Shown piece by piece: positions 1 through 64,000 of a DNA stretch of 64,000 bases. The notes under the pieces are model-generated. The model saw nothing but the letters and a program-made list of their open reading frames with translations. It was not told the DNA's origin and did no database searches. Position numbers and translations under genes: made by a program. Where the stretch lies: NCBI RefSeq assembly GCF_040807025.1, contig NC_090954.1:22262501-22326500 (forward strand). The letters run 5' to 3'. Numbering within the stretch: the stretch's first letter is position 1; the number at the start of each line of letters is the position of its first letter. This DNA is from Struthio camelus (lineage: Eukaryota; Chordata; Aves; Struthioniformes; Struthionidae).

Positions 1-152
1 TGCTTTTAAGCGAAGTGGGGAAAATACTGTCTCCTCCTTTCATGACAAAGGGATCATCCTGTCCCACTACAACGCACACATGTGGAAAGCAAACCACAAA
101 AATAATTGCGTCAAGTTAACAACGACCGAGACGTTGGCGACGGCTTACAGAC

Positions 153-215
153 CGACAGTGCATCGGGGTGCGACGGCGGGTCTCGCGCCGCTCTCCCACT
201 AAAATCCTACCACGA
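153..215 (-). pseudogene. Relic 3' end of a gammaB-type variable exon
   Basis: Read on the minus strand in phase 0, the bases before a GTCTGTAAGCC donor code RAARDPPSHPDALS. This aligns with the end of A1 (RGPAEPPSDADAVQ) before the same GTCTGTAAGCC. An in-frame TAG lies about 20 codons upstream, and no cadherin sequence can be seen further up. It is inferred to be the last trace of a lost variable exon that sat downstream of A1. A functional short exon is less likely. Confidence 0.65.
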
Positions 216-565
216 CTTGGAGAAGGGAAAAGCACTGTTGCGTGAAGGACGAGGGCCAACAAAGCTCATGAAATGCAAGACGGTCAGGACCGAGTATGCA
301 AACAGCACTGCCATTCAGTGTGAGAAGAGACATTCATGCTACTAACGCCTACGACAGCCTAGAAAAAAGAAGGCGTTACACTAGTGCTTCCTCCATTCTT
401 TCATTCACTCCAGCGGGCGCCACTCCGTCCTATTTCATATTCAAATAAAACCCCAGGGAAGCACCGCAGGTGGCTAAGGATGAGCAAAACTGTAAAAGCA
501 CGAATATAGGTCGTAAGAAGACAAGGCAGGGGGCGAGAGGAGGACCGGGTGGTCGGCTTACAGAC
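216..565. other. Spacer below A1 (intron to constant exons)
   Basis: It lies just past the A1 splice donor in the transcription direction, so it is intron for A1 transcripts. No gene, RNA or repeat was recognised. Confidence 0.5.
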
Positions 566-3007
566 CTGCACGGCGTCGGCGTCCGACGGCGGCTCTGCCG
601 GGCCTCGGCTGCTGCTCGGCGTCGGCGTCCCGGGCGCGTCCCCGCTGAGAAGATCCGCGGCGGCCAGGCCGGGCAGCGGGGCCGGCAGCCAAGCGCACTC
701 GGCCACGGCGCGGCCCGGGGCCACGCACAGGTTGTACGAGTAGGGCAAGGTGCCCTCGCAGAAGTCGGCCGGGAAGGCCGGGCCGGCCCCGGAGAAGCGC
801 TCGGCGCCCAGGCAGCGCAGGACGGCGGGCGGCCCGGCGCGGCGCACCCGCGCCACCACGGCCAGCGCCACGCTCAGCACCAGCAGGGCGCAGAGCAGCG
901 CCAGCGCCAGCACCAGGGAGAACTGCAAATCCGCCGGCGACTCGCCGCCCGCCGCCCGCTCGCTCAGCGCCGGCAGCGCCTCCTGCAAGCTCTCGGCCAG
1001 CACCACGTGCAGCGTGGCCGTGGCCGACAGCGCCGGCTGCCCGTGGTCCTTCACCACCACCACCAGCCGCTGCCGCGGCGCGTCCCGCTCCAACACGGCC
1101 CGCGCCGTGCGCACCTCGCCGCTGTGCAGCCCCAGCCGGAACAGCGCCGGCTCCGTCGCCTGCACCAGCTCGTACGACAGCCACGCGTTGCGCCCCGAGT
1201 CCGCGTCCACCGCCACCACCTTGGCCGCCAGCCACCCGGCCTCGGCCGACCGCGGCACCACCTCGAACGGGCCCGCGCCGGCGCTCGCCGCCGCCGCCGC
1301 CGGCCACAGCACCTGCGGCGCGTTGTCGTTGCGGTCCAGCACGAAGACGCGCACCGTCGCCGTCGAGCTCCGCGCCGGCGCCCCGCCGTCCTGCGCCCTC
1401 ACCTCCACGGCGAACTCGCGGCATTGCTCGTAGTCGAAGGAGCGCTGCGCGTACACCGCGCCGCTCCGCGCCTCCACCGACACGTACGCCGCCGCCGCCG
1501 CCGCCTCGCCCGCGCTGCCGCCCACCAGCCAGTAGCTCACGCGCCCGTTGGCGCCCGCGTCCGCGTCCCGCGCGCGCACGCGCAGCACCGCCGCGCCCGC
1601 CGCGTTGTTCTCCGGCACGTAGGCGCTGTAGGCGCCTTCCTCGAACACCGGCGCGTTGTCGTTCACGTCCGACACCGCCAGCGCCAGCGCGGTGCGGCTG
1701 CAGAGCGCCGGGCTGCCCCGGTCCTTGGCAGTGATTGTGATATTGTAGTCAGAATTTTTTTCTCTGTCCAGGCTATTATCAGTTACTAATTTGTAGGAAT
1801 TTTTCGAAGCTGATTCCAGTCTGAAAGGCAAATCGTCGTCTATGTAACAGCTTACATCTCCGTTATCTCCGGAGTCCCTGTCGCGAACATTGATCACCGC
1901 TACAACTGTGCCTGGAGCCGAGTCTTCAGGTATCGGGTTCAAGATAGGCAGGAGGGAAAGTGTTGGAGCGTTGTCGTTCATGTCTAGAATGTCTATGTGG
2001 ACCTTGGCGTGGCCACTCAGCCCGCCTCCGTCTTTGGCTTCAATGGTCGCCTCGTAGTATTTGGCCTCTTCGAAATCTAAGGGACCGGTAAGCTTGACCT
2101 CACCTGTTCTGGGATCCAGCCCGAAAAGTTGGCGAGCTCTGTTTCCGATGTCACTGAAAGAGTAGGTAATTTCCGCATTTGTACCTTCGTCACTGTCAGT
2201 GGCTTCCACCTGAAAAATTAAGGAGTCCTCAGGCAAGTTTTCCTCCAGTCGGACCTTGTACATTTCCTTGGTGAATACCGGGGTATTGTCGTTGGCGTCA
2301 GTCACATTAATCATAATGTGTACAGTCCCGGATCTGACTGGATGCCCACCATCCACCGCCATCAGTATCAAATGGTGATTTTCCTGTTTTTCTCGATCTA
2401 GCTGTTTCTCCAGTAGCAATTCCGCGTGTTTCTTGCCATCGGGATTCTCCTTCACTACTAGGGAAAATAGAGGATTGGGTGTAAGCTGGTAGTTTTGCAA
2501 AGAGTTAGCACCAACGTCAGGGTCTCTGCCACTTCCCAGCGGGAACCTCGCTCCTGGAGGCGTGGATTCCGTTATTTCTAGGTCAACAAATTCTCTGCCG
2601 AACTGTGGCGCGTTGTCGTTGATATCATGAATAGTAACGCTCACATGAAATATATTGAACGGGTTTTCCACCACCGCCTCGAAACTGAGGACACAGGGCG
2701 ACACGTCCCCGCAGATATCCTCCCGGTCTATCCTCTCGTTCACACACAGGCTTCCATTATCGTCCGCGATAGCGAAGTATTGCTTTTCGTCATTCGAAAC
2801 AATGCGCAGCTTGCGCGCCGGCAGGTCGGCCGGGCTCAGCCCCAGGTCCCGCGCCAGCGGCCCCACCAGGGAGCCGCTGCCCGTTTCCTCGGGAATCGCG
2901 TAGCGCAGCCGCTCCGGCGCCGCCCGGCAGCACAGCGGCAGCAGCACGGCCAACAGCGCGACGTGCCTGGCTGCTGCCTGCCGCTCCGCTGCCACTCTGA
3001 CATCCAT
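566..3007 (-). CDS. PCDHGB: Protocadherin gammaB-type variable exon A1
   Basis: This exon codes 814 residues of a neuronal homophilic adhesion protein at the plasma membrane, before splicing to gamma constant exons. Signal peptide about 1-29. EC1 to EC6 are bounded by calcium linkers: DINDNAP near 128, DANDNTP near 237, DMNDNAP near 342, DVNDNAP near 447, DRNDNAP near 558. The membrane helix is about 696-720. The tail contains EGTLPYSYNLCVA (751-763), typical of mammalian gammaB tails. The ATG at 3007 was chosen because it directly precedes the signal peptide; in-frame sequence further up lacks a better ATG. The exon ends CAG|GTCTGTAAG in phase 0. EC1-EC4 use mixed codons, while EC5 onward is extremely GC-rich. 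It differs from A2 by a few residues (Q10, L639) and two extra alanines near 572. The paralogue number cannot be assigned. Confidence 0.93.
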
Positions 3008-3193
3008 TCTTCGCTTTGCTGAGCGGTGTTCTGCAGACAATATGAAAATAGGCTCCTCGATCAGCTGAAATAATCCACAAGGGAAATAAATAAATGTAAT
3101 GACAGTTACCGGGCAGCGGACGGGCTGGAGCAGGGCCGGGGCGTTCCTGTTTTTCTCTCTGTCTCCCGTTACGGGGCGGCGCTGCGGGGATAC

Positions 3194-3214
3194 CCAGCGC
3201 CAGGGAGGCGCTGG
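3194..3214. promoter_or_regulatory. CTCF-like palindrome in A1 promoter
   Basis: Two perfect 8-bp arms, CCAGCGCC and GGCGCTGG, flank AGGGA, creating a CCAGGGAGGCGCT match to the CTCF core. It lies about 20 bp gene-side of the CSE. Binding is inferred, not shown. Confidence 0.45.
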
Positions 3215-3231
3215 TAAGAAGGACTGCTCCT

Positions 3232-3259
3232 CCGCGTTGGCCAACAGTGACACCCTGAG
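3232..3259 (-). promoter_or_regulatory. CSE-like promoter element of A1
   Basis: The minus-strand core GTGTCACTGTTGGCC lies about 230 bp upstream of the ATG. It aligns with the equivalent sites of B1 (GTGGTGCTGTTGGCC) and G1 (GTGTCGCTGTTTGCT). The position fits the known protocadherin CSE, which CTCF binds. Confidence 0.6.
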
Positions 3260-6200
3260 TCTAAGAACGGCAGCGTCCAAGGTAAAGTGAACGACTCGAA
3301 GCTCCAGTTAAACACATACTTAGGAAACACTCGAATCCGGATTGTATATTACGGATATGCAAGTATATGCATGTATATGCAGATATGCAGGAGCGCAAAA
3401 TAGAAAAATTGTATCTGTGGAACGTGTGCAGCTAGGTAAACTTATGTCTGATTTCCCTCCACCTGGAAGACTTCTGCAGGACAAACCTTCTGTTACTGCT
3501 TGAAGAAAAGCAGGAACCCTAGTCTCTGTATGCACATTGCCCTGAGAGATCTCTCGGGAGAGTGTGCTGCAGTGTATCTGAACCCACCACCTCCTCTTCA
3601 CTACCATGGGAAAAAAAAAAATAAGCGCGATGAGTCCAACCGCTGAAGCACTGCATGGAAAAACCGGTTTGAGTTTCGATAATTGGGAAATCCTGAGCTA
3701 ACAAGTAGATTACAGATTTCTTTACCAGTTCGACAGAAGGCAAGTGGTCACTGATGCTCGAGTAGAGCTGGGAATATCAACGCCTGAGAAAAGTAGAGTG
3801 GTCACAAGAGAGCTGCCAAATCCCATCTCTTTTGACGTTTCTTGCATCAAAACTCAGCGTCATCCTATCAGTGCCATACAACCTAACAGTATCTCTCCTT
3901 TGATCTGTGTCTCTTTGACAAACTACACTGTCATCTCCTAACTTAGCCAGGTGCTACTGCAGCAGGAGCCATATCTTAAGAACCTTTCCAGGAAAAGGTC
4001 GCCGGCGGTGATTGTTGCATGAGGAAGCCACAGGAAAAAAATAGACCCTATCCTCAGGGAGAGTCGTTATATCTCGCCTTTGCATTAAAAATGCGTCTTT
4101 CCAGTGAAGAAGGAAAGGTCTGATGGAGGGCTGTATTGCCACAGCCCCTTCATGCAGAGGACATGAAGGGATAAGAAAAACCTTCCACAGCACCTAATTG
4201 GTGACCGAGCTCCCGCATATATACCAGCGTTGTGTCTTTGTAGATATTGATCAGGCCACCTCCCAACTCAATAGGGTGTCGCTAGAAATCAGGGGAAGAT
4301 AATTCCTTTTCCCCCAAATGTGCACCTTGGCACAATTCAGGGTAACAAATGAACAGTTCGTCCCAAGGAGAACGTAGTGTGGATTTGAACTATTTCAGGA
4401 GGAGACAAGAGGGTAGCAGGCACGTAAGCATATGTATAGGTGGTCCAGGGAGCGTGGAGAAGGCATGGATATGTATGTAGGGATTGGAGGACTTTCTGCT
4501 GAAACATGCCGGGATGATTTCACAACCTCCTATGACAGACTATGGGCAGAGCTGCCAAACACAACCCGGTCACCAATTTGCAACAGGAAGTGATCCCTCC
4601 TAATTCATGGGTCCTCTCTTCCTCTTTGTACTGTCATCCACAATACAGTCATCTCCTAAAATCATGCAGGTGCGAACCAGCCTACATCAAAGATGGAAAC
4701 ATTTTCTTCCCACCCTCATGCCGCATATGATTTTATGTCTGAGAGGCAGCAGTGGGAAGGGATAAGGGATACTAAGGTTCATTCACCTGAAGCATAAGGT
4801 TATGTCAAAGCTCAAATGCCCACCACACGCAAAAGGACATATACAAACTCATGGTATTCTGGAAAGGACCTGGATCTGCATGAGAAATCTTTGTACACAT
4901 TCACCTGAAATCCTACTATATGATTTTCTCTCAACAACCCCGTTTTGAACTCAAAAACAGTGGGATTTATGTCTCAATAGTTTATTTTGCTTAATTTTAA
5001 GTTGCAACAGTGTATTGCTGGGCTAAATGACAGGAAAACAAATAATAGAGCAACACAAACTTACTAAATAACTGTATTTTTGAAGTCCTAAGAAGCCTGT
5101 TCAATCTAGGCCAAAATATCAGTAAGACAGGAAATAAAGTAGGCCATTTTGAGGATAGCCTATGTCAAAGAGGTATCTTCAAATGCCAGACTGGCATGTT
5201 TTGCAGGTAAAAATAATATAATATTCTATGGAAATCAAGGGGTAAGATATCTGATTTTCTCTTGTTCCCCACACTCAAAAATCAGAGACATGATGAATAG
5301 ACTGTGGTGAATCATACTCTATTTTAAAATATTTTGCCATTCATATTCAGGTCAATATACTCTGCAGATCAATGTCATACTTACACAAAGAAAAGACAAG
5401 TAGGATTATATCCAACCCAAAGGTCCAGTCACTAATGCAATGATTTCATAGCTTAAGAAGACTTTTCAAAGCAGTATTACACCTTGTCAGGTATTTTGAG
5501 GTCTTGTTTCCTGACTTGGGACACATACTTAGAAGGAAATGAGTGTTTAATAAGTTACCATATGCAGAGGAGTAAGGAAATCTGAGAAGGAGGTCAGTGA
5601 GTTTTTGTTTAAGGTGCAAGTATCATCTGTACCTAGACTATGGCTTCTCTGATACTCATAAGAAGAGGCAAATACAACATGATACTTTCTGTAAACTTAT
5701 AAGCAGAAATAAGTAGTTTTGCACGTCCATTTCATGGTAATATCCATCAATTTTATGCTTGCTTAGTCGCAAGGAAAAGAGAAAAGTGATAGAAAATCTT
5801 GGAAGACCAAATTATTTCTCTTTTGAATTTTTGTACTATTATTTTGTGATGGGCTTGCAAATGTTTTCCACTGTGTCTGTGGTTTTTTTCATCTGTGTGT
5901 CCAAAGTTTATTCTGCCTTTCATTAAAAAAGAGTGCAAATAATACTGACTGAGAAAAAAATGGAATCTAAAGCAAACACACAGGACTCCACACTAATCTA
6001 ACAGAACTGCTTATTAAACTTGCTGCTTCTCTGCCTCTGTACGTGGTTGGCAGAGAAAAAGGAAATACAAAACAAAGTGGGTTCTTCACTGTGACTCCAG
6101 TGAAGAAGTGTTCACTACTGTAATTTACAGCTGTTTTGCCACAGTTCTGCCTTAAAATTCAGGCGCAGAGCACCTGAAAGTCAGTGAGGTCTCAGGTTGC

Positions 6201-7080
6201 AAGCTAGGCCCTACATTCTTGCTTTGGCCCTTACAGAGGGGTATAGCTCTTCTCATTTTCAGTTGTCCAGCCAACTTCACTGCTGACTCACCTACCTTCC
6301 TTTTCCTAATCCAGCCTCTCACCCTCATTGCATTGCCTGTGCACGCTTTCACTGCCCCATAGCTGTCTGACTATTGGCCCTACATATGCCACAAGCAAGA
6401 GTTTAATCCACAGACATATTAAGCAAATATATATATTACAAAGCCATCCTTTCATAGCTTTAAACACTGCAGGTAGGTATGCAGACTGCTACTCCTCTAA
6501 TGCATTTCTAACCTGTTATCAGGCACACTGAGGCCTAGCTTTAGGTCATACCAACAAATATGACTAGCATTTGAAACATTCAGCAATTAAGGAAGCCTAC
6601 TATAATAATTTAGATTACAGCACTCACAGCAGGTTTTTATAACCCCATTTCTTTGGCGAAATTTATTTGGGCAGAAGGAACTGAGATTGCATGATACCAC
6701 AGCTGCTTGCTTTATGTAATAAGAGAGAAGAGGAATGCAGCAAATCACAAACCTTGACTTCTTCAGCAGAGGCTGAGATAGAGATCCCTCAACTCTCGTC
6801 TCAAAACCTTCATAGCCTCTTTGGCTGTTTCTAACCCTCCACATTTTCAAATGCATATCATCCGAACACCAGCTGCACACACCATTTCTCCCGGTGATGC
6901 ACCAGGATCGCAGTGTGAATATATATACACAAGGGAGGTACATCCGTATGCTGACCACACTATAATGACGAAACAAGCACGTCTTAGAGCATATAAACGA
7001 TGTAAGGCTGAAGTAAGAGACGTGCAGTTTTACAGCAAACACTGGGTCGTGCGACTATTTCCTTAAAAACGCTGTTTAAG
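3260..7080. other. A1-G1 spacer with old spacer homology
   Basis: No gene was recognised. From about 5750 to 6830 it is a diverged copy of the spacer at about 18165-20537. Shared blocks include gcttgcttagt(c/t)gcaaggaaaagag, the cagaactgctta region near 6003 and the tcagtgaggtc region near 6180. The 4.7-6.0 kb part is AT-rich compared with the rest of the window. It is intron in transcripts from promoters further upstream. Confidence 0.6.
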
Positions 7081-7458
7081 ATCCTCCTTTACGGACGCGT
7101 GCCATTTCCCAGACACGCGGCCCTTCTCCTAGCCTAAGCTTGGCAACTCTTCCCCCAGCAAAAAATAGTCGTGAACGCAGAGGCACGCTCACGTTCCCAC
7201 ATTCCACAACCACTCGCAAAACACCGCAGAACAAACCAACCAACCCGAAACAAACCAGAAACAAAATGCGCATGTGCTTCCCCTCGGCAAGACGCACTGA
7301 ACAGCAACGTGCCGGTACCCTGAGCTACGCCTCCACTTGCAAAGCCACCGCCCGCCCTCCTCCCCGTACAGGCAGGAAAGGCCGGGGCTAGAGAAGCCTA
7401 GAGCAGGCAGGCAGTGAAGCTTTTCGTAGAGAGCGAAAGTCTCGTCAGAGGCACTCAC
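7081..7458. other. Conserved 3' flank of gammaA exon G1
   Basis: This is intronic sequence directly after the GTGAGT donor. It is almost unchanged in all five gammaA copies, unlike sequence left of 7081. No gene was recognised. Confidence 0.6.
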
Positions 7459-8196
7459 CGGGAGGGCGTCTCCGCTGTCGCTGTCGCTGTCGCTGCCGCT
7501 GTCGCTGCCGGCGCCGGCGCCGGCGGGCTCTTCGGGCAGCAGCGGCGCGCGTTTGTCGGGCGGCGGCGGGGCCGGCAGGGTGTTGGAGCCGCTGGCGCCC
7601 GGGCAGCGGCGCTGGCTCTTGCGCGAGTCGGCGGTGAGCGAGAGCTCGTGCGAGTAGGAGTGGAGGAAGGCGCGGACGCCGTCGATGCCCACGAAGGGCG
7701 AGGCCGGGGCGGCGCGCGAGGCCCCGCTGCCCGCGGCCAGCAGCCGCGAGCGGCGCCAGCGGCGCAGGCGCAGCGCCAGCAGCGCCAGCAGGAAGGCGAG
7801 GAAGAGGCACGCCACGGCCGCCACGGCCAGCACCAGCCAGCGCGTCAGGCTGCCGGCCGGCTCGCCCGGCGCCGCCGCGCCGCTCAGCTCCGACAGCAGC
7901 TCCGCCACGCTCTCGGCCAGCACCACGTGCAGCGTGGCCGTGGCCGACAGCGCCGGCTGCCCGTGGTCCTTCACCACCACCACCAGCCGCTGCCGCGGCG
8001 CGTCGCGCGCCACCGGCAGCCGCGCCGTGCGCACCTCGCCGCTGTGCAGCCCCACGCGGAAGAGCCCCGGCTCCGTCGCCTTGGCCAGCTCGTACGACAG
8101 CCACGCGTTCTGCCCCGAGTCCGCGTCCACCGCCACCACCTTGGCCACCAGCGTCCCGGGCTCCGCCGACCGCGGCGCCAGCTCCACGCCCGACCA

Positions 8197-8227
<31 letters not shown>

Positions 8228-9948
8228 GCCGCCGCCGGGTACAGCACCTGCGGCGCGTTGTCGTTCTCGTCCACGATGAAGAGCCGCACCGACACGTTGC
8301 TGCTCAGCGCCGGCGCGCCCCCGTCCTCCGCCCGCACCCACAGCCCCACCTCGCGCACCTCCTCGTAGTCGAAGGAGCGCAGCGCGTACAGCGCGCCCGT
8401 CTCCGCGTGCACCGACACGTAGGACGAGAGCGGCGCGCCCCGCACCTGCCCCTCGCACAGCCGGTACCGCACGCGCCCGTTCTGCCCCCAGTCCGCGTCC
8501 GCCGCCCGCACCCTCAGCACCAGCGCGCCCTTGCCGTTGTTCTCGGGCAGCCAGGCGCTGTAGCGCGCCTCGCCGAACACCGGCGCGTTGTCGTTCACGT
8601 CCAGCACCCGCAGCGGCAGCACCGCGCTGCTCCACAGCGCCGGCGACCCGCCGTCCGTCGCCCGCACCGTCACGTTGTACTCCGACACCTCCTCCCGGTC
8701 CAGCTCCCCGTCGGTTACCAGGCTATAGTAATTGTCAAAAGTCCTCTCCAGGCGGAACGGCAGGCTTTCGGCGATGCTGCACCTCACCTCCCCGTTCGCC
8801 CCCGAGTCCCGGTCCTGCACGTTGACAATAGCAACGACTGTCCCCAGCGGCGAATCTTCCGCGACCGGGCTGAACACCGACGTAATGACAATCTCTGGGA
8901 CGTGGTTGTTCACGTCAGCAACGGTGATGAGAACCTTGCTGTGGGACGAGAGTCCACCTCCGTCTCGGGCTTGCACGTCCAGCTCATAAAAGGCCCTTCT
9001 CTCGAAATCCAGCCTTTCTGTGACGGTAATTTCCCCACTCTCCGGGTCCAGTTGAAAAGTCCTGTCCACTTTCTCCGGGACTTTATGGAACGAGTACCTG
9101 ACTTGGGCGTTTGGCCCCTCGTCCCTGTCAGTCGCTGTCACCCGCAGCACCCGACTTCCCACGGCCACATCTTCTCTCACGGTCACCTCATACACGGACT
9201 GAGTAAAGGCCGGCGCGTTGTCGTTTCCATCTAACACGACGACGCGGATTGCTGTCGAGCCCGATTTCACGGGACTCCCGCCATCACTTGCTGTCAGGAG
9301 CAAGTTATGAACTGCCTGCTCTTCCCGATCCAAAGGGTTCGCTAGTATCAGTACCGGATATTTCACACCATCAGCTCCGGTCTTTACCTCCAGGGTGAAA
9401 TAGCTGCTCTGGCTACACTCGTAATTTTGCAGTGAGTTCACCCCGATGTCGGGGTCTTCAGCTTTCTCTAAAGGGAAACGCGTGCCTGGCGCTGTATGCT
9501 CTATGATTTCTAAGACGCTGTTTCTTGCCGGGAAAACGGGCGAGTTATCGTTAATGTCCTGGATTTCTACCTCCCCTCTGTAGAGCTTCACTGGACTCTT
9601 CACAAGAATCTCCACATTCAGGACACATTTAGCAACGCCAGAGCAGATGTCCTCTCTGTCTACACGCTCGTTGACAGCTAAATGGCCGTTTTCCAAGTTC
9701 AAAGCGAAATACTGCCGCTTACCTTCGGAAACAACGCGGGCGCCGCGGGCGCGCAGCGCCGCCGGCTCCAGCCCCAGGTCCTTGGCCACGTCGCCCACGA
9801 AAGAGCCCTTCTGCATCTCCTCGGGCACCGAGTAGCGGAGCTGCCCCCACGCCAGCTCCCACGCCGCCACCAAGGCGCACCACAGCAGCGCTCGCCCTCG
9901 CCCTCGCCCTCGCTCTCGCCGGCCCCAGCGCCTCTCTCCAGCCGACAT
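7459..9948 (-). CDS. PCDHGA: Protocadherin gammaA-type variable exon G1
   Basis: The exon codes 830 residues. Arg-rich N terminus and signal peptide about 1-35; mature start QLRYSVPEE. EC1 to about 134, EC2 to 245, EC3 to 350, EC4 to 455, EC5 to 566, EC6 to about 680. Membrane helix about 703-727. The gammaA tail motif GIDGVRAFLHSYSHELSLTA is at 754-773, then a Gly/Ala and Ser/Asp repeat. The exon ends ALP|GTGAGTGC, phase 0. The ATG at 9948 directly heads the signal peptide. The EC3-EC4 linker reads DVNNHVP where the family has DVNDNAP, so two calcium-linker residues differ. EC1 (after residue 70) to EC4 is unlike G2 and G3. From about residue 417 (base 8700) down it is nearly identical to them. 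Confidence 0.93.
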
Positions 9949-10171
9949 CTCAAAGCTCGTGAAGACTGGCCCGCCGGCCCGGTGCCGGACGAAAGACGGG
10001 CCCGCGGGCCACCGCTCTCGCCGTACTCCTCCTGGCTGAACCTTCTCTCCCAGCAGCAGAACCGGCCGCCTTCCCCGCCGGCCTCTTTCCTGCGCTGTCC
10101 TTGCAGTGCGGCGGCGGCTCCTCTCGCTCAGGCTCGCTTCTGTTCTCGCGGTCCCTGGCTGCCGACCGGCT

Positions 10172-10199
10172 CGTCGTGAGCAAACAGCGACACTTGCAG
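10172..10199 (-). promoter_or_regulatory. CSE-like promoter element of G1
   Basis: The minus-strand core GTGTCGCTGTTTGCT lies about 230 bp upstream of the ATG. It carries the CGCT box and aligns with the A1 and B1 elements. Confidence 0.6.
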
Positions 10200-11985
10200 C
10201 CTCCGACAATCACTGCAGCGCTCCAGCGCTGCCACGGGGAAACCCTGCCCACCTTTCCGCTCCCCCGATCTGCACACGCCAGTCGCGGCTGTCAGTATGC
10301 CCAATAGCATTGCGTAGGGACACAAGACCACAGCTTCGCGATTCAGGGATGTGTGCGCCCCATCGTATGCCGCAGGCTAATATTAGATTCCCGCCAACTG
10401 CTAGGAACCTTCCAAGACTCGAGCAACGGTGGAGAAAGGGCATGGTAGGCTGTGATGTGAAAGGTTTGTAGGAGCAACAGGAACGTGGGCAAGACGAGCT
10501 GGAATAACGGTGCAGTGTGGCCGCTTCGGGGCCGGGGCCGGGGCGGGGGAGAGGGGGGCGGGAAACACAAGCCTTGCTTTCTGCAGCCGTCGTCTATGCT
10601 GCAGTACGCGGTGCCCTGTTGCAACGGGCGAATCACGTTACGAAAGGCCAGAAGAAAACCCTTTCCAGAAGGGTGGAGGCAGAAAACAGATGGGGTGTGG
10701 CGACGCACCTCGGCTTATGGAGCTGAGCCTTGGCCTTTTGCTGCCATTCTCACTCATTGCTCCGGACAGTTCTGCCTGCCACGTCGCTTACGTTAGGGCA
10801 CACGAACACAGCAAAAGGCTGCCGGACTTGAGCAGGTGGCAGCCGCAGTAAAACCTGTACGCCTTTAACGTCGGACACCTTTCTAAATAGCACACGTATG
10901 CACCGCTGCACGTAACGTCCTACAGCGGCCATCCTAGTCCCAGCTCTCCTCGGAGCCCGCAGCCTCACACGGCTCCGTCGCTCCAGCACGTCGCGAAGCA
11001 AAAGCGGGGCTCTGCAGCCGCACCTCACTGGCTTCCAGGCGCCTTGGCATGCCCAGAGCCCCTGCTGCTATAGCGGCCAACAGCCCACCACCGTGACTGA
11101 ACTGAGGCGTTTCGCAGACACTCTCCCCAGGCGTCAAGAAAAATGCTCGGCGCCACCTCGCCCGCTCCCCCGCCCCCGAAAGAACCCTCACACCTGTGAA
11201 AGCCTTGCGGTCCTCTACAGAGGCCGGAACGAAGGAAATATGTGCCCAAAGCTGCTTCCGCAACCCACCTTTAGTTCATCGCAGGAATGGCATTCGGGTG
11301 CTTTTATTATTTTTATTACTCGGTTTGGAAAAGAAAGGTTTACAGACCCCCCACTCGGTAACTGCGATTCCATGCAATGCCACGGTTTCAGGATATGTGC
11401 TGCCCGACAGCCTTCATTCAAATAATGCCTTCATAGATCGGCAGGGACTACAACTCTTAGTTCAAAGCATGGGTGGAACACTGTTAAGAGACAGTCAGCA
11501 TACCGAAAGGGAATTCGGGGGCAGCGGGGCAGGGGCGGAAGCGAATGCAAACGCTCTAACGGGGGCTACGGCAGTTCGAAGCGACTCGCGCAATTTCTTT
11601 GCATCCATCCGCTTAGATTTAATACGGCTGCACGATTTTAGTTTCTTTCCTTACAACGACTGGGGCAAGGACGTAACAGGACGTTCTTCAACTAACTCGG
11701 CTACACAAGAACGGAAATACGGTATCAACTGATCGACGAAGTCCAATCAACTTGTTTTCTTTTTTTTGTTGTGGTTCTTTTTTTCTTTTCTTTTTTTTAA
11801 GGTGGTGGCAGCCAACCGCGGTAGTGGCTCAGCATCCGAGGGAAATTGGTGAGGCTACCTGCGACGGCAAGTTTCCTCTGGGGGAATCATTGCCGCGTCT
11901 CTTACCCCGGATCCCTCCCTACCCAGGGGCAACCAAGTGAGGGTATCCCACGCCGCTTTAGGAGGGAAGCGTCAAGCCATTGATT
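10200..11985. other. G1-B1 spacer with G-quadruplex-type run
   Basis: No gene was recognised. A plus-strand G-rich run at 10528-10562 (four or more runs of four or more G, with GGGGCGGGG boxes) could form a quadruplex or bind Sp1. A T-rich stretch lies at 11755-11800. The spacer is nearly invariant in units b and d. Confidence 0.55.
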
Positions 11986-11999
11986 ATGCTCACTTAGCG

Positions 12000-14444
12000 C
12001 TAGTCAAAGGGAAGCCTGCTGAACTGTCCCGCAGGCAGCGTCCCGGCGCTCTGCGGCCGCGGTTCCTCGGCGGCGGTGAGGCCGCTGGGGAAATCCTCTT
12101 CCCCGGCAGCGCCCCGCTCCGTGCCGCAGCGCTGCGGCGGCAGGCTGGGGAGGACCGGCTTCAGGAACTTGAACTCGCTGTTGCCCGAGCCCGTTGTGAG
12201 GCTGATCTCGTAGCAGTAGGCGTGGGGCAGAGTCGCCGTCCCGGCGGCGTCGGCCAGGCTGCTCTGGAAGTTGCCGGGGCCGTAAAGCACGGTGCCCTCT
12301 TTCGGCGCCGTTCTCTTGCGCACCTTGCAAGCGACGAAGGCTGTGGCGGACGCGAGGAAGAGGAGCGAGACGAGGGCCAGGGAGACGATTAGATACACCG
12401 TCAGGGAGCCGCCCTCGTCCTCCGGGGCCAGGCCGCTGCGCGGCATGTGCGCGTCCGAGAAGCCGTCGAGCAGGAGCGCGCCCAGCGCCGCCGTGGCGGA
12501 CAGCGGCGGCCGCCCGTTGTCGCGCACCAGGACGAGCAGCTTCTGCTTCACGGCGTCCCTCTCCGTCACCGGCCTCCTCAGCCGCACCTCCCCGGTTTGC
12601 GCCCCCACGGCGAACAGCCCGGGGTCCGTTGCCTTGAGCAGGTGGTAGGAGAGCCACGAATTCTGCCCCGAGTCGGCGTCGACGGCGACCACTTTGGTGA
12701 CGAGGTAGCCCGCCTCGGCCGACGTGGGCACCAGCTCGCTGGACGGCGGCGAGCTGTCCTGCGCGGGGTGCAAGACCACGGGCGCGTTGTCGTTTTCGTC
12801 CACCACCAGGATGCGGACGGTGACGTTGGCGCTGAGGGGCGGCGAGCCCGAGTCGGCGGCGCTCACCACCACCTCCAGCTGCCTCACCTGCTCGTAGTCC
12901 AGCGGCCGCAGCACAAACACGTTCCCGTTCTCGGAGTTCACGGAGACGTAGGAGCGCGGGGCCCGCTCCGCGGGCTGGGCCGGCGCCAGGGAATAGGTCA
13001 CCTTCGAGTTGGGCCCCACGTCCTCGTCCGCGGCGCGGACGGCCCCGACGAGCGCGGCCGGGTCGTTGTTCTCGCGCACGTACATGGTGTACGACGTCTG
13101 GTTGAACACGGGCGCGTTGTCATTGACGTCGGAGACGTCCACCGTGAAGGTCTGCGTGGTCGTGAGAGCCGGGGACCCCGCGTCGGCCGCCGTGACGGCG
13201 AGGATGTACTGCGCCGTCTGCTCCCGGTCCAGGGTGCTCGCTGTCACCAGCTCGTAGTAATTCTTATAGGCAGGCCTCAGGGAGAAAGGGGACACAGAGT
13301 CTTCCAGGGAACAGACCACCTTCCCGTTGTCCCCGGCGTCCCGGTCCTTAACGACAAAGAGGCCCACCACCGTCCCGGGCGACGCGCTCTCGGCGAGCGG
13401 GCTGTGGAAGGAACTCACCACCAGCTCCGGCGCGTTGTCGTTCACATCCACCACCTCCACCACCACCTTGCAGAGCGCCGAGAGACCCCCGCCGTCTGTG
13501 GCGCGCACGCTCAGCTCGTGTTTCTCCGCCGCTTCGAAATCCAGAGGCCGGGTGACACGAATTTCACCAGTCACGGCGTCGATCTTGAACGCCGGGCGCC
13601 TGTGCCCCACCGCCTGACTGAACGAGTACCGTATCTCCCCGTTAACTCCCACATCCGCGTCAGTCGCGACCACGCGCAGAACCACGGAGTCCTCCGGGGC
13701 GTCTTCCAAAACCTGGCCATTGTACAGCTCCTGCGTGAAGACAGGGGCGTTGTCATTTACGTCCAGGACAACGATGCGGATCTGGGCCGTCCCGCTCCGC
13801 GGCGGAGAGCCCCCGTCCGTGGCAATGAGGCTGAAACCAATCTCCGCTTGCTCCTCTCTGTCCAGCGGCTTGGCCAAGACTAATTCGACGGAATTGCCGC
13901 GCCTACTCTGACTCCGGAAAGAGACGCTGAAATACTCGTTCTCGGGAGCGATGCTGTAAGCCTGCAGGCTGTTGCTGCCAACATCCAGGTCCCGAGCCCC
14001 CTCCAGCGGGAAGCGGGACCCCGGCTCGCTCATTTCCACGATCTTTAAAGTCACTTGTTCCTCCGGGAAAACTGGCGAATGGTCATTGATATCCTCTACG
14101 GCCACTTCGATCCGAAAGAACTGCAGGGGGTTTCCCAGCAGTAACTCAAAGGAGAGCGTGCACGTGATGGACTGGCCGCAGATCTCTTCCCGATCTATCC
14201 TCTCCCTGACGGCCAGGCGGCCGGTCCTGCGGTCTAACCGAAAATGCTGCCGGCCGTCCTCCGAAACAAGCCGGGCCTCGCGAGCCCAGAGCTGCGCCAG
14301 GTCCAGCCCCACGTCCTTCGCGACATTAGCGACCAGGGAGCCGCTCTCCCTCTCCTCGGCGACCGAGTAGCGAAGCGGCTCGGAGCGAACATGCGGCACG
14401 GAGAGAACAACACAGAGACAAAGCACTTGCCTTGCAGACGCCAT
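12000..14444 (-). CDS. PCDHB: Beta-like protocadherin B1, complete single exon
   Basis: A complete 814-residue cadherin ending in TAG, like beta protocadherins, which do not use constant exons. Signal peptide about 1-21. Linkers: DINDHSP near 118, DVNDNAP near 228, 333 and 439, DENDNAP near 549. EC6 to about 660. Membrane helix about 682-706. The tail contains YCYEISLTTGSGNSEFKFLK, close to the beta and part of the gammaB consensus. The ATG at 14444 was chosen because it heads the signal; the codon six residues up is GTG. Past the stop, a GTGAGC donor-like site (exon end would be 11994) sits in phase 0 after TAG CGC TAA. This suggests descent from a spliced exon. It differs from B3 at H309, H347 and P573, and from B2 at several EC2-EC3 residues. 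Confidence 0.9.
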   Translation of the reverse strand: MASARQVLCLCVVLSVPHVRSEPLRYSVAEERESGSLVANVAKDVGLDLAQLWAREARLVSEDGRQHFRLDRRTGRLAVRERIDREEICGQSITCTLSFELLLGNPLQFFRIEVAVEDINDHSPVFPEEQVTLKIVEMSEPGSRFPLEGARDLDVGSNSLQAYSIAPENEYFSVSFRSQSRRGNSVELVLAKPLDREEQAEIGFSLIATDGGSPPRSGTAQIRIVVLDVNDNAPVFTQELYNGQVLEDAPEDSVVLRVVATDADVGVNGEIRYSFSQAVGHRRPAFKIDAVTGEIRVTRPLDFEAAEKHELSVRATDGGGLSALCKVVVEVVDVNDNAPELVVSSFHSPLAESASPGTVVGLFVVKDRDAGDNGKVVCSLEDSVSPFSLRPAYKNYYELVTASTLDREQTAQYILAVTAADAGSPALTTTQTFTVDVSDVNDNAPVFNQTSYTMYVRENNDPAALVGAVRAADEDVGPNSKVTYSLAPAQPAERAPRSYVSVNSENGNVFVLRPLDYEQVRQLEVVVSAADSGSPPLSANVTVRILVVDENDNAPVVLHPAQDSSPPSSELVPTSAEAGYLVTKVVAVDADSGQNSWLSYHLLKATDPGLFAVGAQTGEVRLRRPVTERDAVKQKLLVLVRDNGRPPLSATAALGALLLDGFSDAHMPRSGLAPEDEGGSLTVYLIVSLALVSLLFLASATAFVACKVRKRTAPKEGTVLYGPGNFQSSLADAAGTATLPHAYCYEISLTTGSGNSEFKFLKPVLPSLPPQRCGTERGAAGEEDFPSGLTAAEEPRPQSAGTLPAGQFSRLPFD

Positions 14445-14628
14445 GTCGGGCCCGGCAGACACCCTGCGTCTCGCGGATCGCCTGCCCGGTCCTCCGGGGA
14501 GCTTCCCGCGCGGAACCGCCGCAGCCTTGCGGCCGGGCGCCCCTGCTCGCCGAGTCCGCTACGCGGCCCGGATGGCTGCCGAGCTGGCCCGCCAGCGCCT
14601 GGCACGGAGCACCGCTCGCCGCCCCGCT

Positions 14629-14723
14629 CGCCGCCGCCGCCGCCGCAGCGCCGCCGCCGCCCCGCTCGCCGCCGCCGCCCCGCTCGCCGCCGCCGCCGCA
14701 GCGCCGCCGCCGCCGCCGCCGCG
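14629..14723. repeat. GCC trinucleotide-rich tract before B1
   Basis: GCC and GCCCCGCTC repeats lie in the CpG-rich B1 5' region, next to the CSE. The tract is about 30 bp shorter in the B3 copy. Confidence 0.7.
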
Positions 14724-14751
14724 CCGCCTTGGCCAACAGCACCACCCTGCG
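14724..14751 (-). promoter_or_regulatory. CSE-like promoter element of B1
   Basis: The minus-strand core GTGGTGCTGTTGGCC lies about 290 bp upstream of the ATG. It shares TTGGCCAACAG and CACCCTG blocks (plus strand) with A1. Confidence 0.6.
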
Positions 14752-15185
14752 GCCCGCGGCGGGAACTGCTCCCGCCCGGCCGCGCCGCCGCGCTCGCCTC
14801 CGCCGCGCCGCCGGGCGAGCCCGGCCGCGGCCGGCACGAGCCGCTCGCCAGGGCCGCCGCTGCGAAGCCGGGGCAGAGCGGCCGCGTCGGCGGCCCGGCC
14901 GCGGCCGTCCCGAGCGGAAAGCCGAAGGGGACACACAGTGCCTTTGCAGAGTCCCTGTGCCTGCGCCCGCTACACGGCAAGGCCTTCCCCGCACGCAGGT
15001 CTCGAGCTCCTCCTCCGCCTCTCTTGTTCACTGGGCCTTATTCACGCCCGCAGCCCCCGCTGTAGTCGCCCACGCACGCCGGAACGCCAGCTCCCGAGTA
15101 CTCTGCGGCTAGTCAGCGGTCCGCGCACGCCAACGCTGGCAACTGTCGTCTTCTCTCGATCGACAGCGAGAGGAAATAAAAGAGG
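14752..15185. other. CpG-rich upstream flank of B1
   Basis: GC-rich at first, falling toward 15180. No gene was recognised. Confidence 0.5.
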
Positions 15186-15440
15186 AAACACAAAAGCAAA
15201 AGGCAAAGGCAAAGAAAAAGAAAAAGGAAAAGAAAAAGGAAAAGGAAAAGGAAAAGGAAAAGGAAAAGGAAAAGGAAAAGGAAAAGGAAAAGAAAAAGAG
15301 AAAGAAATAGAAAAAGGAAAAGAAAAAGAAAAAGAAAAAGAAAAGGAAAAAGAAAAAGAAAAAGAAAAAGAAAAAGAAAAAGAAAAAGAAAAAGAAAAAG
15401 AAAAAGAAAAAGAAAAAGAAAAAGAAAGAAAAAGAAAAGT
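15186..15440. repeat. AAAAAG/AAAAGG hexanucleotide tract
   Basis: About 250 bp of pure purine repeat on the plus strand, with an inner block of AAAAGG and an outer block of AAAAAG. The copies in units b (about 365 bp) and d (about 215 bp) differ in length and in the order of variants. Confidence 0.9.
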
Positions 15441-15926
15441 CCTGCGGCAAAGCACGGGAACTACGCTGCTCTTCCAACCTGTCCGAGAGAACCATTGCCC
15501 CGGGGACGAGAGTTACAAGCCCCTCCCCGGGACTGTAAGCAAAGCGCATGAACATACAGATTACCGTACAGTTAGCTGTTTATCCCAAATGCCCCCACCA
15601 CGCCTGCTAACTCCACTACGTCTTTTACCGCTCTGGACCGCAGAGAGATGACTCGGGATGTGCTGCTCTGTGCAAACGTGGCTGCCTGAGGCAGTCCCTC
15701 GCATTTCCACCCGAAACACTTGTCAAGGGCTCTTCCCCTGGTGGGACTAATCAGGCTTTCCCTCGGTCCCAGGAAGGCTTACTCGTAGACGCGCCTCCCA
15801 TGGCGTCATGGTATTCCAAGAAGTATCCGGCGGGGAGCGGTGGGGGAGGGAGGAGAAAGGAAGGGGTGATGGGGCGAGGGGACGAGGAGGTGCGGGGAAC
15901 TAAACATACGGAGGGGCTGTTCTCAC
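15441..15926. other. Spacer between AAAAAG tract and pseudo-exon 1
   Basis: No gene was recognised. A G-rich purine stretch occupies about 15830-15895 on the plus strand. Confidence 0.5.
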
Positions 15927-16310
15927 CTGATTAAGTTCCCCTTCACAAGCCGGCTGGGAGTGGGACAGGAGTTCCTCGTCCCTGTGCTTGCCCGCCTCAG
16001 CGCAGCTCTGCGGAAGAGGCGGCCTCGGGAGGACGGCTCGCAGGAACGCGCTGCAACGCGCTCTTCCCCGAGCCGGTGCTCAAGCACACTTCATAGCCGT
16101 AAGCCGCCGACAGAGTGCCCGCGCCGGCCACGTCCGCAAAACTACTGCAGACATCGCCAGTGGCGTAACCGTGCGCAGAGGCAGGTGAACGCCTTCCTCG
16201 TAGTCGACCCTTGCAGAGCTTCGCCCCCGAAAAGGCGACGGCGGCGAAGAGGAAGAGAGAGGAGACGGAGCACAAGGAAGCGACGAGGTAGGGGGCTAGC
16301 AGGTTCTCCT

Positions 16311-16342
<32 letters not shown>

Positions 16343-17016
16343 TCCGGTTTGCCCGCAGGAGCGTGGGAAAGCTGCAGGAAGGCGTCGGAAAAGCCCTCCA
16401 GCAGGGCGAGGCTGAGGGTGACGGTGGAGGAGCGCGGCGGCTGGCCGCTGTCCCTCACGAGCACGACGAGTCCCTGCCTGGCCGCGTCCCGCTCCGCCAC
16501 GGCCCGCGCCGTGCGCACCTCGCCGCTGTGCAGCCCCACGCGGAAGAGCCCCGGCTCCGTCGCCTTGGCCAGCTCGTACGACAGCCACGCGTTCTGCCCC
16601 GAGTCCGCTGTCGGCGCTTTCCTCCAGCGCCGGCGCCTCCTCGTTCACGTCCGACACCGCCAGCGCCAGCGCGGTGCGGCTGCAGAGCGCCGGGCTGCCC
16701 CCGTCGCGGGCCATCACCGTCACGCTGTGCTCGGACGCCCGCTCCCGGTCCAGCGCGCTCGCCGTCACCACCTTGTCGGAGCTGCCCGGCGACGCCACCA
16801 TCGCGAACGGCGCCTCGCCCTCCAGCTCGCACCACACCTTCCCGTTCTCGCCGGAGTCCGCGTCGTGCACCTTCACGAGCGCGACGACCGTGCCGGGCGG
16901 GGAGTCGCAGAGCGCAGCCGCTCCGGCGCCGCCCGGCAGCCCAGCGGCAGCAGCCGAGCGCACAGCAGCACGGCCCTGGCTCCTGCCGAGCCGCTTTGTC
17001 CGTGCCGGCTTTCCAC
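15927..17016 (-). pseudogene. Pseudo-exon 1, decayed gamma-type variable exon
   Basis: This host protocadherin exon has lost large parts. A signal-peptide region ending APERLRSA (expected start codon is GTG at 17014-17016) joins at about 16905 to the EC4 start (PPGTVVALVKVHDADSGENG). EC1-EC3 are missing and the frame shifts. EC4 runs to SDVNEEAPALEES, then at about 16606 joins late EC6 (DSGQNAWLSYELAKATEPGL). EC5 and most of EC6 are missing and the frame shifts again. The helix (APYLVASLCSVSSLFLFAAV) and tail (YGYEVCLSTGSGKS) follow. A 10-bp tandem duplication (16043-16062) shifts the frame once more. Past it the other frame reads LRAVLPRPPLPQSC to GELNQ|GTGAGA, a phase-0 donor at 15927. Promoter element and donor survive. 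Confidence 0.88.
16314..16343. repeat. GTCGCC repeat in pseudo-exon 1
   Basis: A short run coding GDGDGDGD on the minus strand. It is 18 bp longer in pseudo-exon 2 and interrupted in pseudo-exon 3. Confidence 0.75.
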
Positions 17017-17354
17017 TCTCCCCAGCCCGCGCTGCGCTCCGTCCTCCTGCCCCTTCCCTTCCTTCCCTGCCCGTCCGGCACACGCCGGCACCCGCCGGCA
17101 CCCCAGCTCGCGGCAGCGACCCCAGCGCGGCCGCTTCGGCCGCTGCTGCTCTCCGCCAATCTCCCCCGTGCTCTGCTTTCTCTCCGCAGAGAGCCGCGGA
17201 CCCCGCCTGCGCTGGCTGCTCGCAAACTCTCCTCTAGCACGGTGAGAACCGCGGGGCAGACGAGAAGCGTCTTCCCGACCGCTCGCCGCCTCTCCCGGAG
17301 GCTCCGGCGGCTGCGGCTGCGGCTGCGGCTGCGGCAGCGGCTGCGGCGCTGCTC

Positions 17355-17379
17355 CGCCTCGGGCAAGAGCGGCACCCGC
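17355..17379 (-). promoter_or_regulatory. CSE-like element of pseudo-exon 1
   Basis: The minus-strand core GTGCCGCTCTTGCCC, followed by GAGGCGG, aligns with the CSEs of A1 and B1. It lies about 340 bp upstream of the old start. A CGGCTG-type repeat (about 17310-17345) adjoins it. Confidence 0.5.
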
Positions 17380-17787
17380 AGTGCCCGTGCCGCAGCAGGT
17401 CTGCGCTTGGATTTCTCCTAAGGCACACCAGATGCTGTAAAGCCTCGTGATTAGCTGCAAGGAAAAGGGAGAAGTAGCCGCAGTTCTTGCAGGAAAGACA
17501 TCTTGCTCTTTCCTATTTGAGGAGTCAGTTGCTAGCCTTTCGGGCATGGCCTACGTCACACTGTTACAGGGACATGCCAGTGGAATCACGAGGAATTTGG
17601 GAGCATTCCACCCAAGCAGCGCTGAGCCACTGCACGCCAGCTGATGCCTGCGCTCGCAGCAGCCCAGAGGCAGCCCCAAAACGCGTGACTTAAGCACGGT
17701 GACGTGCAAAGGACTCCAAGGTCTCTTCCACCAAGGGATTTAACCGCTTCACCGAGCTCTGCACTTTTCCTTTCATCCGTATGTCTG

Positions 17788-17820
17788 CACACACACATAC
17801 ACACACACACACACACACAC
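17788..17820. repeat. CA microsatellite
   Basis: Short (CA)n with one TACA interruption. Confidence 0.85.
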
Positions 17821-19357
17821 AGCCCCTCTGTATATACAGAAACCAGCAGTACTTAATTAAACCGAAGTAGGACTAGAACGATAAGAAAACCAACAGACTC
17901 GTACAGACAAAGATTTCGTAACTCGAGAGGACCTCGAAGCAATATTACGCTCTGAGAGTGGTGGTTTTTTGGGTTGTTTTCTGTCTCTCTCCGGTCTGAT
18001 TCCCCGACTCGGGACAAACACTAAGAGAGACATTAGTGCGATGGAGCGATGAAGAAGATTCCTCGTGCACAGGATGGAACTTATGCTCCGTCTGGAAAGG
18101 AGACTCGTCAAAGCCGTTTTGCGCTTCTATTTCAGGTAAGCCACATCATTGTTGGTAAAGCCCCGTGCTTGCTTAGTTGCAAGGAAAAGAGAGAAGCGGT
18201 AGGAAATCTCGCAAGACCAAACTACTCCTCTTTCTCATCTGCAGGGTCAGTTCTGTCACCTGACGGCAGGCCTGCGAATGCTTTCCACCTTTGCTCAGTT
18301 TCCCCTCTTTGCTCGCGCATGTGTCAGGGGCTTGTTCTGCAGTTTGTTTACCCAGGCAAAAGAGCAAATAACAGTTGATGGAGAATTCTGCCTCCTGAAG
18401 GTAACACGCAGGAGTGCCTGCTAACCTTACTGAACTGCTTACTCAACTTGCCCCTTGTCTGTATCTCTGCCTGGCTGGCAGAGGAAAGGGAAGTACCAAA
18501 CAGAGTGGGTTCCTCGCCCACAGGCACGCCCTGGCGCTGACTCCTGCTCTGTCCACAAAGCCCTTGGGGTGGGCTTGGCTGAAATCTCTGCAGCTCGAGG
18601 TCTGCCCTAACAACGCTCTCACACTGTTCTGCTTGAGCACACGGCCTGTGTGCCTGTGGGAGCTTCCAAGCAAAAGTCCTGTTATCTAGCCAGCCCATCT
18701 AGCCAGTCCTGCCTGCACCTGTGGCCTTCCTCCTGCCCTTTGGGAAGGCCTGGTTCCAGCCCGGCGCTGGAATGCAGGATGGCACACCAAGAGGCGGGCC
18801 GAGTGTCCTCTAGTCCTCTAAGGTAAGGACAGCCCAGAAGTAGCTGCTCTTTGCCAGAAGCACTCTGCACCGCAGCGTCCGTCCTCTCTTAGCCCATAGC
18901 CAGCTGGAGAGAGGGCTGTCAGAGGTGCCAGTGGGCTTGCAGCTGCTCCCAGTGAGGCAAGTATTTCACTGATGTCATGCACAGCTGCTCTGCCACAACC
19001 CTGCCTCAGAAATTCACTCCCCGGGCACCTGGGAGTCAGTGAGGCCCCGAGTTGCGTGCTAGGCCCTTAATTCTCACTGTGGTCTCTCGGCAAGGCGGGA
19101 GGCTCATTTTCAGAGTGCGGGCCTCTGAACCTCGGAGTTACGAGACATTAGGAGAGATTCTGGTGTAGCTTCTCTGCTTCTTCTTCCTCTGCCGTGAAAC
19201 CCTGTCTTCAGGTGGCTCTGAGCTTGTCTAGGGAGTCAAGTGTTTGCGGCAAAACAACCCTGACAGGTTCAGAAGCAAAAGCCCACTCCATAAACCTCAC
19301 CTAGGAAGCCTTCTCGCAAAGAAAGCTTGAAGCTCAGGGCTAGCCAAAACTTTCCTA

Positions 19358-19380
19358 CAACAACAACAACAACAACAACA
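19358..19380. repeat. CAA microsatellite
   Basis: About seven CAA units, also present at the same place in units b and d. Confidence 0.85.
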
Positions 19381-20537
19381 GCCACGAAGCAATAAAGGAG
19401 TTGAAACAGACAGAAATGATGGAGGCCACAGGTTACGACTCTAGACTATGCCACTTGCAGTAGGCACATAATGAAGGTATTGAATAAGTAATAAATATTA
19501 AAGGAGGCGCCTCGCAAAGCTCCCAGCACAGACCATAGCCACAGTTCCCAATGTGATTCGGACAGTAACAAACAAGAGTGCATAGCATGACAACTGTGCG
19601 CCAAACATGCCAACTTAGACAAACGGGCCTTTGACACTGCAGCAAACTCTTTCACCGGCCCTGCGCCTACACAAACTGAGTTCTTCCATTTGCCTAAAAC
19701 ACATCTGCCAACAAGAAATGAAAGCGCTGAAGCAGCAACAGGGCCGTTTTGGAGCCCGGACTAACCAAAGTAACCGGACTGACCAGACGTACTACCCTGT
19801 TACTACCCAGAATATCCCCAAACCCCAAAGACATACGTTCATCTCCATTTTTAATCGGGCAGCATTAAAACGCTCAAAATGAACGAAGCGCATCTCATGT
19901 GTTCCCCCCCCCTCCCCTCCCCAATAGCCCCTCACACGAGCCCCAGCCCCCCCCCCCACCCCGAGTCTCATCTCAAACCTTTCACAGCTGCCGTGGTTGC
20001 CTTTGGTTGCCTCATACTTTGTAAATAAATGTCACTCGAGCACCAGCTGGGCATGCATCAGGATCACAGCACCGACCTGTGCAGACATTCCTCTGCCCAA
20101 CTTGCTAGTAGGAAGAAGCGTGAAGGTTCTAAAGCAGGTAACCGACGGTAAAGCTAAGGTAAAAAGCTGGGTCATCCACGTCTCTGCTTAAAGACAGCCT
20201 CATCCTTCTAAAGCACAGGCCCTTAAGAAGCCGGAAGAGCTACTACTAACGGAAGTTTCCATCTCTTCCCCAAAACCAACATTCACAGGAACAGCTGAAT
20301 TATACCTTCACCTAATTAGCCCCTACTTACAGCTACAGGAACAAATAACGTTGACTGAGACAACCGGGCACTCAAGGCAACACGCAAGATACTATACTAA
20401 CATTACTGAACGGATACCGCGTGATAGCACAACTGTTTGCTTGATGTAGTAAGCAAGAGAGAAGGGCAATGCAGCAAGCCACACACCCTGCGTCCTTCAG
20501 CAGATGCTCTCGTCTCTAAACCTTCACAGCGTGTTCG

Positions 20538-20915
20538 ATCCTCCTTTACGGACGCGTGCCATTTCCCAGACACGCGGCCCTTCTCCTAGCCTAAGCTTGG
20601 CAACTCTTCCCCCAGCAAAAAATAGTCGTGAACGCAGAGGCACGCTCACGTTCCCACATTCCACAACCACTCGCAAAACACCGCAGAACAAACCAACCAA
20701 CCCGAAACAAACCAGAAACAAAATGCGCATGTGCTTCCCCTCGGCAAGACGCACTGAACAGCAACGTGCCGGTACCCTGAGCTACGCCTCCACTTGCAAA
20801 GCCACCGCCCGCCCTCCTCCCCGTACAGGCAGGAAAGGCCAGGGCTAGAGAAGCCTAGAGCAGGCAGGCAGTGAAGCTTTTCGTAGAGAGCGAAAGTCTC
20901 GTCAGAGGCACTCAC
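20538..20915. other. Conserved 3' flank of gammaA exon G2
   Basis: Same sequence as 7081-7458 with a single change noticed. No gene was recognised. Confidence 0.6.
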
Positions 20916-23399
20916 CGGGAGGGCGTCTCCGCTGTCGCTGTCGCTGCCGCTGCCGGCGCCGGCGCCGGCGGGCTCTTCGGGCAGCAGCGGCGCGCGTTTG
21001 TCGGGCGGCGGCGGGGCCGGCAGGGTGTTGGAGCCGCTGGCGCCCGGGCAGCGGCGCTGGCTCTTGCGCGAGTCGGCGGTGAGCGAGAGCTCGTGCGAGT
21101 AGGAGTGGAGGAAGGCGCGGACGCCGTCGATGCCCACGAAGGGCGAGGCCGGGGCGGCGCGCGAGGCCCCGCTGCCCGCGGCCAGCAGCCGCGAGCGGCG
21201 CCAGCGGCACAGGCGCAGCGCCAGCAGCGCCAGCAGGAAGGCGAGGAAGAGGCACGCCACGGCCGCCACGGCCAGCACCAGCCAGCGCGTCAGGCTGCCG
21301 GCCGGCTCGCCCGGCGCCGCCGCGCCGCTCAGCTCCGACAGCAGCTCCGCCACGCTCTCGGCCAGCACCACGTGCAGCGTGGCCGTGGCCGACAGCGCCG
21401 GCTGCCCGTGGTCCTTCACCACCACCACCAGCCGCTGCCGCGGCGCGTCGCGCGCCACCGGCAGCCGCGCCGTGCGCACCTCGCCGCTGTGCAGCCCCAC
21501 GCGGAAGAGCCCCGGCTCCGTCGCCTTGGCCAGCTCGTACGACAGCCACGCGTTCTGCCCCGAGTCCGCGTCCACCGCCACCACCTTGGCCACCAGCGTC
21601 CCGGGCTCCGCCGACCGCGGCGCCAGCTCCACGCCCGACCAGCCCGCGCCCGCGCCCGCGCCCGCCGCCGCCGCCGCCGCCGGGTACAGCACCTGCGGCG
21701 CGTTGTCGTTCTCGTCCACGATGAAGAGCCGCACCGACACGTTGCTGCTCAGCGCCGGCGCGCCCCCGTCCTCCGCCCGCACCCACAGCCCCACCTCGCG
21801 CACCTCCTCGTAGTCGAAGGAGCGCAGCGCGTACAGCGCGCCCGTCTCCGCGTGCACCGACACGTAGGACGAGAGCGGCGCGCCCCGCACCTGCCCCTCG
21901 CACAGCCGGTACCGCACGCGCCCGTTCTGCCCCCAGTCCGCGTCCGCCGCCCGCACCCTCAGCACCAGCGCGCCCTTGCCGTTGTTCTCGGGCAGCCAGG
22001 CGCTGTAGCGCGCCTCGCCGAACACCGGCGCGTTGTCGTTCACGTCCAGCACCCGCAGCGGCAGCACCGCGCTGCTCCACAGCGCCGGCGACCCGCCGTC
22101 CGTCGCCCGCACCGTCACGTTGTACTCCGACACCTCCTCCCGGTCCAGCTCCCGCGCCGTCACCACGCTGTAGTAGCTGCCCAGCGAGCTCCGCAGCCGG
22201 AACGGCAGCCCCGCGCCCAGCGACAGCCTCACCTCCCCGTTCGCCCCCGAGTCCCGGTCCTGCACGTGCAGCAGGGCCACCACCGTCCCCACCGCAGAGT
22301 CCTCGGACACCGCGCTCCGCGACGACGTGACTGTCAGTTCGGGCGCGTTGTCGTTCACGTCCGTCACCGCGATCACGACCTTCGCCCTATCGGAAAGGCC
22401 CCCGCCGTCCCGCGCTTGCACCCCCAGCTCATGTGAGGAACTTTCCTCGTAGTCCAATTCATGGCTGAGAGATATTTCTCCGGCCTCAGGGTCCAGCTGG
22501 AACATCTGCGCTGCCACGTCGGAAATCTTCTGAAAAATATATTTCACCTCTCCGTTCAGGCCGTCGTCGGCATCGGTGGCTCTGACGGTGACCAGGGCGG
22601 AGCCCACGGGCACGTCCTCCCGCACGCGCACCGTGTACACCGCCTGGCTGAACACCGGCGCGTTGTCGTTCGCGTCCAGCACCACCACGCGGATCCGCGC
22701 CGTGCCCGTCCGCGCCGGCTCCCCGCCGTCCATCGCCCTCAGCACCAGCTCGTGAAACGCGCCTTCCTCCCGGTCCAGCGCCTTCGCCAGCACCAGCTCG
22801 GGCTGTTTCCCCCCATCCAGTCCCGTCTGCACGGCCAGACCGAAGTGCTCGTCGCCGCTCAGCTCGTAGCGCTGCAGGGCATTCCTCCCGCTGTCCGGGT
22901 CCTGAGCCTCAGCCAGGGGAAACCGCGACCCCGGGGCTGTGGTCTCGCTCACTTTCAGCTCCGTTTCTGCCTCTCGGAAGCTGGGCGCGTTGTCGTTAAC
23001 GTCTCTGATTTCCACCTCGATCGCATAAACCTTCATTTCGCCCGCCGCGATCACCTCACAGCGCAGCACGCACTCATCCGCGGCTTCGCAGACCTGCTCT
23101 CTGTCTATCCTTTCCGCCGTCACCAAATGGCCGGTCCTGTCATGCAGAGCGAAATACTGCCGCCTACCTTTGTCGACGATGCGGGCGCCGCGGGCGCGCA
23201 GCGCCGCCGGCTCCAGCCCCAGGTCCTTGGCCACGTCGCCCACGAAAGAGCCCTTCTGCATCTCCTCGGGCACCGAGTAGCGGAGCTGCCCCCACGCCAG
23301 CTCCCACGCCGCCACCAAGGCGCACCACAGCAGCGCTCGCCCTCGCCCTCGCCCTCGCCCTCGCTCTCGCCGGCCCCAGCGCCTCTCTCCAGCCGACAT
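20916..23399 (-). CDS. PCDHGA: Protocadherin gammaA-type variable exon G2
   Basis: The exon codes 828 residues with the same signal, helix, tail motif and ALP|GTGAGT end as G1. EC1 begins like G3 (RIVDKGRRQYFALHDRTGHL), then has its own segment (CEAADECVLRCEVIAAGEMK). Mid-EC2 (NALQRYELSGDEHFG onward) is shared with G3 and G5, and EC3 (IFQKISDVAAQMFQLD) is unique. The EC3-EC4 linker is the normal DVNDNAP, unlike G1. The Ser/Asp repeat before the donor is the shortest of the five copies. The ATG at 23399 directly precedes the Arg-rich signal peptide. It encodes a separate recognition specificity from G1. Confidence 0.93.
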
Positions 23400-23622
23400 C
23401 TCAAAGCTCGTGAAGACTGGCCCGCCGGCCCGGTGCCGGACGAAAGACGGGCCCGCGGGCCACCGCTCTCGCCGTACTCCTCCTGGCTGAACCTTCTCTC
23501 CCAGCAGCAGAACCGGCCGCCTTCCCCGCCGGCCTCTTTCCTGCGCTGTCCTTGCAGTGCGGCGGCGGCTCCTCTCGCTCAGGCTCGCTTCTGTTCTCGC
23601 GGTCCCTGGCTGCCGACCGACT

Positions 23623-23650
23623 CATCGTGAGCAAACAGCGACACTTGCAG
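23623..23650 (-). promoter_or_regulatory. CSE-like promoter element of G2
   Basis: Same core as G1 with one flanking change toward the gene. Confidence 0.6.
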
Positions 23651-25440
23651 CCTCCGACAATCACTGCAGCGCTCCAGCGCTGCCACGGGGAAACCCTGCC
23701 CACCTTTCCGCTCCCCCTGATCTGCACACGCCAGTCGCGGCTGTCAGTATGCCCAATAGCATTGCGTAGGGACACAAGACCACAGCTTCGCGATTCAGGG
23801 ATGTGTGCGCCCCATCGTATGCCGCAGGCTAATATTAGATTCCCGCCAACTGCTAGGAACCTTCCAAGACTCGAGCAACGGTGGAGAAAGGGCATGGTAG
23901 GCTGTGATGTGAAAGGTTTGTAGGAGCAACAGGAACGTGGGCAAGACGAGCTGGAATAACGGTGCAGTGTGGCCGCTTCGGGGCCGGGGCCGGGGCGGGG
24001 GAGAGGGGGGCGGGAAACACAAGCCTTGCTTTCTGCAGCCGTCGTCTATGCTGCAGTACGCGGTGCCCTGTTGCAACGGGCGAATCACGTTACGAAAGGC
24101 CAGAAGAAAACCCTTTCCAGAAGGGTGGAGGCAGAAAACAGATGGGGTGTGGCGACGCACCTCGGCTTATGGAGCTGAGCCTTGGCCTTTTGCTGCCATT
24201 CTCACTCATTCCTCCGGACAGTTCTGCCTGCCACGTCGCTTACGTTAGGGCACACGAACACAGCAAAAGGCTGCCGGACTTGAGCAGGTGGCAGCCGCAG
24301 TAAAACCTGTACGCCTTTAACGTCGGACACCTTTCTAAATAGCACACGTATGCACCGCTGCACGTAACGTCCTACAGCGGCCATCCTAGTCCCAGCTCTC
24401 CTCGGAGCCCGCAGCCTCACACGGCTCCGTCGCTCCAGCACGTCGCGAAGCAAAAGCGGGGCTCTGCAGCCGCACCTCACTGGCTTCCAGGCGCCTTGGC
24501 ATGCCCAGAGCCCCTGCTGCTGTAGCGGCCAACAGCCCACCACCGTGACTGAACTGAGGCGTTTCGCAGACACTCTCCCCGGGCGTCAAGAAAAATGCTC
24601 GGCGCCACCTCGCCCGCTCCCCCGCCCCCGAAAGAACCCTCACACCTGTGAAAGCCTTGCGGTCCTCTACAGAGGCCGGAACGAAGGAAATATGTGCCCA
24701 AAGCTGCTTCCGCAACCCACCTTTAGTTCATCGCAGGAATGGCATTCGGGTGCTTTTATTATTTTTATTACTCGGTTTGGAAAAGAAAGGTTTACAGACC
24801 CCCCACTCGGTAACTGCGATTCCATGCAATGCCACGGTTTCAGGATATGTGCTGCCCGACAGCCTTCATTCAAATAATGCCTTCATAGATCGGCAGGGAC
24901 TACAACTCTTAGTTCAAAGCATGGGTGGAACACTGTTAAGAGACAGTCAGCATACCGAAAGGGAATTCGGGGGCAGCGGGGCAGGGGCGGAAGCGAATGC
25001 AAACGCTCTAACGGGGACTACGGCAGTTCGAAGCGACTCGCGCAATTTCTTTGCATCCATCCGCTTAGATTTAATATGGCTGCACGATTTTAGTTTCTTT
25101 CCTTACAACGACTGGGGCAAGGACGTAACAGGACGTTCTTCAACTAACTCGGCTACACAAGAACGGAAATACGGTATCAACTGATCGACGAAGTCCAATC
25201 AACTTGTTTTCTTTTTTTTGTTGTGGTTCTTTTTTTCTTTTCTTTTTTTTAAGGTGGTGGCAGCCAACCGCGGTAGTGGCTCAGCATCCGAGGGAAATTG
25301 GTGAGGCTACCTGCGACGGCAAGTTTCCTCTGGGGGAATCATTGCCGCGTCTCTTACCCCGGATCCCTCCCTACCCAGGGGCAACCAAGTGAGGGTATCC
25401 CACGCCGCTTTAGGAGGGAAGCGTCAAGCCATTGATTATG
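23651..25440. other. G2-B2 spacer
   Basis: Near-identical to 10200-11985, including the G-rich run at 23980-24014. No gene was recognised. Confidence 0.55.
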
Positions 25441-25451
25441 CTCACTTAGCG

Positions 25452-27896
25452 CTAGTCAAAGGGAAGCCTGCTGAACTGTCCCGCAGGCAGCGTCCCGGCG
25501 CTCTGCGGCCGCGGTTCCTCGGCGGCGGTGAGGCCGCTGGGGAAATCCTCTTCCCCGGCAGCGCCCCGCTCCGTGCCGCAGCGCTGCGGCGGCAGGCTGG
25601 GGAGGACCGGCTTCAGGAACTTGAACTCGCTGTTGCCCGAGCCCGTTGTGAGGCTGATCTCGTAGCAGTAGGCGTGGGGCAGAGTCGCCGTCCCGGCGGC
25701 GTCGGCCAGGCTGCTCTGGAAGTTGCCGGGGCCGTAAAGCACGGTGCCCTCTTTCGGCGCCGTTCTCTTGCGCACCTTGCAAGCGACGAAGGCTGTGGCG
25801 GACGCGAGGAAGAGGAGCGAGACGAGGGCCAGGGAGACGATTAGATACACCGTCAGGGAGCCGCCCTCGTCCTCCGGGGCCAGGCCGCTGCGCGGCATGT
25901 GCGCGTCCGAGAAGCCGTCGAGCAGGAGCGCGCCCAGCGCCGCCGTGGCCGACAGCGGCGGCCGCCCGTTGTCGCGCACCAGGACGAGCAGCTTCTGCTT
26001 CACGGCGTCCCTCTCCGTCACCGGCCTCCTCAGCCGCACCTCCCCGGTTTGCGCCCCCACGGCGAACAGCCCGGGGTCCGTTGCCTTGAGCAGGTGGTAG
26101 GAGAGCCACGAATTCTGCCCCGAGTCGGCGTCGACGGCGACCACTTTGGTGACGAGGTAGCCCGCCTCGGCCGACGTGGGCACCAGCTCGCTGGACGGCG
26201 GCGAGCTGTCCTGCGCGGGGTGCAAGACCACGGGCGCGTTGTCGTTTTCGTCCACCACCAGGATGCGGACGGTGACGTTGGCGCTGAGGGGCGGCGAGCC
26301 CGAGTCGGCGGCGCTCACCACCACCTCCAGCTGCCTCACCTGCTCGTAGTCCAGCGGCCGCAGCACAAACACGTTCCCGTTCTCGGAGTTCACGGAGACG
26401 TAGGAGCGCGGGGCCCGCTCCGCGGGCTGGGCCGGCGCCAGGGAATAGGTCACCTTCGAGTTGGGCCCCACGTCCTCGTCCGCGGCGCGGACGGCCCCGA
26501 CGAGCGCGGCCGGGTCGTTGTTCTCGCGCACGTACATGGTGTACGACGTCTGGTTGAACACGGGCGCGTTGTCATTGACGTCGGAGACGTCCACCGTGAA
26601 GGTCTGCGTGGTCGTGAGAGCCGGGGACCCCGCGTCGGCCGCCGTGACGGCGAGGATGTACTGCGCCGTCTGCTCCCGGTCCAGGGTGCTCGCTGTCACC
26701 AGCTCGTAGTAATTCTTATAGGCAGGCCTCAGGGAGAAAGGGGACACAGAGTCTTCCAGGGAACAGACCACCTTCCCGTTGTCCCCGGCGTCCCGGTCCT
26801 TAACGACAAAGAGGCCCACCACCGTCCCGGGCGACGCGCTCTCGGCGAGCGGGCTGCGGAAGGAACTCACCACCAGCTCCGGCGCGTTGTCGTTCACATC
26901 CACCACCTCCACCACCACCTTGCAGAGCGCCGAGAGACCCCCGCCGTCTGTGGCGCGCACGCTCAGCTCGTGTTTCTCCGCCGCTTCGAAATCCAGAGGC
27001 CGGGTGACACGAATGTCACCAGTCACGGCGTCGATCTTGAACGCCGGGCGCCTGTGCCCCACCGCCTGACTGAACGAGTACCGTATCTCCCCGTTAACTC
27101 CCACATCCGCGTCAGTCGCGACCACGCGCAGAACCACGGAGTCCTCCGGGGCGTCTTCCAAAACCTGGCCTCTGTACCGTTCCTGCGTGAAGACAGGGGC
27201 GTTGTCATTTACGTCCAGGACAACGATGCGGATCTGGGCCGTCCCGCTCCGCGGCGGAGAGCCCCCGTCCGTGGCAATGAGGCTGAAACCAATCTCCGCT
27301 TGCTCCTCTCTGTCCAGCGGCTTGGCCAAGACTAATTCGACGGAACTGTCGCCTTCACTCTGACTCCGGAAAGAGACGCTGAAATACTCGTTCTCGGGAG
27401 CGATGCTGTAAGCCTGCAGGCTGTTGCTGCCAACATCCAGGTCCCGAGCCCCCTCCAGCGGGAAGCGGGACCCCGGCTCGCTCGTCTCCGGGATCTTTAA
27501 AGTCACTTGTTCCTCCGGGAAAACTGGCGAATGGTCATTGATATCCTCTACGGCCACTTCGATCCGAAAGAACTGCAGGGGGTTTCCCAGCAGTAACTCA
27601 AAGGAGAGCGTGCACGTGATGGACTGGCCGCAGATCTCTTCCCGATCTATCCTCTCCCTGACGGCCAGGCGGCCGGTCCTGCGGTCTAATCGAAAATGCT
27701 GCCGGCCGTCCTCCGAAACAAGCCGGGCCTCGCGAGCCCAGAGCTGCGCCAGGTCCAGCCCCGCGTCCTTCGCGACATTAGCGACCAGGGAGCCGCTCTC
27801 CCTCTCCTCGGCGACCGAGTAGCGAAGCGGCTCGGAGCGAACATGCGGCACGGAGAGAACAACACAGAGACAAAGCACTTGCCTTGCAGACGCCAT
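25452..27896 (-). CDS. PCDHB: Beta-like protocadherin B2, complete single exon
   Basis: An 814-residue counterpart of B1 with the same linkers, helix, tail and TAG. It is the most distinct of the three. The EC2 start reads IPETSEPG (IVEMSEPG in B1 and B3), late EC2 has SQSEGDSSVEL (SQSRRGNSVEL), the EC3 start has QERYRGQ (QELYNGQ), and the EC1 start has KDAGLD (KDVGLD). Because EC2 and EC3 face each other in the family's antiparallel trans dimer, these changes sit where specificity could shift. Start ATG at 27896. The donor-like GTGAGC after the stop is also present. Confidence 0.9.
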   Translation of the reverse strand: MASARQVLCLCVVLSVPHVRSEPLRYSVAEERESGSLVANVAKDAGLDLAQLWAREARLVSEDGRQHFRLDRRTGRLAVRERIDREEICGQSITCTLSFELLLGNPLQFFRIEVAVEDINDHSPVFPEEQVTLKIPETSEPGSRFPLEGARDLDVGSNSLQAYSIAPENEYFSVSFRSQSEGDSSVELVLAKPLDREEQAEIGFSLIATDGGSPPRSGTAQIRIVVLDVNDNAPVFTQERYRGQVLEDAPEDSVVLRVVATDADVGVNGEIRYSFSQAVGHRRPAFKIDAVTGDIRVTRPLDFEAAEKHELSVRATDGGGLSALCKVVVEVVDVNDNAPELVVSSFRSPLAESASPGTVVGLFVVKDRDAGDNGKVVCSLEDSVSPFSLRPAYKNYYELVTASTLDREQTAQYILAVTAADAGSPALTTTQTFTVDVSDVNDNAPVFNQTSYTMYVRENNDPAALVGAVRAADEDVGPNSKVTYSLAPAQPAERAPRSYVSVNSENGNVFVLRPLDYEQVRQLEVVVSAADSGSPPLSANVTVRILVVDENDNAPVVLHPAQDSSPPSSELVPTSAEAGYLVTKVVAVDADSGQNSWLSYHLLKATDPGLFAVGAQTGEVRLRRPVTERDAVKQKLLVLVRDNGRPPLSATAALGALLLDGFSDAHMPRSGLAPEDEGGSLTVYLIVSLALVSLLFLASATAFVACKVRKRTAPKEGTVLYGPGNFQSSLADAAGTATLPHAYCYEISLTTGSGNSEFKFLKPVLPSLPPQRCGTERGAAGEEDFPSGLTAAEEPRPQSAGTLPAGQFSRLPFD

Positions 27897-28080
27897 GTCG
27901 GGCCCGGCAGACACCCTGCGTCTCGCGGATCGCCTGCCCGGTCCTCCGGGGAGCTTCCCGCGCGGAACCGCCGCAGCCTTGCGGCCGGGCGCCCCTGCTC
28001 GCCGAGTCCGCTACGCGGCCCGGATGGCTGCCGAGCTGGCCCGCCAGCGCCTGGCACGGAGCACCGCTCGCCGCCCCGCT

Positions 28081-28175
28081 CGCCGCCGCCGCCGCCGCAG
28101 CGCCGCCGCCGCCCCGCTCGCCGCCGCCGCCCCGCTCGCCGCCGCCGCCGCAGCGCCGCCGCCGCCGCCGCCGCG
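28081..28175. repeat. GCC-rich tract before B2
   Basis: Same arrangement as before B1. Confidence 0.7.
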
Positions 28176-28203
28176 CCGCCTTGGCCAACAGCACCACCCT
28201 GCG
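28176..28203 (-). promoter_or_regulatory. CSE-like promoter element of B2
   Basis: Identical to the B1 element. Confidence 0.6.
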
Positions 28204-28628
28204 GCCCGCGGCGGGAACTGCTCCCGCCCGGCCGCGCCGCCGCGCTCGCCTCCGCCGCGCCGCCGGGCGAGCCCGGCCGCGGCCGGCACGAGCCGCTCGC
28301 CAGGGCCGCCGCTGCGAAGCCGGGGCAGAGCGGCCGCGTCGGCGGCCCGGCCGCGGCCGTCCCGAGCGGAAAGCCGAAGGGGACACACAGTGCCTTTGCA
28401 GAGTCCCTGTGCCTGCGCCCGCTACACGGCAAGGCCTTCCCCGCACGCAGGTCTCGAGCTCCTCCTCCGCCTCTCTTGTTCACTGGGCCTTATTCACGCC
28501 CGCAGCCCCCGCTGTAGTCGCCCACGCACGCCGGAACGCCAGCTCCCGAGTACTCTGCGGCTAGTCAGCGGTCCGCGCACGCCAACGCTGGCAACTGTCG
28601 TCTTCTCTCGATCGACAGCGAGAGGAAA
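28204..28628. other. CpG-rich upstream flank of B2
   Basis: Matches 14752-15185. No gene was recognised. Confidence 0.5.
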
Positions 28629-28994
28629 TAAGAGGAAACACAAAAGCAAAAGGCAAAGGCAAAGGCAAAGAAAAAGAAAAAGAAAAAGAAACAGAAAAAG
28701 AAATAGAAAAAGAAAGAGAAAAAGAAAAAGAGAAAGAAATAGAAAAAGGAAAAGGAAAAGGAAAAGAAAAAGGAAAAGGAAAAGGAAAAGGAAAAGAAAA
28801 AGAAAAAGAAAAAGAAAAAGAAATAAAAGGAAAAGGAAAAGGAAAAGGAAAAGGAAAATAAAAAGAAAAAGGAAAAGGAAAAGAAAAAGAAAAAGAAAAA
28901 GAAAAAGAAAAAGAAAAAGAAAAAGAAAAAGAAAAAGAAAAAGAAAAAGAAAAAGAAAAAGAAAAAGAAAAAGAAAAAGAAAGAAAAAGAAAAG
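28629..28994. repeat. AAAAAG/AAAAGG tract, longest copy
   Basis: About 365 bp of plus-strand purine repeat, with several AAAAGG blocks interleaved with AAAAAG and a few AAATAG variants. Confidence 0.9.
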
Positions 28995-29481
28995 TCCTGC
29001 GGCAAAGCACGGGAACTACGCTGCTCTTCCAACCTGTCCGAGAGAACCATTGCCCCGGGGACGAGAGTTACAAGCCCCTCCCCGGGACTGTAAGCAAAGC
29101 GCATGAACATACAGATTACCGTACAGTTAGCTGTTTATCCCAAATGCCCCCACCACGCCTGCTAACTCCACTACGTCTTTTGCCGCTCTGGACCGCAGAG
29201 AGATGACTCGGGATGTGCTGCTCTGTGCAAACGTGGCTGCCTGAGGCAGTCCCTCGCATTTCCACCCGAAACACTTGTCAAGGGCTCTTCCCCTGGTGGG
29301 ACTAATCAGGCTTTCCCTCGGTCCCAGGAAGGCTTACTCGTAGACGCGCCTCCCATGGCGTCATGGTATTCCAAGAAGTATCCGGCGGGGAGCGGTGGGG
29401 GAGGGAGGAGAAAGGAAGGGGTGATGGGGCGAGGGGACGAGGAGGTGCGGGGAACTAAACATACGGAGGGGCTGTTCTCAC
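28995..29481. other. Spacer before pseudo-exon 2
   Basis: Matches 15441-15926. No gene was recognised. Confidence 0.5.
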
Positions 29482-29865
29482 CTGATTAAGTTCCCCTTCA
29501 CAAGCCGGCTGGGAGTGGGACAGGAGTTCCTCGTCCCTGTGTTTGCCCGCCTCAGCGCAGCTCTGCGGAAGAGGCGGCCTCGGGAGGACGGCTCGCAGGA
29601 ACGCGCTGCAACGCGCTCTTCCCCGAGCCGGTGCTCAAGCACACTTCATAGCCGTAAGCCGCCGACAGAGTGCCCGCGCCGGCCACGTCCGCAAAACTAC
29701 TGCAGACATCGCCAGTGGCGTAACCGTGCGCAGAGGCAGGTGAACGCCTTCCTCGTAGTCGACCCTTGCAGAGCTTCGCCCCCGAAAAGGCGACGGCGGC
29801 GAAGAGGAAGAGAGAGGAGACGGAGCACAAGGAAGCGACGAGGTAGGGGGCTAGCAGGTTCTCCT

Positions 29866-29915
<50 letters not shown>

Positions 29916-30589
29916 TCCGGTTTGCCCGCAGGAGCGTGGGAAAGCTGCAGGAAGGCGTCGGAAAAGCCCTCCAGCAGGGCGAGGCTGAGGGTGACGGTGG
30001 AGGAGCGCGGCGGCTGGCCGCTGTCCCTCACGAGCACGACGAGTCCCTGCCTGGCCGCGTCCCGCTCCGCCACGGCCCGCGCCGTGCGCACCTCGCCGCT
30101 GTGCAGCCCCACGCGGAAGAGCCCCGGCTCCGTCGCCTTGGCCAGCTCGTACGACAGCCACGCGTTCTGCCCCGAGTCCGCTGTCGGCGCTTTCCTCCAG
30201 CGCCGGCGCCTCCTCGTTCACGTCCGACACCGCCAGCGCCAGCGCGGTGCGGCTGCAGAGCGCCGGGCTGCCCCCGTCGCGGGCCATCACCGTCACGCTG
30301 TGCTCGGACGCCCGCTCCCGGTCCAGCGCGCTCGCCGTCACCACCTTGTCGGAGCTGCCCGGCGACGCCACCATCGCGAACGGCGCCTCGCCCTCCAGCT
30401 CGCACCACACCTTCCCGTTCTCGCCGGAGTCCGCGTCGTGCACCTTCACGAGCGCGACGACCGTGCCGGGCGGGGAGTCGCAGAGCGCAGCCGCTCCGGC
30501 GCCGCCCGGCAGCCCAGCGGCAGCAGCCGAGCGCACAGCAGCACGGCCCTGGCTCCTGCCGAGCCGCTTTGTCCGTGCCGGCTTTCCAC
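29482..30589 (-). pseudogene. Pseudo-exon 2, decayed gamma-type variable exon
   Basis: It has the same two internal deletions, GTG in place of the start codon, 10-bp tandem duplication (29598-29617) and phase-0 donor at 29482 as pseudo-exon 1. The damage therefore predates the unit duplications. Beyond the longer GTCGCC repeat (29866-29915), I noticed almost no difference from pseudo-exon 1. Confidence 0.88.
29866..29915. repeat. GTCGCC repeat in pseudo-exon 2
   Basis: Eight or so units, the longest of the three copies. Confidence 0.75.
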
Positions 30590-30927
30590 TCTCCCCAGCC
30601 CGCGCTGCGCTCCGTCCTCCTGCCCCTTCCCTTCCTTCCCTGCCCGTCCGGCACACGCCGGCACCCGCCGGCACCCCAGCTCGCGGCAGCGACCCCAGCG
30701 CGGCCGCTTCGGCCGCTGCTGCTCTCCGCCAATCTCCCCCGTGCTCTGCTTTCTCTCCGCAGAGAGCCGCGGACCCCGCCTGCGCTGGCTGCTCGCAAAC
30801 TCTCCTCTAGCACGGTGAGAACCGCGGGGCAGACGAGAAGCGTCTTCCCGACCGCTCGCCGCCTCTCCCGGAGGCTCCGGCGGCTGCGGCTGCGGCTGCG
30901 GCTGCGGCAGCGGCTGCGGCGCTGCTC

Positions 30928-30952
30928 CGCCTCGGGCAAGAGCGGCACCCGC
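30928..30952 (-). promoter_or_regulatory. CSE-like element of pseudo-exon 2
   Basis: Identical to the element of pseudo-exon 1. Confidence 0.5.
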
Positions 30953-33900
30953 AGTGCCCGTGCCGCAGCAGGTCTGCGCTTGGATTTCTCCTAAGGCACA
31001 CCAGATGCTGTAAAGCCTCGTGATTAGCTGCAAGGAAAAGGGAGAAGTAGCCGCAGTTCTTGCAGGAAAGACATCTTGCTCTTTCCTATTTGAGGAGTCA
31101 GTTGCTAGCCTTTCGGGCATGGCCTACGTCACACTGTTACAGGGACATGCCAGTGGAATCACGAGGAATTTGGGAGCATTCCACCCAAGCAGCGCTGAGC
31201 CACTGCACGCCAGCTGATGCCTGCGCTCGCAGCAGCCCAGAGGCAGCCCCAAAACGCGTGACTTAAGCACGGTGACGTGCAAAGGACTCCAAGGTCTCTT
31301 CCACCAAGGGATTTAACCGCTTCACCGAGCTCTGCACTTTTCCTTTCATCCGTATGTCTGCACACACACATACACACACACACACACACACACAGCCCCT
31401 CTGTATATACAGAAACCAGCAGTACTTAATTAAACCGAAGTAGGACTAGAACGATAAGAAAACCAACAGACTCGTACAGACAAAGATTTCGTAACTCGAG
31501 AGGACCTCGAAGCAATATTACGCTCTGAGAGTGGTGGTTTTTTGGGTTGTTTTCTGTCTCTCTCCGGTCTGATTCCCCGACTCGGGACAAACACTAAGAG
31601 AGACATTAGTGCGATGGAGCGATGAAGAAGATTCCTCGTGCACAGGATGGAACTTATGCTCCGTCTGGAAAGGAGACTCGTCAAAGCCGTTTTGCGCTTC
31701 TATTTCAGGTAAGCCACATCATTGTTGGTAAAGCCCCGTGCTTGCTTAGTTGCAAGGAAAAGAGAGAAGCGGTAGGAAATCTCGCAAGACCAAACTACTC
31801 CTCTTTCTCATCTGCAGGGTCAGTTCTGTCACCTGACGGCAGGCCTGCGAATGCTTTCCACCTTTGCTCAGTTTCCCCTCTTTGCTCGCGCATGTGTCAG
31901 GGGCTTGTTCTGCAGTTTGTTTACCCAGGCAAAAGAGCAAATAACAGTTGATGGAGAATTCTGCCTCCTGAAGGTAACACGCAGGAGTGCCTGCTAACCT
32001 TACTGAACTGCTTACTCAACTTGCCCCTTGTCTGTATCTCTGCCTGGCTGGCAGAGGAAAGGGAAGTACCAAACAGAGTGGGTTCCTCGCCCACAGGCAC
32101 GCCCTGGCGCTGACTCCTGCTCTGTCCACAAAGCCCTTGGGGTGGGCTTGGCTGAAATCTCTGCAGCTCGAGGTCTACCCTAACAACGCTCTCACACTGT
32201 TCTGCTTGAGCACACGGCCTGTGTGCCTGTGGGAGCTTCCAAGCAAAAGTCCTGTTATCTAGCCAGCCCATCTAGCCAGTCCTGCCTGCACCTGTGGCCT
32301 TCCTCCTGCCCTTTGGGAAGGCCTGGTTCCAGCCCGGCGCTGGAATGCAGGATGGCACACCAAGAGGCGGGCCGAGTGTCCTCTAGTCCTCTAAGGTAAG
32401 GACAGCCCAGAAGTAGCTGCTCTTTGCCAGAAGCACTCTGCACCGCAGCGTCCGTCCTCTCTTAGCCCATAGCCAGCTGGAGAGAGGGCTGTCAGAGGTG
32501 CCAGTGGGCTTGCAGCTGCTCCCAGTGAGGCAAGTATTTCACTGATGTCATGCACAGCTGCTCTGCCACAACCCTGCCTCAGAAATTCACTCCCCGGGCA
32601 CCTGGGAGTCAGTGAGGCCCCGAGTTGCGTGCTAGGCCCTTAATTCTCACTGTGGTCTCTCGGCAAGGCGGGAGGCTCATTTTCAGAGTGTGGGCCTCTG
32701 AACCTCGGAGTTACGAGACATTAGGAGAGATTCTGGTGTAGCTTCTCTGCTTCTTCTTCCTCTGCCGTGAAACCCCGTCTTCAGGTGCCTCTGAGCTTGT
32801 CTAGGGAGTCAAGTGTTTGCGGCAAAACAACCCTGACAGGTTCAGAAGCAAAAGCCCACTCCATAAACCTCACCTAGGAAGCCTTCTCGCAAAGAAAGCT
32901 TGAAGCTCAGGGCTAGCCAAAACTTTCCTACAACAACAACAACAACAACAACAGCCACGAAGCAATAAAGGAGTTGAAACAGACAGAAATGATGGAGGCC
33001 ACAGGTTACGACTCTAGACTATGCCACTTGCAGTAGGCACATAATGAAGGTATTGAATAAGTAATAAATATTAAAGGAGGCGCCTCGCAAAGCTCCCAGC
33101 ACAGACCATAGCCACAGTTCCCAATGTGATTCGGACAGTAACAAACAAGAGTGCATAGCATGACAACTGTGCGCCAAACATGCCAACTTAGACAAACGGG
33201 CCTTTGACACTGCAGCAAACTCTTTCACCGGCCCTGCGCCTACACAAACTGAGTTCTTCCATTTGCCTAAAACGCATCTGCCAACAAGAAATGAAAGCGC
33301 TGAAGCAGCAACAGGGCCGTTTTGGAGCCCGGACTAACCAAAGTAACCGGACTGACCAGACGTACTACCCTGTTACTACCCAGAATATCCCCAAACCCCA
33401 AAGACATACGTTCATCTCCATTTTTAATCGGGCAGCATTAAAACGCTCAAAATGAACGAAGCGCATCTCATGTGTTCTCCCCCCCTCCCCTCCCCAATAG
33501 CCCCTCACACGAGCCCCAGCCCCCCCCCCACCCCGAGTCTCATCTCAAACCTTTCACAACTGCCGTGGTTGCCTTTGGTTGCCTCATACTTTGTAAATAA
33601 ATGTCACTCGAGCACCAGCTGGGCATGCATCAGGATCACAGCACCGACCTGTGCAGACATTCCTCTGCCCAACTTGCTAGTAGGAAGAAGCGTGAAGGTT
33701 CTAAAGCAGGTAACCGACGGTAAAGCTAAGGTAAAAAGCTGGGTCATCCACGTCTCTGCTTAAAGACAGCCTCATCCTTCTAAAGCACAGGCCCTTAAGA
33801 AGCCGGAAGAGCTACTACTAACGGAAGTTTCCATCTCTTCCCCAAAACCAACATTCACAGGAACAGCTGAATTATACCTTCACCTAATTAGCCCCTACTT

Positions 33901-34109
33901 ACAGCTACAGGAACAAATAACGTTGACTGAGACAACCGGGCACTCAAGGCAACACGCAAGATACTATACTAACATTACCGAACGGATACCGCGTGATAGC
34001 ACAACTGTTTGCTTGATGTAGTAAGCAAGAGAGAAGGGCAATGCAGCAAGCCACACACCCTGCGTCCTTCAGCAGATGCTCTCGTCTCTAAACCTTCACA
34101 GCGTGTTCG
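30953..34109. other. Pseudo-exon 2 to G3 spacer
   Basis: Near-identical to 17380-20537, with the CA repeat (31360-31393), CAA run (32932-32954) and C-rich runs (33478-33530). No gene was recognised. Confidence 0.55.
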
Positions 34110-34487
34110 ATCCTCCTTTACGGACGCGTGCCATTTCCCAGACACGCGGCCCTTCTCCTAGCCTAAGCTTGGCAACTCTTCCCCCAGCAAAAAATAGTCG
34201 TGAACGCAGAGGCACGCTCACGTTCCCACATTCCACAACCACTCGCAAAACACCGCAGAACAAACCAGCCAACCCGAAACAAACCAGAAACAAAATGCGC
34301 ATGTGCTTCCCCTCGGCAAGACGCACTGAACAGCAACGTGCCGGTACCCTGAGCTACGCCTCCACTTGCAAAGCCACCGCCCGCCCTCCTCCCCGTACAG
34401 GCAGGAAAGGCCGGGGCTAGAGAAGCCTAGAGCAGGCAGGCAGTGAAGCTTTTCGTAGAGAGCGAAAGTCTCGTCAGAGGCACTCAC
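34110..34487. other. Conserved 3' flank of gammaA exon G3
   Basis: Same as 7081-7458 with a single change noticed (accagccaac). No gene was recognised. Confidence 0.6.
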
Positions 34488-35231
34488 CGGGAGGGCGTCT
34501 CCGCTGTCGCTGTCGCTGCCGCTGCCGCTGCCGCTGCCGCTGTCTCTGCCGGCGCCGGCGGGCTCTTCGGGCAGCAGCGGCGCGCGTTTGTCGGGCGGCG
34601 GCGGGGCCGGCAGGGTGTTGGAGCCGCTGGCGCCCGGGCAGCGGCGCTGGCTCTTGCGCGAGTCGGCGGTGAGCGAGAGCTCGTGCGAGTAGGAGTGGAG
34701 GAAGGCGCGGACGCCGTCGATGCCCACGAAGGGCGAGGCCGGGGCGGCGCGCGAGGCCCCGCTGCCCGCGGCCAGCAGCCGCGAGCGGCGCCAGCGGCGC
34801 AGGCGCAGCGCCAGCAGCGCCAGCAGGAAGGCGAGGAAGAGGCACGCCACGGCCGCCACGGCCAGCACCAGCCAGCGCGTCAGGCTGCCGGCCGGCTCGC
34901 CCGGCGCCGCCGCGCCGCTCAGCTCCGACAGCAGCTCCGCCACGCTCTCGGCCAGCACCACGTGCAGCGTGGCCGTGGCCGACAGCGCCGGCTGCCCGTG
35001 GTCCTTCACCACCACCACCAGCCGCTGCCGCGGCGCGTCGCGCGCCACCGGCAGCCGCGCCGTGCGCACCTCGCCGCTGTGCAGCCCCACGCGGAAGAGC
35101 CCCGGCTCCGTCGCCTTGGCCAGCTCGTACGACAGCCACGCGTTCTGCCCCGAGTCCGCGTCCACCGCCACCACCTTGGCCACCAGCGTCCCGGGCTCCG
35201 CCGACCGCGGCGCCAGCTCCACGCCCGACCA

Positions 35232-35262
<31 letters not shown>

Positions 35263-36983
35263 GCCGCCGCCGGGTACAGCACCTGCGGCGCGTTGTCGTT
35301 CTCGTCCACGATGAAGAGCCGCACCGACACGTTGCTGCTCAGCGCCGGCGCGCCCCCGTCCTCCGCCCGCACCCACAGCCCCACCTCGCGCACCTCCTCG
35401 TAGTCGAAGGAGCGCAGCGCGTACAGCGCGCCCGTCTCCGCGTGCACCGACACGTAGGACGAGAGCGGCGCGCCCCGCACCTGCCCCTCGCACAGCCGGT
35501 ACCGCACGCGCCCGTTCTGCCCCCAGTCCGCGTCCGCCGCCCGCACCCTCAGCACCAGCGCGCCCTTGCCGTTGTTCTCGGGCAGCCAGGCGCTGTAGCG
35601 CGCCTCGCCGAACACCGGCGCGTTGTCGTTCACGTCCAGCACCCGCAGCGGCAGCACCGCGCTGCTCCACAGCGCCGGCGACCCGCCGTCCGTCGCCCGC
35701 ACCGTCACGTTGTACTCCGACACCTCCTCCCGGTCCAGCTCCCGCGCCGTCACCACGCTGTAGTAGTCCTCAAAGGACTTCTCCAGCCGGAACGGCAGCG
35801 TGCCTGGGAGCGACAGCCGCACCTCCCCATTGGCCTCTGAATCTTCGTCCTTCACATTTAGCAAAGCGATAACAGTTCCCGGGGGGCTGTCCTCGGGCAC
35901 CGAGCTCACGACGGACGTCACCACGATTTCAGGCGTGTTGTCATTGACGTCGATGACGCTCACCAGGACTTTCGCCCTGGCCGAGAGGTCCCCGCCGTCC
36001 TTCGCCTGCACCTCCAGCTCGTACAAAGCCGCTTCCTCGTAGTCCAGCTGCCCCGCCACCGACACGTCCCCGGTGCGGGCGTCCACCTGGAAGACGCGCG
36101 ACGCTCCGCCGGGCGTCCTGCGCAACGAGTAGCTCAGCTCTGCATTGCTGCCCTCGTCCGCATCCGTGGCGTTCACGGTGAGCAGCCGCGACCCCACGGG
36201 CACGTCCTCCCGCACGCGCACCGTGTACACCGCCTGGCTGAACACCGGCGCGTTGTCGTTCGCGTCCAGCACCACCACGCGGATCCGCGCCGTGCCCGTC
36301 CGCGCCGGCTGCCCGCCGTCCTCCGCCCTCAGCACCAGCTCGTGAAACGCGCCTTCCTCCCGGTCCAGCGCCTTCGCCAGCACCAGCTCGGGCTGTTTCT
36401 CCCCATCCGGTCCCGTCTGCACGGCCAGACCGAAGTGCTCGTCGCCGCTCAGCTCGTAGCGCTGCAGGGCATTCAGCCCTGCGTCCGCGTCTTGCGCTTC
36501 TTCCAGCGAGTACCGCGTTCCCACAGCCGTTAGCTCACTGATTCGGAACTGCAGTTTATCTTGCTGGAACTTGGGAGCATTGTCATTCAGGTCGGTGATT
36601 TCTATCTGTAGTTTGAAAACCCTCATAGAGAATTCTACCAAGATTTCTAAATTTATCAGGCACTTGTCCTCCAGCCGGCCGCAAACTTGCTCTCTGTCTA
36701 TCCTTTCCGCCGTCACTAAATGGCCGGTCCTGTCATGCAGAGCGAAATACTGCCGCCTACCTTTGTCGACGATGCGGGCGCCGCGGGCGCGCAGCGCCGC
36801 CGGCTCCAGCCCCAGGTCCTTGGCCACGTCGCCCACGAAAGAGCCCTTCTGCATCTCCTCGGGCACCGAGTAGCGGAGCTGCCCCCACGCCAGCTCCCAC
36901 GCCGCCACCAAGGCGCACCACAGCAGCGCTCGCCCTCGCCCTCGCTCTCGCCGGCCCCAGCGCCTCCCTGGATCCGCACGCAT
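34488..36983 (-). CDS. PCDHGA: Protocadherin gammaA-type variable exon G3
   Basis: The exon codes 832 residues. It starts MRADPGRRWGRRERGRGRA instead of MSAGERRWGRRERGR, and homology to the other copies begins a few codons after the ATG (36983). The EC1 start matches G2. The later EC1 (CGRLEDKCLINLEILVEF) and EC2 start (FQQDKLQFRISELTAVGT) are its own. Mid-EC2 matches G2 and G5. EC3 (SLRRTPGGASRVFQVD) and early EC4 are its own. From ARELDREEVSEYN on it joins the common 3' half. The linker after EC3 is DVNDNTP. It is the only gammaA copy here not followed downstream by another gene of the same 13.5-kb unit on its 5' side. Confidence 0.93.
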
Positions 36984-37215
36984 CGCCGCCGCCGCCCCGC
37001 CGGCACCGAAATCCCGCCGGCTCCTCCGCGCCGCTCTCGCTCCGGCACGGCCCGCCGGCCCGCTCTCGCCCACCCCTCCGCCTCGCCGCTGCACGCCTCC
37101 GCACCGCCGGGCCGCTCGCAGCCCGCCCGCACGCCCAGCCGGCCGGCCAGCCAGCCCGGCGCCGCAGCGGGCGGGGCTCGCTCCAGCGCTCCGCTCCCTC
37201 CTCTTCTCCTCTCCT

Positions 37216-37240
37216 CCTTGGTGAGCAGCGGCGCCCGCAG
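37216..37240 (-). promoter_or_regulatory. CSE-like promoter element of G3
   Basis: The minus-strand core GCGCCGCTGCTCACC, followed by AAGGAGG, lies about 245 bp upstream of the ATG. It resembles the B1 type more than G1. The flank as a whole is unrelated to the G1/G2/G4 promoter. Confidence 0.5.
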
Positions 37241-38258
37241 CCTCCGCCGAGAACTGCAGCCACAAGTCTCACCCCAGCCTCCCGCTCCTCCCGTTCCCCA
37301 CGCCTATCCCGTACTGTCGGGGGCCGGCGGAAAAGTCAGGCTTCAGGATACACATTTGGCCTGTGGAGAATATTTGCTGCCTTCCTTGCTCTCAAGCTGT
37401 TGTCTTCTCTGGACCGCATGACATTAACCTTTCTTTTCCTGAAGGTCACCATGCAAGAAAGGAGGCTGACTTGTGGGTGTGGAACTCCTACCGCACGGCA
37501 AAAATCAATTGCTTCCGGCGATTTATGTAAAGCGCAACTACATGTATATGACATACCTCTATAACTGTATGCATATAACATGTGCTTTACGACCTTTAGA
37601 TATTGAATACGCATTGCCACTAGTCCAAGAGCAGAATCTGCACGACGAATCGCAGGCCTATTTCTTACAGCGCTGCTTACGTTATTTCCCCTCAGTTTTC
37701 CAGCGACGAATGGTCACCTGACACCGAATCGACTGTGAAACGACAGCTTCGTTTCGTAACTCGGTAGTACTACTTTTTCGATGATGCCGCCAACGCTATA
37801 TACCAAGGCATCTGTGCAGACCACCTCCACTCCTCCCACCTCCTCAGCAACCCCCAGCAGCCACCCCTCTCTGGAGCACAGCACACAGAGCAAAACGAAT
37901 TACGCGATCTTTCATCAACCGACAGACCGTAATAGTCGGGTGCGTCAGTACCCATGTCCGTCCGCATGGGAACTAATATCGGTATTACACATTTCCACCA
38001 CGCCTTTCAACTGAGCAGTCTACACTGATCAGTGGAACTCTAACGGTGTTCTTGGACACCAGAACCACGAACCTCTGAAAACATTTACAGCTGTTAACCT
38101 ACGGGAAATATAACGCTACTGCGTCCCTCCAGTTCATTCAGAAAAGGGGCCATTCCTTTCAAAAGCAGCAGCAACAACAACAAAAAAGCAAAGCCGTACA
38201 ACAGACAAAACGTTACAAGTGGTGTACTTAGACTTAGAGGAACACGCAGGCTTACAGA
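37241..38258. other. Spacer upstream of G3
   Basis: Present once in the window. No gene was recognised; ordinary mixed-composition sequence. Confidence 0.4.
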
Positions 38259-38259
38259 C

Positions 38260-38316
38260 CTGCATTGCACGGGCGTCACACGAGTGCTCTCTCCCGGCAG
38301 AGGCTTCGATGGTCGA
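38260..38316 (-). pseudogene. Possible relic 3' end of a gammaB-type exon
   Basis: Minus strand, phase 0: SAGREHSCDARAMQ, then GTCTGTAAGCC, against A1 SDADAVQ and the same donor. Sixteen consecutive bases around the donor equal those of A1. An in-frame TAG lies about 30 codons upstream. It is weaker than the relic at 153 because residues beyond the last six do not align well. Confidence 0.45.
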
Positions 38317-39121
38317 GACAAGCGTTTCAGGGGACATCTCCACCTACGCTAACCTTTTGTCGTTCATTGCCTTAGCCTTTGTAATTGATCGTTCCTTTCA
38401 TGAGCAGTCTTTCTCCCTTATCTCCAAACACTCCACACACACCTCTCCGCCTTTCACTTCTGTTTTCAGCACACAGCAGAGGCTGCTGTGAATCACATTT
38501 CGGCTCTCCCCTGAAGCGCGCTCCAGTCAGCGCAGCCACCGCAATGAGCGAGAGCCGCTCGCGGGGAAACTACGCGGGGCCAGCGCCGCACGTCGCCTCA
38601 CCGAAGGTACTGGGGGCGACGGGGGGTAGGGTACGGGCGAATCCATCGGGGTAGGACAGAAAACGGACAGATGCCGACTGAAAGCAAGTCAGTTCAAGAG
38701 GTTACGCTCAAACAGTAAACACACACACAGTGAACCAGCTGCTAGAGGGTCGCTTAGAAGGAATAACAAACAAATTGAACATGCACATAGAAGGAAGCTT
38801 CTGTGCGAAAAGTGGTTAATAATGTGTGCTGCTCACGAAACTAATCACGAGACAGTGAGAAACAGTCTTCCCGCAGTTAAAACGAGAAGGCAGGAAAAAC
38901 CATTAAATTAGAGAAACTAACAGCACCTTTAATTGAAAATGACGTTAAAAGTGAGTGAGCGGCGGGGAGGGGAGGAGATAGCCGTGCGCCTTGCAAATTA
39001 CGAGGCAAATAAAAACCTGCATGAAAGAAACAGATGTGTCCTAAGTGAGCTGAACGGAACGCTGGGTAAACTCCAAAGAAGGGGCTCCATTAGTGCAGGC
39101 TGGGCATACCTTTCCAGCAAG

Positions 39122-39149
39122 CAAATAATCCAGCAAGCTGGATTATTTG
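39122..39149. repeat. Perfect 13-bp inverted repeat
   Basis: CAAATAATCCAGC and its reverse complement are separated by AA. It could extrude as a hairpin. Function is unknown. Confidence 0.8.
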
Positions 39150-40059
39150 TTTCCAAAAGTCAGCCTTGCAATTCATGATTTAAGTGATCTGCTAAAGCCT
39201 TTTCTTCCCATAAAAAGGAAGAAGAAGCATACTTGAGGAAGTCTCGACCGAAACGGAACCTCTCCTCACGTAAAGCAGGAAGCTGATTTGAGTGTTCTGA
39301 AGAAGAGATGGAGCCAACGGATGACAAACACTGGTGGAGGGCTGCTGAGCAGTTTTCTAAGAAAAATGTAGGACGAGAAGAAGGAAATCGAAATGCTTCT
39401 GAGTGGACTCGTAGTATCATCAGAAACTGAGGGAGACGTTCCACTATGCCTAACTATGATAACTCTTAACGAGACAATGTCGGGGTTTCTGGTCTTCTGT
39501 GGCTAGGACAGAAGTAATGCACTCCACCTCTATCGCTGTTAATAAGTACACGTTGCTAAACGTTGCTTTTCCGAGTATGTAACGTTCTTGTATCATATCT
39601 GCATGTCGGAGAAGGAGAAGACACAACCCCTTTCCTAGCAGCAGACTTCCGTGTTTGAAGGTACCAGAGAGAGAAAAACAAGAAATCCAAAGCGATCCAA
39701 CCCAAAGATGTCTCCGTCTCCAAACAACAGAAAATCTATTCCTCTTGGTAAAGATGGAAATACCATCTGCCCTAATAGGAAGCCACAATTAACAATTCAC
39801 TCGCATACACGTGACGGCCTGCCGACTAGCCAGAATCCTGGCTTCTCACCCTTGATAGATATGTGTACACACACATCACACGGGCAGACACGTTTAAAGA
39901 CACCTGCCTATTTCTCCTCTTTCTGTTCTTGCGTAGAACTTCCAAAAAACAATAAGACTCCAGGAGGGAGAATTTTCAGTACCCCTGCAAGCTACTCCAG
40001 TATTAGCCAGCCAAAACGCAATAGCACACATATTGCTCGCTTAGCCACTGCCTTTCAGC

Positions 40060-40093
40060 AAAAAAAAAAAAAAAAGAAAAAGAAAAAGAAAAA
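40060..40093. repeat. A-rich AAAAAG run
   Basis: Short poly-A with AAAAAG units, a small relative in sequence of the long tracts upstream of the beta-like genes. Confidence 0.7.
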
Positions 40094-40939
40094 ACGTTCT
40101 GGTCTCATAGATTAGACAGACTCAGACATGGTCAAAGTACCGTTACGTTTGCCACAACACCACACCATCCCTAGCAATTCAATTTATGACCTCGGCTCTA
40201 CATCAACGCCCCCCTTCACCTTCGCCTGCATATTAAAGACACAGTGACGACCAGGAAAAGAGACGGAGCCCTAGCACCACCGATGGAAAAGGCCATAAAG
40301 AACGCAGAGAAATCATGGCCCTACAGAAGAACCGGCTCCCCTGACTCCAACCCTTCTGCAGCACCAACAACTGGGACGGTAGGCGGCGACGCCCGTGTCT
40401 TTCTTTAGGGGGGAAGTTAGGCCCTGGCCGCGCCCGGAGGCTCTCTTTTGTCGACCCATTCACAGGCACACGCTCACATTTCACCTGGAGATACAGCACC
40501 GAAACAACGTACAACATTTGTTTCGTGTTCAACACTATCAAGCAAGTCGTCTCCCTGGGGAAAAGGAGATCGAGGAAAACAAAAACCCTTCAACACAAAA
40601 CCCTTCGATCACATTTCCCCCCTACCCAAGTGCAGAATCAGTACACTTCATTGTACACAACGAGGAGCCACATTCGCTGTTACTCACGTATGCGATTGTC
40701 TACGGAACAAACGTGACGGCCGGAACCTTTCAACTGAGCCTGAACGTGTAATTCCTGATGACCCCAGGGGCACCTTGGTTCACTTCCTGCTTTTAAGCGA
40801 AGTGGGGAAAATACTGTCTCCTCCTTTCATGACAAAGGGATCATCCTGTCCCACTACAACGCACACATGTGGAAAGCAAACCACAAAAATAATTGCGTCA
40901 AGTTAACAACGACCGAGACGTTGGCGACGGCTTACAGAC

Positions 40940-41002
40940 CTACAGTGCATCGGGGTGCGACGGCGGGTCTCGCGCCGCTCTCCCACTAAAATCCTACCAC
41001 GA
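40940..41002 (-). pseudogene. Relic 3' end of gammaB-type exon, copy 2
   Basis: Second-superunit copy of the relic at 153. Here the codon before GTCTGTAAGCC is TAG, where copy 1 has TCG. The rest (DPPSHPDAL) is the same. Confidence 0.6.
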
Positions 41003-41352
41003 CTTGGAGAAGGGAAAAGCACTGTTGCGTGAAGGACGAGGGCCAACAAAGCTCATGAAATGCAAGACGGTCAGGACCGAGTATGCAAACACCACTGCCA
41101 TTCAGTGTGAGAAGAGACATTCATGCTACTAACGCCTACGACAGCCTAGAAAAAAGAAGGCGTTACACTAGTGCTTCCTCCATTCTTTCATTCACTCCAG
41201 CGGGCGCCACTCCGTCCTATTTCATATTCAAATAAAACCCCAGGGAAGCACCGCAGGTGGCTAAGGATGAGCAAAACTGTAAAAGCACGAATATAGGTCG
41301 TAAGAAGACAAGGCAGGGGGCGAGAGGAGGACCGGGTGGTCGGCTTACAGAC
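41003..41352. other. Spacer below A2
   Basis: Matches 216-565. No gene was recognised. Confidence 0.5.
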
Positions 41353-43788
41353 CTGCACGGCGTCGGCGTCCGACGGCGGCTCTGCCGGGCCTCGGCTGCT
41401 GCTCGGCGTCGGCGTCCCGGGCGCGTCCCCGCTGAGAAGATCCGCGGCGGCCAGGCCGGGCAGCGGGGCCGGCAGCCAAGCGCACTCGGCCACGGCGCGG
41501 CCCGGGGCCACGCACAGGTTGTACGAGTAGGGCAAGGTGCCCTCGCAGAAGTCGGCCGGGAAGGCCGGGCCGGCCCCGGAGAAGCGCTCGGCGCCCAGGC
41601 AGCGCAGGACGGCGGGCGGCCCGGCGCGGCGCACCCGCGCCACCACGGCCAGCGCCACGCTCAGCACCAGCAAGGCGCAGAGCAGCGCCAGCGCCAGCAC
41701 CAGGGAGAACTGCAAATCCGCCGGCGACTCGCCGCCCGCCGCCCGCTCGCTCAGCGCCGGCAGCGCCTCCTGCAAGCTCTCGGCCAGCACCACGTGCAGC
41801 GTGGCCGTGGCCGACAGCGCCGGCTGCCCGTGGTCCTTCACCACCACCACCAGCCGCTGCCGCGGCGCGTCCCGCTCCGACACGGCCCGCGCCGTGCGCA
41901 CCTCGCCGCTGTGCAGCCCCAGCCGGAACAGCGCCGGCTCCGTCGCCTGCACCAGCTCGTACGACAGCCACGCGTTGCGCCCCGAGTCCGCGTCCACCGC
42001 CACCACCTTGGCCGCCAGCCACCCGGCCTCGGCCGACCGCGGCACCACCTCGAACGGGCCCGCGCCGGCGCTCGCCGCCGCCGGCCACAGCACCTGCGGC
42101 GCGTTGTCGTTGCGGTCCAGCACGAAGACGCGCACCGTCGCCGTCGAGCTCCGCGCCGGCGCCCCGCCGTCCTGCGCCCTCACCTCCACGGCGAACTCGC
42201 GGCACTGCTCGTAGTCGAAGGAGCGCTGCGCGTACACCGCGCCGCTCCGCGCCTCCACCGACACGTACGCCGCCGCCGCCGCCGCCTCGCCCGCGCTGCC
42301 GCCCACCAGCCAGTAGCTCACGCGCCCGTTGGCGCCCGCGTCCGCGTCCCGCGCGCGCACGCGCAGCACCGCCGCGCCCGCCGCGTTGTTCTCCGGCACG
42401 TAGGCGCTGTAGGCGCCTTCCTCGAACACCGGCGCGTTGTCGTTCACGTCCGACACCGCCAGCGCCAGCGCGGTGCGGCTGCAGAGCGCCGGGCTGCCCC
42501 GGTCCTTGGCAGTGATTGTGATATTGTAGTCAGAATTTTTTTCTCTGTCCAGGCTATTATCAGTTACTAATTTGTAGGAATTTTTCGAAGCTGATTCCAG
42601 TCTGAAAGGCAAATCGTCGTCTATGTAACAGCTTACATCTCCGTTATCTCCGGAGTCCCTGTCGCGAACATTGATCACCGCTACAACTGTGCCTGGAGCC
42701 GAGTCTTCAGGTATCGGGTTCAAGATAGGCAGGAGGGAAAGTGTTGGAGCGTTGTCGTTCATGTCTAGAATGTCTATGTGGACCTTGGCGTGGCCACTCA
42801 GCCCGCCTCCGTCTTTGGCTTCAATGGTCGCCTCGTAGTATTTGGCCTCTTCGAAATCTAAGGGACCGGTAAGCTTGACCTCACCTGTTCTGGGATCCAG
42901 CCCGAAAAGTTGGCGAGCTCTGTTTCCGATGTCACTGAAAGAGTAGGTAATTTCCGCATTTGTACCTTCGTCACTGTCAGTGGCTTCCACCTGAAAAATT
43001 AAGGAGTCCTCAGGCAAGTTTTCCTCCAGTCGGACCTTGTACATTTCCTTGGTGAATACCGGGGTATTGTCGTTGGCGTCAGTCACATTAATCATAATGT
43101 GTACAGTCCCGGATCTGACTGGATGCCCACCATCCACCGCCATCAGTATCAAATGGTGATTTTCCTGTTTTTCTCGATCTAGCTGTTTCTCCAGTAGCAA
43201 TTCCGCGTGTTTCTTGCCATCGGGATTCTCCTTCACTACTAGGGAAAATAGAGGATTGGGTGTAAGCTGGTAGTTTTGCAAAGAGTTAGCACCAACGTCA
43301 GGGTCTCTGCCACTTCCCAGCGGGAACCTCGCTCCTGGAGGCGTGGATTCCGTTATTTCTAGGTCAACAAATTCTCTGCCGAACTGTGGCGCGTTGTCGT
43401 TGATATCATGAATAGTAACGCTCACATGAAATATATTGAACGGGTTTTCCACCACCGCCTCGAAACTGAGGACACAGGGCGACACGTCCCCGCAGATATC
43501 CTCCCGGTCTATCCTCTCGTTCACACACAGGCTTCCATTATCGTCCGCGATAGCGAAGTATTGCTTTTCGTCATTCGAAACAATGCGCAGCTTGCGCGCC
43601 GGCAGGTCGGCCGGGCTCAGCCCCAGGTCCCGCGCCAGCGGCCCCACCAGGGAGCCGCTGCCCGTTTCCTCGGGAATCGCGTAGCGCAGCCGCTCCGGCG
43701 CCGCCCGGCAGCACAGCGGCAGCAGCACGGCCAACAGCGCGACGTGCCTGGCTGCTGCCCGCCGCTCCGCTGCCACTCTGACATCCAT
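41353..43788 (-). CDS. PCDHGB: Protocadherin gammaB-type variable exon A2
   Basis: The exon codes 812 residues, a near-identical twin of A1. Differences seen: R for Q at residue 10 of the signal peptide, two fewer alanines in the EC6 start (PAASAGAG), and S for L in AVSERD. All six EC domains, helix, EGTLPYSYNLCVA tail and the CAG|GTCTGT end are unchanged. EC1-EC4 are the same, so it should have the same adhesive specificity as A1. The copy may raise the chance of choosing this specificity, or it may be an assembly artefact. Confidence 0.92.
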
Positions 43789-43974
43789 TCTTCGCTTTGC
43801 TGAGCGGTGTTCTGCAGACAATATGAAAATAGGCTCCTCGATCAGCTGAAATAATCCACAAGGGAAATAAATAAATGTAATGACAGTTACCGGGCAGCGG
43901 ACGGGCTGGAGCAGGGCCGGGGCGTTCCTGTTTTTCTCTCTGTCTCCCGTTACGGGGCGGCGCTGCGGGGATAC

Positions 43975-43995
43975 CCAGCGCCAGGGAGGCGCTGG
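43975..43995. promoter_or_regulatory. CTCF-like palindrome in A2 promoter
   Basis: Identical to the element at 3194-3214. Confidence 0.45.
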
Positions 43996-44012
43996 TAAGA
44001 AGGACTGCTCCT

Positions 44013-44040
44013 CCGCGTTGGCCAACAGTGACACCCTGAG
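44013..44040 (-). promoter_or_regulatory. CSE-like promoter element of A2
   Basis: Identical to the A1 element. Confidence 0.6.
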
Positions 44041-47000
44041 TCTAAGAACGGCAGCGTCCAAGGTAAAGTGAACGACTCGAAGCTCCAGTTAAACACATAC
44101 TTAGGAAACACTCGAATCCGGATTGTATATTACGGATATGCAAGTATATGCATGTATATGCAGATATGCAGGAGCGCAAAATAGAAAAATTGTATCTGTG
44201 GAACGTGTGCAGCTAGGTAAACTTATGTCTGATTTCCCTCCACCTGGAAGACTTCTGCAGGACAAACCTTCTGTTACTGCTTGAAGAAAAGCAGGAACCC
44301 TAGTCTCTGTATGCACATTGCCCTGAGAGATCTCTCGGGAGAGTGTGCTGCAGTGTATCTGAACCCACCACCTCCTCTTCACTACCATGGGAAAAAAAAA
44401 AATAAGCGCGATGAGTCCAACCGCTGAAGCACTGCATGGAAAAACCGGTTTGAGTTTCGATAATTGGGAAATCCTGAGCTAACAAGTAGATTACAGATTT
44501 CTTTACCAGTTCGACAGAAGGCAAGTGGTCACTGATGCTCGAGTAGAGCTGGGAATATCAACGCCTGAGAAAAGTAGAGTGGTCACAAGAGAGCTGCCAA
44601 ATCCCATCTCTTTTGACGTTTCTTGCATCAAAACTCAGCGTCATCCTATCAGTGCCATACAACCTAACAGTATCTCTCCTTTGATCTGTGTCTCTTTGAC
44701 AAACTACACTGTCATCTCCTAACTTAGCCAGGTGCTACTGCAGCAGGAGCCATATCTTAAGAACCTTTCCAGGAAAAGGTCGCCGGCGGTGATTGTTGCA
44801 TGAGGAAGCCACAGGAAAAAAATAGACCCTATCCTCAGGGAGAGTCGTTATATCTCGCCTTTGCATTAAAAATGCGTCTTTCCAGTGAAGAAGGAAAGGT
44901 CTGATGGAGGGCTGTATTGCCACAGCCCCTTCATGCAGAGGACATGAAGGGATAAGAAAAACCTTCCACAGCACCTAATTGGTGACCGAGCTCCCGCATA
45001 TATACCAGCGTTGTGTCTTTGTAGATATTGATCAGGCCACCTCCCAACTCAATAGGGTGTCGCTAGAAATCAGGGGAAGATAATTCCTTTTCCCCCAAAT
45101 GTGCACCTTGGCACAATTCAGGGTAACAAATGAACAGTTCGTCCCAAGGAGAACGTAGTGTGGATTTGAACTATTTCAGGAGGAGACAAGAGGGTAGCAG
45201 GCACGTAAGCATATGTATAGGTGGTCCAGGGAGCGTGGAGAAGGCATGGATATGTATGTAGGGATTGGAGGACTTTCTGCTGAAACATGCCGGGATGATT
45301 TCACAACCTCCTATGACAGACTATGGGCAGAGCTGCCAAACACAACCCGGTCACCAATTTGCAACAGGAAGTGATCCCTCCTAATTCATGGGTCCTCTCT
45401 TCCTCTTTGTACTGTCATCCACAATACAGTCATCTCCTAAAATCATGCAGGTGCGAACCAGCCTACATCAAAGATGGAAACATTTTCTTCCCACCCTCAT
45501 GCCGCATATGATTTTATGTCTGAGAGGCAGCAGTGGGAAGGGATAAGGGATACTAAGGTTCATTCACCTGAAGCATAAGGTTATGTCAAAGCTCAAATGC
45601 CCACCACACGCAAAAGGACATATACAAACTCATGGTATTCTGGAAAGGACCTGGATCTGCATGAGAAATCTTTGTACACATTCACCTGAAATCCTACTAT
45701 ATGATTTTCTCTCAACAACCCCGTTTTGAACTCAAAAACAGTGGGATTTATGTCTCAATAGTTTATTTTGCTTAATTTTAAGTTGCAACAGTGTATTGCT
45801 GGGCTAAATGACAGGAAAACAAATAATAGAGCAACACAAACTTACTAAATAACTGTATTTTTGAAGTCCTAAGAAGCCTGTTCAATCTAGGCCAAAATAT
45901 CAGTAAGACAGGAAATAAAGTAGGCCATTTTGAGGATAGCCTATGTCAAAGAGGTATCTTCAAATGCCAGACTGGCATGTTTTGCAGGTAAAAATAATAT
46001 AATATTCTATGGAAATCAAGGGGTAAGATATCTGATTTTCTCTTGTTCCCCACACTCAAAAATCAGAGACATGATGAATAGACTGTGGTGAATCATACTC
46101 TATTTTAAAATATTTTGCCATTCATATTCAGGTCAATATACTCTGCAGATCAATGTCATACTTACACAAAGAAAAGACAAGTAGGATTATATCCAACCCA
46201 AAGGTCCAGTCACTAATGCAATGATTTCATAGCTTAAGAAGACTTTTCAAAGCAGTATTACACCTTGTCAGGTATTTTGAGGTCTTGTTTCCTGACTTGG
46301 GACACATACTTAGAAGGAAATGAGTGTTTAATAAGTTACCATATGCAGAGGAGTAAGGAAATCTGAGAAGGAGGTCAGTGAGTTTTTGTTTAAGGTGCAA
46401 GTATCATCTGTACCTAGACTATGGCTTCTCTGATACTCATAAGAAGAGGCAAATACAACATGATACTTTCTGTAAACTTATAAGCAGAAATAAGTAGTTT
46501 TGCACGTCCATTTCATGGTAATATCCATCAATTTTATGCTTGCTTAGTCGCAAGGAAAAGAGAAAAGTGATAGAAAATCTTGGAAGACCAAATTATTTCT
46601 CTTTTGAATTTTTGTACTATTATTTTGTGATGGGCTTGCAAATGTTTTCCACTGTGTCTGTGGTTTTTTTCATCTGTGTGTCCAAAGTTTATTCTGCCTT
46701 TCATTAAAAAAGAGTGCAAATAATACTGACTGAGAAAAAAATGGAATCTAAAGCAAACACACAGGACTCCACACTAATCTAACAGAACTGCTTATCAAAC
46801 TTGCTGCTTCTCTGCCTCTGTACGTGGTTGGCAGAGAAAAAGGAAATACAAAACAAAGTGGGTTCTTCACTGTGACTCCAGTGAAGAAGTGTTCACTACT
46901 GTAATTTACAGCTGTTTTGCCACAGTTCTGCCTTAAAATTCAGGCGCAGAGCACCTGAAAGTCAGTGAGGTCTCAGGTTGCAAGCTAGGCCCTACATTCT

Positions 47001-47861
47001 TGCTTTGGCCCTTACAGAGGGGTATAGCTCTTCTCATTTTCAGTTGCCCAGCCAACTTCACTGCTGACTCACCTACCTTCCTTTTCCTAATCCAGCCTCT
47101 CACCCTCATTGCATTGCCTGTGCACGCTTTCACTGCCCCATAGCTGTCTGACTATTGGCCCTACATATGCCACAAGCAAGAGTTTAATCCACAGACATAT
47201 TAAGCAAATATATATATTACAAAGCCATCCTTTCATAGCTTTAAACACTGCAGGTAGGTATGCAGACTGCTACTCCTCTAATGCATTTCTAACCTGTTAT
47301 CAGGCACACTGAGGCCTAGCTTTAGGTCATACCAACAAATATGACTAGCATTTGAAACATTCAGCAATTAAGGAAGCCTACTATAATAATTTAGATTACA
47401 GCACTCACAGCAGGTTTTTATAACCCCATTTCTTTGGCGAAATTTATTTGGGCAGAAGGAACTGAGATTGCATGATACCACAGCTGCTTGCTTTATGTAA
47501 TAAGAGAGAAGAGGAATGCAGCAAATCACAAACCTTGACTTCTTCAGCAGAGGCTGAGATAGAGATCCCTCAACTCTCGTCTCAAAACCTTCATAGCCTC
47601 TTTGGCTGTTTCTAACCCTCCACATTTTCAAATGCATATCATCCGAACACCAGCTGCACACACCATTTCTCCCGGTGATGCACCAGGATCGCAGTGTGAA
47701 TATATATACACAAGGGAGGTACATCCGTATGCTGACCACACTATAATGACGAAACAAGCACGTCTTAGAGCATATAAACGATGTAAGGCTGAAGTAAGAG
47801 ACGTGCAGTTTTACAGCAAACACTGGGTCGTGCGACTATTTCCTTAAAAACGCTGTTTAAG
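44041..47861. other. A2-G4 spacer
   Basis: Matches 3260-7080 with only a few substitutions noticed. No gene was recognised. Confidence 0.6.
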
Positions 47862-48239
47862 ATCCTCCTTTACGGACGCGTGCCATTTCCCAGACACGCG
47901 GCCCTTCTCCTAGCCTAAGCTTGGCACCTCTTCCCCCAGCAAAAAATAGTCGTGAACGCAGAGGCACGCTCACGTTCCCACATTCCACAACCACTCGCAA
48001 AACACCGCAGAACAAACCAACCAACCCGAAACAAACCAGAAACAAAATGCGCATGTGCTTCCCCTCGGCAAGACGCACTGAACAGCAACGTGCCGGTACC
48101 CTGAGCTACGCCTCCACTTGCAAAGCCACCGCCCGCCCTCCTCCCTGTACAGGCAGGAAAGGCCGGGGCTAGAGAAGCCTAGAGCAGGCAGGCAGTGAAG
48201 CTTTTCGTAGAGAGCGAAAGTCTCGTCAGAGGCACTCAC
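47862..48239. other. Conserved 3' flank of gammaA exon G4
   Basis: Same as 7081-7458 with two changes noticed. No gene was recognised. Confidence 0.6.
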
Positions 48240-48977
48240 CGGGAGGGCGTCTCCGCTGTCGCTGTCGCTGTCGCTGCCGCTGCCGCTGTCGCTGCCGGCG
48301 CCGGCGGGCTCTTCGGGCAGCAGCGGCGCGCGTTTGTCGGGCGGCGGCGGGGCCGGCAGGGTGTTGGAGCCGCTGGCGCCCGGGCAGCGGCGCTGGCTCT
48401 TGCGCGAGTCGGCGGTGAGCGAGAGCTCGTGCGAGTAGGAGTGGAGGAAGGCGCGGACGCCGTCGATGCCCACGAAGGGCGAGGCCGGGGCGGCGCGCGA
48501 GGCCCCGCTGCCCGCGGCCAGCAGCCGCGAGCGGCGCCAGCGGCGCAGGCGCAGCGCCAGCAGCGCCAGCAGGAAGGCGAGGAAGAGGCACGCCACGGCC
48601 GCCACGGCCAGCACCAGCCAGCGCGTCAGGCTGCCGGCCGGCTCGCCCGGCGCCGCCGCGCCGCTCAGCTCCGACAGCAGCTCCGTCACGCTCTCGGCCA
48701 GCACCACGTGCAGCGTGGCCGTGGCCGACAGCGCCGGCTGCCCGTGGTCCTTCACCACCACCACCAGCCGCTGCCGCGGCGCGTCGCGCGCCACCGGCAG
48801 CCGCGCCGTGCGCACCTCGCCGCTGTGCAGCCCCACGCGGAAGAGCCCCGGCTCCGTCGCCTTGGCCAGCTCGTACGACAGCCACGCGTTCTGCCCCGAG
48901 TCCGCGTCCACCGCCACCACCTTGGCCACCAGCGTCCCGGGCTCCGCCGACCGCGGCGCCAGCTCCACGCCCGACCA

Positions 48978-49020
<43 letters not shown>

Positions 49021-50741
49021 GCCGCCGCCGGGTACAGCACCTGCGGCGCGTTGTCGTTCTCGTCCACGATGAAGAGCCGCACCGACACGTTGCTGCTCAG
49101 CGCCGGCGCGCCCCCGTCCTCCGCCCGCACCCACAGCCCCACCTCGCGCACCTCCTCGTAGTCGAAGGAGCGCAGCGCGTACAGCGCGCCCGTCTCCGCG
49201 TGCACCGACACGTAGGACGAGAGCGGCGCGCCCCGCACCTGCCCCTCGCACAGCCGGTACCGCACGCGCCCGTTCTGCCCCCAGTCCGCGTCCGCCGCCC
49301 GCACCCTCAGCACCAGCGCGCCCTTGCCGTTGTTCTCGGGCAGCCAGGCGCTGTAGCGCGCCTCGCCGAACACCGGCGCGTTGTCGTTCACGTCCAGCAC
49401 CCGCAGCGGCAGCACCGCGCTGCTCCACAGCGCCGGCGACCCGCCGTCCGTCGCCCGCACCGTCACGTTGTACTCCGACACCTCCTCCCGGTCCAGCTCC
49501 CCGTCGGTTACCAGGCTATAGTAATTGTCAAAAGTCCTCTCCAGGCGGAACGGCAGGCTTTCGGCGATGCTGCACCTCACCTCCCCGTTCGCCCCCGAGT
49601 CCCGGTCCTGCACGTTGACAATAGCAACGACTGTCCCCAGCGGCGAATCTTCCGCGACCGGGCTGAACACCGACGTAATGACAATCTCTGGGACGTGGTT
49701 GTTCACGTCAGCAACGGTGATGAGAACCTTGCTGTGGGACGAGAGTCCACCTCCGTCTCGGGCTTGCACGTCCAGCTCATAAAAGGCCCTTCTCTCGAAA
49801 TCCAGCCTTTCTGTGACGGTAATTTCCCCACTCTCCGGGTCCAGTTGAAAAGTCCTGTCCACTTTCTCCGGGACTTTATGGAACGAGTACCTGACTTGGG
49901 CGTTTGGCCCCTCGTCCCTGTCAGTCGCTGTCACCCGCAGCACCCGACTTCCCACGGCCACATCTTCTCTCACGGTCACCTCATACACGGACTGAGTAAA
50001 GGCCGGCGCGTTGTCGTTTCCATCTAACACGACGACGCGGATTGCTGTCGAGCCCGATTTCACCGGACTCCCGCCGTCACTTGCTGTCAGGAGCAAGTTA
50101 TGAACTGCCTGCTCTTCCCGATCCAAAGGGTTCGCTAGTATCAGTACCGGATATTTCACACCATCAGCTCCGGTCCTTACCTCCAGGGTGAAATAGCTGC
50201 TCTGGCTACACTCGTAATTTTGCAGTGAGTTCACCCCGATGTCGGGGTCTTCAGCTTTCTCTAAAGGGAAACGCGTGCCTGGCGCTGTATGCTCTATGAT
50301 TTCTAAGACGCTGTTTCTTGCCGGGAAAACGGGCGAGTTATCGTTAATGTCCTGGATTTCTACCTCCCCTCTGTAGAGCTTCACTGGACTCTTCACAAGA
50401 ATCTCCACATTCAGGACACATTTAGCAACGCCAGAGCAGATGTCCTCTCTGTCTACACGCTCGTTGACAGCTAAATGGCCGTTTTCCAAGTTCAAAGCGA
50501 AATACTGCCGCTTACCTTCGGAAACAACGCGGGCGCCGCGGGCGCGCAGCGCCGCCGGCTCCAGCCCCAGGTCCTTGGCCACGTCGCCCACGAAAGAGCC
50601 CTTCTGCATCTCCTCGGGCACCGAGTAGCGGAGCTGCCCCCACGCCAGCTCCCACGCCGCCACCAAGGCGCACCACAGCAGCGCTCGCCCTCGCCCTCGC
50701 CCTCGCTCTCGCCGGCCCCAGCGCCTCTCTCCAGCCGACAT
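48240..50741 (-). CDS. PCDHGA: Protocadherin gammaA-type variable exon G4
   Basis: The exon codes 834 residues, the twin of G1 including the odd DVNNHVP linker after EC3. Differences seen: R for K in EVRTGADG of EC2, two more GA units at the EC6 start, T for A in ESVTELLSEL, and a different Ser/Asp/Gly repeat before the donor. ATG at 50741; ALP|GTGAGT end. Predicted to share the recognition specificity of G1. Confidence 0.92.
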
Positions 50742-50964
50742 CTCAAAGCTCGTGAAGACTGGCCCGCCGGCCCGGTGCCGGACGAAAGACGGGCCCGCGG
50801 GCCACCGCTCTCGCCGTACTCCTCCTGGCTGAACCTTCTCTCCCAGCAGCAGAACCGGCCGCCTTCCCCGCCGGCCTCTTTCCTGCGCTGTCCTTGCAGT
50901 GCGGCGGCGGCTCCTCTCGCTCAGGCTCGCTTCTGTTCTCGCGGTCCCTGGCTGCCGACCGGCT

Positions 50965-50992
50965 CGTCGTGAGCAAACAGCGACACTTGCAG
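50965..50992 (-). promoter_or_regulatory. CSE-like promoter element of G4
   Basis: Identical to the G1 element. Confidence 0.6.
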
Positions 50993-52780
50993 CCTCCGAC
51001 AATCACTGCAGCGCTCCAGCGCTGCCACGGGGAAACCCTGCCCACCTTTCCGCTCCCCCGATCTGCACACGCCAGTCGCGGCTGTCAGTATGCCCAATAG
51101 CATTGCGTAGGGACACAAGACCACAGCTTCGCGATTCAGGGATGTGTGCGCCCCATCGTATGCCGCAGGCTAATATTAGATTCCCGCCAACTGCTAGGAA
51201 CCTTCCAAGACTCGAGCAACGGTGGAGAAAGGGCATGGTAGGCTGTGATGTGAAAAGTTTGTAGGAGCAACAGGAACGTGGGCAAGACGAGCTGGAATAA
51301 CGGTGCAGTGTGGCCGCTTCGGGGCCGGGGCCGGGGCGGGGGAGAGGGGGGCGGGAAACACAAGCCTTGCTTTCTGCAGCCGTCGTCTATGCTGCAGTAC
51401 GCGGTGCCCTGTTGCAACGGGCGAATCACGTTACGAAAGGCCAGAAGAAAACCCTTTCCAGAAGGGTGGAGGCAGAAAACAGATGGGGTGTGGCGACGCA
51501 CCTCGGCTTATGGAGCTGAGCCTTGGCCTTTTGCTGCCATTCTCACTCATTCCTCCGGACAGTTCTGCCTGCCACGTCGCTTACGTTAGGGCACACGAAC
51601 ACAGCAAAAGGCTGCCGGACTTGAGCAGGTGGCAGCCGCAGTAAAACCTGTACGCCTTTAACGTCGGACACCTTTCTAAATAGCACACGTATGCACCGCT
51701 GCACGTAACGTCCTACAGCGGCCATCCTAGTCCCAGCTCTCCTCGGAGCCCGCAGCCTCACACGGCTCCGTCGCTCCAGCACGTCGCGAAGCAAAAGCGG
51801 GGCTCTGCAGCCGCACCTCACTGGCTTCCAGGCGCCTTGGCATGCCCAGAGCCCCTGCTGCTGTAGCGGCCAACAGCCCACCACCGTGACTGAACTGAGG
51901 CGTTTCGCAGACACTCTCCCCAGGCGTCAAGAAAAATGCTCGGCGCCACCTCGCCCGCTCCCCCGCCCCCGAAAGAACCCTCACACCTGTGAAAGCCTTG
52001 CGGTCCTCTACAGAGGCCGGAACGAAGGAAATATGTGCCCAAAGCTGCTTCCGCAACCCACCTTTAGTTCATCGCAGGAATGGCATTCGGGTGCTTTTAT
52101 TATTTTTATTACTCGGTTTGGAAAAGAAAGGTTTACAGACCCCCCACTCGGTAACTGCGATTCCATGCAATGCCACGGTTTCAGGATATGTGCTGCCCGA
52201 CAGCCTTCATTCAAATAATGCCTTCATAGATCGGCAGGGACTACAACTCTTAGTTCAAAGCATGGGTGGAACACTGTTAAGAGACAGTCAGCATACCGAA
52301 AGGGAATTCGGGGGCAGCGGGGCAGGGGCGGAAGCGAATGCAAACGCTCTAACGGGGGCTACGGCAGTTCGAAGCGACTCGCGCAATTTCTTTGCATCCA
52401 TCCGCTTAGATTTAATACGGCTGCACGATTTTAGTTTCTTTCCTTACAACGACTGGGGCAAGGACGTAACAGGACGTTCTTCAACTAACTCGGCTACACA
52501 AGAACGGAAATACGGTATCAACTGATCGACGAAGTCCAATCAACTTGTTTTCTTTTTTTTGTTGTGGTTCTTTTTTTCTTTTCTTTTTTTTAAGGTGGTG
52601 GCAGCCAACCGCGGTAGTGGCTCAGCATCCGAGGGAAATTGGTGAGGCTACCTGCGACGGCAAGTTTCCTCTGGGGGAATCATTGCCGCGTCTCTTACCC
52701 CGGATCCCTCCCTACCCAGGGGCAACCAAGTGAGGGTATCCCACGCCGCTTTAGGAGGGAAGCGTCAAGCCATTGATTAT
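50993..52780. other. G4-B3 spacer
   Basis: Matches 10200-11985, with the G-rich run at 51321-51355. No gene was recognised. Confidence 0.55.
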
Positions 52781-52792
52781 GCTCACTTAGCG

Positions 52793-55237
52793 CTAGTCAA
52801 AGGGAAGCCTGCTGAACTGTCCCGCAGGCAGCGTCCCGGCGCTCTGCGGCCGCGGTTCCTCGGCGGCGGTGAGGCCGCTGGGGAAATCCTCTTCCCCGGC
52901 AGCGCCCCGCTCCGTGCCGCAGCGCTGCGGCGGCAGGCTGGGGAGGACCGGCTTCAGGAACTTGAACTCGCTGTTGCCCGAGCCCGTTGTGAGGCTGATC
53001 TCGTAGCAGTAGGCGTGGGGCAGAGTCGCCGTCCCGGCGGCGTCGGCCAGGCTGCTCTGGAAGTTGCCGGGGCCGTAAAGCACGGTGCCCTCTTTCGGCG
53101 CCGTTCTCTTGCGCACCTTGCAAGCGACGAAGGCTGTGGCGGACGCGAGGAAGAGGAGCGAGACGAGGGCCAGGGAGACGATTAGATACACCGTCAGGGA
53201 GCCGCCCTCGTCCTCCGGGGCCAGGCCGCTGCGCGGCATGTGCGCGTCCGAGAAGCCGTCGAGCAGGAGCGCGCCCAGCGCCGCCGTGGCGGACAGCGGC
53301 GGCCGCCCGTTGTCGCGCACCAGGACGAGCAGCTTCTGCTTCACGGCGTCCCTCTCCGTCACCGGCCTCCTCAGCCGCACCTCCCCGGTTTGCGCCCCCA
53401 CGGCGAACAGCCCGGGGTCCGTTGCCTTGAGCAGGTGGTAGGAGAGCCACGAATTCTGCCCCGAGTCGGCGTCGACGGCGACCACTTTGGTGACGAGGTA
53501 GCCCGCCTCGGCCGACGTGGACACCAGCTCGCTGGACGGCGGCGAGCTGTCCTGCGCGGGGTGCAAGACCACGGGCGCGTTGTCGTTTTCGTCCACCACC
53601 AGGATGCGGACGGTGACGTTGGCGCTGAGGGGCGGCGAGCCCGAGTCGGCGGCGCTCACCACCACCTCCAGCTGCCTCACCTGCTCGTAGTCCAGCGGCC
53701 GCAGCACAAACACGTTCCCGTTCTCGGAGTTCACGGAGACGTAGGAGCGCGGGGCCCGCTCCGCGGGCTGGGCCGGCGCCAGGGAATAGGTCACCTTCGA
53801 GTTGGGCCCCACGTCCTCGTCCGCGGCGCGGACGGCCCCGACGAGCGCGGCCGGGTCGTTGTTCTCGCGCACGTACATGGTGTACGACGTCTGGTTGAAC
53901 ACGGGCGCGTTGTCATTGACGTCGGAGACGTCCACCGTGAAGGTCTGCGTGGTCGTGAGAGCCGGGGACCCCGCGTCGGCCGCCGTGACGGCGAGGATGT
54001 ACTGCGCCGTCTGCTCCCGGTCCAGGGTGCTCGCTGTCACCAGCTCGTAGTAATTCTTATAGGCAGGCCTCAGGGAGAAAGGGGACACAGAGTCTTCCAG
54101 GGAACAGACCACCTTCCCGTTGTCCCCGGCGTCCCGGTCCTTAACGACAAAGAGGCCCACCACCGTCCCGGGCGACGCGCTCTCGGCGAGCGGGCTGCGG
54201 AAGGAACTCACCACCAGCTCCGGCGCGTTGTCGTTCACATCCACCACCTCCACCACCACCTTGCAGAGCGCCGAGAGACCGCCGCCGTCTGTGGCGCGCA
54301 CGCTCAGCTCTTGTTTCTCCGCCGCTTCGAAATCCAGAGGCCGGGTGACACGAATTTCACCAGTCACGGCGTCGATCTTGAACGCCGGGCGCCTGTGCCC
54401 CACCGCCTGACTGAACGAGTACCGTATCTCCCCGTTAACTCCCACATCCGCGTCAGTCGCGACCACGCGCAGAACCACGGAGTCCTCCGGGGCGTCTTCC
54501 AAAACCTGGCCATTGTACAGCTCCTGCGTGAAGACAGGGGCGTTGTCATTTACGTCCAGGACAACGATGCGGATCTGGGCCGTCCCGCTCCGCGGCGGAG
54601 AGCCCCCGTCCGTGGCAATGAGGCTGAAACCAATCTCCGCTTGCTCCTCTCTGTCCAGCGGCTTGGCCAAGACTAATTCGACGGAATTGCCGCGCCTACT
54701 CTGACTCCGGAAAGAGACGCTGAAATACTCGTTCTCGGGAGCGATGCTGTAAGCCTGCAGGCTGTTGCTGCCAACATCCAGGTCCCGAGCCCCCTCCAGC
54801 GGGAAGCGGGACCCCGGCTCGCTCATTTCCACGATCTTTAAAGTCACTTGTTCCTCCGGGAAAACTGGCGAATGGTCATTGATATCCTCTACGGCCACTT
54901 CGATCCGAAAGAACTGCAGGGGGTTTCCCAGCAGTAACTCAAAGGAGAGCGTGCACGTGATGGACTGGCCGCAGATCTCTTCCCGATCTATCCTCTCCCT
55001 GACGGCCAGGCGGCCGGTCCTGCGGTCTAACCGAAAATGCTGCCGGCCGTCCTCCGAAACAAGCCGGGCCTCGCGAGCCCAGAGCTGCGCCAGGTCCAGC
55101 CCCACGTCCTTCGCGACATTAGCGACCAGGGAGCCGCTCTCCCTCTCCTCGGCGACCGAGTAGCGAAGCGGCTCGGAGCGAACATGCGGCACGGAGAGAA
55201 CAACACAGAGACAAAGCACTTGCCTTGCAGACGCCAT
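52793..55237 (-). CDS. PCDHB: Beta-like protocadherin B3, complete single exon
   Basis: 814 residues with the B1-type EC2-EC3 (IVEMSEPG, SRRGNSVEL, QELYNGQ). Private or shared changes: Q for H at 309 (EAAEKQELS), R for H at 347 as in B2, S for P at 573 (ELVSTSAEA). Same TAG end and the same phase-0 GTGAGC after it. Start ATG at 55237. Confidence 0.9.
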   Translation of the reverse strand: MASARQVLCLCVVLSVPHVRSEPLRYSVAEERESGSLVANVAKDVGLDLAQLWAREARLVSEDGRQHFRLDRRTGRLAVRERIDREEICGQSITCTLSFELLLGNPLQFFRIEVAVEDINDHSPVFPEEQVTLKIVEMSEPGSRFPLEGARDLDVGSNSLQAYSIAPENEYFSVSFRSQSRRGNSVELVLAKPLDREEQAEIGFSLIATDGGSPPRSGTAQIRIVVLDVNDNAPVFTQELYNGQVLEDAPEDSVVLRVVATDADVGVNGEIRYSFSQAVGHRRPAFKIDAVTGEIRVTRPLDFEAAEKQELSVRATDGGGLSALCKVVVEVVDVNDNAPELVVSSFRSPLAESASPGTVVGLFVVKDRDAGDNGKVVCSLEDSVSPFSLRPAYKNYYELVTASTLDREQTAQYILAVTAADAGSPALTTTQTFTVDVSDVNDNAPVFNQTSYTMYVRENNDPAALVGAVRAADEDVGPNSKVTYSLAPAQPAERAPRSYVSVNSENGNVFVLRPLDYEQVRQLEVVVSAADSGSPPLSANVTVRILVVDENDNAPVVLHPAQDSSPPSSELVSTSAEAGYLVTKVVAVDADSGQNSWLSYHLLKATDPGLFAVGAQTGEVRLRRPVTERDAVKQKLLVLVRDNGRPPLSATAALGALLLDGFSDAHMPRSGLAPEDEGGSLTVYLIVSLALVSLLFLASATAFVACKVRKRTAPKEGTVLYGPGNFQSSLADAAGTATLPHAYCYEISLTTGSGNSEFKFLKPVLPSLPPQRCGTERGAAGEEDFPSGLTAAEEPRPQSAGTLPAGQFSRLPFD

Positions 55238-55424
55238 GTCGGGCCCGGCAGACACCCTGCGTCTCGCGGATCGCCTGCCCGGTCCTCCGGGGAGCTTCCC
55301 GCGCGGAACCGCCGCAGCCTTGCGGCCGGGCGCCCCTGCTCGCCGAGTCCGCTACGCGGCCCGGATGGCTGCCGAGCTGGCCCGCCAGCGCCTGGCACGG
55401 AGCACCGCTCGCCGCCCCGCTCGC

Positions 55425-55515
55425 CGCCGCCGCCGCCGCAGCGCCGCCGCCGCCCCGCTCGCCGCCGCCGCCCCGCTCGCCGCCGCCGCCGCAGCGCCGC
55501 CGCGCCACCGCCGCG
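55425..55515. repeat. GCC-rich tract before B3, shortened
   Basis: As before B1 but with a shorter GCC block and an altered GCGCCACCG join. Confidence 0.7.
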
Positions 55516-55543
55516 CCGCCTTGGCCAACAGCACCACCCTGCG
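55516..55543 (-). promoter_or_regulatory. CSE-like promoter element of B3
   Basis: Identical core to B1. Only the repeat behind it differs. Confidence 0.6.
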
Positions 55544-55974
55544 GCCCGCGGCGGGAACTGCTCCCGCCCGGCCGCGCCGCCGCGCTCGCCTCCGCCGCGC
55601 CGCCGGGCGAGCCCGGCCGCGGCCGGCACGAGCCGCTCGCCAGGGCCGCCGCTGCGAAGCCGGGGCAGAGCGGCCGCGTCGGCGGCCCGGCCGCGGCCGT
55701 CCCGAGCGGAAAGCCGAAGGGGACACACAGTGCCTTTGCAGAGTCCCTGTGCCTGCGCCCGCTACACGGCAAGGCCTTCCCCGCACGCAGGTCTCGAGCT
55801 CCTCCTCCGCCTCTCTTGTTCACTGGGCCTTATTCACGCCCGCAGCCCCCGCTGTAGTCGCCCACGCACGCCGGAACGCCAGCTCCCGAGTACTCTGCGG
55901 CTAGTCAGCGGTCCGCGCACGCCAACGCTGGCAACTGTCGTCTTCTCTCGATCGACAGCGAGAGGAAATAAAAG
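55544..55974. other. CpG-rich upstream flank of B3
   Basis: Matches 14752-15185. No gene was recognised. Confidence 0.5.
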
Positions 55975-56191
55975 AGGAAACACAAAAGCAAAAGGCAAAG
56001 GCAAAGGCAAAGAAATAGAAAAAGAAACAGAAACAGAAAAAGAAACAGAAAAAGAAACAGAAAAAGAAAAAGAAAAAGAAAAAGAAAAAGAAAAAGAAAA
56101 AGAAAAAGAAAAAGAAAAAGAAAAAGAAAAAGAAAAAGAAAAAGAAAAAGAAAAAGAAAAAGAAAGAAAAAGAAAAAGAAAGAAAAAGAAA
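55975..56191. repeat. AAAAAG tract, shortest copy
   Basis: About 215 bp. It has AAACAG variants near one end and almost no AAAAGG block, unlike the other two copies. Confidence 0.9.
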
Positions 56192-56680
56192 AGTTCTGCG
56201 GCAAAGCACGGGAACTACGCTGCTCTTCCAACCTGTCCGAGAGAACCATTGCCCCGGGGACGAGAGTTACAAGCCCCTCCCCGGGACTGTAAGCAAAGCG
56301 CATGAACATACAGATTACCGTACAGTTAGCTGTTTATCCCAAATGCCCCCACCACGCCTGCTAACTCCACTACGTCTTTTACCGCTCTGGACCGCAGAGA
56401 GATGACTCGGGATGTGCTGCTCTGTGCAAACGTGGCTGCCTGAGGCAGTCCCTCGCATTTCCACCCGAAACACTTGGCAAGGGCTCTTCCCCTGGTGGGA
56501 CTAATCAGGCTTTCCCTCGGTCCCAGGAAGGCTTACTCGTAGACGCGCCTCCCATGGCGTCATGGTATTCCAAGAAGTATCCGGCGGGGAGCGGTGGGGG
56601 AGGGAGGAGAAAGGAAGGGGTGATGGGGCGAGGGGACGAGGAGGTGCGGGGAACTAAACATACGGAGGGGCTGTTCTCAC
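56192..56680. other. Spacer before pseudo-exon 3
   Basis: Matches 15441-15926. No gene was recognised. Confidence 0.5.
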
Positions 56681-57770
56681 CTGATTAAGTTCCCCTTCAC
56701 AAGCCGGCTGGGAGTGGGACAGGAGTTCCTCGTCCCTGTGCTTGCCCGCCTCAGCGCAGCTCTGCGGAAGAGGCGGCCTCGGGAGGACGGCTCGCAGGAA
56801 CGCGCTGCAACGCGCTCTTCCCCGAGCCGGTGCTCAAGCACACTTCATAGCCGTAAGCCGCCGACAGAGTGCCCGCGCCGGCCACGTCCGCAAAACTACT
56901 GCAGACATCGCCAGCGGCGTAACCGTGCGCAGAGGCAGGTGAACGCCTTCCTCGTAGTCGACCCTTGCAGAGCTTCGCCCCCGAAAAGGCGACGGCGGCG
57001 AAGAGGAAGAGAGAGGAGACGGAGCACAAGGAAGCGACGAGGTAGGGGGCTAGCAGGTTCTCCTCGTCGCTGACGCCGTCGCCGTCGCCGTCGCCCTCCG
57101 GTTTGCCCGCAGGAGCGTGGGAAAGCTGCAGGAAGGCGTCGGAAAAGCCCTCCAGCAGGGCGAGGCTGAGGGTGATGGTGGAGGAGCGCGGCGGCTGGCC
57201 GCTGTCCCTCACGAGCACGACGAGTCCCTGCCTGGCCGCGTCCCGCTCCGCCACGGCCCGCGCCGTGCGCACCTCGCCGCTGTGCAGCCCCACGCGGAAG
57301 AGCCCCGGCTCCGTCGCCTTGGCCAGCTCGTACGACAGCCACGCGTTCTGCCCCGAGTCCGCTGTCGGCGCTTTCCTCCAGCGCCGGCGCCTCCTCGTTC
57401 ACGTCCGACACCGCCAGCGCCAGCGCGGTGCGGCTGCAGAGCGCCGGGCTGCCCCCGTCGCGGGCCATCACCGTCACGCTGTGCTCGGACGCCCGCTCCC
57501 GGTCCAGCGCGCTCGCCGTCACCACCTTGTCGGAGCTGCCCGGCGACGCCACCATCGCGAACGGCGCCTCGCCCTCCAGCTCGCACCACACCTTCCCGTT
57601 CTCGCCGGAGTCCGCGTCGTGCACCTTCACGAGCGCGACGACCGTGCCGGGCGGGGAGTCGCAGAGCGCAGCCGCTCCGGCGCCGCCCGGCAGCCCAGCG
57701 GCAGCAGCCGAGCGCACAGCAGCACGGCCCTGGCTCCTGCCGAGCCGCTTTGTCCGTGCCGGCTTTCCAC
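56681..57770 (-). pseudogene. Pseudo-exon 3, decayed gamma-type variable exon
   Basis: Same damage as pseudo-exons 1 and 2: EC1-EC3 and EC5-EC6 losses, GTG at the start site, 10-bp duplication at 56797-56816. The phase-0 CAG|GTGAGA end at 56681 is kept. The GTCGCC repeat is interrupted (GDGDGDGVSDEE). A few substitutions are private to it. Confidence 0.88.
57065..57096. repeat. GTCGCC repeat in pseudo-exon 3
   Basis: Short, with an interrupted end coding GVSD. Confidence 0.7.
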
Positions 57771-58114
57771 TCTCCCCAGCCCGCGCTGCGCTCCGTCCTC
57801 CTGCCCCTTCCCTTCCTTCCCTGCCCGTCCGGCACACGCCGGCACCCGCCGGCACCCCAGCTCGCGGCAGCGACCCCAGCGCGGCCGCTTCGGCCGCTGC
57901 TGCTCTCCGCCAATCTCCCCCGTGCTCTGCTTTCTCTCCGCAGAGAGCCGCGGACCCCGCCTGCGCTGGCTGCTCGCAAACTCTCCTCTAGCACAGTGAG
58001 AACCGCGGGGCAGACGAGAAGCGTCTTCCCGACCGCTCGCCGCCTCTCCCGGAGGCTCCGGCGGCTGCGGCTGCGGCTGCGGCTGCGGCTGCGGCTGCGG
58101 CTGCGGCGCTGCTC

Positions 58115-58139
58115 CGCCTCGGGCAAGAGCGGCACCCGC
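58115..58139 (-). promoter_or_regulatory. CSE-like element of pseudo-exon 3
   Basis: Identical to that of pseudo-exon 1. The neighbouring CGGCTG repeat is 6 bp longer. Confidence 0.5.
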
Positions 58140-61100
58140 AGTGCCCGTGCCGCAGCAGGTCTGCGCTTGGATTTCTCCTAAGGCACACCAGATGCTGTAA
58201 AGCCTCGTGATTAGCTGCAAGGAAAAGGGAGAAGTAGCCGCAGTTCTTGCAGGAAAGACATCTTGCTCTTTCCTATTTGAGGAGTCAGTTGCTAGCCTTT
58301 CGGGCATGGCCTACGTCACACTGTTACAGGGACATGCCAGTGGAATCACGAGGAATTTGGGAGCATTCCACCCAAGCAGCGCTGAGCCACTGCACGCCAG
58401 CTGATGCCTGCGCTCGCAGCAGCCCAGAGGCAGCCCCAAAACGCGTGACTTAAGCACGGTGACGTGCAAAGGACTCCAAGGTCTCTTCCACCAAGGGATT
58501 TAACCGCTTCACCGAGCTCTGCACTTTTCCTTTCATCCGTATGTCTGCACACACACATACACACACACACACACACACAGCCCCTCTGTATATACAGAAA
58601 CCAGCAGTACTTAATTAAACCGAAGTAGGACTAGAACGATAAGAAAACCAACAGACTCGTACAGACAAAGATTTCGTAACTCGAGAGGACCTCGAAGCAA
58701 TATTACGCTCTGAGAGTGGTGGTTTTTTGGGTTGTTTTCTGTCTCTCTCCGGTCTGATTCCCCGACTCGGGACAAACACTAAGAGAGACATTAGTGCGAT
58801 GGAGCGATGAAGAAGATTCCTCGTGCACAGGATGGAACTTATGCTCCGTCTGGAAAGGAGACTCGTCAAAGCCGTTTTGCGCTTCTATTTCAGGTAAGCC
58901 ACATCATTGTTGGTAAAGCCCCGTGCTTGCTTAGTTGCAAGGAAAAGAGAGAAGCGGTAGGAAATCTCGCAAGACCAAACTACTCCTCTTTCTCATCTGC
59001 AGGGTCAGTTCTGTCACCTGACGGCAGGCCTGCGAATGCTTTCCACCTTTGCTCAGTTTCCCCTCTTTGCTCGCGCATGTGTCAGGGGCTTGTTCTGCAG
59101 TTTGTTTACCCAGGCAAAAGAGCAAATAACAGTTGATGGAGAATTCTGCCTCCTGAAGGTAACACGCAGGAGTGCCTGCTAACCTTACTGAACTGCTTAC
59201 TCAACTTGCCCCTTGTCTGTATCTCTGCCTGGCTGGCAGAGGAAAGGGAAGTACCAAACAGAGTGGGTTCCTCACCCACAGGCACGCCCTGGCGCTGACT
59301 CCTGCTCTGTCCACAAAGCCCTTGGGGTGGGCTTGGCTGAAATCTCTGCAGCTCGAGGTCTGCCCTAACAACGCTCTCACACTGTTCTGCTTGAGCACAC
59401 GGCCTGTGTGCCTGTGGGAGCTTCCAAGCAAAAGTCCTGTTATCTAGCCAGCCCATCTAGCCAGTCCTGCCTGCACCTGTGGCCTTCCTCCTGCCCTTTG
59501 GGAAGGCCTGGTTCCAGCCCGGCGCTGGAATGCAGGATGGCACACCAAGAGGCGGGCCGAGTGTCCTCTAGTCCTCTAAGGTAAGGACAGCCCAGAAGTA
59601 GCTGCTCTTTGCCAGAAGCACTCTGCACCGCAGCGTCCGTCCTCTCTTAGCCCATAGCCAGCTGGAGAGAGGGCTGTCAGAGGTGCCAGTGGGCTTGCAG
59701 CTGCTCCCAGTGAGGCAAGTATTTCACTGATGTCATGCACAGCTGCTCTGCCACAACCCTGCCTCAGAAATTCACTCCCCGGGCACCTGGGAGTCAGTGA
59801 GGCCCCGAGTTGCGTGCTAGGCCCTTAATTCTCACTGTGGTCTCTCGGCAAGGCGGGAGGCTCATTTTCAGAGTGCGGGCCTCTGAACCTTGGAGTTACG
59901 AGACATTAGGAGAGATTCTGGTGTAGCTTCTCTGCTTCTTCTTCCTCTGCCGTGAAACCCCGTCTTCAGGTGCCTCTGAGCTTGTCTAGGGAGTCAAGTG
60001 TTTGCGGCAAAACAACCCTGACAGGTTCAGAAGCAAAAGCCCACTCCATAAACCTCACCTAGGAAGCCTTCTCGCAAAGAAAGCTTGAAGCTCAGGGCTA
60101 GCCAAAACTTTCCTACAACAACAACAACAACAACAACAGCCACGAAGCAATAAAGGAGTTGAAACAGACAGAAATGATGGAGGCCACAGGTTACGACTCT
60201 AGACTATGCCACTTGCAGTAGGCACATAATGAAGGTATTGAATAAGTAATAAATATTAAAGGAGGCGCCTCGCAAAGCTCCCAGCACAGACCATAGCCAC
60301 AGTTCCCAATGTGATTCGGACAGTAACAAACAAGAGTGCATAGCATGACAACTGTGCGCCAAACATGCCAACTTAGACAAACGGGCCTTTGACACTGCAG
60401 CAAACTCTTTCACCGGCCCTGCGCCTACACAAACGGAGTTCTTCCATTTGCCTAAAACGCATCTGCCAACAAGAAATGAAAGCGCTGAAGCAGCAACAGG
60501 GCCGTTTTGGAGCCCGGACTAACCAAAGTAACCGGACTGACCAGACGTACTACCCTGTTACTACCCAGAATATCCCCAAACCCCAAAGACATACGTTCAT
60601 CTCCATTTTTAATCGGGCAGCATTAAAACGCTCAAAATGAACGAAGCGCATCTCATGTGTTCCCCCCCCCTCCCCTCCCCAATAGCCCCTCACACGAGCC
60701 CCAGCCCCCCCCCCCCCGAGTCTCATCTCAAACCTTTCACAGCTGCCGTGGTTGCCTTTGGTTGCCTCATACTTTGTAAATAAATGTCACTCGAGCACCA
60801 GCTGGGCATGCATCAGGATCACAGCACCGACCTGTGCAGACATTCCTCTGCCCAACTTGCTAGTAGGAAGAAGCGTGAAGGTTCTAAAGCAGGTAAACGA
60901 TGGTAAAGCTAAGGTAAAAAGCTGGGTCATCCACGTCTCTGCTTAAAGACAGCCTCATCCTTCTAAAGCACAGGCCCTTAAGAAGCCGGAAGAGCTACTA
61001 CTAACGGAAGTTTCCATCTCTTCCCCAAAACCAACATTCACAGGAACAGCTGAATTATACCTTCACCTAATTAGCCCCTACTTACAGCTACAGGAACAAA

Positions 61101-61292
61101 TAACGTTGACTGAGACAACCGGGCACTCAAGGCAACACGCAAGATACTATACTAACATTACTGAACGGATACCGCGTGATAGCACAACTGTTTGCTTGAT
61201 GTAGTAAGCAAGAGAGAAGGGCAATGCAGCAAGCCACACACCCTGCGTCCTTCAGCAGATGCTCTCGTCTCTAAACCTTCACAGCGTGTTCG
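58140..61292. other. Pseudo-exon 3 to G5 spacer
   Basis: Matches 17380-20537, with the CA repeat (58548-58579), CAA run (60115-60137) and C-rich runs (60662-60717). No gene was recognised. Confidence 0.55.
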
Positions 61293-61670
61293 ATCCTCCT
61301 TTACGGACGCGTGCCATTTCCCAGACACGCGGCCCTTCTCCTAGCCTAAGCTTGGCAACTCTTCCCCCAGCAAAAAATAGTCGTGAACGCAGAGGCACGC
61401 TCACGTTCCCACATTCCACAACCACTCGCAAAACACCGCAGAACAAACCAACCAACCCGAAACAAACCAGAAACAAAATGCGCATGTGCTTCCCCTCGGC
61501 AAGACGCACTGAACAGCAACGTGCCGGTACCCTGAGCTACGCCTCCACTTGCAAAGCCACCGCCCGCCCTCCTCCCTGTACAGGCAGGAAAGGCCGGGGC
61601 TAGAGAAGCCTAGAGCAGGCAGGCAGTGAAGCTTTTCGTAGAGAGCGAAAGTCTCGTCAGAGGCACTCAC
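61293..61670. other. Conserved 3' flank of gammaA exon G5
   Basis: Same as 7081-7458 with one change noticed. No gene was recognised. Confidence 0.6.
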
Positions 61671-62426
61671 CGGGAGGGCGTCTCCGCTGTCGCTGTCGCT
61701 GTCGCTGTCGCTGCCGCTGCCGCTGTCGCTGTCGCTGCCGGCGCCGGCGCCGGCGGGCTCTTCGGGCAGCAGCGGCGCGCGTTTGTCGGGCGGCGGCGGG
61801 GCCGGCAGGGTGTTGGAGCCGCTGGCGCCCGGGCAGCGGCGCTGGCTCTTGCGCGAGTCGGCGGTGAGCGAGAGCTCGTGCGAGTAGGAGTGGAGGAAGG
61901 CGCGGACGCCGTCGATGCCCACGAAGGGCGAGGCCGGGGCGGCGCGCGAGGCCCCGCTGCCCGCGGCCAGCAGCCGCGAGCGGCGCCAGCGGCGCAGGCG
62001 CAGCGCCAGCAGCGCCAGCAGGAAGGCGAGGAAGAGGCACGCCACGGCCGCCACGGCCAGCACCAGCCAGCGCGTCAGGCTGCCGGCCGGCTCGCCCGGC
62101 GCCGCCGCGCCGCTCAGCTCCGACAGCAGCTCCGCCACGCTCTCGGCCAGCACCACGTGCAGCGTGGCCGTGGCCGACAGCGCCGGCTGCCCGTGGTCCT
62201 TCACCACCACCACCAGCCGCTGCCGCGGCGCGTCGCGCGCCACCGGCAGCCGCGCCGTGCGCACCTCGCCGCTGTGCAGCCCCACGCGGAAGAGCCCCGG
62301 CTCCGTCGCCTTGGCCAGCTCGTACGACAGCCACGCGTTCTGCCCCGAGTCCGCGTCCACCGCCACCACCTTGGCCACCAGCGTCCCGGGCTCCGCCGAC
62401 CGCGGCGCCAGCTCCACGCCCGACCA

Positions 62427-62457
<31 letters not shown>

Positions 62458-64000
62458 GCCGCCGCCGCCGCCGGGTACAGCACCTGCGGCGCGTTGTCGT
62501 TCTCGTCCACGATGAAGAGCCGCACCGACACGTTGCTGCTCAGCGCCGGCGCGCCCCCGTCCTCCGCCCGCACCCACAGCCCCACCTCGCGCACCTCCTC
62601 GTAGTCGAAGGAGCGCAGCGCGTACAGCGCGCCCGTCTCCGCGTGCACCGACACGTAGGACGAGAGCGGCGCGCCCCGCACCTGCCCCTCGCACAGCCGG
62701 TACCGCACGCGCCCGTTCTGCCCCCAGTCCGCGTCCGCCGCCCGCACCCTCAGCACCAGCGCGCCCTTGCCGTTGTTCTCGGGCAGCCAGGCGCTGTAGC
62801 GCGCCTCGCCGAACACCGGCGCGTTGTCGTTCACGTCCAGCACCCGCAGCGGCAGCACCGCGCTGCTCCACAGCGCCGGCGACCCGCCGTCCGTCGCCCG
62901 CACCGTCACGTTGTACTCCGACACCTCCTCCCGGTCCAGCTCCCGCGCCGTCACCACGCTGTAGTAGCTGCCCAGCGAGCTCCGCAGCCGGAACGGCAGC
63001 CCCGCGCCCAGCGACAGCCTCACCTCCCCGTTCGCCCCCGAGTCCCGGTCCTGCACGTGCAGCAGGGCCACCACCGTCCCCACCGCAGAGTCCTCGGACA
63101 CCGCGCTCAGCAGCGACCGCACGGCGATCTCGGGCGCGTTGTCGTTCACGTCCGTCACCGCGATCACGACCTTCGCCCTATCGGAAAGGCCCCCGCCGTC
63201 CGTCGCCTGCACCCCCAGCTCGTACGAGTCGCCTTCCTCGAAGTCCAGGTTCCTCACCAGGGTGATCCCTCCCGTCTCATGGTCCAGCTGAAACATCTGC
63301 GATGCCTTCTCTGTGACTTTCTTCAGTGAGTATTTCACCTCTCCGTTCAGGCCGTCGTCGGCATCGGTGGCTCTGACGGTGACCAGGGCGGAGCCCACGG
63401 GCACGTCCTCCCGCACGCGCACCGTGTACACCGCCTGGCTGAACACCGGCGCGTTGTCGTTCGCGTCCAGCACCACCACGCGGATCCGCGCCGTGCCCGT
63501 CCGCGCCGGCTCCCCGCCGTCCTCCGCCCTCAGCACCAGCTCGTGAAACGCGCCTTCCTCCCGGTCCAGCGCCTTCGCCAGCACCAGCTCGGGCTGTTTC
63601 CCCCCATCCGGTCCCGTCTGCACGGCCAGACCGAAGTGCTCGTCGCCGCTCAGCTCGTAGCGCTGCAGGGCATTCCTCCCGCTGTCCGGGTCCTGAGCCT
63701 CAGCCAGGGGAAACCGCGACCCCGGGGCTGTGGTCTCGCTCACTTTCAGCTCCGTTTCTGCCTCTCGGAAGCTGGGCGCGTTGTCGTTAACGTCTCTGAT
63801 TTCCACCTCGATCGCATAAACCTTCATTTCGCCCGCCGCGATCACCTCACAGCGCAGCACGCATTTCTCCACCAGCCGGCACACCTGCTCTCTGTCTATC
63901 CTTTCCGCCGTCACTAAATGGCCGGTCTTGTCATGCAGAGCGAAATACTGCCGCCTACCTTCGGAAACAACGCGGGCGCCGCGGGCGCGCAGCGCCGCCG
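61671..64000 (-). CDS. PCDHGA: Protocadherin gammaA-type variable exon G5, 5' end outside window
   Basis: About 776 codons from early EC1 to ALP|GTGAGT. The start codon, signal peptide and promoter lie beyond the window; no start inside it is credible. EC1 is a mosaic: RVVSEG as in G1, then RRQYFALHD as in G2, then a private CRLVEKCVLRCEV. EC2 matches G2. EC3 has its own stretch (SLKKVTEKASQMFQLDHETG and following), and the EC4 start is APEIAVRSLLSAVS. From there it equals G2. It has the longest Ser/Asp repeat of the five before the donor. By position it is the superunit-2 partner of G2, yet it has a different predicted specificity. Confidence 0.92.

Follow-up and report, generated by a model that had tools for sequence, protein, structure and literature searches.

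In the mammalian protocadherin (Pcdh) gamma cluster, A and B exons alternate. An open question for such clusters is the origin of new homophilic specificities when both interface faces lie on one molecule and must change together. In the Pcdh2 alpha and gamma paralog subclusters of fugu, the 3' part of neighbouring variable exons is ~99% identical and the 5' part is diverged; the two parts meet at a discrete boundary, which lies in EC4 or EC5, and GC3 is raised on the homogenised side, a rise that the study used as a signature of conversion (PMC1852091). Ectodomain dS ratios are 79.5-1280 for zebrafish Pcdh2 (Noonan et al. 2004) and 2.25-7.89 for anole subgroups, both as quoted in a section of a 2009 paper that gives only the alpha subcluster as characterised in chicken (PMC2764143). 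In mouse, EC6 is conserved within subfamilies, at 90% in gammaA and 96% in gammaB (PMC5106212), and duplicated Pcdh-alpha exons with identical promoters are each stochastically expressed (PMC4151104).

Here, we describe the anatomy of a tandem array in a bird genome, the sharply bounded islands of divergence within its exons, the reassortment of small loops among them, and a hybrid exon. We consider it highly probable that the array is the beta/gamma side of the clustered protocadherin locus, grown by unequal exchange under strong concerted evolution in which the recognition cassettes were protected.

Exon content and identity

The window, by which we mean the whole stretch of 64,000 nucleotides analysed (C13:22,262,501-22,326,500), lies inside a larger locus at C13:22.170-22.397 Mb in a genome of 1.45 Gb and 262 contigs, and 300 kb around it (C13:22,120,001-22,420,000) were examined. 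An ORF search of these 300 kb, in which an exon was defined as an ORF with at least four DxNDN motifs, yielded 37 open variable exons, all on the minus strand between 22,170 and 22,397 kb; because of this definition, broken exons are under-counted. The exons comprise 15 A, 8 B, 8 beta-like (b) and 6 others, with the A, B and b labels assigned by tail motif and specific to this analysis. Their order, 5' to 3', is o01 o02, b03 A04 b05 A06 b07 A08 b09 A10 b11 A12 b13 A14, followed by B15 A16, b17 A18 b19 A20, B21, and then by A22 B23 A24 B25 A26 B27 A28 B29 A30 B31, A32 B33, o34-o37; beta-like copies are thus interspersed among A exons. The window itself, whose exons likewise read on the minus strand, holds the gammaB-like B21 (404-3307, 968 aa) and its copy B15 (41191-44088, 966 aa); the gammaA-like A20 (7192-10209, 1,006 aa) and A14 (47973-51002, 1,010 aa), both of cassette class 1, and A18 (20649-23621, 991 aa) and A12 (61404-64000, its ORF ending at 64,445, beyond the window), both of class 2; and three beta-like exons of 852 aa, b19 (12003-14558, with its own stop and lacking a good splice donor), b17 (25455-28010) and b13 (52796-55351).

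A protocadherin gamma variable exon, whether A or B, is a single large exon that codes for six cadherin repeats followed by a transmembrane helix and a short tail. The Pfam families cadherin, Cadherin_2 and Cadherin_C_2 were matched on representative A, B and b proteins, including 3 of the 3 A/B proteins submitted. In phmmer searches the A representative placed protocadherin structures on top, gammaB4 first and then gammaA9; gammaB4 was also the best match of the B representative and of the b representative, for which beta8 and beta6 ranked 10th and 11th. Judged from sequence only, a strong phase-0 splice donor, CCG|GTGAGT, follows the tail in 15/15 A exons and a weak phase-0 donor, CAG|GTCTGT, follows it in 8/8 B exons, and all eight beta-like exons have their own stop codon and a tail with one poor phase-0 GT. 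The labels gammaA-like, gammaB-like and beta-like follow from this domain, search, donor and stop evidence, the beta assignment being the least certain of the three: a beta gene would be expected to have beta isoforms as its nearest relatives and to be situated between the alpha and gamma clusters. Downstream of the variable exons, PF15974 matches C13:22,146,956-22,147,204 and, below threshold, 22,168,478-22,168,540, which we take to be gamma constant exons 3 and 1, respectively; the putative exon 1 reads in phase 0 after AG, matching the donor phase of the variable exons. Further constant-tail matches at 22,452-22,487 kb are, by position, presumably alpha. The presumed alpha side is also in tandem: two segments (L034, C13:22,541,001-22,551,000; L035, C13:22,575,659-22,585,658) are 98.5% identical over 10 kb at a shift of ~34.66 kb, with hints of a shorter, ~7-kb repeat. 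Gamma variable exons have a conserved promoter element with a CTCF site; with the matrix used here, no such CTCF-type motif scored above shuffles at any of the 37 exons. Long antisense open frames of 610-684 aa lie opposite A and B exons (plus strand, 7,402-9,231 and 48,183-50,024 in the window; also C13:22,200-22,252 kb); GC-rich third positions could keep them open by composition.

Repeat units, superunit and the hybrid exon A16

Self-comparison of the window aligned positions 7,080-23,388 with 20,537-36,969 (94.8% identity, shift 13,457), 34,109-36,969 with 47,861-50,730 (85.5%), and 1-23,209 with 40,788-64,000 (98.96%, shift 40,787). Together with the exon identities, these alignments support a preliminary description of the window as a recently grown array on the protocadherin gamma side in which duplications are nested. 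The 13.5-kb unit reported there is present five times, whole or in part, with A exons at 7,192, 20,649, 34,221, 47,973 and 61,404 (the last passes the window end), and the older round of duplication it had noticed in the spacers is visible as a weaker similarity of 67% between 5,756-6,087 and 18,166-18,515. Two array types, which it had missed, make up the repeats, one of 12.5-kb A+B units and one of 13.45-kb A+pseudo-exon+beta-like units. Four full unit intervals compared in the 12.5-kb array are 0.30-0.67% apart. The 13.45-kb array holds eight A and eight b exons, and its six complete b-to-b units differ by 0.39-0.73% outside one island of ~1.07 kb. Units of mixed age, as the raw values of 85% and 94.8% might imply, were rejected: sliding windows resolve one island in ~99.5% identical DNA, and both values are averages over such spacer and this single, sharply diverged island.

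Seven full-length pseudo-exons accompany b exons across the locus, three of them within the window on the minus strand (16142-17101, 29697-30674 and 56896-57855). All are mosaics, 98.3% identical to o02 in the 3' part and 95.5% identical to B33 at the 5' end, a composition suggesting that the 13.45-kb unit descends from an o02-b-A triple. The beta-like exons, at 98.1-99.9% aa identity, lack class diversification. Every unit also contains an AAAAGA microsatellite of varying length (15,192-15,438, 28,642-28,993 and 55,984-56,192), and purine tracts of 83 to 421 bases occupy the corresponding place of other units.

The coordinates of the 40,787-bp superunit, with its restart at 40788, hold. The first copy, 1-40787 (unstranded, as is the second), has its phase set by the window start, since the ~40.8-kb similarity already begins at C13:22,256,167, before the first position of the window (about -6,333 in window coordinates); the second, 40788-64000, is cut by the window end and continues into further 13.45-kb units. 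Two copies are therefore present, and they do not form a series. The preliminary description had also missed that near-identity stops sharply at the recognition domains. The superunit copies show 141 differences in 23,159 aligned sites; the final two bins, in which the cassettes of A18 and A12 differ, account for 60 and 19 of them, and one microsatellite bin for another 18. Over the first 15 kb there are 26 differences in 14,992 aligned sites (0.17%), and the copies have an exact run of 3,035 bases in common. B15 and B21 encode identical EC1-EC4 proteins, loop differences being found between the neighbouring A exons, and zero substitutions from ~3,000 to 6,000 in the B15/B21 region indicate that the superunit is young there.

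Both the 0.17% divergence over 15 kb and the exact run are within the allelic range, as they would be if haplotypes or collapsed repeats had been placed one after another during assembly, inflating the copy number and making the superunit. We regard such an artefact as very unlikely. Eight unit copies cannot equal two haplotypes, and a 1.2-kb spacer probe (10,400-11,600) gave eight full-length matches in a genome search, all at C13:22.27-22.38 Mb, with zero on other contigs and one 44-bp match elsewhere among the best candidates scored (9/9). The copies, moreover, carry distinct cassettes and loop combinations, and 35 of the 37 EC1-EC4 sequences are distinct, forming 13 groups at 80% identity.

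A further point that had escaped the preliminary description is that the junction of the superunit falls within an exon. This exon, the gammaA-like A16 (34221-37268, minus strand), is a hybrid whose 3' side and downstream spacer belong to one array (array-2) and whose cassette, 5' leader and upstream region belong to the other (array-1). Counted from the 3' end, its diagnostic sites are of array-2 up to +237 and of array-1 from +1,548, with four stray sites; the interval holding the superunit crossover, 34458-35769 on the minus strand, has zero fixed differences between the arrays when three A exons per array are compared. This pattern indicates that an unequal crossover in the homogenised 3' half made both the superunit and the hybrid exon, which is open and in frame.

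The proposal of three time scales of duplication is borne out in part. The superunit copies, at 26/14,992 sites, stand against the higher values given above for the 13.45-kb and 12.5-kb units, whereas on the common 3.8-kb flank the superunit pair A20/A14 has 7 differences and the eight other pairs measured have 8-18. Exchange between units also blurs any clock. If birds accumulate about 2e-9 substitutions per site and year, divergences of 0.17% and ~0.5% would correspond to ~0.4 and ~1.2 million years, rough ages that are unreliable because exchange resets the clock.

Islands of divergence in the recognition domains

Along the 13.45-kb unit, identity between class 1 and class 2 copies is 99-100%, falls to 52-70% per 90-bp window across a gap-free stretch of ~1 kb, and returns to 100%, with a sharp change at both ends. 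Mismatch in this island is 36.3-37.8% over 1,066 columns in 8/8 unit pairs, compared with 0.41-0.68% over ~12.3 kb outside it. Alignment to gammaB4 places the island at mature aa ~45-380, from late EC1 to EC4; on the minus strand of the window it occupies 8701-9708 in A20 and 49494-50501 in A14 (class 1), and 22146-23153 in A18 and 62937-63944 in A12 (class 2). Over aa 51-398, the class 1 proteins (A04, A08, A14 and A20) are 99.4-100% identical, A14 matching A04, which lies outside the window, throughout EC1-EC4; the class 2 proteins (A06, A10, A12 and A18) are 90.8-97.4% identical, and identity between the classes is 56.9-58.3%. Beyond the cassette, the 15 A exons agree at 98.2-100% over the next 392 residues, irrespective of array. 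For A04/A06, dN is 0.36 and dS 1.45 in the cassette, and dS is 0.003 in aa 399-790, the 3' half of the same exon; with a dN/dS of ~0.25, both cassettes look long constrained. GC3 is 100% in EC4b-TM of 15/15 A exons and 56-99% in EC1b-EC4a. The 3' ectodomain thus combines low dS with raised GC3 and the 5' ectodomain has high dS, which is the teleost-type signature. Islands occur in B exons as well: B15 and B23 are 47-65% identical over EC1b-EC4a and 100% identical from EC4b to the tail, and the differences between B23 and B33 lie mainly in EC2-EC3.

Two anchors flank the cassette, codons 1-30 and 391-420, for which there is one nucleotide haplotype in 15/15 A exons. The upstream DNA of array-1, array-2 and A32 A exons is unrelated (~40%). 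Before thinning, the flanks of the six complete units offer 65 informative sites, 3 of which follow the class split, and the four-gamete test fails in 1,110 of 2,080 site pairs. After masking of low-complexity stretches and thinning of sites, the figures are 1 of 28 sites and 203 of 378 pairs in conflict, with at least 16 exchanges. The idea that flank SNPs track the cassette class was rejected, since by either count they are nearly unlinked to it, and the flanks are therefore shared freely across classes.

These flank data bear on a history in which units of a single class were duplicated, one conversion pasted in a diverged, A32-like EC1-EC4 (class 2), and both kinds then multiplied, with little need for ongoing exchange or selection. 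The class 2 and A32 cassettes are indeed 87.6-93.4% identical in protein, with zero-difference runs between blocks of difference, and the 5'-3' class order, 1 2 1 2 2 1, A16, 2 1, is consistent with duplicated pairs and one loss. Such a history predicts class-marking flank SNPs, however, and just the single thinned site behaves in this way; several later flank exchanges would be required anyway. We consider it possible, though somewhat doubtful.

Exchange is also apparent at a finer scale. Within the cassettes, zero-difference stretches alternate with blocks that are up to half mismatched (aa 61-75, 101-112, 241-298 and 311-330). At an EC1 micro-block covering aa 36-41 (9718-9735, minus strand, in A20, with E at residue 39), identical 45-base haplotypes recur across cassette families: A06 has its haplotype in common with A22 and A24, A08 with A10, A16, A18, A26 and A28, and A12 with A30 and A32. 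Small loops are reassorted in this manner among A exons separated by as much as ~180 kb. Of the 15 A exons, 6 have E at residue 39, 3 have Q and 6 have K, and the residue varies within all three cassette backgrounds, with only E and K in class 1; in the B array it is E or A. By alignment it corresponds to gammaB residue 41, which is paired with K338 and R340 in a salt bridge between EC1 and EC4 (PMC5106212), and PMC5001838 and PMC5106212 disagree on the extent to which EC1:EC4 sets specificity. In the B array (C13:22,200-22,253 kb), EC1 residue 39 and EC4 residue 342 covary, being E/R in B23, B25 and B29 and A/H in B27 and B31, and residues 96 and 113, which lie between them, group otherwise; this covariation rests on five sequences, too few to count.

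The distribution of recent variation was compared within groups of closely related exons. In 5/5 near-identical groups, variability in EC1-EC4 exceeds that in aa 399-760 by a factor of 4-80, with mean values of 0.99 v 0.11, 0.50 v 0.14, 4.33 v 0.05, 0.95 v 0.17 and 1.62 v 0.12%. Variable sites within groups are not enriched at 14 structurally named positions, 0/7 groups being significant (P = 0.053, 0.19, 0.44, 0.61, 1.0, 0.16 and 1.0). With exact matching, 7/20 variable aa sites recur between B and beta-like exons, a value reached by 0/397 rotations; recurrence is also in excess between A and beta-like exons (1/397 rotations) and is weaker between A and B (11/397). It fades when displacements of 1 or 2 residues are allowed, A/B then giving 50 and 68 of 397 rotations.

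Under neutral concerted evolution, DNA that has diverged too far to pair would escape conversion. The island would then be no more than a passive block of heterology, coinciding with the recognition domains by historical accident, because the old paralogs happened to differ there. Conversion needs homology, the island is exactly the part that is anciently diverged, and heterology alone could protect such islands without selection. The excess variability of EC1-EC4 in every near-identical group and the recurrence of variable sites between B and beta-like exons argue against this explanation, the latter argument being tempered by A exons without class 2, whose recurrence with beta-like exons is not in excess (1/14 sites; 166/397 rotations). 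On this evidence a purely neutral origin seems rather unlikely.

A model of the array and its relation to known systems

In the reading that we favour, concerted evolution with protected cassettes, two unit types, A+B and A+pseudo-exon+beta-like, would have expanded while unequal crossover and conversion homogenised whatever can pair. Copy-to-copy exchange would keep the spacers, the promoter regions and the first ~40 mature EC1 codons nearly identical, and likewise the part from late EC4 to the splice donor. Across EC1-EC4, exchange would be blocked, as the classes do not pair, or its products would be selected out, so that ancient diverged cassettes would survive as 1-kb islands, inside which short tracts would still be exchanged and interface loops reassorted. 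One crossover between homogenised exon halves would have produced the 40.8-kb superunit and A16, which suggests that these halves serve as crossover sites building further duplications and hybrid exons. Because EC1-EC4 is kept as one block, with both partners of the antiparallel interface together, a swapped cassette would be expected, from the published dimer, to stay self-complementary. We infer that the mechanism is gene conversion, that specificity is under selection and that every copy is expressed. Each copy would then provide a further isoform for stochastic choice, alike in promoter and signalling half and distinct in its recognition half; since the duplicated alpha exons of mouse are stochastically expressed, the extra copies here plausibly add isoform choices.

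The array comes close to a natural controlled experiment, in that promoter, spacer and signalling half are constant, reassortment affects entire EC1-EC4 cassettes as well as individual loops, and exons differing in one known block can be compared for specificity. Given identical anchors at the EC1 start and from EC4 to the donor in 15/15 A exons, meiotic exchange could swap cassettes or single loops, and such a swap (for example, of E, Q or K at residue 39) would leave the promoter and signalling parts untouched. It is conceivable, if unlikely, that the locus is a germline cassette-exchange system for neuronal identity, in which individuals differ in the number and kind of their recognition codes.

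Our literature search turned up no paper describing either the array or, in birds, two-sided islands, which is weak evidence of absence, and the terms 'pcdh' and 'cadherin' were not found in a paper on duplications in 117 vertebrates. Relative to the mammalian gamma cluster, the locus is alike in the A/B alternation of its 12.5-kb array, in the common constant exons downstream and, to judge from mouse, in the conservation of EC6 within subfamilies; it appears to differ in its near-identical tandem units and in the beta-like exons among its A exons. The targeted tandem duplication of mouse Pcdh-alpha resembles it in that exons duplicated within a single cluster have identical promoters, and differs in being engineered, in the alpha cluster and without cassette divergence (PMC4151104). 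The dS contrast is zebrafish-like, ~480 between cassette and 3' half for A04/A06, a pairwise ratio computed differently from those quoted for zebrafish, and is found here in an amniote-like genome. As in the fugu clusters, a homogenised 3' part with raised GC3 adjoins a diverged 5' part. In fugu, however, low homology starts at residue 1, whereas here the diverged segment is closed on both sides, the first ~40 codons being identical, and homogenisation in the 13.45-kb array extends to the spacers and promoter regions. Thus, homogenisation of the 3' exon with diversification of the 5' exon is a known process, here as strong as that reported in fish, and the two-sided island within nearly identical whole units is, within the literature searched, apparently new.
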